From contig OX387185.1 in NCBI GenBank assembly GCA_947561395.2, positions 22,387,866 to 22,451,865 of the forward strand: a stretch of 64,000 bases of DNA, given 5' to 3'. Below, one piece after another: positions 1 through 64,000 of this stretch (its first letter is position 1; each line of letters begins with the position of its first letter). The position numbers were made by a program, and so were the translations under genes. Under the pieces are notes generated by a model. That model saw only the letters and a program-made list of their open reading frames with translations, searched no databases and was not told the DNA's origin. Source of the stretch: Buxus sempervirens (Eukaryota; Streptophyta; Magnoliopsida; Buxales; Buxaceae).

Positions 1-914
1 CAAATATATATCCTCAGTGCTCTCTTGAACCTGGTATCTCTGTTCTATCTGGGGATTAGTGTTGATTAAGATGCATGCCAAAAAATAATAATAATAAATA
101 AGGAAAGAAAAAAAAAACAAGGAAGAAAAGAGGATGAAAAAAAAAAAGAAAGAACAAAACTAAACAAAAAAAAGATCTACATGCATCGTTATATGCTCAA
201 CTGTATGCCTGAAATGTTCGATGAAAACATGGTATAACATGTTTATTGTACAGAGTACCCTACATATCATAAAATGAAGGCCACAAAAGAACACCGGTGA
301 GTGCAGTAATGTAGTAAAAATACATCAAAGTTGAAAAAGTCCATAATAGAAATAGAGAGGGGGTATTAATGGTATTTCAGTTGAGGACATTATTCCTAAT
401 AAAAGAAAGTAAAAGGACCATAATCTGCTGTTAGTCCCATTGAAATGGGTCCCAAGAGGGGTGGACTGGCAACAAACTTAACCTTGTCCGTATTTATGCA
501 AAAAACGGTTTTAATTCTTGGCCAGTGTTACTAAAAACCATTCATTACGAGCTAGTACCAACCAGTACTGGTCAGTATGACTTAGTACCGTCACGGCCAA
601 CATCATGACCAGTATCAGGTTTTTAAACCTTGATGCAAATTTACCATGCTCAAACTTGAGCCCCCTCTTTCACGTTAGTTTTCCGAGGCTTTAACACCAA
701 GTGATGATTCTTACTTGGTATAGATGAATGGCAGAAAGAATTCGTGTACTTTTAATTTCAGGAAGTTAGCGCACAATAACAATGGTGATTATGATGATAT
801 ATATTTATCATAATGTTACCTAGCCTTGGATAAGCATCCTCATGCCATTATGGGTTAAAATTTTTAAATGGCCCACTTCCATATGTGAAGAAACTGAATA
901 AAGAACTTTGTTCT
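1..914. other. No gene seen; AT-rich flank or intron
   Basis: I find no convincing coding region here. The sequence is AT-rich with A-runs near 100-175 and no splice-bounded open frame resembling the transporter exons further right. It may be part of a long intron of the ABCD1 gene whose last exons start at 4081, or intergenic DNA. No upstream transporter exon could be recognised, so the two possibilities cannot be separated. Confidence 0.5.
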
Positions 915-1190
915 TGTTAGGAATATAAGTAAATATATAAAAGTTCACGTCTACTATAAGCTTGAGCTTTTAGTAGGAACGGTGTTGTATATGGTATTGG
1001 AGCCTTAAGGTCTTGGGTTGAAACCTCCACTACACCCATTGAGAAAAAAATATTCCACGGGTAAGGCCTCCCTAAAATGGGTTTGAGTCTGGCCCACACG
1101 TGAGGGGGAGTGTTAGGAATATCAGTAAATATATAAAAGTTCTCCTCTATTATAAGCTTGAGCTTTTAGTAGGAATGGTGTTCTATTTCA
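915..1190 (+). mobile_element. TRIM-like miniature LTR retrotransposon
   Basis: Two direct repeats of about 76-80 bp, both starting TGTTAGGAATAT (915-990 and 1111-1190), flank about 120 bp. Directly after the left repeat is TGGTATTGGAGCC (992-1004), close to the TGGTATCAGAGC primer site that pairs with initiator tRNA-Met. Directly before the right repeat is a polypurine tract, TGAGGGGGAG (1101-1110). LTR, PBS, PPT, LTR in 276 bp with no coding capacity is the layout of a terminal-repeat retrotransposon in miniature. The right repeat ends in CA (TTTCA) and the left one is slightly diverged. I saw no clean target duplication, so it could also be a deletion product of a larger Copia element. Confidence 0.65.
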
Positions 1191-1214
1191 CTAGCTCATG
1201 TGAGATGAAATGAA

Positions 1215-1266
1215 CGAGAGAGAGAGAGATGTGGAGGGAGGGAGGAGGAGGAGGCGGGGGGCGCAC
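1215..1266. repeat. GA/GGA low-complexity tract
   Basis: A run of GA followed by GGAGG and G-rich sequence. It is a simple purine repeat and no function is implied. Confidence 0.8.
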
Positions 1267-1489
1267 AGCGGGGCAGGGGCAATGCTATGTAGGCAATAAA
1301 TAGACGAGTGCTTCAACTGCTATGTGATTTTTGTAGGCACTGCTAAGATGTTATGCCTTACAACAACTAGGTGCTGATAGAAAATTGCTAAATGTCACAA
1401 AGGTAAAATCAGAATTCAAATAAAATTTCTATATCTCCAATTTTTATCCAAAAGTAGATAACAAATGCTACATTCTTGCATTTGGCCTT

Positions 1490-1681
1490 TGTAAACAAGA
1501 GAGAAAATAGAGAGAAGAGAGGGAGAATCAATTTTACATCTATATAGTATTTAGTAGTGTACATGAAAGAAAACTATCTCTCTCAAACTTTCCATGACAC
1601 ATACCCATAAGTCACTACGTAAATCACTACTTTCCATAACACACCCATAAATCACTACGTAAATCACTACTTTCTATAACA
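1490..1681 (-). repeat. Copia 3' LTR
   Basis: Begins TGTAAAC and ends CTATAACA on the plus strand. It matches 3359-3584 through the blocks GAGAGAAAATAGAGA and ATAGTATT-AGTAGTGTACATG. It contains a duplicated CATAA-TCACTACGTAAATCACTAC segment. It directly abuts the polypurine tract at 1682. Confidence 0.8.
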
Positions 1682-1697
1682 CTCCCCCTCAAACTGG
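1682..1697 (-). other. Copia polypurine tract
   Basis: On the minus strand this reads as a purine run with GAGGGGGAG immediately before the TGTTATAG start of the 3' LTR, the usual site of plus-strand priming. Confidence 0.7.
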
Positions 1698-1699
1698 AG

Positions 1700-2770
1700 C
1701 ATATATATCATATAAGCCCAGCTTGGAACAAATAAATCCCAATCGATACCCACATATGGGTTTTGTAAATATTTCTGCCAGCTGATCTCCAGACTTCACA
1801 TAAGATATAGAAATATCTCCACTAAGAATCTTATCTCAGATAAAATGACAGTCAACCTCAATGTGCTTTGTCCATTCATGAAAGACAGGATTGGACAATA
1901 TGTGTATGGCAGCTTGATTATCACAATACAATGGAATTGGAGTTGGGATAATAACACCAATCTTTCGAAGAAAGTGTTGCATCCATGTCAACTCACTAGT
2001 GGTGTGAGCCATTGCCCGGTATTCTGCTTTTGCACTAGACCGTGCTACTACAGTCTGTTTTTTACTCTTTCAAGTAACTAGATTGCCACCAAGAAAAGTA
2101 CAGTAACTTGTAGTAGATCTTCTATCTGAAGGAGATCTAGCCCAATCGGCATCAATAAAACCCTCTACTCTCAAATGTCCATTCCATTTGTAAAGAAGCC
2201 CAAAACCAGGTGCTTTGTTCAGATAACGAACAATACGAAGCACAACTTCCCAATGTGGAATTCTTGGAGCATCCAAAAATTGACTAACAACACTCACTGC
2301 ATAAGAAATGTTAGGTCGAATGATAGTTAGGTAATTCAGTTTACCCACCAACCGATGATATCTGCTAGTTTCTTCAAACACCTCCCTATGATCCTTTAAC
2401 AAATTTTGGTTCGGTTCCATAGGGCTTTCAACTGGTTGAGCTCCTAACAGCACTATTTCTTCCAACAGATCAAGGGTGTATTTCCTTTAGGACAGATTAA
2501 TACCTTCTTGAGACCTTGCAACCTCACTACCTAGGAAGTATCGAAGCTTGCCCAAGTCTTTGGTATGAAATTGAGCTTGTAAGAATTCCTTCAATTTGGA
2601 GATCATGTCATGGTCATCCCCAGTAATCACAATATCATCTGCATTCACAATGAGAACAGTATAGCCTACATCAGTACGAGAATGGAAAACCGAATGATCT
2701 ATCTAACATCTATGAAGGCCAAACTCTAATAAAGCATAAAAAAACTTCCTAAATTATGCTCTTTGTGATT
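1700..2770 (-). pseudogene. Copia pol remnant (RT end and RNase H)
   Basis: Minus-strand reading gives the end of a Copia reverse transcriptase and then RNase H. The RT active-site segment reads NADDIVI at about 2640 (the family usually has YVDD). KDLGKLRYFLG follows, then the only long open piece (2465-2070) with SRYHRLVGKLNYL, then SSAKAEYRAM, CDNQAAIHI and HIEVDCHFI typical of Copia RNase H (about 2050-1840). Several stops interrupt it, for example just after GGNLVT and around the LTR-proximal end. Gag, protease and integrase are absent. It is non-functional. Confidence 0.85.
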
Positions 2771-3345
2771 TCTTCAAACCATACAAGGCCTTTTTCAACC
2801 CATAAACCATAATTCTTCGCAGTCAACTTCACAAAAATCATTGGAGAATTAAAACCAAAGAAAAGATTCAGGTTTGGAACTTCGGATTTAATCTCTATAG
2901 AGAAAGTAACCAAATCCAAGAAAATAAAAGAGACCAACAAGAGAAAGTAACAAAACAGTAACCCAACGACTTTAACTCCACTGTTGCATAGTAACCGAGA
3001 TCACAAATCCACAATCCAAAGATACCAAAAGCAACCAAGTTCATTAGTAACGTCAACAACTTCACAACTCAATGCAACAACGACTAGAGCAACATCAACG
3101 ACTTCATAATGCAACATCAAAGCCACAACACCAAAGCCACGTCTTCACAGCGGCAGCACAAAACAAGGAGAACAGCAATCAACAAGAATATTAACGACGA
3201 TCCACAGCAGCATCTCAATCAATGAGAACGGCAATCACATATCAGTAATGAGGTAAAGTAAAAAAAAATAGAAGAGGAAGAAGAAGAAGCAGGAAAAAGA
3301 GAAAGAAGAAAAAAAATTTTTATTTCAGAAACCCCAGATCGTTAT

Positions 3346-3358
3346 GGCTCTAATACCA
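3346..3358 (-). other. Copia primer-binding site (tRNA-iMet)
   Basis: The minus strand reads TGGTATTAGAGCC directly after the 5' LTR. It differs by one base from the canonical initiator-tRNA-Met primer site TGGTATCAGAGCC. Confidence 0.8.
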
Positions 3359-3584
3359 TGTAAACGAGAGAGAAAATAGAGAAAAGAGAGGGAGAATTAA
3401 TTGAATTCTCATGATTTCCATACATCTATATAGTATTCAGTAGTGTACATGAAAGGAAACTTTCTATCTCTCAAACTGTCCATTACACACCCATAAATCA
3501 CTATGTAAATCACTACCTGCCATAACAAGACTTCACATAACACACACCAATAAATCACTATGTAAATCGCTACTTTCTATAAAC
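3359..3584 (-). repeat. Copia 5' LTR
   Basis: Starts TGTAAACGAGAG and ends CTATAAACA on the plus strand. It is longer than its partner because of an extra TTGAATTCTCATGATTTCC block and a short duplication near the right end. The divergence from the partner LTR indicates an old insertion. Confidence 0.8.
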
Positions 3585-4080
3585 AAACCTACCTTTCCAT
3601 ATTGATTGGGATGTATTTATTCACCACATGGTATAAAACTATAGAAAGTACTCTTCTATTTTCTTGATCTGTCATTGATGTAATAAGATGATTCACTGTA
3701 TGCTTTGATTTTTATCCTTCTTGTACTTGTTATGAGTTTAGTTGCCCCGGTGTTGTCTGTGCAGTGCCTTTAAATTCCATAACTATGGAACCATCTTTTC
3801 CAAGCTATCTCCCTGATGCTTTACTTACACAAGTGTGTATATATTATGTCATCCATATTATTCTAATTTATTTGGCTATGATAGAGTATGTACTGCTTTT
3901 TCACTAGTTGGCATTGACATGTTGACAATGTTATGGTTGTTCTTTTAGTCTTTATGATTCCTTTGCAAATGAAGGTTGCTGTTAGTATCTTTCATATATT
4001 TAACTTAATTTTTAATTATATTTTGACTTAAAAAAAATCACATGAAAATATATACTCATTTTACCTCTCTGACCATTCAG

Positions 4081-5950
4081 AGATTTCTTTGCCTGACATG
4101 TCATCATCTGAAAGGACTGATGATTTATCTGATGATGTCATTTCCTTCTCTGATGTTGATATTATCACTCCATCACAAAAGTTGTTGGCTAGGCAGTTGA
4201 CATGGGACATAATACCAGGAAAAAGTCTGCTTGTTACTGGTTAGTGAATTCATGCTCTTCCATTTCTCATGTTATGTATGCCTACTGTTTGACTACATTC
4301 TAAATGTTTTGTTTCTATTTTCAAGGTCCCAATGGGAGTGGGAAGAGTTCTATTTTCAGAGTTCTTCAAGGTTTGTGGCCCACTGTAACTGGAAGACTTT
4401 CTAGACCCAGTCAACATATGTATAAACAATTGGGATCAAGATGTGGAGTCTTCTATGTTCCTCAGCGACCGTACACATGCTTAGGAACCCTAAGAGATCA
4501 AATCATATATCCTCTCTCTCATGAAGAGGCAGAATTGAGGATATCAAAAATGTTTGGAGGAGGTAAGTAACCATGATACATGATGTGTTTGTGCTTTCCA
4601 TGATTTTCCCATCCTATTCGTTTAGATACTGTCATTTATGTGATAGTAGATTATAGTTAGCTGCGAATTGTGAACTATAATATGTTTTCTAGTCTTATAT
4701 TATAAAATATTAGTAACTTGGAGACAATGGAAATAAGTCTTGAATATTTTGACTGATACATTGAATTTGCTTAATATATCAGAAAGTTTTTTTTTTTTTG
4801 AATTGTGGATTTTAGATGCATTTAACTCCAATCTTCAAATCGAATATCTTAACATCTTTCTATGCTCGCTGGTGAATAGAGACCAGAAAATCATTTGATC
4901 TTTCGTGGGATGAAATGCTGAATTTGTTGAATTTTGTAGAACAGTCTAGATGTGAGCGATCTTCAGTTTTATAATATTTGCGATGAAAGGCAATTAATAT
5001 TGGTTATAGCTCTACTTCCTTAAGAAGGTCTGAAAGTGGAGCTGTATTCTGTATTTCAGAATTTACATGCTTCCATAATTTTGTTTTTTTTATTTATTGT
5101 TTCTTTTGGGTTTTTCCTTTCAATTAGTTTTCTTTCTTCGCCGACCCCACTTTGGTGGGAACTGGCTTATGATGATGATGAAGAATTAGTTTTCTTTCTA
5201 TTGTTTTCTGTTCTAGTATCTTCCTATTTTGGTTTAGAAGGAACTTCTTATCAAAATTCAGGTCAAGATTCTGATGTTGCGGCACATTTACTGGATCAAC
5301 ATCTCAAATCTATTATTGAGAACGTTCGGTTAGTCTATCTTCTTGAGAGGGTGGGAAGTTGGGATGCTAGTCTCAACTGGGAGGATGTTTTATCTCTGGG
5401 AGAGCAGCAAAGACTAGGAATGGTAAGCCAAATGTAACCAAAAGCTCAAATTGAATTTGTTTTAAAACTATTAGAGTATATCTGACTACTTGTCTAACTG
5501 CTGCCAACTACTATCTGATAACCAGGCTCGCTTGTTCTTCCACAACCCTAAGTTTGGAATCCTCGATGAGTGCACAAAGTATGCAAAAATTGCATCTGTT
5601 TCCTTTAATTATTTTGCATATTCTTTTCTTTTTATGAAATAGTTCAGCATGGAGACAATGTACTTTATCATGATGGCATCAAATTTGGTTCCAATGGCAG
5701 TGCTACTAGTGTTGATGTTGAAGAACATCTGTACAGGCTAGCAAAAGAGATGGGCATTACCGTTGTCACTTCATCACAAGTATAGTATTATTCAGCTGTG
5801 TAACTCAGTATAATAATTGTTATCCATGCTTTCCACTTCATTCATTTTAATTTTCTGTTGCAGAGGCCTGCCCTCATACCATTCCATTCTGTGGAATTGC
5901 GGTTGATCGATGGTGAGGGCAAGTGGGAGCTGCGCTTAATCAAACATTGA
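4081..5950 (+). CDS. ABCD1: Peroxisomal ABC transporter (ABCD1/COMATOSE-type), last six exons
   Basis: This is the C-terminal nucleotide-binding domain of a full-length plant ABCD transporter, which imports fatty acyl-CoAs and hormone precursors into peroxisomes for beta-oxidation. The exons I infer are 4081-4239, 4326-4562, 5262-5422, 5526-5578, 5701-5779 and 5864-5950, all with GT/AG borders and consistent phases. Seen in order: [17 protein letters not shown], Walker [38 protein letters not shown], signature [11 protein letters not shown], Walker [10 protein letters not shown]-loop [19 protein letters not shown] and [11 protein letters not shown] before TGA at 5948-5950. No stop or frameshift appears in the joined exons. 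The two transmembrane halves and the first NBD are not in the window, so the gene either continues left beyond position 1 through a long intron holding the Copia copy, or only this 3' end survives. An alternative third-exon start near 5239 also keeps the frame; 5262 fits the family's length better. Confidence 0.9.
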
Positions 5951-6699
5951 CCACAGCAGTGCCTCCAAGAACTAGCTTTTGCTCCATCCCGTTGGCACAA
6001 TACCACATTTCCAGCATTGCTGATGTCAAATAATACAAACCAAAATGAGAAGGATCATAACATTTTTCAAGGTCAGAAGCTGTTAAAATGCAGGCCATAG
6101 TTGGTATGAATGCTTTCTGATACAGAATGGAAGCACGATTATCGGTGCCCCAATCTCATGGGGTGGCAGAAATCGATAGGAAGGGTGAAGCACGTTGCCT
6201 GTAAGCATCTGATAAATGTATAAAAAAAAATTTCATGTATAGGGCATGTCCAGGCTTTTAGAGTGGCATGCACCCATCACAATGTAAAACTAGAACATTT
6301 ATCCATTTGATGTAGCAACTTAACAAATATAATGGCAGCGGAAAGTTGGAAAGTGCTTATCCTGAACGCATGATACTATATAGGAAAGGAAAATGAGGTT
6401 CTGGGGTTGAACAATTTACATCCACCACTTATTTTCTTAAAATGATAAAAATATCCTTTAGAAAAAAGACATTGTAAATAAATATTTAATAATTTATCAT
6501 TTAATTGTTTAGGGATTAACATCCATCATTATAAAGAAAATAAATAAAAAATTTGACATCCATCATTATTGAAGAAAACTTACAATGGTTTCTAGTAGAA
6601 ATAATCCCTGAACGAATTTTTATTTTTTGAAACATGACAACTGAATTACTTCATATGAGTTAATCTAACAAAAGATCTATCAGATGATCCTCTTTTAGA
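5951..6699 (+). other. Probable 3' UTR, then gene-free spacer
   Basis: Directly after the stop codon the sequence is non-coding and still moderately GC-balanced to about 6250, which fits a 3' untranslated region. The exact polyadenylation site is not resolved. From about 6300 to 6700 it is AT-rich with no gene that I can support. Confidence 0.4.
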
Positions 6700-7785
6700 A
6701 TATCATTTACAAATAAAGCGGTTTTTTTAACCAGCAACATAAAAACTGATCAATAGATAAGTTTGCAAGTCTATCTACAACAGAGTCAGCTTCTTTACAT
6801 ATATTCTTGATTTTAACTTCCCCGAAGTGAACTATTAGTGGTCTTCACTTCATGTAAAATGCGTTCAATTTGTTAATCAACATCACTAGTTTACCCTTTC
6901 AAAAGGCTACATAGCCGCAGAATCAAATTCGATCTCCACTCCGAAGTCTGCACTTTGGACTCTAATACTCCAGCCACTTCGACATCTTCCAAAAATGCAG
7001 AAGCTTCTGCATCCAATGCGTTAGCCTGCCCCAAAAGTTAGCCACGGCTCCTATGAATATCCAACTACTATCCTTGCAAATGACTCCAATTCTAGCTTGA
7101 CCTGGCCATACTGGTGCCCCATCAACGTTTATATTTATTTATCCATCTTTAGGCCTCTCCCATCTTATATGGCTGAGTTCTTTCTTTTCATGTGTTAGTT
7201 TCCTCGTTGACTGAAAAAGCTTAAGGTATTCCTGCTGCAAAACATTGAAATAGGAAATTGTTGTGTCATTGGCCATATACTCTCAAGTACTACCTTATAT
7301 TTGGTTTTCAACACTATCCAACATAGATTTGCATTGCCATTGTGCCATTATTCTCCAAGTTGTTAGAATGTCCTCCTAAGTTTGCAAACAGCTGAAAGCA
7401 AAATCCTTAAAGGAGTTTTGGTCAACCATCTCATCTAGATGCCATCCCATTGTAGCAAACCAAATAGCTCTGGAGAGAGGGCAATCTAGAAAAAGTTTTT
7501 TACAATTTTCTTGATTATTCTTGCAAAGGACACAATTTTCAGTCCCCACATCTAGGCACCTTTGCAGTAGAACATTAGTCGAAATCCATTGTGAATGCTA
7601 TTCCAAAGAAAGAACTTGATTTTTTTTTTGGTGGGCAAGGGATACGCCACAATTTCTTACATTCTATGTTGCTTTCCATGTTATTAGTCTCTTTGAAAAT
7701 AAGTTTATATGCCAACTCTGTGAGAAGTTGGCATCTACTGACGTAGCCCAACAAAATTTTTTCTTTATCCTTGAAATTGTTGATG
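6700..7785 (-). pseudogene. LINE (non-LTR retrotransposon) 3' ORF fragment
   Basis: The minus strand carries the tail of a plant LINE ORF2 with stops. About 7790-7380 resembles the zinc-binding segment that follows reverse transcriptase, with NVLLQRCLDVG, ENCVLCKNNQENCKKLF and LSRAIWF. About 7190-6720 resembles the RNase H-like domain, with the characteristic NVDGAPVWPGQARIGV start, then ANALDAEASAF. The RT domain itself is absent. The fragment is broken on the right by retrotransposon LTR sequence. A host RVT_3-like pseudogene is possible, but the domain order favours a LINE. Confidence 0.75.
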
Positions 7786-8664
7786 TAGCGCCTGTGCGCA
7801 CTTGAAAATCGGTCGCACGACGAGGTGCATGTGAGAGTGCGTGTAACGCCTCGAACCCGGGTCAGTGCAAACCGGCACCCGACCCGAACCCAGTTCGCTA
7901 CTTTAATAACACGAATTCAGTTCAACAACCAAATACGAAGTGTTACTGGCCCATATCAAATAATCATAAAAAATATACCAGACTAAAGAAATAAGTAATC
8001 CATTCAATTAAGTAACTATCAGAGTGCGGAACATGTATGTGCGGAAGTATAGTCTAAAATTGTAACGCCCCGGATCCGTGTTGTTCAATAAAGATATAAC
8101 ACGTCTCACGGAGGTTAGGCAAGGATCGTTAATCAATTTATGATCGCTGGATAATCATATAGCTATAACCTGACAGAGTGCACATTTCCATTTATGCAAA
8201 ATTGTAACATTTAAACTGAACTAGAATCGTATGGTTCAACCCCAATTAAACTTTAATACATCTCAATTAATTCAAAGTTCTCAAATTCAGAACAGATAAC
8301 CTACTAGTCTAAGGAAGGTAATTGTAATCCTCCTCCCTATAAGCCTCAGCAGGATCTACCCCAGTAATCGCCTCACCACGAGTATCTGAAAAACAAACAA
8401 GACAAACAACGGAGTGAGATACGAATATCTCAGCGAGTAGCACATGCATGCAGAAATAGTTGATCACAATTTAAACTATGCATCGACAAACACCGAATAC
8501 GGTTAAACAACTAACATCAATTCTCAAATCGAAATCAAGACTTGTTCAAATCAAACAAATCACATCTCAGTTAAGTACGGCAACACATCGATTGGTCAAT
8601 GTCATGACTATCGTTTAGTTGATAAATTAAGCATGCCAAGTAGACACTCCACACCTCCATGTAC

Positions 8665-8800
8665 ACAGTTCCGGCCTACTCAGGGTTTCGGATACTCTGA
8701 AATGACGGCCTACTCAGGGTTTCGTCATCCAATGCAGGCCTACTCCCTGGGTTTCTGCATTGACAACCAGGCCTACTCAGGGTTTCTGGCTGCTCTACAC
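8665..8800. repeat. Short tandem repeat GCCTACTCAGGGTTTC
   Basis: Four copies of a roughly 40-bp unit with the core CCTACTCAGGGTTTC. The same core, reverse-complemented (CCCTGAGTAGGCC), is repeated at 30,460-30,570 in unit j. Other members of the family have a different short repeat at this place. Confidence 0.75.
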
Positions 8801-9409
8801 CGGTCGTGGCAACACACAAGGCCATGCAATTCCAACAACCAACAATAACATCACATTACTAAGCTTAAACATCTGGATCCAGGACAAAGCTAGACCAAAA
8901 CAGTAAAACATCGTATAATCTCAATACCAATATCAAAGAAAAACCATTCATTTCATATCATGTAAAACTCATCACAATTCATCACCTGTCCCTCTGGACC
9001 AAGCAGTACCTCAAGTACTTTCAGTATTTTCTCATTTCCGTAACACATGTCATTTGAAAGTAAAACTCAATTCATTCATACCAAGGAAATCTTTACAATA
9101 CATTTAAAGTTTCCAAACCAGTGAAACCAGAATAGAATAACTCCTCAATTAAAACAGTGTATAAAACAGAGGAAATGTAACTAGTAACTCTTAGTGGTTT
9201 GGTATCCGGTATAACATTCATAAATAACCTAAACTCAACTTAAAAGCTTTTAAGTAATTCACTAAATTTTCCTCTAATAGTTTCCTAGGCAAAATAGATT
9301 CCCAGGGTTCCCAAACAAGTGAATAGTGAAGTGGTTTAATCCTCAAGTAACCCAAATACTCTTAGTTAAATCAAATCTCCAATTCAGTAAGCAAAATAGG
9401 GCCTGCGCT

Positions 9410-9660
9410 CACTTCCTGAGGTGGGCGTGAGGTGAGCGCCGGTCAGCGGTAAGGAAACGGGGTAAAATATACTTACCGCTCACTCGACGCTAGGTGAGCG
9501 CAAGCTGAGCGCCAGACGGGCGTGAGGTGGGCGCGAGATTCACGCGAGATGAGCGCCGGGTTTTCTACTAAGCGCGAGCTGAGGGCTAGACGGGCGTGAG
9601 GTGGGCAGTGGGTAGTATTTAACGGGGCGCCTACCTCTTAGGTGAGCGCGAGGTGAGCGG
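9410..9660. repeat. 11-bp GC-rich tandem words in unit b
   Basis: Direct words of the type GGTGAGCGCRA recur with an 11-bp step; six consecutive 11-mers can be read at about 9500-9560, and further words lie around them. This is one helical turn per word. The block is strongly GC-rich within an AT-rich LTR. Confidence 0.75.
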
Positions 9661-12600
9661 ATACCCCCTGTGATTTTCATTTCTCTGTTATTCCAAGATC
9701 TATATGACTGGCCGGTTTGTTTACCTCTGTAATTGTTCCACTACACTCCTAATACTCCCAGGAGACTTCCCAACCATATTTGGATTTAATCTAAACACTT
9801 TTAAATAAACGATAAAATTCAATCTCCGAACTCTGTTCATGTCATTTCCAGAAAACCAGAAAACCAGAAAACCAGAAACTCATACATCATTTGAGATACA
9901 AAACATGCATCGAAATAAGCTCACGAAAACCTTAAACACAAAACCCAGTTGTAAATCAGTGCTACTCACCTGAATGCTGAATGCGCTTATTCCGGACTAT
10001 ATCAAAACCTCGGCCGATCACCACTCCGGCCACGCACGCGAATGAAGAATCTCTCCAAACAAAACTTCTTGAGCTGAGAGAGATAACCCACTGAAGTTAA
10101 ACTCCAAAATCCTTCCCTTAGCCCTTGCGATGCTTGTTCTTCACGAGCAGAGCCCTAATCGCCACTCCAGCCGAAATCGCTCAACTCTCCTGATACTCAG
10201 ACTAGCGAAAAAATGTTTCCGTAAGTATACGCGTATTTCGTTTAAACCCAAAACCCTAATTTCCCTTATTTGTACATTTAACATTTACCTTGCGAGATGT
10301 ATACGCCGCTCGATCAACCCTTTTAAACCCCTTGATCCTATGCATGCTCGCCCACCGGAAACACTACATGTTCCGCATCCACTTACGTTAAATAGCACAC
10401 AACTATACTTTAATAATAATAATGATAATAATACGATTTTTCAGAAAAATGGCTATATAACGCCTGTACATACGAGTATGGGCTAAGCCCTCAAACCACA
10501 AAATCACCTGATAAACACAGTTATATATATATGAATAAATAAATACACAAACAATAAAACTTACCAAAAATCAGGGTCTTACAAAAATCCTCAAACAACT
10601 AATATAGTTAACTATCGAAATCAATCATTAAGTCTAGTAAAATAAAAGGTCACTAATCTCTCATCTCTCTAATACATCAAACCCAAATAAAATAGAATAA
10701 TCTAATAAAGTAACTAAATCCATGACAATCCACAACCTCAGACCAAATCTGGGTAATAGTAATCCTCCGGTGAATAATCAGCTACCTCTCCCTGGAAATC
10801 AATACTATGATCCCCCTCTCGTGTATCAGCTGAAAAATAAAATAAAAGTAGGGTGAGATACGAATATCCTAGTAGGTAACACATGCATGTTTAAACAGTT
10901 CATATAAGTAAAATAACAGTTCATGCACGATTAAGCAATCTCAACTAAGAAGGCTCGTATAATCATTCGTATCGATCATGAATACAAAACAGTATAGTTA
11001 TAAACAGTTCTAAATATAATTTTCAGCAAGTTCCATTATAGGAATCCAATATCAGAATCAATAACATAATCCATACTTTGCTAGGATGCACTTAACAGTC
11101 ACATCTAACCAATACCAATTACACGCCTCCAGCATGTATGCAATAGTAATAGCAAGTGTTTATGATTTTAGCGTCATTGTAGGACTCACAAAGATAGATA
11201 AACCTTTTGAGATGACTCTCGACCAATCGCTATACCACCGTGCGTCTTAGGAGCAATGCTACTAATGATACTCAAGTCCCATGCAACGCAGCTTAGACAA
11301 AAGCTGTAGTCACTGACTTATTGCACACGTACCCATCAGAGTTGGCATGTACCACCAGCATGCAGCACCAGAATCAATACATGGAGATGGTCGCTTATCC
11401 ACATGTACAGGGAATCACCAGTGGCTCACCGGGGAGTCCCTCCAGACATAGGACCTTCCCAAACAAACCAACTTGCAAAGGAAATGTGCTCGCACAAGGG
11501 AGAAACTCAACCCAAATGACATATCCCTTAGCTATCTAGCCACAACTATGGATCCATAACCATCTATGCCCACTAGACTCCAAATATTCCCTAAAATATA
11601 ATATTTCTATAAGGGTTGGTGCCTAGCGGCATATAAAGGTTAAATCTGACATTTACTTCAATATTCGGGTTAACTGAGTTGAACTTATGATCTGAATTCT
11701 CTTTATGTAATTATTTGGTTTATAGTGTAATTGAGAGATATTCTAGTAATCAATTAATATTCAAGTTTTCCAAAAACTAGATTTCTCAATTGCGTTCAAA
11801 GTTTGGAAACTAATGTCCTAAATATCTCCTTAATTTATTTTTTTGTAAAAAATGAAAATTGAATAATTTATTTTGGTCTTAAAACATCTTAATTAATGAT
11901 TAAAATTGTCTAAAAATAGTTTGGAATTGAATCAGGGTTTGAAATTACGAAATTATGCATTTTCTGCACAGAGCGTCTAGGATCGCCCCGGCAGTCTAAG
12001 GTTAGCTGTAGTTGAAATTAGATCACCGATGATAAGTCATCTCGCAATCTCAGGCGGTCTCACAATTTATACTAGCGCCTAAGAGCGCCGAGGATCGCCG
12101 AGTACAGTCGAGGTTGGCGGTCCCTCAGAAACAGTGTAAAAGTGTGATTTTTTACATCCAAGATCATTCTAACATACATATAATATTGTTATCAAACTAA
12201 ATACATAAATATATCATACAAAAACATGCTTTGGAGATTAATCGAACGTAAATCCAAAAACAAGAAGAAAACTGTGTCACCTACATCTATTGATCGTTCC
12301 CTCTTCTTCTCTTCTAAGCAACAGTTTGCACAGACATAAGTCTCTCTCCAGATGGTGAAGAACACGAGACCAAAGTCCTTCTTTTCTCCTCTTTCTTCTT
12401 CTTCTTCGGTCGCTCACAGCTTGTCTCTTGCGGCCATAGAATACGTGCAAGTATTCTAAACGTATAGAATTAGGTTATTAAACTATTATATATACTCTCT
12501 GATCCCATGTAGCACACTTACAAATTTTCCTATACACACTGCCCAATCAGAACAACACTTAAAATATGAATCATACCTTGATAACTTATGATCGGACGGT

Positions 12601-13453
12601 CGGATCTGTGTCCAACTCTGGATCTCCACTAATTGTATCATCCCTTACATTAATAAAATATTTCCATCAATTAAAATTCCCAAAGATATTATTTATTAAT
12701 TTATTATATTATTTAAGGAAAATTCGGGGTTTTACAGTGCACGCCTCGGGACTATTTTGGAGTCACCACTGCCTGAGAGGTGCAGGTAGACACAAAGGGT
12801 GCCTATCCGGGCTTAATTTTTCTGGTCTGCGGCTTTTTTAGAGATTTGAGGTAAGTTCTCAGTTACGTCCAGGGAAGTCCGAAGACACCCTGGCCCGCCC
12901 CGTCGATCTGGCGGGTCATTCAGGTCTCCCTGGTTCAAGTCAACTTAGTCTCACCCGATTCCTAACCAGCATATAACTTATTTGGTCTGGTGGGGACCAT
13001 TGCAGGTGTAGGTCCCTTTTTATTTTATTTTTGTCTTTTCAGCCTTTTAGTGAAGTGAGTTGGGAACAGGCCCATGGATTGTCGGGTTGGGCTTGAGCCC
13101 AAGGTCCAATAGGATTATTGGGTAACCTTTTTTGGTTTGGGTTATTTTTTATTTAAAGATTTCAATTAAAATGTGCAAGTTAAATTGGATAAGGCTTTTA
13201 GAGGCCCAATGGGCTTGATCTTGGCCCAAGGACAATTAAGCAGATGGCCTGGGGTCCGTTTGTTGAAAACGGGCCTTAGTTGGACCAGACTGAAGGTGGG
13301 CCCACAAAGCCTTGATGGGCCTAGTTGGGCCCACAATCTCAAAATAGGCTTGGAACAATCCAAGAAGCCCAGTGGGTCGGGTCAAGTCCGAATGGGTCGG
13401 ATTGGGGTCCAACCGGGTATTAAAAAATTATTTTTTAAGTTATTTACGGATCT

Positions 13454-13558
13454 GACCGCATTTATAATGCGGTTTGGGCTAAACTGCAGATCCAATGCTG
13501 TTCAAGCATGACTGCATATGAAATGTGGTCAAGCCTGAACTGCACTGAGAGTGCGGTT
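13454..13558. repeat. Four 21-bp palindromes, word AACYGC/GCGGTT (LTR A)
   Basis: Units at 13454-13474, 13482-13502, 13510-13530 and 13538-13558. Each is a 6-bp arm, 9 bp, and a 6-bp arm (GACCGC/GCGGTT, AACTGC/GCTGTT, GACTGC/GTGGTC, AACTGC/GCGGTT). Each starts 28 bp after the previous one. Confidence 0.8.
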
Positions 13559-14394
13559 CTGGCCCGATTTTATGATTTTGCCGCAAAACCGGCGGGGATC
13601 AGTTCGTCGGTTCTCCGGGGGTGTGCGCCAGCTCCTGTTGGGCTTCTCCGGCACTTTTGCTGTGATGGAATTCCTTCATTTGGCTTCAAATGTCTTCTTT
13701 TCTTTGGTGTCTCGTAGAAAGAAAAGCTCCCAACTCGTCTGCACTTTGTTTAAGCCCTTTGCAAACATGAGGTGCTAATTAAGAAGGGAACAAGGGGGGA
13801 AGAGTTAAGGGATACATCACATATCTAAAGGACGGCATACCCTCCTAAAGGAAAATGTTAACGGAAACCATTGGACTGTATTTATTCAAATGAGACTCCT
13901 TTAACATTCCATGAATGTAACTCTCCTCCCATGCTTTAAGTGGGGTCTCCCCCTTTCCAAGGGGAACCCAAGATCATGCATGATACAAGTAAATGGTGAA
14001 AAGCCAAAAGCAATATCAAGAATGTAAGAAACTTAGCAAAAACACTTGAATCTAAAGTATGTTGAATACAATTTTACCGGGAGCATCACCTCACTATTAC
14101 CTTTTGGTTCTGATGAGTAGTGGTTCCTTGGGAAATTTCGACAGCGCTTCTGCGTCCTCTTTCAATTCCGAAAAAGACCTCCTCCAACTTCTAGAAGGGG
14201 TGTTGGATTGGTTGTCAAGGGAGCTTGACAATGAAAGGGAATGGAAGGGATGCTGCAAGGGGCAAAATATGAAAAAGTTTGAATTTGAAAATAATAGAGG
14301 GATTTTTGGCAGGGTGCTGGACATGGGAGAAAGCAAGGGAAGAGAGTGAGGGACCAGCCTTGCTTCTTCTTGGAGCATCCCTCCCCCTCCCCTT

Positions 14395-14402
14395 TTATAG
14401 GG
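14395..14402 (-). promoter_or_regulatory. Probable TATA box of LTR A
   Basis: The minus strand reads CTATAAAAGGGG just after a pyrimidine-rich stretch. It matches the position of CTATAAAAGGG in LTR B and CTATAAATAG in LTR 1 and LTR 2. Confidence 0.4.
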
Positions 14403-15450
14403 GAGGTTGCTTAATGGCTAAGAAAGACCATTTTTTAATTATTTTTATCAAAAGTGACTTTTTTATTGTTATTTTTTACTTATGACTTATTACTTTTTAC
14501 TTAATGGTTAAGAAAGACTCTTTTGTTATTATTTTTTACTTAGGGGTTAAGAGAGACCTTTTTTATTATTATTTTTGTTTACTTAAGGGTTAAGAAAGGG
14601 TGACATCCATGTGGCGTAGTTTGCCACATGGGCAGTTTATTTTTGACCTAGGGCTGATCATAACTCTCTCATTTGAGCTCCGATTCTGGCAAACGCAATT
14701 GCGTTGGAATCGGGTCGGCATCCTGTAAAATCCCAGATTTTAGTAACTAGACTAATTGGTTAATAATATGCAGGAGATGAAATTTTGGTTCAACCCGGAG
14801 GAGTTCAAGATGAACCAGATATGATAGGAGAGCCTCTATAAGGTGAGCTCCTAATTATTGATCAAATATAATTTTAATATATTAGTTATTGTGCAATCAT
14901 ATTATATTAGTATGAATAAAATAAGAAATAAACAAGGAGAATACAAGGGATTGGTCAAACCCAAGGATAGTGGGTTGACCTAAGGAATTGAATTGATTTA
15001 AGAATTAGAAGGGTTTAAAGGTTTAGTTGTAATTTGGTTAAAAACGTTGATTTTTGGGTATATAATTTTTCTAGACCAATCCACGAGGAGTTTTCGGCTC
15101 AAATTCTGGTTATATTCTAGTTAGGGGTAAGCAAATCTTCTAGAATTTTATGGGTTTTTAAATCATCTAGGTACCAAATTCAAAACGGGATTTTTGATAA
15201 AAATCAGGAAAACTGGAATTTTAGGCATAAACTGAAAAGTTGACTTTTTATTGGTTGGGAATTGGGCCTTTGGAGTATTTTTATTGGCTCCAAATGGGGG
15301 GTAAAACCTTATTTACATGTAAAGACTTAAGAAAATGGAGCAATAAATACACAAGACATTTACTTAGATGTCTTTCAGGTAAATAAGGGTGCTGTGTAGG
15401 AGGCTCAGGTTATTTGGAAAAGGGATGGAGAAGAAAAGGGGATGAAAAAG

Positions 15451-16278
15451 TGTCAAAATTACATTATCTGGCTAGAGCGCCTAGGATCGCCTGGGCGGTC
15501 AAAGGTTGGTGGTAGTTGAATTTAGATTGCCGACGATAAGTCGTCTCGCAATCTCGGGCAGTCTCAAGTTTTACACTAGCGCTTAAGAGTGCCGAGGATT
15601 GCCGAGCACAGTCGAGGTCGACGGTCACTCAAAAATGTTCAAAAACAATTTAAAAATGTGATTTTTCACGTGCAAGATCATTCTAACATACATATAACAT
15701 TGTTATCAAACTAAATACATGAATATATCATATAAAAACATGCTTTGGAGTTTAATCAATCGTAAATCCAAAAACAAACAGAAAACGGTGTCACCTACCT
15801 CTTATCGTGCGTTCTTCCTCTTCTTCCTCTAACTAGCAACACTCCACACCTCTTCAAGGATGCAAATCAACTCTGGGACGAAGAGAGACTCAAGAACAGT
15901 GGCCTCTCTTCCTCTTTCTTCTTCTTCGGTCGCTCTCGGTCGTGGTTTCTCTCTTGCGGCTAATGAGTGTAAAACAATATACGAAATAGGTATGACCACC
16001 GTATGTGCTAAGGTTAATACTATACCCATTTATATACATACGATCTCACACAAAACACATGCATTAAACACCACATACTCACCCAATTAAAATACATTAG
16101 CTTTAAAATATTAATCTTACCACAATAGCTCGCAATTAGACGCTCCGATATGCGCCTAACTCCTGATCTCCACTAATAACGATATTCTCTACAATAATAA
16201 ATTATTTCCATCCATAATAATCCTCAAGAATATTAATTATTATTTTATTTTCATATTTGGGAAATTCGGGGTTCTACA
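15451..16278 (-). mobile_element. Inverted truncated copy of the unit a type within unit c
   Basis: Matches 11,950-12,736 of unit a throughout, including the GAGCGCCTAGGATCGCC words, the CATTCTAACATACATATAA block, the leader with CTCTTCTTC and the end AATTCGGGGTTCTACA. The left part of the unit is missing, so it is a truncated copy and not a complete LTR. The left breakpoint is approximate. Confidence 0.7.
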
Positions 16279-17427
16279 AGTAGTCTCTTGACATTTACAT
16301 AAAATCTAAATTCGTGTTTAGACGATATTCATGGTTATTCAATGTTTGTTGCGTTGATTTCGTTATTTATGATGTTTTATGTGTTGGGAATTGTTCTAGC
16401 ATGTGTATAATGTATTTTTGAATGATTTAGAATGGTTTTGATGCATTGAATATTGAGTTGTGGAATTTTTATTGAATTTCGCAAAGTTACGGATTTTTCA
16501 CGTATCGGACCGCCTGAGTAGTCGCTCGAGCGATCTATGTATACAGTTGAAACCCGAGAGCAATTTTACCCAAATTGAACTACTGCTAGAACAGTTGCTC
16601 AAGCGACCTACCCTGAAATAACCTGTTTTGTAAGGGCAATCGAGCGCCCTTGGCCGCTCGAGCGACCTGTCTGTCAGATTTTAGAAAGCTTGACTTTTCA
16701 ACCTAGTTTTCACTAAGGAAGTGGTTTTATTCAATTTTAGCCTACGTACCATTAAGATTGGGGTATTTGGGAAGTGTTTGCATTGGCGGATGTTTTGAAT
16801 TCAATTTTATAAAGATTTTGGGTAGGTGTTTCTAAAGAAGCACCTTTACTTGATTTTATTGTTCCGGAAGATTTTACTTTTAACCAAGGTTGGTTTTGTG
16901 AGTTCATACACCTGTATTTGGGTGATATGAAGGTATTGTGTGCATCGATGAAGTCGATATACATTCGGGACATATTGGCCCGTTGAAACCTGGTGTTTTG
17001 GACATATGACTTCGTACATTCTGTTTTGGTTTTGGGTCACTGGTGTGACAAGGCATGGTGCCTTTTTTATTATTTCCCGCATGGGCGGATTTGGTTACAG
17101 ATATGGTTCTGTACTTTGGTGGGTCTTATTGAGAATTATGTCCATTACCCTGGTTGGTTTTCTCACTGTTGAGTGGGCTTAGCAGTTATATGGATCCATA
17201 GAATAGCTAGTAAGTGAAATTTGTATTAGAGGGGTTTGAATTCTGTGTTTGAGGCATTCCATCATCTCAAGGATGGTACCGCTCCTGGATTGGTTGGTCG
17301 CTATGTTACCCACTCCTGGATTGGTTGGGCCGTACATGTTAACTCATGGTTGGGTTCTTCCGTTGGTGTTGAATAGCTAGACTGCAGGGCGGCTGGTCCA
17401 TCGTAATTCGGTTAGGTAGCTGGTGAC

Positions 17428-18994
17428 TGTCGTACACAACCAAAAATAAACCACTACTTAAAAATATGCATATAGCAAGGTGAGTAAGGATCGTTCCACT
17501 GAGAGTTTCTATCTCTTTTTATGCTTTAGAAAACAGAATTAAGAGGGGGGTTTTGTCACAATGAGATCAGAAAATAACAGATTACTAAAAAGACTTTAAT
17601 AAATCAATCAAGAAAACAAACCTTGGTCTAAGTTAACATCCACCATCGGAATATCAAAGCTGATCATAGATGCTAGAATATATCAATTCACACATTGAAC
17701 ATTCACCCTTGGAAATACTTTCCAAACTCTTTCAATTATAGTTAATCAGAAAACAAGCGATCTAATTAACCTTAACTACTAAACAACCTCACACAAGCGG
17801 TAAAGATTTAATCCAGCAGCAGCTTTAGGGACTAGAAAGATTGATGAATCTAAACAATACAATCACAAGCGGCTGTATTTAATCTAGCAGAAAATTCTTC
17901 CTAAAGTCTAACAATTCTTGACGCAGCAAATCATTAAACCTCAGTTGCTTTACAGATTAGAGGGATCAAACAATTACGGATTTGATATCTAGCCTAGCAA
18001 TAAATTGCAACGAATAATGAACTAGTAGGCCTCCTAGCAATTAGACGGGACAATCATGAGAATAAACATAGAAGAATATTCAATGCTCAAGTATAAAACT
18101 GAACAATTAAAACATTAAGATCTCACAGCTTTATTAATTCCGAGGTTTCAGCCTCCTTTGACCAAGAATAAAAGTTTAGCCACACATGGCCATGGATCAC
18201 AAACTCAGAAGATAAATAGAAGAAGAAAGGAAGAAGAGGAAGAGAAAGAGGACGTCCAGAACTCAGAAAAGCTCCCTAGCCAAAAAACCTCCTTCCTTCA
18301 CATTTCAACTCCTCCTTTATAGAAATCACATAAACTTGCCCAAAATTCCCTTGAAAAGAAAATAGGAACTTTCCTTCCAAGACTCCTTGGAAGAGAGAAC
18401 TTCCTTTCCTTGTATATCCACGACCTAGAAGTCCAAAAACGACATAATCTTTTTAATTAGAAACCCCTTAAAGTCCTCCTAAAAACTAGAAGAAGATCTC
18501 TACAAAAAAGGAAACAAATCCGCAAAGTTCGGAATTTTATAATAGGTTTTAATACTTGATCGTTCGAACGTTCATCGAACGCGGGTTGAACGTTCAAGTC
18601 AAAAAGTTGTTTCCTCTTCTCTTGTTCGAACGTTCATCGAACGGCCAGTGAACGCTGCTCACAATTTCTCTATTTTTCACCAACGTTCGAACGTCAATCG
18701 AACTTTCAGCGAACGCTGCTCTCGGGTTTTTTGCAGAACACCAACGTTCGAACGTCAATCGAACGGCCAGCGAACGTTGATCATATCTTCTACAATTTGA
18801 CTCCGATTGTTACACCGTTTGAACCGTGACTTCTATAATCACCAAGAGTATCTCAGTTTAGCTTCATTTTGCCCACATGCTACCAATTGTAACCTAAATC
18901 AAAATATGAGCATAATCAGTATATTTAGGCACACAAATAAATTCAAAAGGTTAAATATTAGTAGAGAAAAATATAACAAAATAAGTTCTTATCA
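17428..18994. mobile_element. Non-coding TG-CA element, 1,567 bp, unclassified
   Basis: Begins TGTCGTACACAACC and ends AAGTTCTTATCA inside unit c. The flanks GTGAC and GTAGC are similar but not identical, so the target duplication is doubtful. No protein motif is seen. Near the start is a GTGAGTAAGGATCGTTCC block that I associate with LTR ends of plant retroelements, and near the right end is the CGTTCG/CGAACG palindrome cluster. It is most likely a solo LTR or a non-autonomous LTR element. Confidence 0.55.
18561..18765. repeat. Four 21-bp palindromes, word CGTTCG/CGAACG
   Basis: Units at 18561-18581, 18623-18643, 18684-18704 and 18745-18765, spaced about 61 bp. Each has a 6-bp arm, nine bases (AACGTTCAT or AACGTCAAT) and a 6-bp arm. 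The spacing between units differs from LTR A but the unit geometry is identical. Confidence 0.85.
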
Positions 18995-20064
18995 GTAGCA
19001 TACTGGCACATGTCTACTTTCTTTATCTGGTATACTATTTCACGAGTCCCATGAGGTGGACAAATTGTATTTCATTGTTGTCTTGATTCTTATTGTGGTT
19101 ATTCGGATTAAGCGTTACATATCTTATTGTGGTCAACTATTTGCATGACTGCTTACTGAGATAGTGTTTCTCACATTATTGTTTTAACGGTTTTGTTTTC
19201 AGATATTCTTGGAGAGGATGTTGCTGGGGTAGAGACATCGGGAGAATACTGTGATTACCAGGAAGAAGATTATTTCCTCCTTGTGTAGGACATAGAGAGA
19301 CCTTTAGATTTATGTTCTTAGGGATTATTTTCAGTATTTATATCAAGGAGTTTGATGTCTTTTGAAAGGATGATTGGTATCTTCAATCCACACCTTGGTG
19401 GATGTTATTTATGTTTATTTAGTTGAACTCTTTCTAGACTTCATTGATGAAAAATAAAAGGATTATTTTAGTAGTTTAATTCCGCGCTTTTGAAAGATGA
19501 TTTTATTTCCGCACTCTGATATAATAAATGAAGTTGTTTAAGTCTAGAATAGTGTTTTGGGCCATTTTCCCTAACGAACCAGATTTGGGTTTAGGCGTTT
19601 AAATAAACCTGGATCCGGGGTGTTACACATCCTCTATCCACTGAGCTAGAGTTTAGCAGCAAATTCGGGTTTTTTAGCAGAAGTGCCGAGTCGCGTCCCG
19701 GAGCCAATTTTGCTCATATCTCCTTATCCGGGACTCCGATTCTAGTAAACTCAGTTTCGTTGGAATCGTGTCGAGATACTCTTTCTGCTAGTATCAAATT
19801 GGGCAGCTGATCTGGGGTTTAGCAGAAAGTCAATTTATTCTTTTCTCAGATTTGACCAGTTCATAACTTTTTTATTCGGACTCCGATTTGAGCAAACTCA
19901 ATGTCGTTAGATTCATGTCAGAATCTCCTACCCAATGGGAAGAAGTATGGTAGTCAGTTTGCACTAGATCAAAAAGTCAATTTTTGGCCCCCTCGGGGTT
20001 TGACTTTTTTCGTTAAAATTTTTATTTTTTGCATTTTTGGAGGTGCAAAAATCAGGTGCTAACA

Positions 20065-21290
20065 GCGCCATGGATCCAAATGATAAAATACAAACCCGAA
20101 GTGCTAGTTTTATGGGTCAAAACAATAATAAAAATCCAGAATTTAATCAATTATTTATATAGGATTACGCCAGAAATTTTAAACAACTATTCCACTACAT
20201 CAATAATAGTGGGGAAGCCTTCGAACTAACATTCAACTCTACTACATCAGATTTGGATATTAATGGGTAACTAATTACTCTCAACTCTCCATCATAATAT
20301 TAATCTTGAAAGAAACCTAACAACTTCTTCTACCAAAAAATAAAGAAAATAAACCAAGAAACAATAAAATGATCCTCTAAATCGTCTGTTGTACCCTCGG
20401 TAGTATCTACCCCAATTGGCTCGTTCTTTCCATGAATATCTAAAAACAAAACATTGAAAACAACAGAATGAGATATGAAATCCCAGAAATAGTAACCTAC
20501 ATGATGAAAAATAGTCCACATATTTCCAAAAATCCTTTTCATGAGATGTAAACGGTAAATCCAAAATACCAATTAACTAAAACATAATATAAAATTAAAA
20601 TCCACAAGTTTTCAATATAAAAACCAATAATTATTACCAATACAATCCACACATCAAACCAAACAATTTTGATATCATAGGACTCATGAAATATGACAAC
20701 TTTGAGAGGTTAAACGTAGCCCCCAATCGCCACCTCACGTCTTATGTCTAATGTTGGCCTACTCTAGGTTTTCGGACATTGCTTTACACAGCGGAGCACC
20801 CACTAATCATAGATGGGTTGGCGAGTATAATCTAAACAAAGAACAACTACAACATATCCCAAAGACCTCACCCTCATGGTGAAAAATAAATGGCTACAGT
20901 TTGTTTCCCTTGAAACCGCCTCTTCAATCATGGGGGTGACGCATAAAAGGAACTAAGTTTAATTCAAATAAAATAGACAAACTTCATTATCTAGCTAAAA
21001 TATGTATCCATAACAAGCTAAGCTCGTTAGATACAAACTGCAACCAGAAACTATATTATATAATCAAAACCAATATCACTAGTATAGTGCCATCATGACT
21101 TAGGTTACTCCATCATGAAGAAATCAAATAATCATTGCCCTCAAAGTAAAATTACTTCCTCATGGCGAATAACAAAATACAACTATCCTCACGGCAGATA
21201 TAACTCCCTTATGAAGATTAAAACAGATACATTGCCATCATTGTAAAATACTCCATCACGGAGATAAACCACTTAATCCAGATATATTCC
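20065..21290 (-). mobile_element. Solo LTR unit d, partial
   Basis: Starts GCGCCATGGATCC and CCCGAAGTGCTAG, matching the start of the inverted family members but without TGTAA, directly at the end of LTR A. It holds the acceptor-like TCTAAAAACAAAAC and the GAGATATGAAATC block (20,440-20,490) and a short CTCATGG-type repeat. It gives way near 21,290 to another copy, so it lacks the promoter half. The right limit is approximate. Confidence 0.55.
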
Positions 21291-24200
21291 TCATAATATA
21301 TCCAAACCCAAAGTGCTAGCTCTGTGGGTCCAAAGCAACTAATATCCAGACAAAATTAAATAAAATTTCATTTACAATTAATTAAATCACATTGGAGTAC
21401 GCTATCAAAATTCAAGTTTCGTAATAACCTTCAAATAATTGAGAAACATCAATCAACTAAATCATAATGCAAATACTATTAAGTCTGGATAAAAGGAATG
21501 CCAACTAACTCTCATAACTCTCTAATCATCAATAATCTCTCAATTAAACAATAATAATATCCTGCTGATAACAAATGAAATAAAACCTACTACAATCCAT
21601 CTACTAAAATAAAGACTCCTACATCAGACAAAAGTCGTCGTGATGCCCAACCCCTGAATGATCTACCTTGTTAGTTACGTCCTCTCCAACGGGATCTGAA
21701 AACAAAACATTTAAAAATATGAGGTGAGATATAAAATCCCAGTAAGTAGCAATATGCATGAATAAAATAGTCCCATGTTGCTATCATAAAAATACAATTT
21801 CAACAATAATTCAACTAATCACAATTCACAACAGTGAAACTTATAACAATTATTTACCAAAACAAATTAATAATCTATTCATGAGAATCAAATCAAATAC
21901 AAGGTGTGCAACGCCCCGAACCCATGTCAATGCAAAACCGGCACTCAACCCGAATCCGAAGTGCTACAGGCCCAAAGCTTCTAAATACTAGACAATTAAA
22001 TTCAATTTGTTTAAAAAATAATATCAAAGTGCGGAAGTCTTATAATTAATAAAAACCAATAATCAGCGATGATTAAAGTCATCCAAACCATCTCATCAAA
22101 AATAAATCAAGTCTGATAAAACAGGTTCTATCACTCTCACTCTCATAAACATCAATCCATAAATAACAAATAAATAATCAATGCCTCAAATAACAGCATC
22201 AACCTCAAAACCTATCTACTCTGGATAATAATAGTCCTATGGAAGAAAATCAGCAAACTCTCCCCCATAAGCAAACCCCAAGTCTCTCTCACGCGTATCA
22301 GCTGAAAACAAAGCAAAACAAAATAGGAATGAGATACGAATATCTCAGTAGGTAACAACATATGAATAAACAATCCATACATAAAAATAGTTGTACTTTC
22401 ATGTTCGGTAAAATAAATGAATAAACAGTATACAATCTCAACAGATTAAACAGTAATCAAATTAAAACAGTTCAACAAGTATAATCATTTCCATTAACAT
22501 AAATTCCAACTCAAGAGTGTAATAAGCAAGATCAAAACTAATGCATTATAATCCATCATACATCATTGTAGGACTCATGAAGACAAGCAGGTCTTTGAAA
22601 AAAAACTCTCCATTTACTATGCCACCATGCAACTTATGAGCGAAGCTACTAAGACCCTCAAACCCGTATATCAATTGAGACAAGAGGCGTATTCATCGAC
22701 TTATTGTGCACGAAACTTACGAAGTTCGGCACATACCATCCAACATGCAACACCTTAATCAATACATAGGGATGACCGCTTATCCACACATACATGCAGA
22801 CCCTCCAAAGCAAACTAACTTGCAAAGGAAGCGCGAGCACAAACTAAGAGTGCCCAACCAAAGAAAAACCTCTTCACTCTTAAGCTTAACCCTATGGATC
22901 CACATGCAGCTATGCCTACTAGACACCAACAATAACAATTTACTCAAACGAACATGTTTCAATAATAGTGCTTAGTGGCATATAGGGTTTTTCGAAGCTC
23001 ATACTCTTTTCAAAAATAATTTTACAAAATAGTTCAGATGTGAAGATTTTTCTAAAGTTCAGAAATCAAGATACTTTAAAATATATTTTGCTGGGTAATA
23101 ACTTTTCCGAATTAAATCAAATCAGATAGTGAAATAACCCAAAAATCCTTTTATTTTCAAAGTAAGACAACTCTTTTTGCAAACAACCCTAAATCATTCA
23201 TCAATTTGTTTAAATACATAAGATCATTGAAAACAGTTGTAAGCACTCAATATTTGTTGGTTCAAGTATGTAAAATTCATTTAAAATTATTTTGGAATTG
23301 AATAACTCTTCAAAATATCAAAACAATGGGCGCTAAAGGTGACCTAGTTGGGTTGTCATAAATATTTAAAACAATGGGCGCTAAAGGTGGGCGCCCAGGC
23401 GATCTGCTAAATGACATACATAAAAATCCTTATTTTCTACAGTCGCTCAACCTTGGTCACTCAGGCGATCTGGTTGGGTTACTTCCTCCTAAAAATACAC
23501 AGGCAAGGTGCTCATCTAGGTTGCCCAGGCAATCCTATTAGACGCTCGACAAATAGCGTTTGTTTTCAAACTCCAAATCAAGTTTTTAACCAACAACTCA
23601 CATTTTATACATCAAAATCATCTCTAATAACTTCAAAAACATATATACATTACTTCCAAAACATGCTAGACGATCAAACCTTAGTAAAACTCAGTTTCTA
23701 TTAAATGAGTGTGCTACCTACCTCTGTTCGACCAAGTTTTCCTTCTTCCTCTTCTTCCCTCATAGTGTAGATGTAGACCTCTCCCTCTACAGCAACACAG
23801 AATTGATGCAGAACACTTCAAGATCAACAAGGCTCCTCGTCTCCTTCTCTTCTCTCTCAATCTCTCGTTTCCTTTAGCCGCCAGAGAATACAAGACAATA
23901 CGAAATACGATTAGTTGCATTCTCTGAAGTATTAAAACCTTATTTTAATCCCTCTTGATCCTGTGTATCTCACTTCCATCAACTCCTACACCTCTAACCA
24001 ATCAAATCAATTGATCACCTTAATTTAACACTTACCTCATTGTTTCATGATCCAACGGTCAGATTTGCTTCAAACTCCGGGTCTCTTTCATCAATGTGAT
24101 CACCTATATATTTAATTATAATACATCAATAAAATCCACAATAAAATACTAATTATTATTTAATTAAAATTTCTGGAAATTCTGGGTATTACAAGGTTTG

Positions 24201-24982
24201 ACTCCATAGGACTCGTGAAATACAACCACTTTGTAAGGGTAATCCTAGTCCCATTGCCACCTTGTTGTGTATGTGAGAAGCCGGCTTAATCAGGGTTTCA
24301 GTCATCGACTTATTGCGCAAGAACACAATCCCCTCATGGAATGAGTTGGTGTTACAATCCAGTCAAAGATCATCACTGCAACATATCCAATAATAAGACC
24401 TTACCTTCATGGTGGAAGCGGATCGCTACAACACATTCCCTCATGGAAGACCTCTCCATCATGAAGGAAATGCATAAATGGAAACTAAGCTTAAGCCAAA
24501 CAAAGACAATTATAATTCGCTATCTAGCTACAACTATGGATCCATAAACAACTAAGCCTGCTAGACACAATAACCAAAACCATATATCAATATAGTTTTA
24601 TAGTGGTCCTCATGACCAAATATAGTATTTTAGTGCCTTCATGGCAAAGAAATCAATAAACATGACCCTCATGGCCAATTCAATATCAATTGTGCCCTCT
24701 TGGCAAAACTACTCCTTCATGGAGATAAATTTATACTCATTCCCGTCATGGCAAATATACTCTATCATAGAGAACAAATAGTGATAAAACCACCTTCCTT
24801 ACGAAGGAAAACCAATATTACTCAACTGTCAAAATCCAAGAAATAAGCTTAATCTACCCAAATTTGAATGAACACATTTTCTCATTGTTATAAAGTTTAA
24901 AACATCTTCAAAATCAACTTGTAAGCACCTCATTTTTGCACTCCTCTAAAAGCCAGAAATAAAAAGACAGGTCAAACCCTAA
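21290..24982 (-). mobile_element. Solo LTR unit f, partial, split by unit e
   Basis: The start at AACCCAAAGTGCTAG is homologous to unit d. It continues to 21906 and resumes at 24194 with TTTGACTCCATAGGACTCGTG, the same sequence order as TTTGATATCATAGGACTCATG in unit d. It carries the GGATCTGAAAACAAAAC acceptor-like site near 21,690 and a CTCATGG/CATGGAGA repeat at 24,590-24,780. It stops where unit g begins. Limits are approximate. Confidence 0.55.
21907..24193 (-). mobile_element. Solo LTR unit e, nested in unit f
   Basis: Starts TGCAACGCCCCGAACCC and ends AATTCTGGGTATTACA; flanks AGGTG and AGGTT differ by one base. It is 2,287 bp. It has the conserved GATACGAATATCTCAG block (22,330-22,360), a minus-strand donor-like GAGGTAGGTAGC near 23,720, GC-rich words (GGGCGC, CCCAGGCGATC) at 23,325-23,560, and a pyrimidine-rich leader on the right. 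No protein domain. Confidence 0.8.
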
Positions 24983-25754
24983 TGTAACGCCGTGGATTCA
25001 GGTTACAAATGAAATCGTAATTTGATTTCCGAAGTGTTAGTTGATCTACAGGATCTATACCAGAGTAAAGGAAAATCATGAATATAACATGATCAAAACA
25101 TAAATCCATCACTATCAGAATCTACTAATCCCAATCACCAATCCAAATAATGTGTCAATGCAACTACTTACAATATATGAATAATATCCAATCAATACAG
25201 TCTACAAATAAAAAACTACTGCTACTCTACGTAGTAATCCTCCTCCCTATACTCCAGGTAATCGTCAACAGCGTCTACCCGTAGAGTATCGTCATCACCA
25301 GGATCTGAAAACAAAACAAAACCGAATGAGATACAAATATCCTAGCAAGTAGCACATGCATGCTCAACTACAGTTATGCAGTTCTAAAACATGATTTAGT
25401 TATTAAACATATAACAGTGACGATAACATAGTTAATTCGAGTAATCCATCAACAATTCCAATTCAAATATGAATATAATCAATAATCCAACAGGTAAAAC
25501 CAATCCACAATATTCAATTCAAATCATTAAGTCACAGAAAGACTCATGAAATAAAACTGCCTTTAACTAGGGTAATATCAACGTCCACTATGCCACTTCC
25601 CGGCTTATGTGCGAAGCCGAGTACACGATCATTTTCTTATTATGAGAGAACCCAACCAGTACAACGAAATGTTGGCAAGTACTAACCAGTCATAGTCCGA
25701 GTATACGATAAAATGAGGGAAAGCCGTAGCCCACCAGTATAACAAAGGCCTCAT
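24983..25754 (-). mobile_element. Solo LTR unit g, truncated
   Basis: Starts TGTAACGCCGTGGATTC and shows GAAGTGTTAG, the GGATCTGAAAACAAAAC site and the GAGATACAAATATCCTAG block. It is cut at 25,754 by unit h, which runs in the opposite direction. Confidence 0.65.
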
Positions 25755-27435
25755 TGTAAAACCCCAAATTTTCAGCAAATAAATAAAATGAATTAAATAT
25801 GAATATATGGAATGTTAATGAATTTATCATGGGAGATAAAAGTATATAGCATATGATTTGGAGTACTTTTCATTTATCTAGGATGTATAATTGATTAAGA
25901 ATAATAAAGAAAATAAATTTGGAAATTTTAGAAGAAATCCTATTGGTAGATATCAAATTATCAAAAGAAGGGTATTTTAGTCAATTCCAAAAATTAGCTA
26001 AATTATTAAATAGATTGAATAAATAATTATTAGGTTTGACGAATTAAGTTAGATTTATGTTGGGTTGGTTTAAGTATAAATAGTGAAATTTATAGCTTAA
26101 TAAGTGAAAAAAGGCATATTGGTAATTATAGTTAACTAGGACCCTTAAGTTGAGGAAAAAGAGAAGTTTTGGGTAGCTTTAGTAATAATTAAAAATAGGG
26201 GAATTAATTAGCACGAAAATTAGGAAAATAGTAGTTTCTCATATATTGGATTTAAGAAAAAGAAAATTAGAAGGAGAAGTTGAAAAATACAAAGTTTCTA
26301 AGTGATTAGGAAATTCTAGTGGGGTTAGTTAGAAAGTTTCCAAACCCTATTAAGACTTCTATTTTGGATGAGCTTATAAAAGAGAGGCTTTAGGGAGGAG
26401 TTAGGGTTTCTCTTAATCATATCATATAGAGGAGAAAAGAGGGCTCTCATGTTTGGAGAATATAGAGAGAGAAGGTGCTGCAGAAATTTCTGACTAGTGT
26501 TCATCAAAGAGAGATCTAAAGAGATTCAACCGTTGGATTGGCTTCAAATTTGGGGGTTTTGTTCATGACTGGTAGAGCTTCAATCTGAATGGTGGAGATG
26601 GTGTTCTGAGGTCTCTAGAGGGGTGCGATAGTACCAGAATCTCGGTGGTAACTTGAAGAGAAGGATTTTGCGTTTTGAAGCAAGTAGTAACACCCTGTTT
26701 TGTTTAATCGTTGCATGATTTTAGGTTTAAACGTTTGGATTTGATCTAGAATTAATGTATGATGATTTGAGATACTAAACCATATATTTCATACAATAGA
26801 TTTCGTGGGTTTGATTGATCTTAGATGGGGTTTATGAAAACTGTCAAGCATGCTTAAAGTATTGAGTTTCCTTAGGTTTTGATTTAGATTTATTGTAAGT
26901 CTATGTTTAGATGTATTTGGAATGATCTAACATGTTTAGAGGTTGGTAATATATGATTTAGAAGTGATTTGAGGAGTTGGTTTGATGTTATTCGAATTTA
27001 GAATGAAATTTCGCGAATTGAAGAAAACCCAGAATTTGCGATTTCGTATGGGCACCTAACAGGTCGCTTGAACGCTCATGTTAAATAAGGGAGCGCTAGA
27101 CAAGACCGCTTAAGCGCTCTGTCAAGTGCCTGTTTTGTTCCGCTTGTTCTGTTTTGTTTCGAAGGCTGCTAGACAGGAGCACTTGAGCGCCCGACCCCGA
27201 TTTTTTGATTTTGGGAAATTTACCTAGAATTTGATTATAAAATAATTTTTGGACAAATTAAACACATATACAAATAATATTTGGGTGTTTATGAGTTGTT
27301 TTTCAGTGGTCGATTAATTTTATAAAAATTATACAAAGTTTTGGGTATGTTCTATTGAAATATGTCTTGTTTTGATTTGAAAAAGAGTTTTGGTTCTAGA
27401 ATTTGTTTAAGATCGATTTGGTTGATTTCTACACT
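25755..27435 (+). mobile_element. Solo LTR unit h, 3' truncated
   Basis: Starts TGTAAAACCCCAAATTTTC. It includes a TATA box (TATAAAA, 26375-26381) followed by a leader with AGGGTTTCTC, a donor-like AAGCAAGTAGTAAC (about 26,682, a GC-type donor), and GC-rich words such as CCGCTTAAGCGCTC at 27,055-27,200. The acceptor and the GGGGCGTTACA end are missing. Confidence 0.7.
26375..26381 (+). promoter_or_regulatory. TATA box of unit h
   Basis: TATAAAAGAG lies about 25-35 bp before a GC-richer leader. Equivalent boxes occur in units i (31606), j (29004) and l (45751), which supports the plus orientation of these LTRs. Confidence 0.6.
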
Positions 27436-28247
27436 TGTAAAACATTGTTTTACCCATTCTCCCTCTGTTTAGATTAACCATCTACAATTTTCATGCCCAG
27501 CTCTAATATGTTGCATGTGCACACCCTTTTAGTTTGAAGGCATGTTTCTATGCTCTTATATTCACTTCATTAGCACACACATTTCACTATTTTGCATCTA
27601 ATATGGTTGAGATGTTTATAATTAGTCTTAAAGCAATGATTCATTTCTTGAGTGGGTATGAATCATGGTGTGGCAGTTTAGACCTTTGACATAGGCCAAC
27701 CGGGCCACTTTTTTATTCTCTTCCCATGGAGAGAGGAAGGCTGTCATATACACAGCAAGTGGGACACCTAAGCTCCCATTTAAACTCAAGGATTTCATCC
27801 CTAAGGGGGCCTTGCTCCCTATTATTTTGATATTAAAATCCATTAAACTAGTTTAATTAGGTCATAAACCCTAACCTCAGATCACTGTAGGCCTGCCCAA
27901 GGGCCCACAGTAGCCCTGGTCATTCGCAAAGATCAGTGGAACTCAACCCCTATCCAGAAAGGCAAAATTGTGGTTTTCTGTGCTTGATCGAAATCTCAGT
28001 TCGGTCAAGCACTTAACTGTTCATAACCGAAATTGGATTTCGGTTATACATAAAGTTCAGTATGACCAAAATTCAATTTTGGTCATGAACAATTACTGGG
28101 TTTACTGATCTATTTTTTCGGTTAAACCTAGAGAAAACCCAAAAATGCCATTTTTGGACTTTTGTTGCTTTAATCCCTTTTTAATCATAAACTAATAAAA
28201 TCCAACAGGGTTCTAGGTTCTCCTTTAACCCAATATGGGACTTGGGC
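27436..28247. other. Unassigned sequence with 21-bp palindromes
   Basis: This stretch begins TGTAAAACATTGTTTTACCC and does not match the flanking solo LTRs. It has no coding region that I can support. It contains palindromes at 27986-28006, 28025-28045 and 28064-28084. The TG start and the CCAACA near 28,207 could be LTR ends, but no target duplication is seen. It is probably a degraded LTR of yet another element. Confidence 0.4.
27986..28084. repeat. Three 21-bp palindromes, word RACCRA/TYGGTY
   Basis: Arms GATCGA/TCGGTC, AACCGA/TCGGTT and GACCAA/TTGGTC, each with a nine-base middle, spaced 39 bp start to start. In each unit the pairing extends two or three more bases outward (for example ATAACCGA with TCGGTTAT). 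Confidence 0.85.
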
Positions 28248-29003
28248 TGTAAAACCCCGGAATTTTCTTAAAATAAATAAATAAATAAATAAATAGAGAA
28301 TTAATGAATAAATTAGAGAGATTTAGAAGTGAAGATAAATTAGAAAGGAAAAGTAGGAACCAAGTATAGGAATCTAATTCATATTATAAAGGAAAATTTG
28401 AAGGACTAATATTTAAGTTTTTAAAAAAATTCCAAATTATGAAGAGAAATAATAAGAATAATAGAATTTGAGGAATTGTGAGAAAAATTCAATGATTAAG
28501 TAAGGAAATTAAAGAAAAGGGTATTTTGGTCATTTCTAATTAGTCAAATTCATGAAAAGAATGAAATAATTAATTACTAAGTTAAGATGTAAAATCCCGA
28601 ATTTTAATAACATTAAAATTTAGATTTTATGCTTTTAAAACTTATTTAATTAATGGAGAACTTTAGAAACAGAGAAAAGGAAATTAATTAGAGTTAATTT
28701 CAAAATGTTAAATAGGATGAATTATTAAAATGGGAAAATTTGGTTATTGGACTTCCATGGATTTGGATTTTGGCAGTTCGGTGTTGGAACAAGTGAGGGT
28801 AGTCTCGGAATTTCCCAAGCCTAAATTATGAAGATTTTAAATTAAGTTAAACAGGCATCAAATGTTGGTTTAAAGAAATTGATAATAATGTGTTTGAAAT
28901 TTATTATAAATTGGAAGGTGCTAATGTAGGGGTTTTGGTGGGCGAGCTCACACCATATCAGAGTTAAAAGGGGTCGTCGAGCAGCAAGCGTATTTGCGGA
29001 AGG

Positions 29004-29011
29004 TATAAATA
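29004..29011 (+). promoter_or_regulatory. TATA box of unit j
   Basis: GGTATAAATAG is positioned as in the other plus-oriented units and is followed by the leader that ends at the putative donor. Confidence 0.6.
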
Positions 29012-29589
29012 GTTAAGAAATTAGGTTTTGGGTTTTTGCCCTAAATATGCGTATAGTATACTGAAAAGGTTGCGGCTGCGGCTTTTGTTTAGGGTTCTTC
29101 GAAAAAAAAGAGTTGGAGAGGTTTTGGTGGGAGAGTCGAGCTAGGGAAGACTTACTGCCAGTAAGTTTTGCTAAGAAGAAGTTCGGAAGGGCTTTCTTCC
29201 TTCAGGGAACCTCTGTTCGACCATAGCAAGCAGTGGGCCGAATTGCTGATTTGGGAATTTTCTCTTCGGGGTTGCCGATTGCCAAGACTTGGAAGCATAT
29301 AAGGTGAGTAGCACTGTTTTAACACCTGGTTTTGTGTTATTCGTAGTTTTTAATTCGAATGCTTATGATTGTCGAACGAGTTATTCACTGGTTTTCTGGG
29401 CGGAGATAGTCCGAAGGTTTTTCTGTACAGTTAATTGGGGATAAATGAAAAGTGTGTTAGATTAATTTCAAATTAGGTTTGAATGTGTTCTGGGGGTATT
29501 AGGAGACTAGAGAAGTGGTTGCAGATTGAAAAATTTCGGCCAGAGTCGAAGATTTGGAGTTAACAGAGAACCAAAAAACACAGTGGGTA

Positions 29590-29815
29590 TCCGCCCACTT
29601 GGCGCCCACTTCGGGAAGTAGGCGCATGGAAAAATAGACTTGGCGCCCTTCTCGCGCCTATCCCGCGCCCACTTAAATTGGATGCGCTTATCCCGCGCCC
29701 TTCTCGCGCCTACCTCGTGCCCTTCTCGCGCCCACTTACTATCGAGTAGGCGCATACCCAATTTTAGGTAGTTTACTATCCGCCCACCTCGTGCCTACCT
29801 CAGGAGGTGAGCGCA
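29590..29815. repeat. GCGCCC words with about 11-bp spacing in unit j
   Basis: CGCGCCTAC, CGTGCCCTT and CGCGCCCAC follow each other with about an 11-bp step, in the reverse sense of the unit b words. Confidence 0.7.
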
Positions 29816-30149
29816 TAGTCCATTTTTCTTACCGAATTGCTTAATTGAGTAAACCAATGTGGATTTTGATGATAGGAGGTCTTCGATCACTTAACAAATT
29901 ACTTATTTAGGACTTTAGAGACAAAATTACTTATGAGAACATTAAAGATAGATTCTGGAATTTCTTGAGAGCTTCCAAGGTAAATGTAGGGCAACATTGT
30001 AGGTGATGTTCTGGACACCCAACACTGGGGTTTTTATTTTAGTTCCTTTGGTTACATACTGGACTTGATTTAGTTTTTATTAAACCCTGTTTTCTTGATG
30101 GCAAGTTGAATTATGTTGCAAATATTATTTACTTGTTTACTTGTGAAAA

Positions 30150-30295
30150 ATTATTGTTCTGGTTGGAACACTTGTCAAGAATTATTGTTCTGGTTGGAAC
30201 ACTTATGAGATGATGTTCTGGTTGAAACACCTATGAAGAATTACTATTCTGGTTGGAACACTTGTGTGAGTTGATGTTCTGGTTGGAACAACTTG
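30150..30295. repeat. TTCTGGTTGGAACAC tandem in unit j
   Basis: Five copies of a roughly 30-bp unit with the core TTCTGGTTGGAACACTT. It is not found in the other copies, which carry different short repeats here. Confidence 0.8.
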
Positions 30296-32679
30296 TGATT
30301 GTGTGTACCGAATGCGGAGTTTTAATTGGTTATTTATCGGTTTTGGTTTAGCTTGTCCTGGATCCAGAGTCTAAGCTTAGTAATGTGACGTATTTTGTTT
30401 TATTGGTGTAATGGCATGGCCATGGAGTGTTACCACGACCAGTGTAGAGCAGCCAGAAACCCTGAGTAGGCCTGGTTGTCGATGCCGATACCCGGAGTAG
30501 GCCGGCATTGGATGACGATACCCTGAGTAGGCCGTCATCTCAGAGTGTCCGATACCTGAGTAGGCCGGAACTATGTACATGGAGGTGTGGATGTCGCTCT
30601 GGCATGTTGCTTAACCAATTCAAGCAACTACATGACATTGACCACTGTGGGGATTTGTTTTTGTTTGACGTGATATGTTTTATTCGCTGGTCTATTGGTG
30701 CAGAGTAGCCCATGATAAAATACTCTATTGGTGCGGAGTGGCCCATGATAAACACTCTAGTATTTCAAAAACCTGAGTTGTTGAACTATGTTTTCTACGA
30801 AATGTTGCTACCTGGTTATACGTGACTTTACGGCTATATACATGATTGATATCGTCTTTACTGCTTGGTTTATACGATGGTTTTCCTCACGGATGTAAAT
30901 TGGATCGTTGAAGTTTTGTTTGGTTATACGTGTTATCATCGTTGTATATGGTTTGTAATCGTGGCATGTTTTAGAATTGAACAAAATGTATTTGTGCATG
31001 CATGTGCTGCTCACTGGGATATTCGTATCTCACCCCGTTGCTTTCGTTTTTTTTGTTTTCAGATACTCTTGGAGAGCTCGATACTTGCGGGTAGTTACTT
31101 GGACATGTGAGTTTTATTTTAGTTTGGGAATATTTTAGCGCACTCTGTTCTATAGCTCTTGTTGTATTCATGTTTTTCCTTCACTCTGATATTGCGATCC
31201 TGTGTTTTAAATTAACCTCCGGGGATGAGTTACGGTGTTATTTCGTGACTCGGATCCGGGGCGTTACATAAGAAACTTAATTAGACCAAATTAGTGTCTA
31301 GTTGGATTTAAAACAATGAATTAAAGGTTTAAAATAGGGAATAAGGACTAAATTGTAATTATATTATTTAGGGTTCTTAATTTTAGTAATATTGGAGGAT
31401 ATTAAGAGTTTAGTTACAATTTAAAAATAGGGATGAGAATAAGCATGGAAATTAATTAGAATTTCTTTAAAAGTAAAGTTTAAGGAAAATAAATAAATAA
31501 AAATAAGAAAATTGTCTTTATCATAGGTCGAACCACCCTTCATGTTTGGTTTGGATGGCTAGGTGATTGGCTTTGGGGATTTAACCCTTGGTTTAGGAGA
31601 AGGCTATATAAAGAATGAGTGCTTCGTGTTAGGTTTCTTTAGTGGGCTGAAAACTAAAGATAAGGAGAAGAGGAGAGGGTTGGGCATTGGAAGAAGAAGA
31701 AGAAAGTGGCTGTAGGCGCCCTTCCTCCATTGGTGTTTTTCTCTCATTGCTGGGTTGGTATTCATCAGATCTGAGGAGAAAAGGGGAGGAAAGATTTGTG
31801 AATAAAATTTGGAGAAAAAAAATAGAAAGAGGGATGGAGAGAAAAAGAAGTGTTTGTGAAGAAGATAGGGTGCTGCAGAATTCCGACCAGTCCTGTTCGA
31901 ATGGAGATCTAGGGAAATCCAGCCGTTGGATCGACCTCAAACTTGGTGGTTATGATCTTTACTTGTAGAAATTCAATCTGAACGGTGGAGATTGGATTTG
32001 AAGAAGTTTAATGTGGTGCGATCAAGCTCAGAAAATTGGTGGATGATCAGATTTTTGGAAGAAATGAGTTCACATGTTGAGGCAAGTAGCAAACCCCTTT
32101 GAAACTGGAGAAGCTGCATGATTTTCGTATGTTTTAGATGCTTAATCGTGGTTTATTTTGATTCAGATTTTGGTTTGAAAGGTTGGGAGATTTATGAGTT
32201 GATTTTACTTTCATTCTCTTTAAAGAACCTAGAAAAGTGTTGATTTTAAGAGATTTAATTAAGTAGGAAAAATCCTAGATCAACTTATAATTACTATAAA
32301 CATGTTAGGGATGTCTTAGAAGTAATTTAGAATGAAGATAAGATGATTAGAGACAATTTAAGATTATAAAAAGTATTGAACACTTTGGAAATCAAAAAAC
32401 CCAGAAAAATAGTGAGTTTTGGCTGAGCACCCAAGTGGCCGCTCGAGCGCAATAACAAGCGCCCCACTTGTGTATTTTGAAACAGAATTAAAATAGAACT
32501 TGAAACCCGACGCCCGGTTGACCGCTCGAGCGACATCGCGAGCGGCTGAGTAGGAATTTACCAAGTAACGGACGCCCAGCAGACCACTCGAGCGCCCAAT
32601 CGAGCGACCTTTGTCAGAATTTCTAGATTTTGTAATGGCCTAGATCTAATTTTTAATGATTTTCTTGGAATTCTAAAGT

Positions 32680-34760
32680 TGTAACACCTGTAATTAGGAT
32701 AATTTGAGATGTAGGAAGTGACAGAATTAAGTTTGGATAAAAGAATATTAATTTGGGACGATGAATGTAAAGATGGACTATAAAGAAGTATTATGAAATA
32801 ATAGGTGGACTTATGTGAAACCCCATTCCAATACCCCTAGCGCATCCTAATCAGTGAGCTTGATGTGTAGGTGAAGTTGGAGAAGCCCAAGCCTAAAGCC
32901 AGTCAAAGTGGCTAAGCCCCGGCTAGGTAGTGCCTATGGAGGTGAACAACCTCAAATTGTTGAATAAAGTTTGATCTTAAGTGACAAAATGGCTAAGTGT
33001 CGGCCTTGTGCAATGTAGAAGGAGGGAATGGCAAACTAGAAATTATAGTGCCTGGTGGATTTTGTTTAAGTGAAGCAAACCCAAACCCTTTCCTCTCTTC
33101 TCTTGCTCTCCCACTCTCCCATTTCTTCTTCATCTTCACCCCATTTTCGTCCCCCATCCATTCCAAAGCCATTGGAAGTATTGGTTTGCAAGAAAAGAGA
33201 AAGAAGAGAACCCAAGGACAGTGATTTTCGTTTGGGTTTGGAGCTTGGAGATTGGTGGAACAAGCCTCCAAGGAGACAAGGAGCTGTTCGTGAGTTGCAA
33301 AGGAGGCTAGTCAACTTGCTTAGTTGATTTCAAGAAGTAAGCAACACCACCCCAACCCTTATTTCACAATTTCAGCCATTTTCGTATGTTTTAGATGAAT
33401 GTTAGGGTTGAGATGTGAAAACGAGTATTAGGACAAATGGGAGGGATTTCTTCGAGGGGTTTTGTTGGTAGTAGATAACTACACATGTTAGGAGTAATTT
33501 AGAGCCCAAAAACACCCAAAACAAGTGAGATTTGAGAAAATCCCCAAATCCCAAAAGTTCAGATTTCGCGAGTTGCTGAGAAACACTAGCCACCTGAACA
33601 GCCGCTCGAGCGCGGCATCGGGTGATAGTTTAAGGGAGTGACCTAAGGCATGGCCGCTCGAGTGACTGCTCTAGTGACCTGCTTGAACAGAATAACCCGA
33701 GAGCTAATATTTGGCCACTTAAAGCAGGCTTGAGCGTTCTATCGAGCGCCCTTACCAGATTTTTCCATTTATGGATTTTTAACCCAGATTGAACTATTCT
33801 CTGTTTTTATTCAAATCTAACCTATTTATAAGTAAGAGTTAGGTGTCTAGGAGGTGTTCCAACTGGAAGTATCTTAAAATTTCAAATAACAAGGATTTTG
33901 GGTACATTTTGCCAAAGAGGGTCTTGGAGAAGGTTTCTGTCCCAAATTTATGTAAAAGTAGGATAAATTGAGTTTACCACTTTAAACACCTTCCGAATAG
34001 CCCCTAGAAGTAGAAGGCAAGAGTCAATACCAAGTTGTATAAGTATCAAAAGAATTGAGGCTTGGGTTGCCAAAGTAAGGCTTGAAATACACAGTGAACT
34101 TCACAGACAACATAAACATTTGATTTCCATTGTGAGTATGCGATTTATTTAGGGCATTGGCCCATTTGTTCACCATGCTAAATTAACATGCTATGTATTG
34201 TTAACATGATATGAGAAGGGCATTGGCCCATATTGAATTGCATGTTATAAAGGGCATTGGTCTAGCATTGAAATATTGTAGTATGATTGGTATCAGTGGA
34301 TAGTGTGTTGCGGTCCACCTCAATTGGGGGTAGTGAACCTTTGTTCACCTCAATTGGGGGTATTGGATTAGCCCCTTCCACAACAATAAGTCTTAGTGGG
34401 TTGTATGCGGTTCATCTCGGTTGGGGGTAGTGAACCATTGTTCACCCTGACCTGGAGATAGAGAATCAGCACCCCCACAAAAGCATGGGGATTTGAGATA
34501 CCCGGTATGATGAAAAGTGATTACGTGATTATTGGTGGGTAGTGTGTGCTGTTCATCTCAATTGGGGGTAGTGAACCATTATTCACCTCAATTTGGGGGT
34601 ACTGAACTAGCCCCTCCACAGCAGTAAGCCTTGGTGGGTAGATGGATCGGTTCATCTCAGTTGGAGGTAGTGGACTTTGTTCACCCTGGCCTGGAGATAG
34701 AGAACTCGTATCCTCCACGCAAGCTTGGGATTTGTTACATTTGAAATTATGATTATTGAT
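32680..34760 (+). mobile_element. Solo LTR unit k, partial
   Basis: A start-like TGTAACACCTG at 32,680 is followed 134 bp later by TGTGAAACCCCATTCC (32,814), which I take as the real start of unit k, with a sliver of another copy before it. A leader with AGAGAAAGAAGAGAACCC is followed by a donor-like AAGAAGTAAGCAAC near 33,337 and CGCTCGAGCG words at 33,598-33,760. The acceptor end is lost where LTR B begins (about 34,760). Confidence 0.6.
34305..34725. repeat. Tandem repeat with GGTTCACCTCAATTGGGGG core
   Basis: Several copies of a unit with GTTCATCTCAATTGGGGGTAG alternate with TTGTTCACC and CCCCTCCACA segments; the higher-order period is roughly 110-120 bp. It lies at the place where other units carry their own short repeats. 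Confidence 0.75.
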
Positions 34761-35235
34761 TGCAACTGTGAACTACCCACATGCCATCTTTGATTAATTA
34801 TACCAAAATGGGCCAAGTTTTGGGCTTGGGGCCCTTTACCTGAGCTTGGGCTTGAAAGCCCAAGATTTCCTGGATTAGGGTTTTGAAACCCTACCCTTGC
34901 TCGGTTCAATGGGCCTGGTGGGCCCTACCCGTGGTCTCGACCAAATCACAACCTACTTGAAGCATGCATGGCCCAAATAGGGCTTGGGTGGGCCTCAAGT
35001 GGTCTGGCCCACTCAAATCTTTTATTTATCTTCGTTAAGCAAAAAAAATGAATTGGTCGGGCTTGGTGGGCCCCGTTGGAAGGCCCACCTGGAATCAATT
35101 TGGACCGGGTCGGTCCAGGGCCCATCTTGGGTTTCCGGGTGACCCGGAAACCCTACTGGTTCGCCCGGATTTGATCAAACAAAACAAGAAATCACACGGG
35201 ATCAGAAAATGGCTCAAAATGGATTCTGGCAGTGT

Positions 35236-35334
35236 AGCCGGCCTGAGATGCCGGTTACATGCAGGTCTCTGTGTATCCGGCATCTTTAGCCGGCTACACA
35301 TAGGCTTATGTTGATCCGGCCTGAGTTGCCGGAT
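35236..35334. repeat. Three 21-bp palindromes, word ATCCGG/CCGGAT
   Basis: Units at 35236-35256, 35275-35295 and 35314-35334, spaced 39 bp. Arms AGCCGG/CCGGTT, ATCCGG/CCGGCT and ATCCGG/CCGGAT around nine bases. Pairing extends outward (GTATCC and similar). Confidence 0.85.
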
Positions 35335-36329
35335 CAACACACAGAAGCTTTTTTTCGGATTTTGGCAGTGGGGTTGGGTTTTCATGCTTCTTGGGATGTT
35401 CCAGTGATCATGTGGGCTCCTGTGTGAGCCCACATTGGTGCTGGAGATGGGGGATCACCTCATCTCTTGGTCTCCTCATGCGACTCATTCCATCAACACA
35501 CCCAAACAATTAGGACAGACCTCATGGAGCACGAAAATCATCTAAGTTAGCAGGTAAAGGGAGCATGCAAATGGGACTTCCATATACATGTGCATGCATA
35601 TTTCGTGGGCTTGAAAGTGTGTCAAAACCAACCTTCAAAGTTGACTAAAACCAAACATCATGAGCATGGTAATGAATGAAGGAAATGAACAAGAGAAGGG
35701 ATAATGGGGGGAATTACATAGGGTTACATTAGACAATCAACCAAGGGGGGAACAACCCTCCCTCCATTCGAATGGAACAAAGTCATGGCAACACATGGTA
35801 TAACAATGCCTTTAAAACCACATGCAGATAGGAGCCCTCCCTTGCTTAAGACCATACTCACTCCCCCTACCACGGAAGGCATCTTATATGAAGACCGCAA
35901 ATGGGGAAACACATTAAAATCATGTCAAAAGATGCATTTCACACAAAAGACACAAGACTCTTAAAACCTTCTCCATATCACTTTATCTTCATATATGTGA
36001 AACAAATGGTAGCAAGAAACAATACCTTAGGGTTAGAACCCTGGAATGAGATGGGTGGAGCCTCCTTTCGAAGCTTGAGAGATTGCTGGAGCAGCACCTC
36101 TTCCTTCCACCAACAACAACTCCTTCTTGGTTGTGAGGAAAATGGAGAAGAAGAGGGAGGAAAGGGGTTAGATAGGTTCTAGGTGGTCTTTGGTTGGCAT
36201 GGAGGCTAAGAGGGGTGAGAGAGGCTGGTTTCGTACCAGGAAGGGTGGAGGAGAAGGGGTGGAAGCAGCCAAAAGAAGGCCAACCCCGGAAATCAGGCTG
36301 CTGTTTCCCTTTTATAGACAACTTAATGT

Positions 36330-36571
36330 ATCCGGCAACTCAGGCCGGATACACTAAGGCCTCTTCTTATCCAGCCTTCATGGCCGGATACACTGAGGCT
36401 CCTTTGTATCCGGTCTTCAAGTCCGGATACGAAACATAATCATTTGAAAATTAAATGCCGCCGCGAATTTGTAGGGCGATCGGCGCGGATCTCGCGCGAA
36501 AATCTTCTTGTATCCGGCCTTCAAGTCCGGTCATGAAGGGGAGCTAGTGTATCCGGTATATGTGACCGGAT
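36330..36571. repeat. Five 21-bp palindromes, word ATCCGG/CCGGAT
   Basis: Units at 36330-36350, 36369-36389, 36408-36428, 36512-36532 and 36551-36571. The first three and the last pair are 39 bp apart. They sit immediately upstream, on the minus strand, of the CTATAAAAGGG box of LTR B. Confidence 0.85.
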
Positions 36572-37125
36572 ACAATTTGGGAAATTACGGATTTGCCCTT
36601 CGACTTGACCGATTTGACCGATTTGACACTTTTGGATATCTACGGATCGCCCCGTATGAATTTTTGATATTTAAGATTTAGTCCCTGAGATATTTTGCTG
36701 CGTTGGCCGCCACATGGGCAGTTCCTGTGCCACGTGTGCAGTTTCTGGCTTTGCTGCTCGGAAACTTCGACAGATCATATCTCCTTTATCCGAACTCCGA
36801 TTTGAGCAAACTCAATTGCGTTAGACTCGTATCGGAGCCCTCTATTTAATGACATAGGGCTAAACACTTGGCACGGGGTTCAAGGAAAAGTCAACTTTTG
36901 GCCTTCTCTTAAGTTTGACTGCCCTTGGAACCCTCATCCGGACTCTGATTCCTGCAAACTCAGTTGCGTTGGAACCGTGTCGAGATTTTCTATCCAATGG
37001 TATAGAGCAAGGTAGCCAAATTTCATTTGATCAAAAAGTCAAATTTTTTGTCCCCTCGGGGTTTGACTTTCTGCCAGGGTTTTCATTTTCAGCAATTCCA
37101 GGGGTGCAAAAATAAGGTGCTTACA

Positions 37126-37952
37126 CCTATGACATGAAAATAATGCAAAACAATAAGATTACCTTGTTACCTTGTTTACCTCAATACGGCATCCACATTA
37201 TGCCCTGGTTTGTAAGCCATGCAAACGGCCTTCCCACAATTACAAGCCTATATCCCCACGTAATTGTGTACTTTTAGCCAAAAACGTGTAACTCCTCCTT
37301 CAAGCGTAGGGGTTTTGGGTTTTGGGCTTAATGGCAACTTATCACTCAAGCCCAGTGATGACCAGAATCACAAATCCACGTTATCATCACATCATTAGCC
37401 CAAAGTTCTAAGGTGAATGTTTTCACTTTTGCTTTCCGAAGTATCGACCTCGTTGCGCCAAGCTACACACATTCGGGTTCAACTTTCTATAGGTTAAGGG
37501 TAGGTTGTGTAAAAAAATAAAAGGTGCATAGTGCATTGTAAAAATAAGGCGCATTCACAACGTCCCAAACCCTTGCCACTCTTTTCGCAGCCATGCATAC
37601 ACAAAGCAGTCCCTATAGCACCTAAAACATGCTCATAAAAATCATCCAATCATGTACATATATGATCATGTTATACACCAAAAAAATCATCATGGAGATC
37701 ATGCTGAAAATTAAAACATGCTATTATAAAAATATAGCAAGAAATAAACATGGTTCAGCAAAACGAACCTCCCCTACGCATGTTTGTAGAAACAATCCTA
37801 TAAATCAAAATTAGGCATGTTTCTACCCCCATGAATTCTTAAGCAATAATTCAGATTTAAAACATACTCAACATGCTTAAGAACACAAAATAGCAAGCAA
37901 ATCAAAAAAATCAAAAACATGAACAAACACCAAAAAGGCTGAAATCCTCAAG
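37126..37952 (-). other. Non-coding leader between LTR B and the primer site
   Basis: About 830 bp with no open frame that I can assign. The minus strand runs from the primer site of LTR 1 leftward into this sequence, so it is the 5' leader of a minus-strand Tat element whose gag-pol is absent before LTR B is reached. Confidence 0.5.
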
Positions 37953-37970
37953 TCCCCAGCAGAGTCGCCA
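37953..37970 (-). other. Tat-type primer-binding site
   Basis: The minus strand reads TGGCGACTCTGCTGGGGA two bases after the LTR 1 end. This is the characteristic primer site of Tat/Ogre elements and fixes LTR 1 as a 5' LTR of a minus-strand element. Confidence 0.8.
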
Positions 37971-39353
37971 GTTGTGAGACATGGAAAAATCAAATCCAAT
38001 GACTTCCTCATCATCACGCGGGATTAAATAAAACAAAGAGTCGCCACCATTCAATTTAGGTGTGAATGGACACCAAAATATTAAATAAGCACAAAAGGCA
38101 ATTTTAGGGTAAAAATAACCCTCCTAAAAAAAACAACCAGAGATGGGTAAGGGGATTAAGTTATGAACAGGGGAAGGTGTTAGGCACCCTATTCATCCAC
38201 ACAAGGTGGTTGCCAGGTATTGTTCATGTTTTTCAAAGAAAAAAAGGCATGCTATAAAAATCATGAAAAAGAAAAAAATATATGGTTTTTTCATATGAAT
38301 AGTCTGATTGATCCAGAACTTTCAAATATGATTATACCATTCCTAGGGTTTCATGGTCAAAACAAAATTGAGATAAAATCAAATGAAATCAATTTAAAGT
38401 GAAAAATCCAAAAATCTGGCTTCAAGTTAAATTCTAGAAATCTAGAAAAATATGATTTTTATAAAATACTTCAAAATTGAACTTGAACATTCCAGGACAT
38501 AGATATAGCCCAAATTTCTCATTAAATCAAAAAATAAAAACCAAAAATACCCACGTTGATGAAGAACATCAAAAGGGGAGAACTTAGACCGTAGGGTCTT
38601 CTCTCAATAATGAAAAACGATTTAAAAACCGCATCATGAAACCTCAGAATTTATTTTCAGGCTTCTGGATCCAGATCTATCATATTGATCATGATATATC
38701 TAGGATCTTAGCCTAATATCACAAAAATTACGAAAATAGTGCTTTAGGTGCAAATATGTGAAAAATCCAAATTTTATAAAAAAAGGTGGGGATCTCATGC
38801 TATAAACATCATAGACATCATGTTATTCATTCAGATTTATCATAAAAAGCATTAAAACATGATCAGGATATTCAAAGCAGCCACATCTCACAGATTAGAG
38901 CACATTGGATTCTACCCTACGGATCCACCTGTTCTCTTTTCCCCTAGTTCTCTCTTCACGTTTTACGGCTAGAGAGGATTCTTGAGGTACTTGTAGATAG
39001 GTTTGGGTATACAAACACAATCAAAGGCCTTATTCTAAAAAAATGAAAAAAAACAGATATGGGGTTCTATTCTAGGGATCCACCTGTTCTCTTTTCCCCT
39101 AGCTCTCTCTTCACGTTTTACGGCTAGAGAGACTCTTAAGGTACTTAGAGACAAGTTTAGGAATACAAGATACAAAAGATGGCCTTATTCTATAAAAAGG
39201 AGGAAATCCTATTACTTCTAGAATTGAAGACAGAAAATAAAAGGGAAAAGGGACTTACCTGGATTGAGCAAGCAAAGCAACAGGGATTCCTCTTTTCTCT
39301 TGGAGCTTCTTAGACTTCAAATTTTCGTGGCCTTTTACTTGAGGAAAGGTCCT

Positions 39354-39362
39354 CTATTTATA
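39354..39362 (-). promoter_or_regulatory. TATA box of LTR 1
   Basis: The minus strand reads TATAAATAG followed by AGG. The same box occurs in LTR 2. The 21-bp palindromes lie about 200 bp upstream of it. Confidence 0.65.
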
Positions 39363-39562
39363 GGCAAACTCAGGGGTATGGTTGGTCCAAGGTTTGGCAA
39401 GATAGAGTTTCAGTTTGAGTTAAACACAAGATCATGCCCATCCTTTATCCACAAAGATATTTCGCACGAATAAAATATATAATTCGCTCATTTAAAGGGA
39501 TATTGGACTAAAGATAAGGCTCATAAATCGAGAGAAGAACAAAACTCGCACGAGTCTGATGT

Positions 39563-39667
39563 GCCCGTAAATGATTTACGGTCCAAAGGTGTCCGTATAT
39601 GTATTACGGGCGCTGAGTGCTCGTATATAAAATTCGGGCGTGCTTAGCCCGTAGATACACTACGGTC
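39563..39667. repeat. Four 21-bp palindromes, word GCCCGT/ACGGGC (LTR 1)
   Basis: Units at 39563-39583, 39591-39611, 39619-39639 and 39647-39667, with starts exactly 28 bp apart, as in LTR A. Arms GCCCGT/ACGGTC, GTCCGT/ACGGGC, GCTCGT/TCGGGC and GCCCGT/ACGGTC. Confidence 0.85.
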
Positions 39668-39769
39668 AAGGCTTGAATTATTCATTTTCATGCATTTTTG
39701 GCCTGTTTTAAATTCCAATTAATGTTTTCATTATTTTCTCATTTTGTAGTGCAATTTGGGGTGTCTACA

Positions 39770-40960
39770 GAACGCCTCATCCACAAATGGCTAAAAAGCC
39801 AACTAATCATGAAGGCCATCTAGACGGGGGATAGATAGCTGAAAATAAACAAAGTTGAATATCAGATTCTTGAAAAAAAGGGGGGGGGAAGAGATAAGAG
39901 GAATACATGAAAGCATTTACCTTTCTCCTGAAGGTCCTGTCCAAGTGAGCCCTGGCCGACCTAGGGCGACTCTTCTTAGAGTCGCTCCGAATCTGACTCC
40001 ATCTACGGGCCACAGGGAATGTCCCCTCAGGCAGTGTGGAGGTCGGGCGAAAGTGGGCCACATAGACCCGAGCGAAGAACTGAAAGAGAAAGAAAAAAGA
40101 GAGAGAGAAGATAAGAAAAAAGAAAAAGAAAAAAAAGAAAAGAAAAAAAGAAGAAAGAAAAAAAGAAAAGAAAAAGAGAAATGAATTCATACATGCAGGA
40201 AGGGCCAGAAGAACCTGCAGCCAACCCTAGCACCTCTGGGAGAGGATAGACCAGAGACCACTCGCCGCAGATCTGCTAACAGGGTGCCGTAGACAAGCTG
40301 GCCCCAAGCATAGTCCCTCGCTCGAGGTAGATCCCTGAGAAGACTCAAGAAATGAGGGCTGACTGGGGTGGTATCCTCCAAGCAGAAGCACGACCCATCG
40401 TCAAGAGAAAAAGGAAGCGGAAGGCCACCGGGAAGCTGGGATGCTCCGCTGCCACGGTACTATATCCCCTCTCTAGGAAGGTATCCCTCAACATAGTCCG
40501 GGAAAGGTGGGTGATCCTATTCCTATCCCACGCCTCCACTGGCATCTCATCATATCCCAAAAGCTCGGCAATCTCCAAATTAGCCGGCCTATCCAACTTA
40601 GTGATGACGTCTCCAGTCATCCTGATCCCGGTAATGAGAGCAAAGTCAGAGGGACGAATCTCAATCTCTACATCAGGCAAATGGAAGTTCAGGGTCTCTG
40701 GGAAAAACCGCTCCATCATAGCCGCTATCAGAGTTCGATCTTGACGAACGCTAGTGATAGTGATGAAGGGGCCAAACCCAAAACGGCCCATCTCTTGGCG
40801 CAAAGGGATCGAACATCCTGCCACCATCTCAGCAAAAAGAGCCCAGCTCCCGCGATAATGGGAAGACGGATAGACAAGGGGAATGTCAGCTCTGACGCCA
40901 GCCGAAGGGTGGGTCCTCAGATCGTGGAGAAGAGGAGTATCTCGAATCTAATCTGCTATC
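39770..40960 (-). pseudogene. Inverted fragment of a PMD-like ORF
   Basis: Minus-strand copy of 48,077-49,265. The longest open part (40,827-40,345) has HLPDVEIEIRPSDFALITGI and DEMPVEAWDRNRITHLSRTM; a second frame (40,381-40,187) continues with VSPHFLSLLRDLPRARDY, so one frameshift separates them. A purine-rich block at 40,080-40,192 is an intron with GT and AG borders on the minus strand; it creates spurious low-complexity open frames on both strands. The fragment is cut by LTR 1 on the left and LTR 2 on the right, and starts downstream of the N-terminal exon. The domain resembles the aminotransferase-like plant mobile domain. Confidence 0.7.
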
Positions 40961-42780
40961 TGTGAGACATGGAAATGTCATCTGGGATGACCTCCGATAT
41001 CATCACGCGGGGATCGATAAAAATAAGAGTCGCCACCATCCAAGTTAATGTGTGAATGGACATCAAAGGGTTCATGAAAGCCAAATAGAGCCAAAGTAGC
41101 TCTAAATGAAAGGAAAATCTAGAGATCAGATAAAGGGAATTATTTATGAGCGGGGGAAGGTGTTAGGCACCCTCACTCATCCGTCTAAGACGGTTGCCAC
41201 ATGCTTGCTTATGCTAGAAATTGTTTGCTAATAAAAATGAACGAAGAGGTGCTTATAATAAGCACAATGTGTGTGACCATTCCTCATGAGAAGTCCAATG
41301 AACTTAGACTCTCTTTGTGGATTCATCACTTCTAAAACTTCATGAGTGAATGGAAATCAAAGTAAAAAATGAAGAAAAATCAAGCTAAGGCAAATCTGGA
41401 AAAATTAGATCAAAAGAGCTTGAAAGCTTCGATTAACCATAACTCATTCAATTTAAATCCAAATCCAATGAAACCAAAGCCATTTGAAAACTGACATATA
41501 GTAAAGTATATAGTAAAAATTTCAGCTTAATCCGATTCAAAATGAGAGAGATATCCACATATGAAATCTGCTGTTATAACATGGAGAAAGCATTGAGTAG
41601 GCATTTTCAAGGTTCTATTTGTGGAGTTTGGCTTAATAAAAATCCGTGAAAATTTACATGGATGGAGTATGTGGTGCCATATTTCCAAGGAAATAAGCCT
41701 CATACCAAACTCTTGCCAGGTGTGACTTGTGTGCTCTCTCGAACAGGCCTAAAAGACCACAGATTAGCTCTGGACTATGCCAGCGAGCATCTCTGGGTCA
41801 ATTGAGCACCCAAGGCACAAAACAGATCAAAATCTCTTGAAACGAATTGGAAATGAAAATAGACTTCTCAAGGAAAACTCAGGAATTGAAATCACTCGAA
41901 ATGGATTAAAATTGAGCAAACGGTGCACCATCAAAGCGGCAAGTTCAGCAATCTTGGCTGAACTGACTTACAGACTTTGAACAGATGGTGTCAAAAAATG
42001 GCTCCATAAAAATGAATGAAAATTTCCAGATACGAAGTAGGCTTTCCCATCTATCACATGTCTTTGGAATCACTCAAAACTTCATCCGGAGGATGAAGTT
42101 ATAAGCATTCCAAGACAGGCCACAGATCTGCCCTGTTTTGAAGATTTTTGAAGAGAAAGCCAAAGCCAGTGCATGTGAATTCGACCAAAACACTTAAAAA
42201 TCAATCAAAACAATCTCATGAGGTTCTAAAATCCATTCTGAAGCCAATAGATTCAGATTTCCCATATTAAACATGGAAATCCGAGATCTAGCTTCTTTGA
42301 TGAAAATGGTGAAAAGTGTGTGAATAGGTGGAAATCAGTTTTCTAGGAGAAATCTGGGATCCATTGCTATTGAGAGCAAGGATTCACTTAACTTCTCCAT
42401 AAGAAAATACATAAACATCAGAAAATTCATCCATAAGCTCAAAATAATCAAACAGCATGCTCTTCATCATTTGTGGGTTCTAAGCCTAGAGGATCCATTC
42501 CTACTTCTTTTTCCCAAGGCTTTCTCTTCACGTTTTACGGCTAGAGAGAGGTCCCAGGTACTTTGGAAGAGGTTTGGGGCTACAAACAATCACCAGGGCC
42601 TTACACTACAGAAAGGTAGAAGATGAGAGATTGTTGGAATGTAAAGAGAAAACTAGAAATGTAAAGAGAACTTTACCTTAGGTAGCTTGAGCTTTGAGTA
42701 GACAATCCAGCTGAGTTTCTCCTCTTCTTGAAGAGCTTCTATGCTTCAAATTACCAGCCATTTGCAAGAGGAGGACCCCT

Positions 42781-42789
42781 CTATTTATA
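42781..42789 (-). promoter_or_regulatory. TATA box of LTR 2
   Basis: The minus strand reads CTATAAATAGAGGGG, closely matching LTR 1. Confidence 0.65.
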
Positions 42790-42991
42790 GGCCAAGCTAG
42801 GGGTATAAGAGTCCCAAGGGTAGGCCTAAAAAGCTTTCTAGATTATTCCAATTCAAGCCAATGCCTTGAATTGTTGTAATACTAGAAGTTTCGGAGGGTG
42901 AAATAGGGAGTTCAAGTCCCTGAGAGAGAGGTAATATGCGTAAATAAGGCTCAGAGATCGAGCCATTTCGCAAATCCCTCGAACAGCCAAA

Positions 42992-43256
42992 ACCACATAC
43001 ACAGTGCGGTTTTCACCGAACCGTCACTATAAGTGCGGTTTCTTTGCAAATTTAACCAAACTGCACATACAAGGCGGTTCAATTCAGTTACGCTCGTCAT
43101 GATTGCTGTCGACGTGGCTCAACGGCCGAAGCTTCGCGAAGCCACGTGGCAGCTCAAGCAACAAGCATGAATATCAACCGTGCTATGTGTGCGGTTGCAA
43201 CCGCACATACAGGGCGGTTGAGACCAAATTACAAAAACCGTATACTTAGTGCGGTT
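42992..43256. repeat. Six palindromes, word AACCGY/GCGGTT (LTR 2)
   Basis: 21-bp units at 42992-43012, 43059-43079, 43176-43196, 43199-43219 and 43236-43256, plus one 22-bp unit at 43019-43040. They lie 200-480 bp upstream of the minus-strand TATA box. Confidence 0.85.
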
Positions 43257-43369
43257 AGCATCTTTATTGATTGTTTTTGAATGTTTGACCTATGTCAAGG
43301 CTCAAATAAGACTTTTAAAGTTCTTTTTGAAGGTTCTCTTCTATGGAAGTGCAATTTGGGGTGTCTACA

Positions 43370-43388
43370 ACTGCCCCCTCTTCGCTGG
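43370..43388 (-). other. Polypurine tract of the large Tat element
   Basis: The minus strand reads a purine-rich run with GAAGAGGGGGCAGT directly before the TGTAGACACC start of LTR 2. This fixes LTR 2 as the 3' LTR of an element lying to the right. Confidence 0.8.
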
Positions 43389-43714
43389 AATTGGAATCAA
43401 TTAACAACGGAGAGCAAAAAGACCCGCAAATTACGCTTCCCAAGATCATGTCCATTCCATCATGACTTGCAAGAACTCCAAAACATGATTTTTGAAAAAG
43501 AATTTGTTTAGAAGATCTGATGAAAAGTCCCTAACTTTAAGGGGCAGATCCTCTTTTCGCGTCTCACAGAGCACTCGTGGCTATGAAGTGAGATTTGAGC
43601 AAATTTTTTAAAGCAAAGTTGATAGGGTGGTGTTTCTTGCAATTCATGACTATCTTGGACATAAATCTTTTGAAAGAGATTGGAAAAAGTTTTGAAAATT
43701 CATTTTTGGGTGCT

Positions 43715-43831
43715 AACCGTACTGAACATGCGGTTTTTAGCAATTTCGATACCGACCGTTCTGTATGTGCGGTGTTTGACAATTTTAATACTAACCGTTC
43801 TGTATGTGCGGTTTTCTAGGTTTCATATAAA
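43715..43831 (+). promoter_or_regulatory. Probable promoter of the PMD-like antisense ORF
   Basis: Three palindromes (43715-43735, 43754-43774, 43793-43813; starts exactly 39 bp apart, arms AACCGT/GCGGTT) end 12 bp before a TATA-like TATAAA (43826-43831). Downstream is a pyrimidine-rich leader with CCCTAACTCTCC and then a donor GAG/GTAAGTGG at 44,174. This is what a plant promoter and 5' UTR would look like on the plus strand, opposite to gag-pol. Confidence 0.55.
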
Positions 43832-44173
43832 CGCAACCGCGACTGGCTTCACTTTGTTCGTAAAACCCTTGAGAACCCAAGCCCTAACTCTCCTCTCTGG
43901 CGATCGTGGTCTTCCTCCAGTCTTCGATCCTCCTCTTCTCCGGCAAAGTCAATCCCTGTCCGGCGACTTCATCTCCTCCGGCGTTTCTTCCATTCTCCGG
44001 CATTTGCTACCTCTGTGGAAGGGGTTTCCAGCAGGCGAACTGCTCTTATCTCGTCGACTATTCCATTGTGGCCGAGAGTCCTTCTCTTCTCTGATTTCAA
44101 TCAATTGTTTTTGAAGTTCCGGTGAAGTCCAGCCCATTTCCCTTATCAGAAATTTATCTTTCGGCCGATAGAG

Positions 44174-45056
44174 GTAAGTGGCCGAACCTTTGTCATTCTT
44201 GTAAGCATTAAATCCGAAAATTGGTAATCTGTCTCCATGACCAAACTATCATGTTTGCATGATTCTTATTATGATCTTGATCATCTGTCCCTGTTTGAAC
44301 GAAGTCCTCCAATTTTCGTTTGCGCTCCATGCTCATATCAACTTGACCAATTTTTGGAATGCCTTGAATGCTAATGAAACTCTGATTTTTGCATATGTAG
44401 CTTGCAATTTTCTGATTTCTGTTTCCATGGTGCCTTATGACTGCATGGATGCTTGGTTTTTGCATGATGCCCTGCCATGGCTTTGTGCTCTGATAATTTG
44501 TAGGGATAGCTCTTAAACTTGTCTGCTTACAGGGCCTTTGATTTGTTTTGTCAACCTCATGATCCTGGAGCAACCTAATATATGTTGAAACATTTTGCCC
44601 TGGAATAGGCAAATACTGAGCAGCCCATATCATGCCTTGATTGTCCTTTGGTTGACACCCTGAAATACAATAAATTTAGGGATTTTAGACACTTTGCCAA
44701 CACATCAATATTTTACAATTAATAAACAACTTAGGAATTTTGAAGCTTCTTTCAGCATATATGTATACTTTCACTTTTTTGACATACAAGAAAGATACAT
44801 AGGAATTTTATTTCCTGTATATCATTCTTATAGCCGAACTAATAATAAAAGACTAATAGAGATTTCTGAAAGAAATCAAATCTTGACTCGGCCGGACACT
44901 TGTCGAAGTGTTTGTTCCGATTTCCATTTTTCTGTAAACCAAACAAGTTTGATTAAACCAAAGAAAAGCAAGATTAACAAAAACATGCAAGCAAGTATAA
45001 TGACTTCAAATAATAAAAACAAGACATAATGAATTTTCCCTGCCATTGGCCTGTAG
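44174..45056 (+). other. Putative leader intron before the PMD-like ORF
   Basis: GTAAGTGG at the left and TTGGCCTGTAG at the right, immediately followed by ATGGCCCG. The borders are canonical and the exon joins straight onto a start codon. The interior has no supported gene; the minus-strand frame at 44,208-44,633 looks fortuitous. Confidence 0.5.
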
Positions 45057-45171
45057 ATGGCCCGTACACGTCGCGCTTCCCGGGGTCCCGCGGATGAGCC
45101 TTCAACTTCGAGGGTTCGGAGGGATCCGGCCGATGTGGCTTCTTCCTCTAGGGCCGAGACGGACCCTGATC

Positions 45172-48076
45172 TGTAAAACCCCGAATTTTCACCTAATAAA
45201 TAAATAAATAATAAATAAAAGAAAATATGAGTTAAGTCCTAGTTAAAATAAAAAGTGAAGATTTAGAGGATAATTAATTCAAATAAGTTCTAAGTTGAAA
45301 ATAAAGAAAGAATTTTAATGAAATTAGCCTAAAAGAATAAAAAGGGTATTTTGGTAATTTCCAGAAAAGGGTAATTAGTAAATAGATCATCAAATAATAA
45401 TTAGAATTAGAAAATAGAAGAAAACAAATTATTTTGACAAGTTAGAAATTAAAAGAAATTAATAAAAGCCTAAAAGTGGGAAAAAGGGTAATTAGGAGAT
45501 TTCACGTCTTAATTTGGAGAAAATAAGGTTTTAAGTGATAGAAATGTTTAATTAAATATTTTGCACTAAAATAGGGTATTTTCATGAGTTTAGATAATAA
45601 GAAACTTAATTAGTATTGTTTAAGTAGAAAATAGAAGGTGGAGAAAAAGTAGGAATTAAATTAGAAGGATTAGACTTTAACTAGACCATGGTTGGGTTAG
45701 CCCAAATTAAATTAGCCAATTAGGGTTGGTTTAGGATTTCTAAAGCCTTGTATAAATAGGAGACTAAGGTTAGACAAGAGGGAATTTTCGTGGGTTTCTT
45801 ATGGAGAGAAAAGAGGGAGAGAAAGGAAGGAGGTTTCTAATGGAGGTGTCTGTCCAGCCACCATCAAAACGCGATCGGGGAAAATCCGTACGGTGGATCG
45901 CCTTCAAATTTTGAGGTTTTGTTCTTAACTGATGGAACTACAATGTGAACGGTAGAAATTTGAATTGGAGAAGTCTAGCTTGGTGCGGTTGGGAGCAAAA
46001 TTCTGGTCCAGAATTAGAAGGTGCAATGGAAGAAGGATTTAGCGTATAAGGCAAGTAGTAACCCTTGGAAAACGTGAGGAATTGCATGATTTTTATTTCT
46101 GTGATTTCATATGGTTAGCATGGATTAGACGGAACTGTATTTACATGGAATCAAGTTGCTTATATTTTCATGATTTGTATTCTTGATGGATTTATCAAAT
46201 TAATGAAGAAAGTTTAGTTGGATTATGTAAATAAGGGTAGGAGGGTATTTAATTCATAAAAAATTACTCTAGAAGGCTCTAGGTAAGTTTCAGAAAGTTT
46301 GTAGATTAATTTAGACCAAGAAAACATAAAGCAAAAGCATAAGAATCCGAAATTGGAAAATCTGGAAAATTCTGTTAAAAATTGCACGAGCGCCTAGGAT
46401 CGCCTAGGATTGCTCAGCCCTGTAGAGGTAGGCGCTCTAAGTAAAATTTGTAGATTTTGGGGATTTTGTAATTCGAATAAATACCCAATAATTCTTATGA
46501 TTAGTTAAGCATGTTAGCATCTTTATAAGGACCTAATTAAGCTATAAAAATTATAAAATTAATTGGGAAAGATTAAGCAATAAATAGAAGGTTATAATGA
46601 AAGGATTGTTTATAAAAGAGTCAAAGGGTATGGATATTGCTAGAAATAATACTACTTAAATTTATAGCTTATAAACATCTTTTAAACTTCATTCTAGGTC
46701 TGTAGAACATGCTGGAAAAATAAAATACAGAAAATTCAAATAGAAACTAGCTTAGGTGCTAAGGTAGGAAATTGGATTCTAATAAAGGGATTAAGAAGGA
46801 AAAGTTCAAGCATGATTTGATTTACTTTTATTTGAGCTTTATATAGGAATATTGGCTACTGGAAGTGCCTAAACTCAGATTTTATCGGATTTATGATACT
46901 TGAGTTTTATTTTGAATATAATTGGAAGAATTGCATATGTTATTCTGAAAATGCCTATAATTGGATTTGTTATGATTGAATCATGGATTTCACATGGAAT
47001 GGAATACTTTGGTATGGATTGGTATGTGGTATGATATTGTTCTCTTTAATTTTACGGTTGGGTGATACGGCTTCTGTGGTAGAGTTGATACTATCTTTTA
47101 CGGCAGAGATGGGTAATCCTCTGTGTAGAGATGTGTAATCCTTTACGGGTAAAAGTGTGTATGCCTCCTACATTAGCGTGTCCTCCCGTATGTGGTTTTA
47201 TCGTGGTTTGTGTCAGTGGGCTTAGCTGTATATGGATCCATAGTTTTGGTTGGTTAGCTAAGTGGTATTTAGTTTGGATTGATTTACTCCTATATGCGAG
47301 CGTGCTTCCCTTTGCAAGTTAGTTTGCTCTGGGAGGGTCCTATGTCTGGAGGGACACCCCGGTGAGCCGCTGGTGATTCCCTGTACATGTGGATAAGCGA
47401 CCACACTCCATGTATTGATTCTGGTGCTGCATGCTGGTGGTACGTCCAACTCTGCGGGGTTCGTGCATAATAAGTCGGTGACTACGGCTCTTGCCTAAGC
47501 TGCGTTGCATGGGGCTTGAGTATCATTAAGTAACATTGCCCCTAAGCCGCACGGTGGAACAGCATTTAGTCGAGTGTCATCTCAAATACTTATCATCTTT
47601 GTGAGTCCTGCAATGGCACGTGTTTTGTCGCTTTTGTCGATTTTACCTCGTTAACATCAAGAGACTGGTATTTATACATGATCATATGTTTCATCGCCTT
47701 ATTTGTAATTGCTATGGATAACTTGGATTTCTCGTCTTATCGTTGATTAATCGAATACCTCATGACTATTTGCTTATACTGGACTGTTTCAAATTGCATG
47801 CACCTGCTACTTGTTGAGATGTAAATCTCACTCCGTTTTCCCCTATTTTTCAGGTTGCTTGGAGAGATCGCGAAGATGGGGTTTTAATTTGATGGGTAGA
47901 AATATAATTGGTATTAATGCCACATGTTGATTAGATAAACTTTATTGTAAACAGAATTGATATTATTGAATAAAGAATTGTTGTTATTGGCCACCATAAC
48001 TCTGATGTAATTAATTTGTAAATTTTAAAATTATTGTGAATCTTGGTTTGTATCTGACCCTAGCTTCGTGGTAACA
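45172..48076 (+). mobile_element. Solo LTR unit l inside the PMD-like ORF
   Basis: Starts TGTAAAACCCCGAATTTTC; ends about GTGGTAACA. It is 2,905 bp. TATA box TATAAATAGG at 45751, GC-type donor-like AAGGCAAGTAGTAAC near 46,050, GAGCGCCTAGGATCGCC words at 46,385-46,440, the GAGATGTAAATCTCACTCCG block and a TATTTTTCAG acceptor near 47,853. The segment 47,320-47,460 matches unit a in reverse complement. The right end is decayed and no clean target duplication is visible. Confidence 0.75.
45751..45758 (+). promoter_or_regulatory. TATA box of unit l
   Basis: TATAAATAGGAG is followed by a leader with AGAGGGAGAGAAAGGAAGG, in the same layout as unit j. Confidence 0.55.
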
Positions 48077-50772
48077 CCTCGAGACACCTCTCTCCTTCAT
48101 GATTTGAGGACGCACCCTTCGACGGGCATCAGGGTAGACATTCCTCTTGCTTATCCATCTTCCCATTTCTGCGGGAGCTGGGCCCTTTTCGCCGATGTGG
48201 TAGCTGCCTGTTCGACTCCTCTGTGCCGAGAGATGGGCTGTTTTGGATTTGGCCCCTTCATCACCATCGTCGGTGTTCGTCAGGATCGGCCCTTGATCGC
48301 GGCCATGATGGAGCGATTTTTCCCAGAGACCCTGAGCTTTCATCTGCCTGACGTGGAGATTGGTATTCGCCCTTCTGACTTTGCTCTCATTACTGGGATT
48401 AGGATGACTGGAGATGTCATCACCGAGATGGATAGGCCAGCCGATTCGGAGATCGCCGAGCTCTTGGGATATGATGAGATGCCCGTAGAGGCATGGGACA
48501 GGAGTAGGATCACACGCATTTTTGGACCTGGTTGAGGATGACCTTCCTGGAGAGGGGATACAGTACCCTGGCCACGGAGCATCCTAGTTTCCCAGTGGCC
48601 TTTAGGTTTCTTTTTCTTTTGATGATGGGGTCGTGTTTCTGCCTAAAGGACACTACCTCAGTCAGCCCCCATTTTCTGAGCCTTCTCCGGGATCTGCCTT
48701 GAGCGAGAGATTATGTCTCGGGCTAGCTTGTCTATGGCACCCTGCTAGCGGGCCTACGACGAGTGGTTTCTGGCCTGTCCTCTCCCAGAGGGGCTGGAGT
48801 GGGTTGCAGGTTTTTCTGGCCCTTTTTGCAGGTATGAATTCTTTTCTTTTCTCTTTTTCTTTCTTTCTTTTCTCTCACTTTCTTTTCTTTTCTTTTCTTT
48901 TTCCTTTCTTTTTGCTTATCTCTTTTTCTTTCTTTTTTCTCTCTCTTTTTTTTTCAGTTCTTTGCTCGAGTCTATGTGGCCCATTTTTGCCCGACCTCCA
49001 TATTGCCTGAGGGGACATTCCCCGTGGCCCGCCGATGGAGTCAGATTAAGCGCGACTCAGAGAAGAGTCGCCCTAGGTCGGCCAGGGCTCACCTGGATAG
49101 GACTTTCAGGAGAGAGGTAAGCACTTTCCTCTTTTCTCTCTCTCTTTTCCTTTTCTTCTTTTTGCCAGAATCTGACATTCACCTTTGTTTATCTTCAGCT
49201 ATCTGTCCCTCGTCTAGACGGCTTACATGATGAGCTGGCTTTTCAGCCCTTTGTGGATGAGGCGTTCGCTCTAGATCAGCGGCGCCAGAGGTACCCTTTT
49301 TTCATTGGGCATCTGGGTAGCATATGGTACCTTGGCGAGCGCTTCTTCTTCCAGCATACTGGCGAGCTCCGGATCCCAGTGGCTCCTCCAGCTACAGCAC
49401 CCTTCACCCCTCCTGGTCCATTCGACCTTGCTCACTTCGGCGATTGGGAGGCAGGAGATGCCCTTTTAGTCGAGGGTGACTATGATACCTAGTTCGGGCA
49501 GGTCTCAGTGGGTTGTCTTATGCAGCCCATGCCCGTTCGAGGTGGAGTTACTGAGATTGGAGGGGTGGTGATCCGCTTGTACGACACCACGGTATAAATC
49601 TCCTTTCCTTGTGCAATCCTTTAGTCTTCTTCCCTTGTTTGAAGTTTATTGATATCCTTTTTCTTATCTCGTCTTAGGAGGCACAGCTAGGGGAGGTCCG
49701 AGCTAGATATGCGGATCTGGAGCGTCAGTTGGCTGAGAGGGACGCTGCCATAGCTGAGAGCGACGTCATCATCACTGGGCAGGCCTCTCTTATTGCGGAT
49801 TTACGGGCCCAGTTGGCCAGTGCTCAGGGCCAGGCGGGGCCTTCACGAGTTCAGGTCATTCTTCTATCCCTTTCAATTTCTGTATTTTGTCTTTTATGTT
49901 CTCTGCCTCTGATCAACCTGTCTTTGTCTTCCAGGAGGACGTGGCAGCTTCACCATCCAGCTTCCGCACCTTATCCCTTTCCTTAGGAGCTGCAGAGATC
50001 CCAGAGAGAGAGAGGCTGAGGTGGCGGCTGAGGCTACTTCTGCTGCTGCAGTTCCAGAGTCTATTGAGCTACCAGAGGTTGCATCCGTGCCTGAGACTGC
50101 TCCCGAGCCTGAGACTGCACCAAGGGAGGATCTTGCGATTATCACGGAGCCAGCGGGGGGTGACTTGGAGATTCTTGCGGTTTCTGAGGCAGTAGAGCTC
50201 GTGAGAGAGGAGGGTGTGCCAGATGTAGCCGAGCCCGAGGTGGCAGAGGTGTGTGATGCGGCGGATCCCATAGACATAGATTCATTTCCTCTTGTCGAGG
50301 GTTCCCGGATTCTGGAGCTGGTCCCTTTGGCAATGGATACGTCTGTCTCCTGCTTCATGGACCTCTCCTGGGATGATCCAGTTCCAGTTCCAGCCTCTTC
50401 AGTTGAGCCAGTGCCCTCTGTAGACCCAGTGCCTCCTGCTGGTCCTTCTACCCTTGATGAGCCGTCTTCTCCTGCTAGCCAACGCTTCTCAGATCATTTC
50501 TTTATCCGACAGCGACGGCAAGGCGGAGGTGGTAGGGATTGACCTGTAGATAGGTTTAGATTAGGATTTATCTGATGCTTGTGTATAAATATGATGTATT
50601 TATTTGCATTTGTATGGAAAAGAGACAGATATTCATTTTTTTTTTGCTTCTTTTCTCTTGTCTTTTGTTCTTTTGCTTTATGTTTATCATGCTGCAACTG
50701 TTATACAGGTAACAGGTAATTTTTGGGAACATGACTTATTAAAAGAAAGAAGAAAAACTGTTTTTGTGCAAA

Positions 50773-50912
50773 AACCGTATATACAGGGCGGTTATGCGAG
50801 AACCGTGCTTGTTCCGCGGTTTTTAAACTTTGCGGGAATGCAACCGCACATTGAGTGCAGTTCAGGCACAACCGTTCTGAGTATGCGGTTTTTGCCCTTA
50901 TGTTATTTTAAA
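50773..50912 (+). promoter_or_regulatory. Probable promoter of the DUF7745-like antisense ORF
   Basis: Four 21-bp palindromes (50773-50793, 50801-50821, 50842-50862, 50870-50890; arms AACCGY/GCGGTT-like) are followed by a TATA-like TTATTTTAAAG at about 50,901-50,911, a GACGTCAC bZIP-type core at about 50,931, and a short pyrimidine-rich leader before ATG 51021. The order is the same as at the PMD-like ORF. The TATA assignment is weak. Confidence 0.5.
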
Positions 50913-51020
50913 GCCGCGAATCGCTGGCAGGACGTCACTTTTACGTATTGCTTAGGTCAGAAACCCCCTTTTCGGCGATTTTCTCTCTCCTAGCTGCCTT
51001 TAACCCACTTCTGCCCATTA

Positions 51021-52671
51021 ATGGCCTCTGATTCAGCTTCTGCGCCCTCTTCATCTTCTGTACCTGAAACATCAGCACCTAGGCCAAATATTAGGTCCAA
51101 ACCTCCTAATTTAACCAAGTATGCCATTGTAGATGCCTATTATGAGAGATGGGTTGGTTCAATGACCCCACAAGATGAAATAGATTGGGATTCCACCAAT
51201 CTAGCCATGTTCTCTCAATCCCAAAGGTTCCCCTGAAATGGGAAATCATAGAGGCACTAATTGGGCACTGGGAACCCCAACTGAATCTTTTTAGATTTGG
51301 GGAGAAGGAGATGACCCCTACAGTCGAGGAGATTGAAACCATCCTCAACCTTAGGTTCTCCAAGAAAGTAGTTAACCCACCTCTCAAACCAAGCTTCAAA
51401 AAGGAAGCCTCCACCTTTTTAGGAATTAGCAAGAAAGAGCTAGGGGAAGCTGACGCCCTATTGACCCTATCAAAGTCATTTTTAACTGAAAAGCTGTCGA
51501 ACAGCTCGAACCAGTCGGCTCGGTTCAATGCTTTGACCTTGATAGTGGTCAATCAGCTTTTATTCCCTCGAGAGGACAGTGAGGTTGATTTATCCCTCAT
51601 TTCAGTCATCTGCCAAGTTAGGGAGCGCGAAAGGCTTGCCCCTATGATCCTGGCTGAAATATACCAGGCCTTGACTGACTGCTATCATCGGAAGAAGAAA
51701 AGCTTCTTGGCCTGCGCCCCCATCCTTCAGGTAAAATCTGAACTCTTTCTTGAATTACAGTTTTTATTGAAAAATTGAGATTTTCTAAGTTAGAAATGCT
51801 TCCCTTTTCTTTGCAACTCTGGCTACTTGACCACCTGAGTCAAGTTGAAGAGATAACCCGCCGCTTCTTCCCCCGATTAAACATTCCTGTTTTGATGAGC
51901 AACAGGGGGTGTCCCAACATCCACGGTGGCAAACAGGGATGGTTCACTTTCTTGGGGACGCTTCAGGATGACCAGGTGAGATGGCCTGGTGCTTATCAAC
52001 CTTCCACTGAGACAGTGATCAGCTTCTCCGATCAGAATTTTGCTGTGCTTATAGGCTTGAGGTCCACCTTGCTCTATTTGCCTTTGAGAGTCATTCGGCA
52101 GTTCGGAGAGAAGTCTAAGGGGATTTTGGTACCTCAGGGGTACGAAGAGTTCATTGGTCCTCTCACACCAGCCACCATGGGGTTCTGCTATCGCTTGTTG
52201 AAGGACTGGTCGCAGGCTTGCTTCTTGAGAGGTCCTGTCTTTTCCAAGTTGTATGAGAAGGACTACCTCTTTTGGATCAAGGAGCAGGTGCAGAGCTGTG
52301 CTTCTATCCTACTGGACTCTCCTGCTGTTCCATGTCCTACCTATGAGGACCTCTTGGAGACTGAGCGGGCTTCTCATAGACGGCTTCAGCATATATGGGT
52401 GGAGGAGGCCCGAGCCCTGAGATTGGAGAAGGAAGACCTGGAGAGACGGCTATCAGAGCAGATACAGGCCCGTCGCTTCGAGGTTAGAGCCGCATGGCGT
52501 AGGCATGATGAGACCATGGCCAGGCTCAGAGATATGAGGACCAGACAGACCCTCTCAAACGACGTCATCTCATTCCTCAGTGACCCAGATGCAGAGGGGG
52601 CTGAAAGGCTTGTTGCGGTTCAGGCGGCTCGGATCAGAGAGCTTGAGGAAAGGCTAGGGGATAGAGATTAG
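51021..52671 (+). pseudogene. DUF7745-like antisense ORF
   Basis: Starts MASDSASAPSSSSVPETSA at 51021. After a frameshift near 51,220-51,236 it continues with EIIEALIGHWEPQLNLFRFG, EMTPTVEEIETIL, PREDSEVDLSLI and CAPILQ. An intron of about 61 bp (GTAAAATC at 51,730 to CTAAG at about 51,790) leads to LQLWLLDHLSQVEEITRRFF, NIHGGKQGWFTFLG and a long charged C-terminal segment (EKEDLERRLSEQIQARRFEV) likely to form a coiled coil, with stop at 52669-52671. The SRxFRFG-TPTxEE pattern resembles the plant DUF7745 family, which is common near Tat elements; biochemical function is unknown. It reads opposite to integrase and may be intact apart from the one frameshift. Confidence 0.65.
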
Positions 52672-53651
52672 CCCCATTATTGTATTTCTGCCTTTTTTTA
52701 CACTTTTGTACAAAGAGAAACTCCACTAGTGGAAAGATAAAGAATACAAAATAGGTTTTTATACTATTGGCTTCAGAACTCTCATATGCTTGTAAAAACT
52801 GACAGTTTTAATGAAAAGTCACTGGTTTCTCCTCATCGGCTAAAATATAATTTTCTTTTTGTGGGTTTTCGTTTTAAATCAGTCCATAATGCTTTAATCC
52901 CATATGGTTTGATGAATTGAAGTAAGTTGGGCAAAAAGGGTATTTTAACTAATGAGGAAGAAGCCATTCCATCCCCCCTGGAGCCTTTAGACTCATCCCC
53001 AAGTTTCATTCCCACCTCCAGGGGTCATGCCACAGCCTACTGGTTCAGTCCTGAACGGAAAATTTGCTCAACTCAATTCTACTGCCCAAAACCGTGCATT
53101 CAGACCGGTTTGGCCAAAACCGTCTCCAACATGCGGTTGCCTAGCCCTTCGGCCAAAACCATAGTCAAAGGGCGGTTTGGTTCAATCTGTACCCAAAGTG
53201 CAGTTTGTGACCTCTTTTTCTGTTTCTTTCTTTTCTTTTATTATTTTTTTCTTTTGCCTTTTCTTTGCCAATATTGCCCCTAGTGCCTGTTACGGTTTTG
53301 ACTAGGACCGGCTCATTTATTCCGTCATTGCCCATTCAACACCGTGAGTTGAAGGAATACACCTAGATCACCGAGGACTTGACCAATAGGACGAAACGAA
53401 GGCTGGGTTAAGTTTATGAAAGAAAGCTATTATAGGCTCAAAATTTTGACATCTTGAAATAGAACAACTGGGCTTACAGCTATAATGGATGCGACTCCCC
53501 ATTCCCAATATTGGCCTTTTTTCTCTTCTTTGTATTTGGCCTTTCTTTGCTATTTTTCCTTCTTTGTTTTTTCTTTTCTATTAACTTTGCCCCAGTCGCA
53601 ATTGTAAGCCCCAGTTTGGGTTCTTTAAAACACGAATAGGCTCAACTTGGT
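52672..53651. other. Spacer between the antisense ORF and integrase
   Basis: The 3' ends of the DUF7745-like ORF (+) and of integrase (-) converge here. It is pyrimidine-rich at 53,215-53,275 and 53,510-53,585. Four palindromes of the AACCGY word lie at 53,090-53,205. No supported gene is present. Confidence 0.6.
53090..53205. repeat. Four 21-bp palindromes, word AACCGT/GCGGTT
   Basis: Units at 53090-53110, 53118-53138, 53157-53177 and 53185-53205, some arms decayed. They lie downstream of the DUF7745-like ORF and beyond the end of integrase. Confidence 0.8.
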
Positions 53652-54695
53652 TTAAGCTAGGGATGTTAGAATTTTTGAGGGATAAAGAAAAAATGGTCTC
53701 GGATCATTTCTTTGTGATATTCCTTGAAGGGAAATATTGCTTGACCGCAACGGAGTTGATTGGCTTGGAAAATCTGTCCCATCCATTTCTGTCAAGATGA
53801 GAGCGCCTCCTGACAGGACCTTCTTCACTACATAAGGTCCTTCCCAATTTGGCTTAAACTTTCCGCGAGGGTCTTCCAGAAATGGCAATATCTTCTTTAA
53901 AACTAAATTACCCACTTGGAAAGCTCTGGGCTTTACCTTCTTATTGTAGGCTCTGGCCATTCTCTTTTGATACAGTTGACCGTGGCAAAGCGCATTCAAA
54001 CGCTTTTCTTCTATCAAATTGAGTTGCTCATATCTAGACTGAACCCATTCAGCTTCTTCAAGTTCTGTTTCCATAAGCACTCTCAATGAAGGGATTTCTA
54101 CTTCAACAGGTAAGACTGCCTCCGTTCCATAAACCAAGGAATACGGCGTTGCCCTAGTAGAAGTTCGGATTGAGGTTCTGTAAGCATGGAGAGCAAATGG
54201 TAGCATCTCGTGCCAATCTCTATAACTCACTACCATCTTCTGAATTATTTTCTTTATGTTCTTGTTTGCCGCTTCTACTGCTCCATTCATCTTTGGCCTG
54301 TATGGGACTGACTTGTGATGAGTTATCTGAAACTGCTCACACATCTTCTTCATATCTTTGTTCTTAATATTTGAAGCATTGTCTGAAATTATGGCCTTTG
54401 GCAATCCATAGCGACAAATTATGTGGTGCTTCAGAAACTTAAGAACATGGTTCCCTGTAATATTTGCATATGAAGCAGCTTCAACCCATTTCGTGAAATA
54501 ATCGATCGCCACTAGGATGAACCGGTGTCCATTAGACGCTTTTGGAGAAATCATCCCAATAACATCAATACCCCACATAGAGAAAGGCCATGTCGAGGTC
54601 ATGCTGTGCAGCTCATTTGGCGGTGCATGCTTATTATCAGCGTATATTTGGCACAAATGGCACCTCTTAACATTTATGCAACAATCATGCTCCAT
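53652..54695 (-). pseudogene. pol: Tat integrase
   Basis: Open for 347 codons. The start region has the zinc-binding end CHLCQIYADNKH. The catalytic core shows D in WGIDVIGMI, D in IISDNASN and E in NGAVEAANKNIKK, then the family's RTSIRTSTRATPYSLVYGTE and the GPYVVKKVL end. Integrase inserts the cDNA into the host chromosome. It is separated from the RNase H frame by a TGA in place of a conserved Trp codon (about 54,703), so the polyprotein is broken here although this part is intact. Confidence 0.9.
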
Positions 54696-54701
54696 TGTAG
54701 A

Positions 54702-55667
54702 TCAATAATATCCCAATCGCAGTATTTTCCTTGCGAGCATGTGTCCATTCATATGTGGTCCACAAACTCCTCCATGCACTGTTTCTATCAACCTTTCTTC
54801 TTCAACCTTGGTGACGCATCGAAGTAGAACATTGTTGTAAGATCTTTTGTATAACTGCCCACCACTTAGGAGGAACTGTCCTGTTAATCTCTGTATCATC
54901 CTTTTTTTAGTAGAGTTAGCGCCTTCTGGAAAATCCTGATTATTCAAGAAATTCTTGATATCTTGAAACCATGGTATTTCTGTTTCTTGTGCTCCTTCTA
55001 AAACAAGACAGTAAGCTGGCTTATCCCTGACTTCGATTTCGAGTGGTTGTATGTCTACCCCTTCTGGAATACTAACCATTGAAGCCAATGTTGCCAAGGC
55101 ATCCGCAAACTGATTCTTAGACCTTGGCATATAGCTAAAAGAAATTTGAATAAATTTGGTACTTATTTCTTCCAAATACTGGTGATATGGGATCAACTTG
55201 TGATCTTTGGTTTTCCATTCCACAGTTGTTTGGAAGATGATAAGACTCGAATCCCCGTAGACGTCAAGTTCTTGAACATCATGATCTAGAGCAGCTTGCA
55301 ATCCAATTATACATGATTCATATTCGGCGATGTTGTTTGTGCACTAAAACCTCAACTTCACTACAATTGGGATATGTGAACCATCCGGCTTCACTAAAAC
55401 TGCACCAATCCCATTTCCATTCATATTTGCAGCCCCATCAAAGAACAACTGCCAGGAGTCTTCCCTTTCTTCCTCTTCAGCAAATAAGATAGCTTCATCA
55501 GGGAAATTTGTCTTAAGAGGCTGATAATCTGGTAACGGATGCTCAGCTAGATGATCAGCAATTGCCTGACCTTTGATTGCTTTCTGAGTGACATATGTCA
55601 GGTTGAATTCTGAAAGCAAAAGCTGCCATTTTGCTGTTCTTCCCATTAAAGCCGGCTTTTCAAACAA
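54702..55667 (-). pseudogene. pol: Tat archaeal-type RNase H and integrase zinc segment
   Basis: Two frames (55,667-55,344 and 55,301-54,702) form one domain: DSWQLFFDGAANMNGNGIGA, then a TAG after KLRF, then CTNNIAEYESCI, DVYGDSSLII and NQFADALATLASM. The D-E-D-D pattern is that of RNase H. A second RNase H after the usual one is a known Tat/Ogre trait. The tail (HMNGHMLARKILRLGYY) leads into integrase. Stops break the chain. Confidence 0.85.
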
Positions 55668-55742
55668 GTACTTTCAAGGATCCATCCTTGAAATCAGCAA
55701 AATTGAATAGCTTAAGAAATAGTGCCTAAGCCTCTGAGTTGC

Positions 55743-57101
55743 CTAGACCAAAGAGCAACAAGTCTTTTCCAAAGGCGAATATCTCGTCTCATAATCTGTG
55801 AACTTCTTGCTCAAATAGTAGATAGCCTTTTCTTTTCTGCCCGTTTCATCATGCTGCCCCAATACACATCCCATTGATGTTTCCAAAACTGATAGATACA
55901 GAATCAATGATTTTCCTGGAGTTGGCGGTACTAGAACGGGTGGATTTAACAGATAATCCTTTATTTTGTTAAATGCTTGTTGGCAATCCTCATTCCATAC
56001 AGTTGGGTTGTTCTTCCTTAGAAGCTTAAAGATCGGCTCGCAAATAGCAGTGAGCTGTGCTATGAACCGGCTAATATACTGAATTCTTCCCAAAAATCCC
56101 CTAACTTCTTTTTCTGTCTTAGGAGGTGGCATCTCAATGATTGCTTTTGCCTTAGATGGGTCTATCTCATTCCCTCTTCTGCTTACAATGAATCCCAATA
56201 ATTTCCCTGATGTCGCTCCAAAAACACACTTTGCTGGATTGAGCCTTAAGCTGTATTTCCTTAGACGGTCAAATACCCTCTTTAGATTGATCAAGTGGTC
56301 TTCCTCTTCACAAGATTTGGCGATCATATCATCCACATAGACCTCCATTTCTTTGTGGATCATGTCATGGAAAAGGGCTGTCATGGCTCGCTGATATGTT
56401 GCCCCGACATTCTTCAATCCAAAAGGCATGACTGTGTAGTGAAAGGTTCCCCAAGGAGTGATAAAAGCGGTTTTCTCTTGATCTTCCTTTGCCATTTTGA
56501 TTTGGTTATATCTGGAAAAGCCATCCATAAAAGAGAACAAGTTGTGCACTGTCGTGTTATCAACCAAGATGTCGATGTGTGGCAAAGGAAAATCATCCTT
56601 CGGGCTCGCCTTATTCAAGTCTCTGTAATCTACACACATCCTGACTTTTCCATCCTTCTTTGGAACCGGGACTATATTAGCTAACCAATCAGGGTATGTG
56701 GAAACCGCCAAAAACCCGGCTTGAAACTGTTTCACCACTTCATCCTTGAATTTTAAAGTCCACTCTGGTTTCAACCTTCTCAATTTCTGCTTAATAGGCT
56801 TTACTCCTGGCAGGATTGGCAGCCTGTGTACAACCATGTCTGTATCCAACCCTGGCATATCCCGATAAGACCATGCGAACACGTCCTTGTAATCGGCCAA
56901 GAATTGGGACATTTCCTTCTGCTGCATATCAGACAAGCATGCACCAATCTTTACAATTTTTGGGTCCTCTTTGGTTCCCAGGTTTATGGAAATGGTTTCT
57001 TCAATATTAGGTTGAATACCCTTTTCGTGACGTTCCAATTGATATGATATTTCTCTTGGAAGGTCATCGTCTTCGGCCTCGGTCTCCTCTTCGATCCCCA
57101 T
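55743..57101 (-). pseudogene. pol: Tat reverse transcriptase and degenerate RNase H
   Basis: Seen: DMPGLDTDMVVHRLPI, KVRMCVDYRDLNKASPKDDF, LPHIDILVDNT, FSRYNQIKMA, TPWGTFHYTVMPFGLKN, catalytic YVDDMIAKS, LGFIVSRRGNEIDPSK, FLGRIQYISRFIAQLT. The connecting RNase H follows (LILYLSVLETSMGCVLGQ, YYLSKKFTDYETRYSPLEK). The frame ends with a TAG where a Trp is expected, with another stop soon after (DP*KYLFEKP). RT copies the genomic RNA into DNA in the particle. Confidence 0.92.
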
Positions 57102-57986
57102 TAGGTCGAAGTCGAGCTCGAGGTCGAAGTCATATTCAACTTGCTATAATTCAGTCTGTATATATGGTTCATAAGCAGTCTGGACCATTTTGAAAGCTTT
57201 AGATTTTCTAGAAAAAGTTGAAAAATCTTTTTGGGTTTTTTTAGAACCTTCTAAAGAGGCTTTTCCTGAAGATGAAGGTTCATTAAAACCTTCAGGAAAA
57301 GGGCAATCCACTAATGGAGTTTTTTTTTTGGAGGCCGCAGCTGATTGCCAACCATATGCGGCCTCAAATGTCAAAGGGATCTCTTCCCAATTTTTTAACG
57401 CAAAGCCCTCTGAAGCAGGTGGTATAGTGCAAACCTGCTCCTCCTCAAGCTCTTGATCTGATACCATCATTACCGGATTTGAAAAACTGCCCTTTTCTGC
57501 TTCTAGGCTGAGATCAGATGTGACTTCATCTGGGATCTTGATCGAGGTCCAGTCAATAAAAGGAACCTCTTTTCCTGCTTTCTTTCTTCCTTCATCCTCT
57601 GTCATTGCAAAGAATGCCTCAGCCTCTTCTGTGAAGTCCTGCTGCTCTCGTGGCAGTGGCTCAGGTTTATCCACGGCTTTAGGCGTCAAAGTGGGTGAGA
57701 GGGGGATAAAAGGTTGAAGGGTTGAGGTAAAAGGTTTTCTAAAAGGATTGTCATTAAAATATGGGGGTTTGGAGGAATCTGTAGGAGGAGACAGTTGAAT
57801 GATATGAGAGGGCTTTGGAAAAGTTTCCCTTAAATGAGGGAATTTTCCTTGATTCTTTTCCCTTTCATTACCATTTTCTTTCTGTTGTCCCCTTTTCCAT
57901 CTTCTCATTTTCATCCCTAGTCCTGCTCGTGGGACCAGTCTTTGTGCCTCTATGGGCTCCACTCTTCCTTGTAAATTAATTCCCAA
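57102..57986 (-). pseudogene. pol: Tat pol linker between protease and RT
   Basis: A low-similarity, Pro/Ser/Glu-rich region beginning MGINLQGRVEPIEAQ and ending EPYIQTEL at an in-frame TAG (57,144-57,146), after which the same frame runs into the RT domain. Upstream the frame is closed by TGA in KDxDFHPGKGLG. Such a linker is usual between protease and RT in Tat elements. Confidence 0.75.
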
Positions 57987-58066
57987 CCCCTTTCCTGGGT
58001 GGAAATCTCAATCTTTCAAGACCTTCTCCACCATCCTGTCGGCGCATGTCAACTTCTCATTCTTTT

Positions 58067-58738
58067 TTAAACACCCCCAGGTATGAAGTTGACTGTTTCA
58101 AACTGAAAAGAATGAAACGCAATTTTGTCTGCCGTTAATTCCACATTAATAAAAGGTACGTCAGGTGGTATGACGGGAGGGACTAGACTCTCGGCTAGGA
58201 CTGTTATCACCCTCTGACCCCTTATATATTTCACTCTTTGGTGAAGGGTGGATGGTATCACCCTAGCTGAGTGAATCCACGGCCTTCCTAGGAGAAGATT
58301 GAAGGCAGCAGGAATATCTATCACTTCGAATGTGATATTATAGATATTCGGTCCGATGGTAATCGGCAATTCAATCTCCCCTAGGGAGTGTGTTTTGGAG
58401 CTATCAAAAGCTCTCACTATCCTTCCGTTCTGCTTAATTTTGGATTGATCCAGACCAAGCCTAACAAATGTTACTAAGGGACAGACGTTTAAGGCTGACC
58501 CATTATCTATTAGAACTCGGGCTATCATATTACCCTTACAAAGCACTGTGATGTGCAAAGGGTCCACATGATAACATCCGCCAGGGCTTATCTCGCTTTC
58601 CGAAAAGCTTATTACATTATGAGATAAGATCTGGCCGATCATCATGCCGAGCTGGTCTGGCTCAATCGTTTTAGGCACGTGAGCACTCTGGAGTACCTTT
58701 ATTAATGAGTCCCTATGCTTTTCTGAATTAAGCAACAA
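58067..58738 (-). pseudogene. pol: Tat protease domain
   Basis: The retropepsin-like region reads GNMIARVLIDNGSALNVCPL (catalytic D in DNGSA), then SLGEIELPITIGPNIYNITF and FNLLLGRPWIHSA. It matures Gag-Pol. The upstream frame (GLLLNSEKHRDSLIKVLQSA) continues past an in-frame TAA at about 58,793. A frameshift near 58,060 separates it from the linker. Confidence 0.88.
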
Positions 58739-58792
58739 TCCCAGTATTGATATCTGGGCAGGGACCTTAATTAATTGGTCGACAATATTGAA

Positions 58793-59332
58793 TTAACTCC
58801 TTTTCAGTATTTTTAAGAGGTCCACTGCCTCATCATTGATGACCTGGGGGGGTGTCTTCCCCTTCTGATTTTGTTCTGCCTCTTTCTTTTCTTGTTCTTT
58901 TCCTTCCACACATCTCCCTGATCTTGTCATGAGATTTATTTCCTCCTGACTCTGATTCCTGGCCACTGGGATAGTGGTCGTATAACCCTCGCTGTAGTTC
59001 CAAGGTACAGTAGTTTCTGAATAGGAGGGTTTAGGAACGTTAAATACCAAGGGCTGGAGATGAAACCTTGGTGCAGGAGTTGATGTGGGAGTGGGGTTGG
59101 AAGGAAGCACTTCAATAACCAGAGGCGAGGATTGCCTGGGTTCCTTGGGCTGAGAGGATTTCAAGGTCTGAGAAGAAACAGAGGTAATTGATGCTGTGGC
59201 GGGGTCATAATTAATGACCAAAGGTGGTTTGGATGATGGAGTAGGTGGAGGAGCAACAGCCTGGTTGCAATTAATGATGAGAGGGGGTTTGGTTACATTA
59301 AGCTGGGCCATGAGAGAAGCGGCCTGGTTCAA
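58793..59332 (-). pseudogene. Tat gag-protease spacer
   Basis: Pro/Ser/Thr-rich segment with PWNYSEGYTTTIPVARNQS, INLMTRSGRC and EAVDLLKILKRS, a pattern typical of the region before protease in Tat. It ends at TAA where Glu is expected; the same frame continues into protease. Upstream it stays open to about 59,500, where a frameshift joins it to gag. Confidence 0.75.
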
Positions 59333-59496
59333 AGAGGCATTAATGTCCTCTGCAGTCTTGCCACTTCCTTTATTTCCAGAAATGACGTTGATTTGTTCCC
59401 CTATCTCTTCTTGGTCAAAATGGACCGTAACGGATGTCCCTATGGGTGCAATTAACTGTGAGGGATCAAACGTCCTAAGTCCAGAAGAGACGGTCC

Positions 59497-61065
59497 CTAC
59501 GAAATTGGAAGGACCTGCCCATTATGCTGGGGCAGAGGATTCTGACCAATGTCAGTCCTGGCGGGAGAGGGTGCAGCCGTGTTAAACAACAAGGTTCCCT
59601 GATCGATCAAATCCTTGATGGCATGTTTTAATGGCCAACACCTGTCTGTAGGGTGTCCTGGTGCACCCATATGGTATTCACTGGTGTTGGAGGGATTGAA
59701 ATTCTTTCCCTTTGAAGCATTCGGATTTGGCTTTTTCAGGGTAACATACCTTGAGTTTAACAAAGTTGGCAGAAGCTGGGATGGAGTCACAGGAAGAGGG
59801 GAAAGGACCCTATTTCTTCTGGACGCCATACAAGTGTCCCTCTCCTCTTTAGAAAATACCTTTTTTTGGTTGGGCATTGCTGCTTGAGGAACATTAATAT
59901 TGAGAGGGTTTTGATAGGTCGATTGCGGCTGCACTGGGCTGGATGGAGGTGCAGAAATGTTGACTTGGATTGGTTTCTTGGATGGTTGGGGTTGTACCAT
60001 ATTTACTTCCCCTTCTTTCTTCCCTCCGTTCCTTCTTGCCCCATTTTTTTGCTTCTGGGCAGAAGGATCAGAAGTGGGCTCCTGCTGATGAGCCGTGGCA
60101 GAATGGTCGTAGATTCGCCCAGATCTGATTCCATCTTCAATCCGGTCTGCGACTTGTACTAGGGCAGCAAAACTGGTGGTAATCTGACCCACCAAGTGAT
60201 TGTAAAATGGCTGCCCCAGTGTGCCAATAAAGGTGGTTACCATCTCTGGCTCCATCATGGGAGACCTGACTTGAGAGGCGGCCTCTCTCCACCTCTTGGC
60301 GTATTGCCTGACTGTCTCATCTCTTCCCTTGCTCATCTTCATCATATCGTACCTATCTGGTACGATTTCGGCATTGAAACGGTATTGAGCGAGGAAAGCA
60401 TCAGCCAGATCCTTCCACCTTCTGATTCTGCCGTGGTCCACTGTTGCGAACCACCTTAAAGCTGCCCCTGTCAGGCTTCTCTGGAATAGCTGGATTAGGA
60501 TGCCATCATCCCGGCCAAATTGGCACAACGCCCCACAGTAGAGCTTCAGATGGCTCATTGGGCATCCTGTGCCATCATACTTTTCAAAGTCCGGGCATTT
60601 AAATTTGGTCGGTAGGCATGCATCGGGGTACGTGCAAAGATCCTTGAAGTTGGTACCACCCAATGTGTTGATCCCTCTTACTTCTTTCAGTTCTTCTTGG
60701 ATGGACTCCAGCTTGTCCAAGAATTTTCTCTCCACTTCTACCCTCAGTCTCTCCTTTTCTTTCTCCTTCTCCCTCTCATATTCATATTCCTCCTCCCGGA
60801 TCAAGATAGGCTCGGGGTTTGGCTGGTAGAGTTCAGGTTGAGGTGGGATAGGTTGGACTGGTGGTGGAAGATCAGTCTGAGGTGGAGCTGGTGGTGCATT
60901 GTGGGATGAGGAAGCCTGGTGAACCTGAGCCTGCGCCTGCATCTGGGCCTGAGCTGCTTGGTTGGCCAGCAGATTTTCTAGCAGTTTTGTCATCCCTGCC
61001 ACTTGCTCCTGCAATTGAGCAAAGGCCTCAGCAGAAACAGTGGACTGTTCTTCAGTAGGATTCAT
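59497..61065 (-). pseudogene. gag: Tat gag
   Basis: 522 codons from MNPTEEQSTVSAEAFAQL. An N-terminal coiled coil and Gln/Pro-rich stretch is followed by a charged EYEREKEKEKERLRVEVERK helix. The retrotransposon gag core is HLKLYCGALCQFGRDD, LTGAALRWFATVDHGRIRRW and AFLAQYRFNAEIVPDRYDMM. Near the end is the knuckle-like YHMGAPGHPTDRCWPLKHAI, in which the usual leading Cys is Ser. It ends in a TAG created by a frameshift near 59,500. Gag forms the virus-like particle. Confidence 0.9.
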
Positions 61066-61285
61066 GATGGCAGATTTTAGTCTCTGAGAACGTCGGGGAG
61101 CAATGGTTGCAGTAGGAACTGAAAACCTTAAAAATAAAGAAAAGAAGCAATATCAGTATCTCAATAAATCATGTTTACACACCTATGAATGCATGCATGC
61201 AGGCTTGGTGAACATGAGTTTGGGATTTTCCTTGTATTCATATTTTTTACTTTTTGGGTTTATGGTTAAAATAACCTTATCAAAA

Positions 61286-61662
61286 TGAGGTGATTGATAC
61301 GAAAAAGATCAAACCACAGAAATTCTGTTGGAGTATTCTAGGGCCTTCAACATGTCCCACAAAAGATGATGTGGCTATAGTGAAAGCCTATAGTCAAATC
61401 AAGCATTGGAATTACACAAGCTTCCAAGGGCTGATGACTTGGTTGGTGCGAAAAAGACCTACCAATGTTGGAATATTGTAGGGCTTCCAACGTCCCACAA
61501 AATGAGATGCCTAAGGTAAAAGTCCTTAGACAAATCACAACTTGGAATTATGCAAGCTTCCAAAGGCTTATGCATTGGTTGGTACGAAAAAGACTAACCA
61601 ATATTGGAAAATTCTAGGGCTTCCAACATATCCTTCAAAGATGAGATGTCAAAAGTAAAAGT
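61286..61662. repeat. About 135-150-bp tandem repeat, part 1
   Basis: Three copies containing CGAAAAAGAC, GGGCTTCCAAC, GATG and GCTTCCAA-GGCT. It is interrupted by the solo LTR at 61,663 and continues at 62,883. Confidence 0.75.
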
Positions 61663-61879
61663 TGAAAGAGTAGAGGACTACTCTAAAGGTCCACGATCTA
61701 CAACAATTAAGAAATTAACAATGCGGAAACAACACACAGAGATTATACAAGGAAACCTGAATCCAGATCCATGAAAAACCTCGAGTCTATATGAGGCGAC
61801 TAACCCTTAGAATCTCCACTATTGAATGAAAGTCAATTACAAAGGAAGACACTTAACCTTTACAATTGAACTCACTCAA

Positions 61880-62095
61880 CAGCAATCCACAGCTCGAATC
61901 CACGAACTGTAGCACAACTTGAATCCACAAGTTGCAATAGACGATCTATATAGATCCACAGCTCGAATCCACGAACTGCAACACAGCTTGAATCCACAAA
62001 CTGCAAGTAACGATCAATCCAGATCCATAGCTCGAATCCACGAACTGCAATACAGCTTGAATCCACAAGCTGCAATTCACGATCAATCCAGATCG
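61880..62095. repeat. Tandem CTCGAATCCACGAACTGCAA repeat
   Basis: Three to four copies of a pair of related words (CTCGAATCCACGAACTG and CTTGAATCCACAA-TGCAA), each followed by GATCAATCCAGATC, with a period of about 70-75 bp. Confidence 0.75.
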
Positions 62096-62394
62096 TGACA
62101 ATCACCTCAGAGTCCACTGAGATGATCCAATGCAATAGGAATCCACCTATGCATCAAACAAGGTCGATCACCAATCCAGGAGATCTCACGATCAAGTGAA
62201 GTTCCGAACTGAAGAAGAATCCACTAACTTCAATTCCAGGTGATCTCTCTCAAATCTCCCCTCACTCGATCACTGACTCTCTAAAGATCAATTGAATGAA
62301 TCTCGAACACCTCAAGATCCACAACAGATTAATCAAAAGAAAAAAGTCTTTTTGAAAAGAATACATCACGTCTATTTAAAGAAGAAATCTCAGA

Positions 62395-62770
62395 TCGCGT
62401 CGAGCGCTGGTGGCGTCGTGGCGCGATCGGGGTAGACGGCTGGAAGCGAACTTAATCCCGCTCAAATCCAAATAGACTCAGGTATGGGCGCGCTGCCAGA
62501 GCGCTGCTAGCGGGAGGGAACACGGCATGTGCACAGCTGATTTGTAGATCTTCACTCTTGCTCTGCGCTGCCAGCGGCGTGTCGGCGTCGCCTTACGAAG
62601 CCGGTACGCGTGCTTTACTTTCAAAGTGCTATCTCACTTATGCGCTGCCAGCGGAGTGGTAGCGGCGTTCTTCATTGCAAGTGCCTTTACGAAATGTTCT
62701 TCTTTTAGAAGTCTTTACATTTCCTTGAGCTACTAGCGGCGTAGTAGCAGTGTGGCAGCCTCACTTTCCT
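62395..62770. repeat. GC-rich word cluster CGCTGCYAGCGG
   Basis: Copies around 62,400, 62,490-62,515, 62,561-62,590, 62,641-62,668 and 62,730-62,760, in an AT-rich context. The best pairs give a 22-bp palindrome (for example CGCTGCC and GGTAGCG around eight bases), one base longer than the 21-bp units elsewhere. Confidence 0.65.
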
Positions 62771-63081
62771 CTTTACTAAATTCATAGAATTTATATTTTG
62801 ATTCTGCACATCTTGAAGATTATTAGAGGATATAATTTGTCAAACATTTGCCATATAAGGAGTGTGAGTTTTCACACTTACAAAAGTCCTTAGACAAACT
62901 CGAGACTTGGAATTACGCAAGCTTCCAAGGGCTTATGCTTTGGAATTAAGGCTTCCACAACCTCCTGAAATTACGCAGGCTTTCAGGAACCTATGAATTG
63001 GTTGGTGCGAAAAAGACCGACCAAGGTTGGAATTGAGGCTTCCACAGCCCCCTGAAATTACGCAGGCTTCCAGGTGCCTAT

Positions 63082-63475
63082 GATTTTCTAAATTCAGGCT
63101 TTAGAAGGCCTGTAAAGATTTTGAAAAAGATATGGAATTTCAAGCTTCCAGGGATCCTATGAGTTTCTAAATTCAGGCTTTAGAAGGCCTATGAAGATTT
63201 TGAAAAAGATCTGGAATTTCAGGCTTCCAGGGGTCCTATGAGTTTCTAAATTCAGGCTTTAGAAGGCCTATGAAGATTTTGAAAAAGATCTGGAATTTCA
63301 GGCTTCCAGGGATCCTATGAGTTTCTAAATTCAGGCTTTAGAAGGCCTATGAAGATTTTGACAAATTCTGGAATTTCAGGCTTCCAGGGATCCTATGAGT
63401 TTCTAAATTTAGGCTTTAGAAGGCCTATGAAGATTTTGACAAATTCTGGAATTTCAGGCTTCCAGGGATCCTATG
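63082..63475. repeat. Five-copy 79-bp tandem repeat
   Basis: The core GAGTTTCTAAATTCAGGC starts at 63082 (variant), 63161, 63240, 63319 and 63397, a step of 78-79 bp. Copies are nearly identical, with AAAAAGATCTGG changing to ACAAATTCTGG in the last two, so the array is younger than the rest of the leader or homogenised. Confidence 0.9.
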
Positions 63476-64000
63476 ATTTGATTTTCTGAAATTCCAAGGC
63501 TTTCAGATGCCTAAAATATTTTTGATTTCCCCCCCTCGGGTGTTTTGAGTTAAAAAGAGACTCAATTTGCCTTTAAGGTGGTGATTTATTTGAAATTTTC
63601 TTTCATTGGATTTTTAAATGATTATTTGCTTGGAATTCAAAGGTTTCCAAGTGACCCAATTACTCTTTGGAAGAAATCTTAAAAGTTTGAACACTTTATG
63701 ATTAAAGACTTCTTATTTACAGATTGGTTGGGTATAGCCCTATTTTAGGAATGAATTAAGCTCTCTTCGCATTGGATTGAGTTTTGAGCTTGAAATATGT
63801 TTTTAAAGCTTATGGTCATTTCCAGATTCAATTCCTAAGATTGAAGCAAGATTTGGTTGGTTATTTGAACCAATTTTCTTTTGATCATTTACTTCACTTA
63901 GAATGGGTTAAGTGGTCAAATTGGGTAAAAAGAGCCCAATGTGCACTTAATCCCCAAATTGAGGTGCCTGACCTGTTTTTTGGTTTGAACCAACTTTTAT

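Follow-up and report, generated by a model that had tools for sequence, protein, structure and literature searches.

Regularly spaced 21-bp palindromes at promoters of old plant retrotransposons are probably docking sites for a dimeric DNA-binding protein

The 64-kb window (the whole stretch of DNA that was analysed) carries LTRs, the gag-pol of a gypsy element and antisense genes matching the plant mobile domain (PMD). The clusters of imperfect palindromes described in the first-pass annotation are real, and nine of them were re-found at coordinates running from 13,454 to 53,177. They are given here with the features around them.

13454..13558, unstranded: array in the LTR A region; four units (13454, 13482, 13510, 13538) at 28-bp spacing, 13482 and 13510 decayed
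18561..18776, unstranded: array of the 17,428 element; four groups in which GAACG recurs every 11 bp
27986..28084, unstranded: 27,986 group; three units, 39-bp spacing, symmetry beyond 21 bp
35236..35334, unstranded: lower cluster of the LTR B region; three units, 39-bp spacing
36330..36571, unstranded: LTR B U3 array; five units, 39, 39, 104 and 39 bp apart
37972..39769, minus strand: LTR1; starts TGTAGACACC, followed by a PBS-like sequence at 37953-37970; TATA-like site at 39356
39563..39667, unstranded: LTR1 U3 array; four units, 28-bp spacing, 39619 decayed
40345..40947, minus strand: partial second copy of the antisense PMD gene; matches PF10536 at E 4.9e-06, under the curated cut-off
40961..43369, minus strand: LTR2, read as a 3' LTR; starts TGTAGACACCCCAAATTGCACTT at 43369, with purine-rich GAAGAGGGGGCAGT immediately outside; TATA-like site at 42783
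42991..43256, unstranded: LTR2 U3 array; five 21-bp units (42991, 43059, 43176, 43199, 43236) and one 22-bp variant at ~43019
43715..43813, unstranded: antisense ORF 1 promoter array; three units, 39-bp spacing
45057..50542, plus strand: antisense ORF 1 region; piece 48029-48535 matches PMD (PF10536) at E 5.4e-07, under the curated cut-off
50773..50890, unstranded: antisense ORF 2 promoter array; four units, 28, 41 and 28 bp apart
51021..52671, plus strand: antisense ORF 2 region; piece 51179-51778 matches DUF7745 (E 2.6e-21) and PMD (E 3.4e-12)
53090..53177, unstranded: 53.1-kb array; three units at spacings of 28 and 39 bp; the third, at 53157, has a single core mismatch
53652..61152, minus strand: gypsy-element gag-pol; gag, G-patch, reverse transcriptase (RT), RNase H, second RNase H and integrase, spread over several open pieces

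LTR2, the antisense genes and gag-pol appear to form one element, and on sequence grounds this is an Ogre-type gypsy element. RT with RNase H spans 55743-57143, RVT_3 spans 54702-55343 and integrase 53652-54701. An additional RNase H separates RNase H from integrase here, which is a rule of the Ogre clade, common to Retand, and a PMD is reported in 57% of elements of this clade of Tat Ty3/gypsy elements (PMC6317226). An additional ORF with a PMD is likewise present (ORF 2 piece 51179-51778). As for a PBS complementary to tRNA-Arg and paired LTRs, which also mark the clade, a PBS-like sequence adjoins LTR1, and the 5' LTR of the LTR2 element lies outside the window. A comparison of the RT piece with viral contigs gave five pattern-matched stretches, none of them confirmed. 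LTR1 is inserted in the 40345-40947 PMD copy, which LTR2 abuts; the two LTRs are related at both ends and around the TATA, and their palindrome words differ.

Antisense ORF 1 is interrupted by a ~2.9-kb insertion at ~45170-48078, with the ORF start and the insertion borders read by eye, and the PMD scores of its pieces fall under the cut-off. Compared with the copy at 40504-40944, it has a dN/dS of 0.10 over 147 codons and is under purifying selection. Piece 51179-51778 of antisense ORF 2 scores 46.6 bits for PF10536 (cut-off 34.9) and 76.5 bits for PF24924 (cut-off 26); piece 51754-52671, in a different reading frame, has a weak DUF7745 match below the cut-off (E 0.00034). Searches with the PMD pieces found no relative at E 0.001 in a large protein collection (377 and 2495 candidates), and a sequence search of the PDB found none up to E 1. 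DNA binding by the PMD is without structural support, because the AlphaFold model of the piece is unusable (mean pLDDT 38.8) and the PDB holds no sequence relative.

One core, CCG-N11-CGG, lies within the 21-bp unit in five of the six named groups. It occurs 27 times in the window, compared with a mean of 2.2 (sd 1.5, maximum 7) in 200 block-wise dinucleotide shuffles, where no gap from 5 to 20 yielded more than 9. Four exact cores (13254, 31217, 40992 and 49696) belong to no array and are probably chance. These four are included in the 34-unit set of a CTGAG test, which differs from the half-site-consensus set and places one unit at 53155, 2 bp away from its correct position, 53157. Across the nine arrays, 68 half-sites give the consensus RWCCGNAYW, with CCG nearly constant at positions 3-5 in the five groups and A or T at position 9 in 65 of 68. 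Families differ mainly at positions 1, 2 and 6. The arms had been described as changing from element to element; they are not free to do so, and the words are not independent. The proposed variable specificity is only partly right: letters do differ at positions 1, 2 and 6, but it is limited because the CCG core and the A/T at position 9 run through five groups.

The 9-bp middle is special when considered with the core but not by geometry alone. With the core required and one mismatch allowed, 31 units have N9, of which at least three (13254, 36743, 49020) look like chance, compared with 2-6 units at each of N5-N8 and N10-N14. Exact 6-6 inverted repeats counted without regard to the word number 52 at N9 and 52 at N7 in the 64 kb (21-47 at other gaps of 0-29), and 35 at each within 13,454-53,205. 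This word-blind count, in which N9 does not exceed N7 and the clusters show no density peak, was dropped as the defining statistic. Symmetry reaches 1-3 bp past the 21 bp in the 27,986 group and in LTR B, and LTR2 has its one 22-bp variant. In the LTR2 element the symmetry lies chiefly in the outer 5 bp, AACCG/CGGTT.

The LTR1 lattice has exact CCG/CGG at seven of eight 14-bp positions, the eighth being TCG. The word GCCCGT/ACGGGC assigned to LTR1 by the first-pass annotation has no exact unit at any gap of 0-24, and all four LTR1 units are imperfect. At 14-bp steps the LTR A half-sites read CCG CGG CTG CTG CTG TGG CTG CGG. The 17,428 element, claimed as another member, is a different array: its GAACG groups lie 61-62 bp apart and CCG-N11-CGG is absent from it. 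A common origin with the CCG-core arrays was rejected on these grounds. Counting from a minus-strand TATA-like site identified by eye at 18318, the array begins 243 bp upstream; in a comparison with heat-shock elements (contiguous alternating nGAAnnTTCn), GAANNTTC occurs at four positions in 18541-18800 and TTCNNGAA is absent.

Start-to-start spacing of 28 or 39 bp, also described earlier, is borne out. Exact-core units have 14 neighbour distances of up to 130 bp, of which 8 equal 28 or 39 bp and another 2 equal 56 or 78 bp; random placements inside the same clusters reached neither count in 20,000 trials. The multiples 56, 78, 84 and 117 were picked post hoc, and 28 and 39 alone give the 8 of 14 that was likewise never reached. 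Linkers between close neighbours are exactly 7 bp (9) or 18 bp (10) in 19 of 22 cases, and 2, 16 or 20 bp in the other three; this set leaves out the 22-bp unit at ~43019 and the gaps 36408-36512, 42991-43059 and 43059-43176. Five of the 19 depend on register choice, because the decayed units 13482, 13510 and 39619 were placed knowing the 28-bp lattice; the exact-core test uses none of these units.

Many of the arrays lie at predicted promoters, with all TATA-like sites being sequence matches only. The LTR1 array is 207-311 bp, the LTR2 array 208-473 bp and the LTR B U3 array 20-261 bp upstream of such a site, the last on the minus strand at 36310. The ORF 1 promoter array ends 10 bp before the plus-strand TATA-like CATATAAACG at 43824, and the ORF 2 promoter array 12 bp before TTATTTTAAAG at 50903. 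The 53.1-kb array sits between the 3' ends of antisense ORF 2 and pol. No TATA-like site could be assigned to the lower LTR B, LTR A and 27,986 clusters. There is no open frame of 120 aa from 10,486 to 39,807, and a Pfam scan for leftover PMD or pol sequence around LTR A, LTR B and the 27,986 group (six frames at 20.1-24.9 and 29.9-34.7 kb; plus frames only at 12.7-14.7, 27.4-28.2 and 34.7-36.3 kb) matched nothing beyond a weak, unrelated U9-ORF (E 0.0069, below cut-off). In the LTR2 element, units of the AACCG...CGGTT type stand at the LTR and before both antisense genes. The exact core is absent from the 7501 bp of gag-pol and from the ORF 2 region, and the ORF 1 region has only the isolated one at 49696.

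A dimeric DNA-binding factor, as proposed in the first-pass annotation without the present limits on its specificity, best fits the symmetric half-sites, their fixed centre distance, the 11-bp spacing difference and the placement upstream of TATA-like sites. The arrays are probably promoter DNA sites for such a predicted dimer, which would dock on each 21-bp unit through two inverted RWCCGNAYW half-sites whose CCG centres are 14 bp apart. Adjacent dimers would mostly be 28 or 39 bp apart, a difference of one helical turn, so that neighbours would hold the same rotation and could touch. The factor would act on LTR promoters and, in the LTR2 element, also on those of both antisense genes. It may be encoded on the opposite strand of one of the elements, and the PMD protein is a candidate binder that we propose with some reserve. 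The likeliest factor would be the PMD/DUF7745 protein of the antisense genes, an element-encoded activator or anti-silencer turning on its own gene as well as the LTR; between families, the sites and the protein would have diverged in step. We tentatively prefer this combination of operator arrays, cooperative dimer and antisense PMD/DUF7745 protein, at not far short of an even chance. It is doubtful that a full Ogre circuit operates, in which the antisense PMD protein would form a cooperative dimer chain on a 14/25-bp half-site lattice, recognise family-specific palindromes in the LTR and its own promoter, and activate or un-silence only its own family, with families escaping each other's factors through positions 1, 2 and 6.

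LTR U3 regions commonly use host factors, and a single conserved host factor might account equally well for the CCG core that the groups share. Such a factor would be dimeric with CGG/CCG half-sites, for example a LATERAL ORGAN BOUNDARIES DOMAIN (LBD) protein exploited by the elements, and the word differences would reflect paralogues or tolerated flanks. This is quite possible, if not what we would expect, and CCG at a fixed distance in all five groups speaks for it. We know of no CCG-N11-CGG arrays for LBD factors. These proteins resemble the predicted factor in being dimers with CGG-containing half-sites that measure distance; they bind GCGGCG, and for one of them palindrome discrimination depends on dimerisation, as "molecular calipers" (PMC10118128). 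That core is not the RWCCGNAYW of the 68 half-sites here. A host factor also does not predict that families differ symmetrically at positions 1, 2 and 6, or that the LTR and antisense promoters of a single element use one word; as evidence against it these points are weak. By analogy with VANC anti-silencing we slightly favour the antisense PMD protein, with a host factor nearly as likely.

It is improbable that the units act as RNA, either as hairpins or as 21-nt small RNAs of LTR transcripts. Folded arrays do give z of -3.6 to -8.3 in six of seven cases (-7.2 to -8.3 for the 27,986, LTR B, LTR A and antisense-ORF-2 arrays; -1.8 for the seventh, the antisense-ORF-1 promoter), but folding of palindromic units is by construction. 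Linkers add hairpin stability in LTR A, the 27,986 group and both three-unit LTR B arrays (z -4.2 to -7.4, stronger strand) and have an intermediate effect at the ORF 2 promoter (z -2.1, -3.4), and an RNA role is conceivable at these arrays, whereas in the LTR1, LTR2, antisense-ORF-1 and 53.1-kb arrays shuffling them leaves the folding energy within noise (z -1.2 to +1.7; the 22-bp LTR2 unit was masked 1 bp off, at 43018). Selection on 21-nt RNAs, suggested earlier, is not supported. The 11-bp step is a property of double-stranded DNA, the LTR1, LTR2, upper LTR B and both antisense-gene arrays lie upstream of TATA-like sites, and Rfam gave no matches at gathering thresholds. We give similarly little credence to neutral, functionless tandem duplication of one palindromic unit per family. 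Tandem Repeats Finder reports 28- or 39-bp repeats in LTR A, upper LTR B and the antisense-ORF-1 promoter; linkers are 72% alike in upper LTR B and the ORF 1 promoter and 56% in lower LTR B, and duplication may therefore explain the spacing in these three arrays. In LTR1, LTR A, the 27,986 group and the ORF 2 promoter, linker identity is at or near chance (0-43%) against 64-72% for the units, and core and spacing recur in otherwise unlike surroundings.

VANDALs are DNA transposons. The VANC protein of such an element binds short motifs that are specific to that element and lie in its noncoding DNA (PMC5735166). The Arabidopsis VANC/VANDAL (MULE) system resembles the arrays in its many short element-specific noncoding motif copies, the shift of motif between related elements and the element-encoded accessory protein (PMC5735166, PMC10398659). 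The VANC6 motif has 8 nt (AGTTGTCC or AGTTGTAC), whereas the units here are palindromes of 21 bp that follow a fixed lattice; the string "palindrom" is absent from the main text of PMC5735166. The LTR2 element shares the clustering of an element-specific motif in noncoding regions; its candidate protein differs in being a PMD protein, with putative binding, on the antisense strand of a retrotransposon. In foamy viruses, Tas is encoded by the element itself and acts both on the LTR and on an internal promoter for its own gene. The one-factor, two-promoter scheme proposed here would be the same by description, but the promoter orientation differs.

The antisense ORFs also resemble the aORF-3R of Tat/Ogre/Retand/Grande elements, which lie between pol and the 3' LTR; an own antisense promoter is reported for Grande gene23, and a transcriptional role is proposed for Retand TRP28 proteins (PMC7264820, PMC11963269, PMC6317226). 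As far as these sources go they describe no cis-acting site, whereas here the LTR and both antisense promoters share one palindromic word. A search of mainly open-access literature for palindrome arrays in LTRs found no title on them among the matches listed. Two of these sources state that the Tat/Ogre/Retand antisense ORFs have no known role and that DNA binding is no more than a prediction (PMC7264820, PMC11963269). Palindromic sites common to the LTR and the antisense-ORF promoters give the question of that role a defined cis-element, to which binding could be tested simply. If the proposal is true, retrotransposons would join DNA transposons in having sequence-specific anti-silencing, and the arms would allow the evolution of specificity to be read.

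Inverted repeats were counted in three ways, word-blind, per word (the arm sequence typical of one element) and by common core, and the units were then mapped onto element anatomy. The first-pass annotation had proposed 21-bp palindromes (6-bp arm, 9-bp spacer, 6-bp arm) whose arms are element-specific, in five or more elements. The clusters are plain on listing, but the 9-bp spacer (N9) does not stand out in a word-blind count: the window has 52 exact 6-bp inverted repeats at N9, as many at N7 and 21-47 at the remaining gaps of 0-29, and the same two gaps lead within 13,454-53,205 (35 each). Geometry by itself therefore does not single out N9. Counted per word over gaps 0-24, AAC[CT]GC...GC[AG]GTT and ATCCGG...CCGGAT each occur four times, at N9 only; RACCRA...TYGGTY has two occurrences at N9 and one at N2, CGTTCG...CGAACG has two each at N9 and N20, and GCCCGT...ACGGGC has no exact occurrence at any of these gaps in the window.

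The element-specificity of the arms holds mainly for positions 1, 2 and 6, but arm positions 3-5 read CCG and positions 17-19 CGG, or a one-base variant, in all named groups except the 17,428 element. The core CCG-N11-CGG occurs 27 times in the window, as compared to 10 for the runner-up among gaps 0-39 and a mean of 2.2 (sd 1.5, max 7) in 200 block-wise dinucleotide shuffles. Requiring symmetric arms and the core with one mismatch allowed, a spacer of 9 yields 31 units, and spacers of 5-8 and 10-14 yield 2-6. The half-site consensus is RWCCGNAYW (68 half-sites, 34 units, nine arrays), with A/G at position 1 in 67/68, A/T at position 2 in 61/68 and A/T at position 9 in 65/68; units were selected on CCG and symmetry, and positions 7 and 9 played no part. 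A CTGAG centre at positions 8-12 is found in 6/34 units of a slightly different set (three in LTR B, one each in LTR A, the 27,986 group and the ORF-2 promoter) and at none of six other offsets tested. The words are therefore variations on one theme.

The 17,428 element, LTR-like, carries a different phased array at 18566-18776. GAACG triplets recur there at exact 11-bp steps (18566/18577/18588, 18628/18639/18650, 18750/18761/18772), with a further group at 18689/18711 lacking a clean middle copy; the groups are spaced at 61-62 bp and lie upstream of a TATA-like site on the minus strand.

Spacing between units is also constrained. Of the 22 linkers (the DNA between units) that separate close neighbours, 9 measure exactly 7 bp and 10 exactly 18 bp; the remaining three measure 2, 16 and 20 bp. 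Ten of 14 neighbour distances between exact-core units are 28, 39 or double these; random placement inside the same clusters never reached ten in 20,000 trials (best, 7). Half-sites of the 28-bp arrays fall on a single 14-bp lattice with alternating orientation, whose points carry CCG/CGG at 7/8 and TCG at 1/8 in LTR1, and CCG/CGG at 3/8 in LTR A, the rest being one-base variants. As the two steps differ by 11 bp, approximately one helical turn, we infer that the sites act as double-stranded DNA with neighbouring complexes in contact. Linker identity is at or near chance in LTR1 (0-0.29), LTR A (0.29-0.43), the antisense-ORF-2 promoter (0.29) and the 27,986 group (0.39), whereas unit identity in these four is 0.64-0.72. 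Linkers resemble one another more closely in LTR B upper and the antisense-ORF-1 promoter (0.72) and in LTR B lower (0.56), and recent duplication is therefore possible in these three arrays.

Two LTRs and the two antisense promoter arrays are placed as follows.
39769 to 37972, minus strand: LTR1
43369 to 40961, minus strand: LTR2
43715-43813: ORF-1 promoter array, immediately ahead of the first antisense gene region and followed by
CATATAAACG
50773-50890: ORF-2 promoter array, immediately ahead of the second antisense gene region and followed by
TTATTTTAAAG

LTR1 and LTR2 carry different words although they are related: their first 22 bp are identical, and matching stretches around the TATA, downstream of the TATA and at the 3' end are 72-74% alike. 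In LTR1 the TATA-like site and its closest unit are 207 bp apart, in LTR2 208 bp; in LTR B, five units lie upstream of the TATA-like site at distances of 20-261 bp. No TATA-like site was assignable to the LTR B lower cluster, LTR A or the 27,986 group (TATA-like sites and ORF limits were read from the sequence, some of them by eye). LTR2 is read as a 3' LTR because a purine-rich tract adjoins it just outside its 5' end. At 39770-40960 the minus strand carries a second copy of the antisense plant mobile domain (PMD) gene, in which LTR1 is inserted and which LTR2 abuts; the LTR1 flank has its match near 49255-49267 of the other copy. A 39-bp AT-rich tandem repeat in LTR A (14487-14598) lies upstream of a TATA-like site read by eye on the minus strand at ~14397; it stands where LTR B carries palindromes, and its period equals the 39-bp unit spacing. 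At 34296-34734 a ~200-bp sequence is present twice, the copies being 82% alike and their starts about 239 bp apart.

Above LTR2 lie two plus-strand gene regions with PMD (PF10536)/DUF7745 matches, antisense to gag-pol, and beyond them a minus-strand gag-pol in which RNase H and integrase are separated by a second RNase H, an arrangement described for Ogre and Retand elements (PMC6317226). LTR2, the antisense regions and gag-pol probably form one Ogre-type element, inferred rather than seen whole: an insertion splits the first antisense ORF (about 45170-48078) and the 5' LTR lies outside the window. AACCG...CGGTT-type units stand in its LTR (42991-43256), ahead of both antisense regions and at 53090-53177. 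Exact cores are absent from its 7.5-kb gag-pol, from 1-11949, from the nested insertion and from 61153-64000; a single isolated one lies inside the first antisense ORF (49696). In the single window sampled, where the PMD piece alone was compared as a homologous copy, this ORF differs from the copy at 40504-40944 by dN 0.086 and dS 0.84; the ratio of 0.10 (147 codons) shows that it is under purifying selection. Three tandem-repeat arrays (periods 136, 69 and 79 bp) lie 5' of gag at 61326-63476, and the whole ORF-2 promoter array folds into one long hairpin (50768-50895; spacing 28-41-28; RNA fold z -7.4).

The antisense ORFs of Grande, RIRE2 and Retand are described as having no known role, and Grande gene23 is nuclear with its own promoter (PMC7264820). 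For the TRP28 proteins of Retand, a 2025 survey predicts that they bind DNA and puts forward an unconfirmed role in transcription (PMC11963269). Among the matches listed and in the passages searched, no palindromic target of such proteins is described. In VANDAL elements, VANC proteins bind short motifs that recur in the noncoding DNA of the encoding element itself, and the VANC6 motif differs from that of VANC21 (PMC5735166).

The units are best read from sequence as operator arrays, which a predicted cooperative dimer would bind. In an effort to weigh RNA hairpins instead, units were held fixed, linkers shuffled and folding z compared. Linkers contribute in LTR A, the 27,986 group and three-unit LTR B arrays (-4.2 to -7.4, stronger strand) and partially in the ORF-2 promoter (-2.1, -3.4), but hardly in the two-unit LTR B array (-1.2, -2.1); no such contribution is seen in LTR1, LTR2, the 53.1-kb array or the first antisense promoter (z -1.2 to +1.7), which makes hairpins a poor general account. 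As to what might bind such operators, a host factor is the simpler account of the constant CCG core and falls only slightly behind. A small edge goes to a factor encoded by the element's own antisense ORFs, which would bind both LTR and antisense promoters; it would explain the word common to these, the word difference between related LTRs, and why the PMD ORF is kept under selection.
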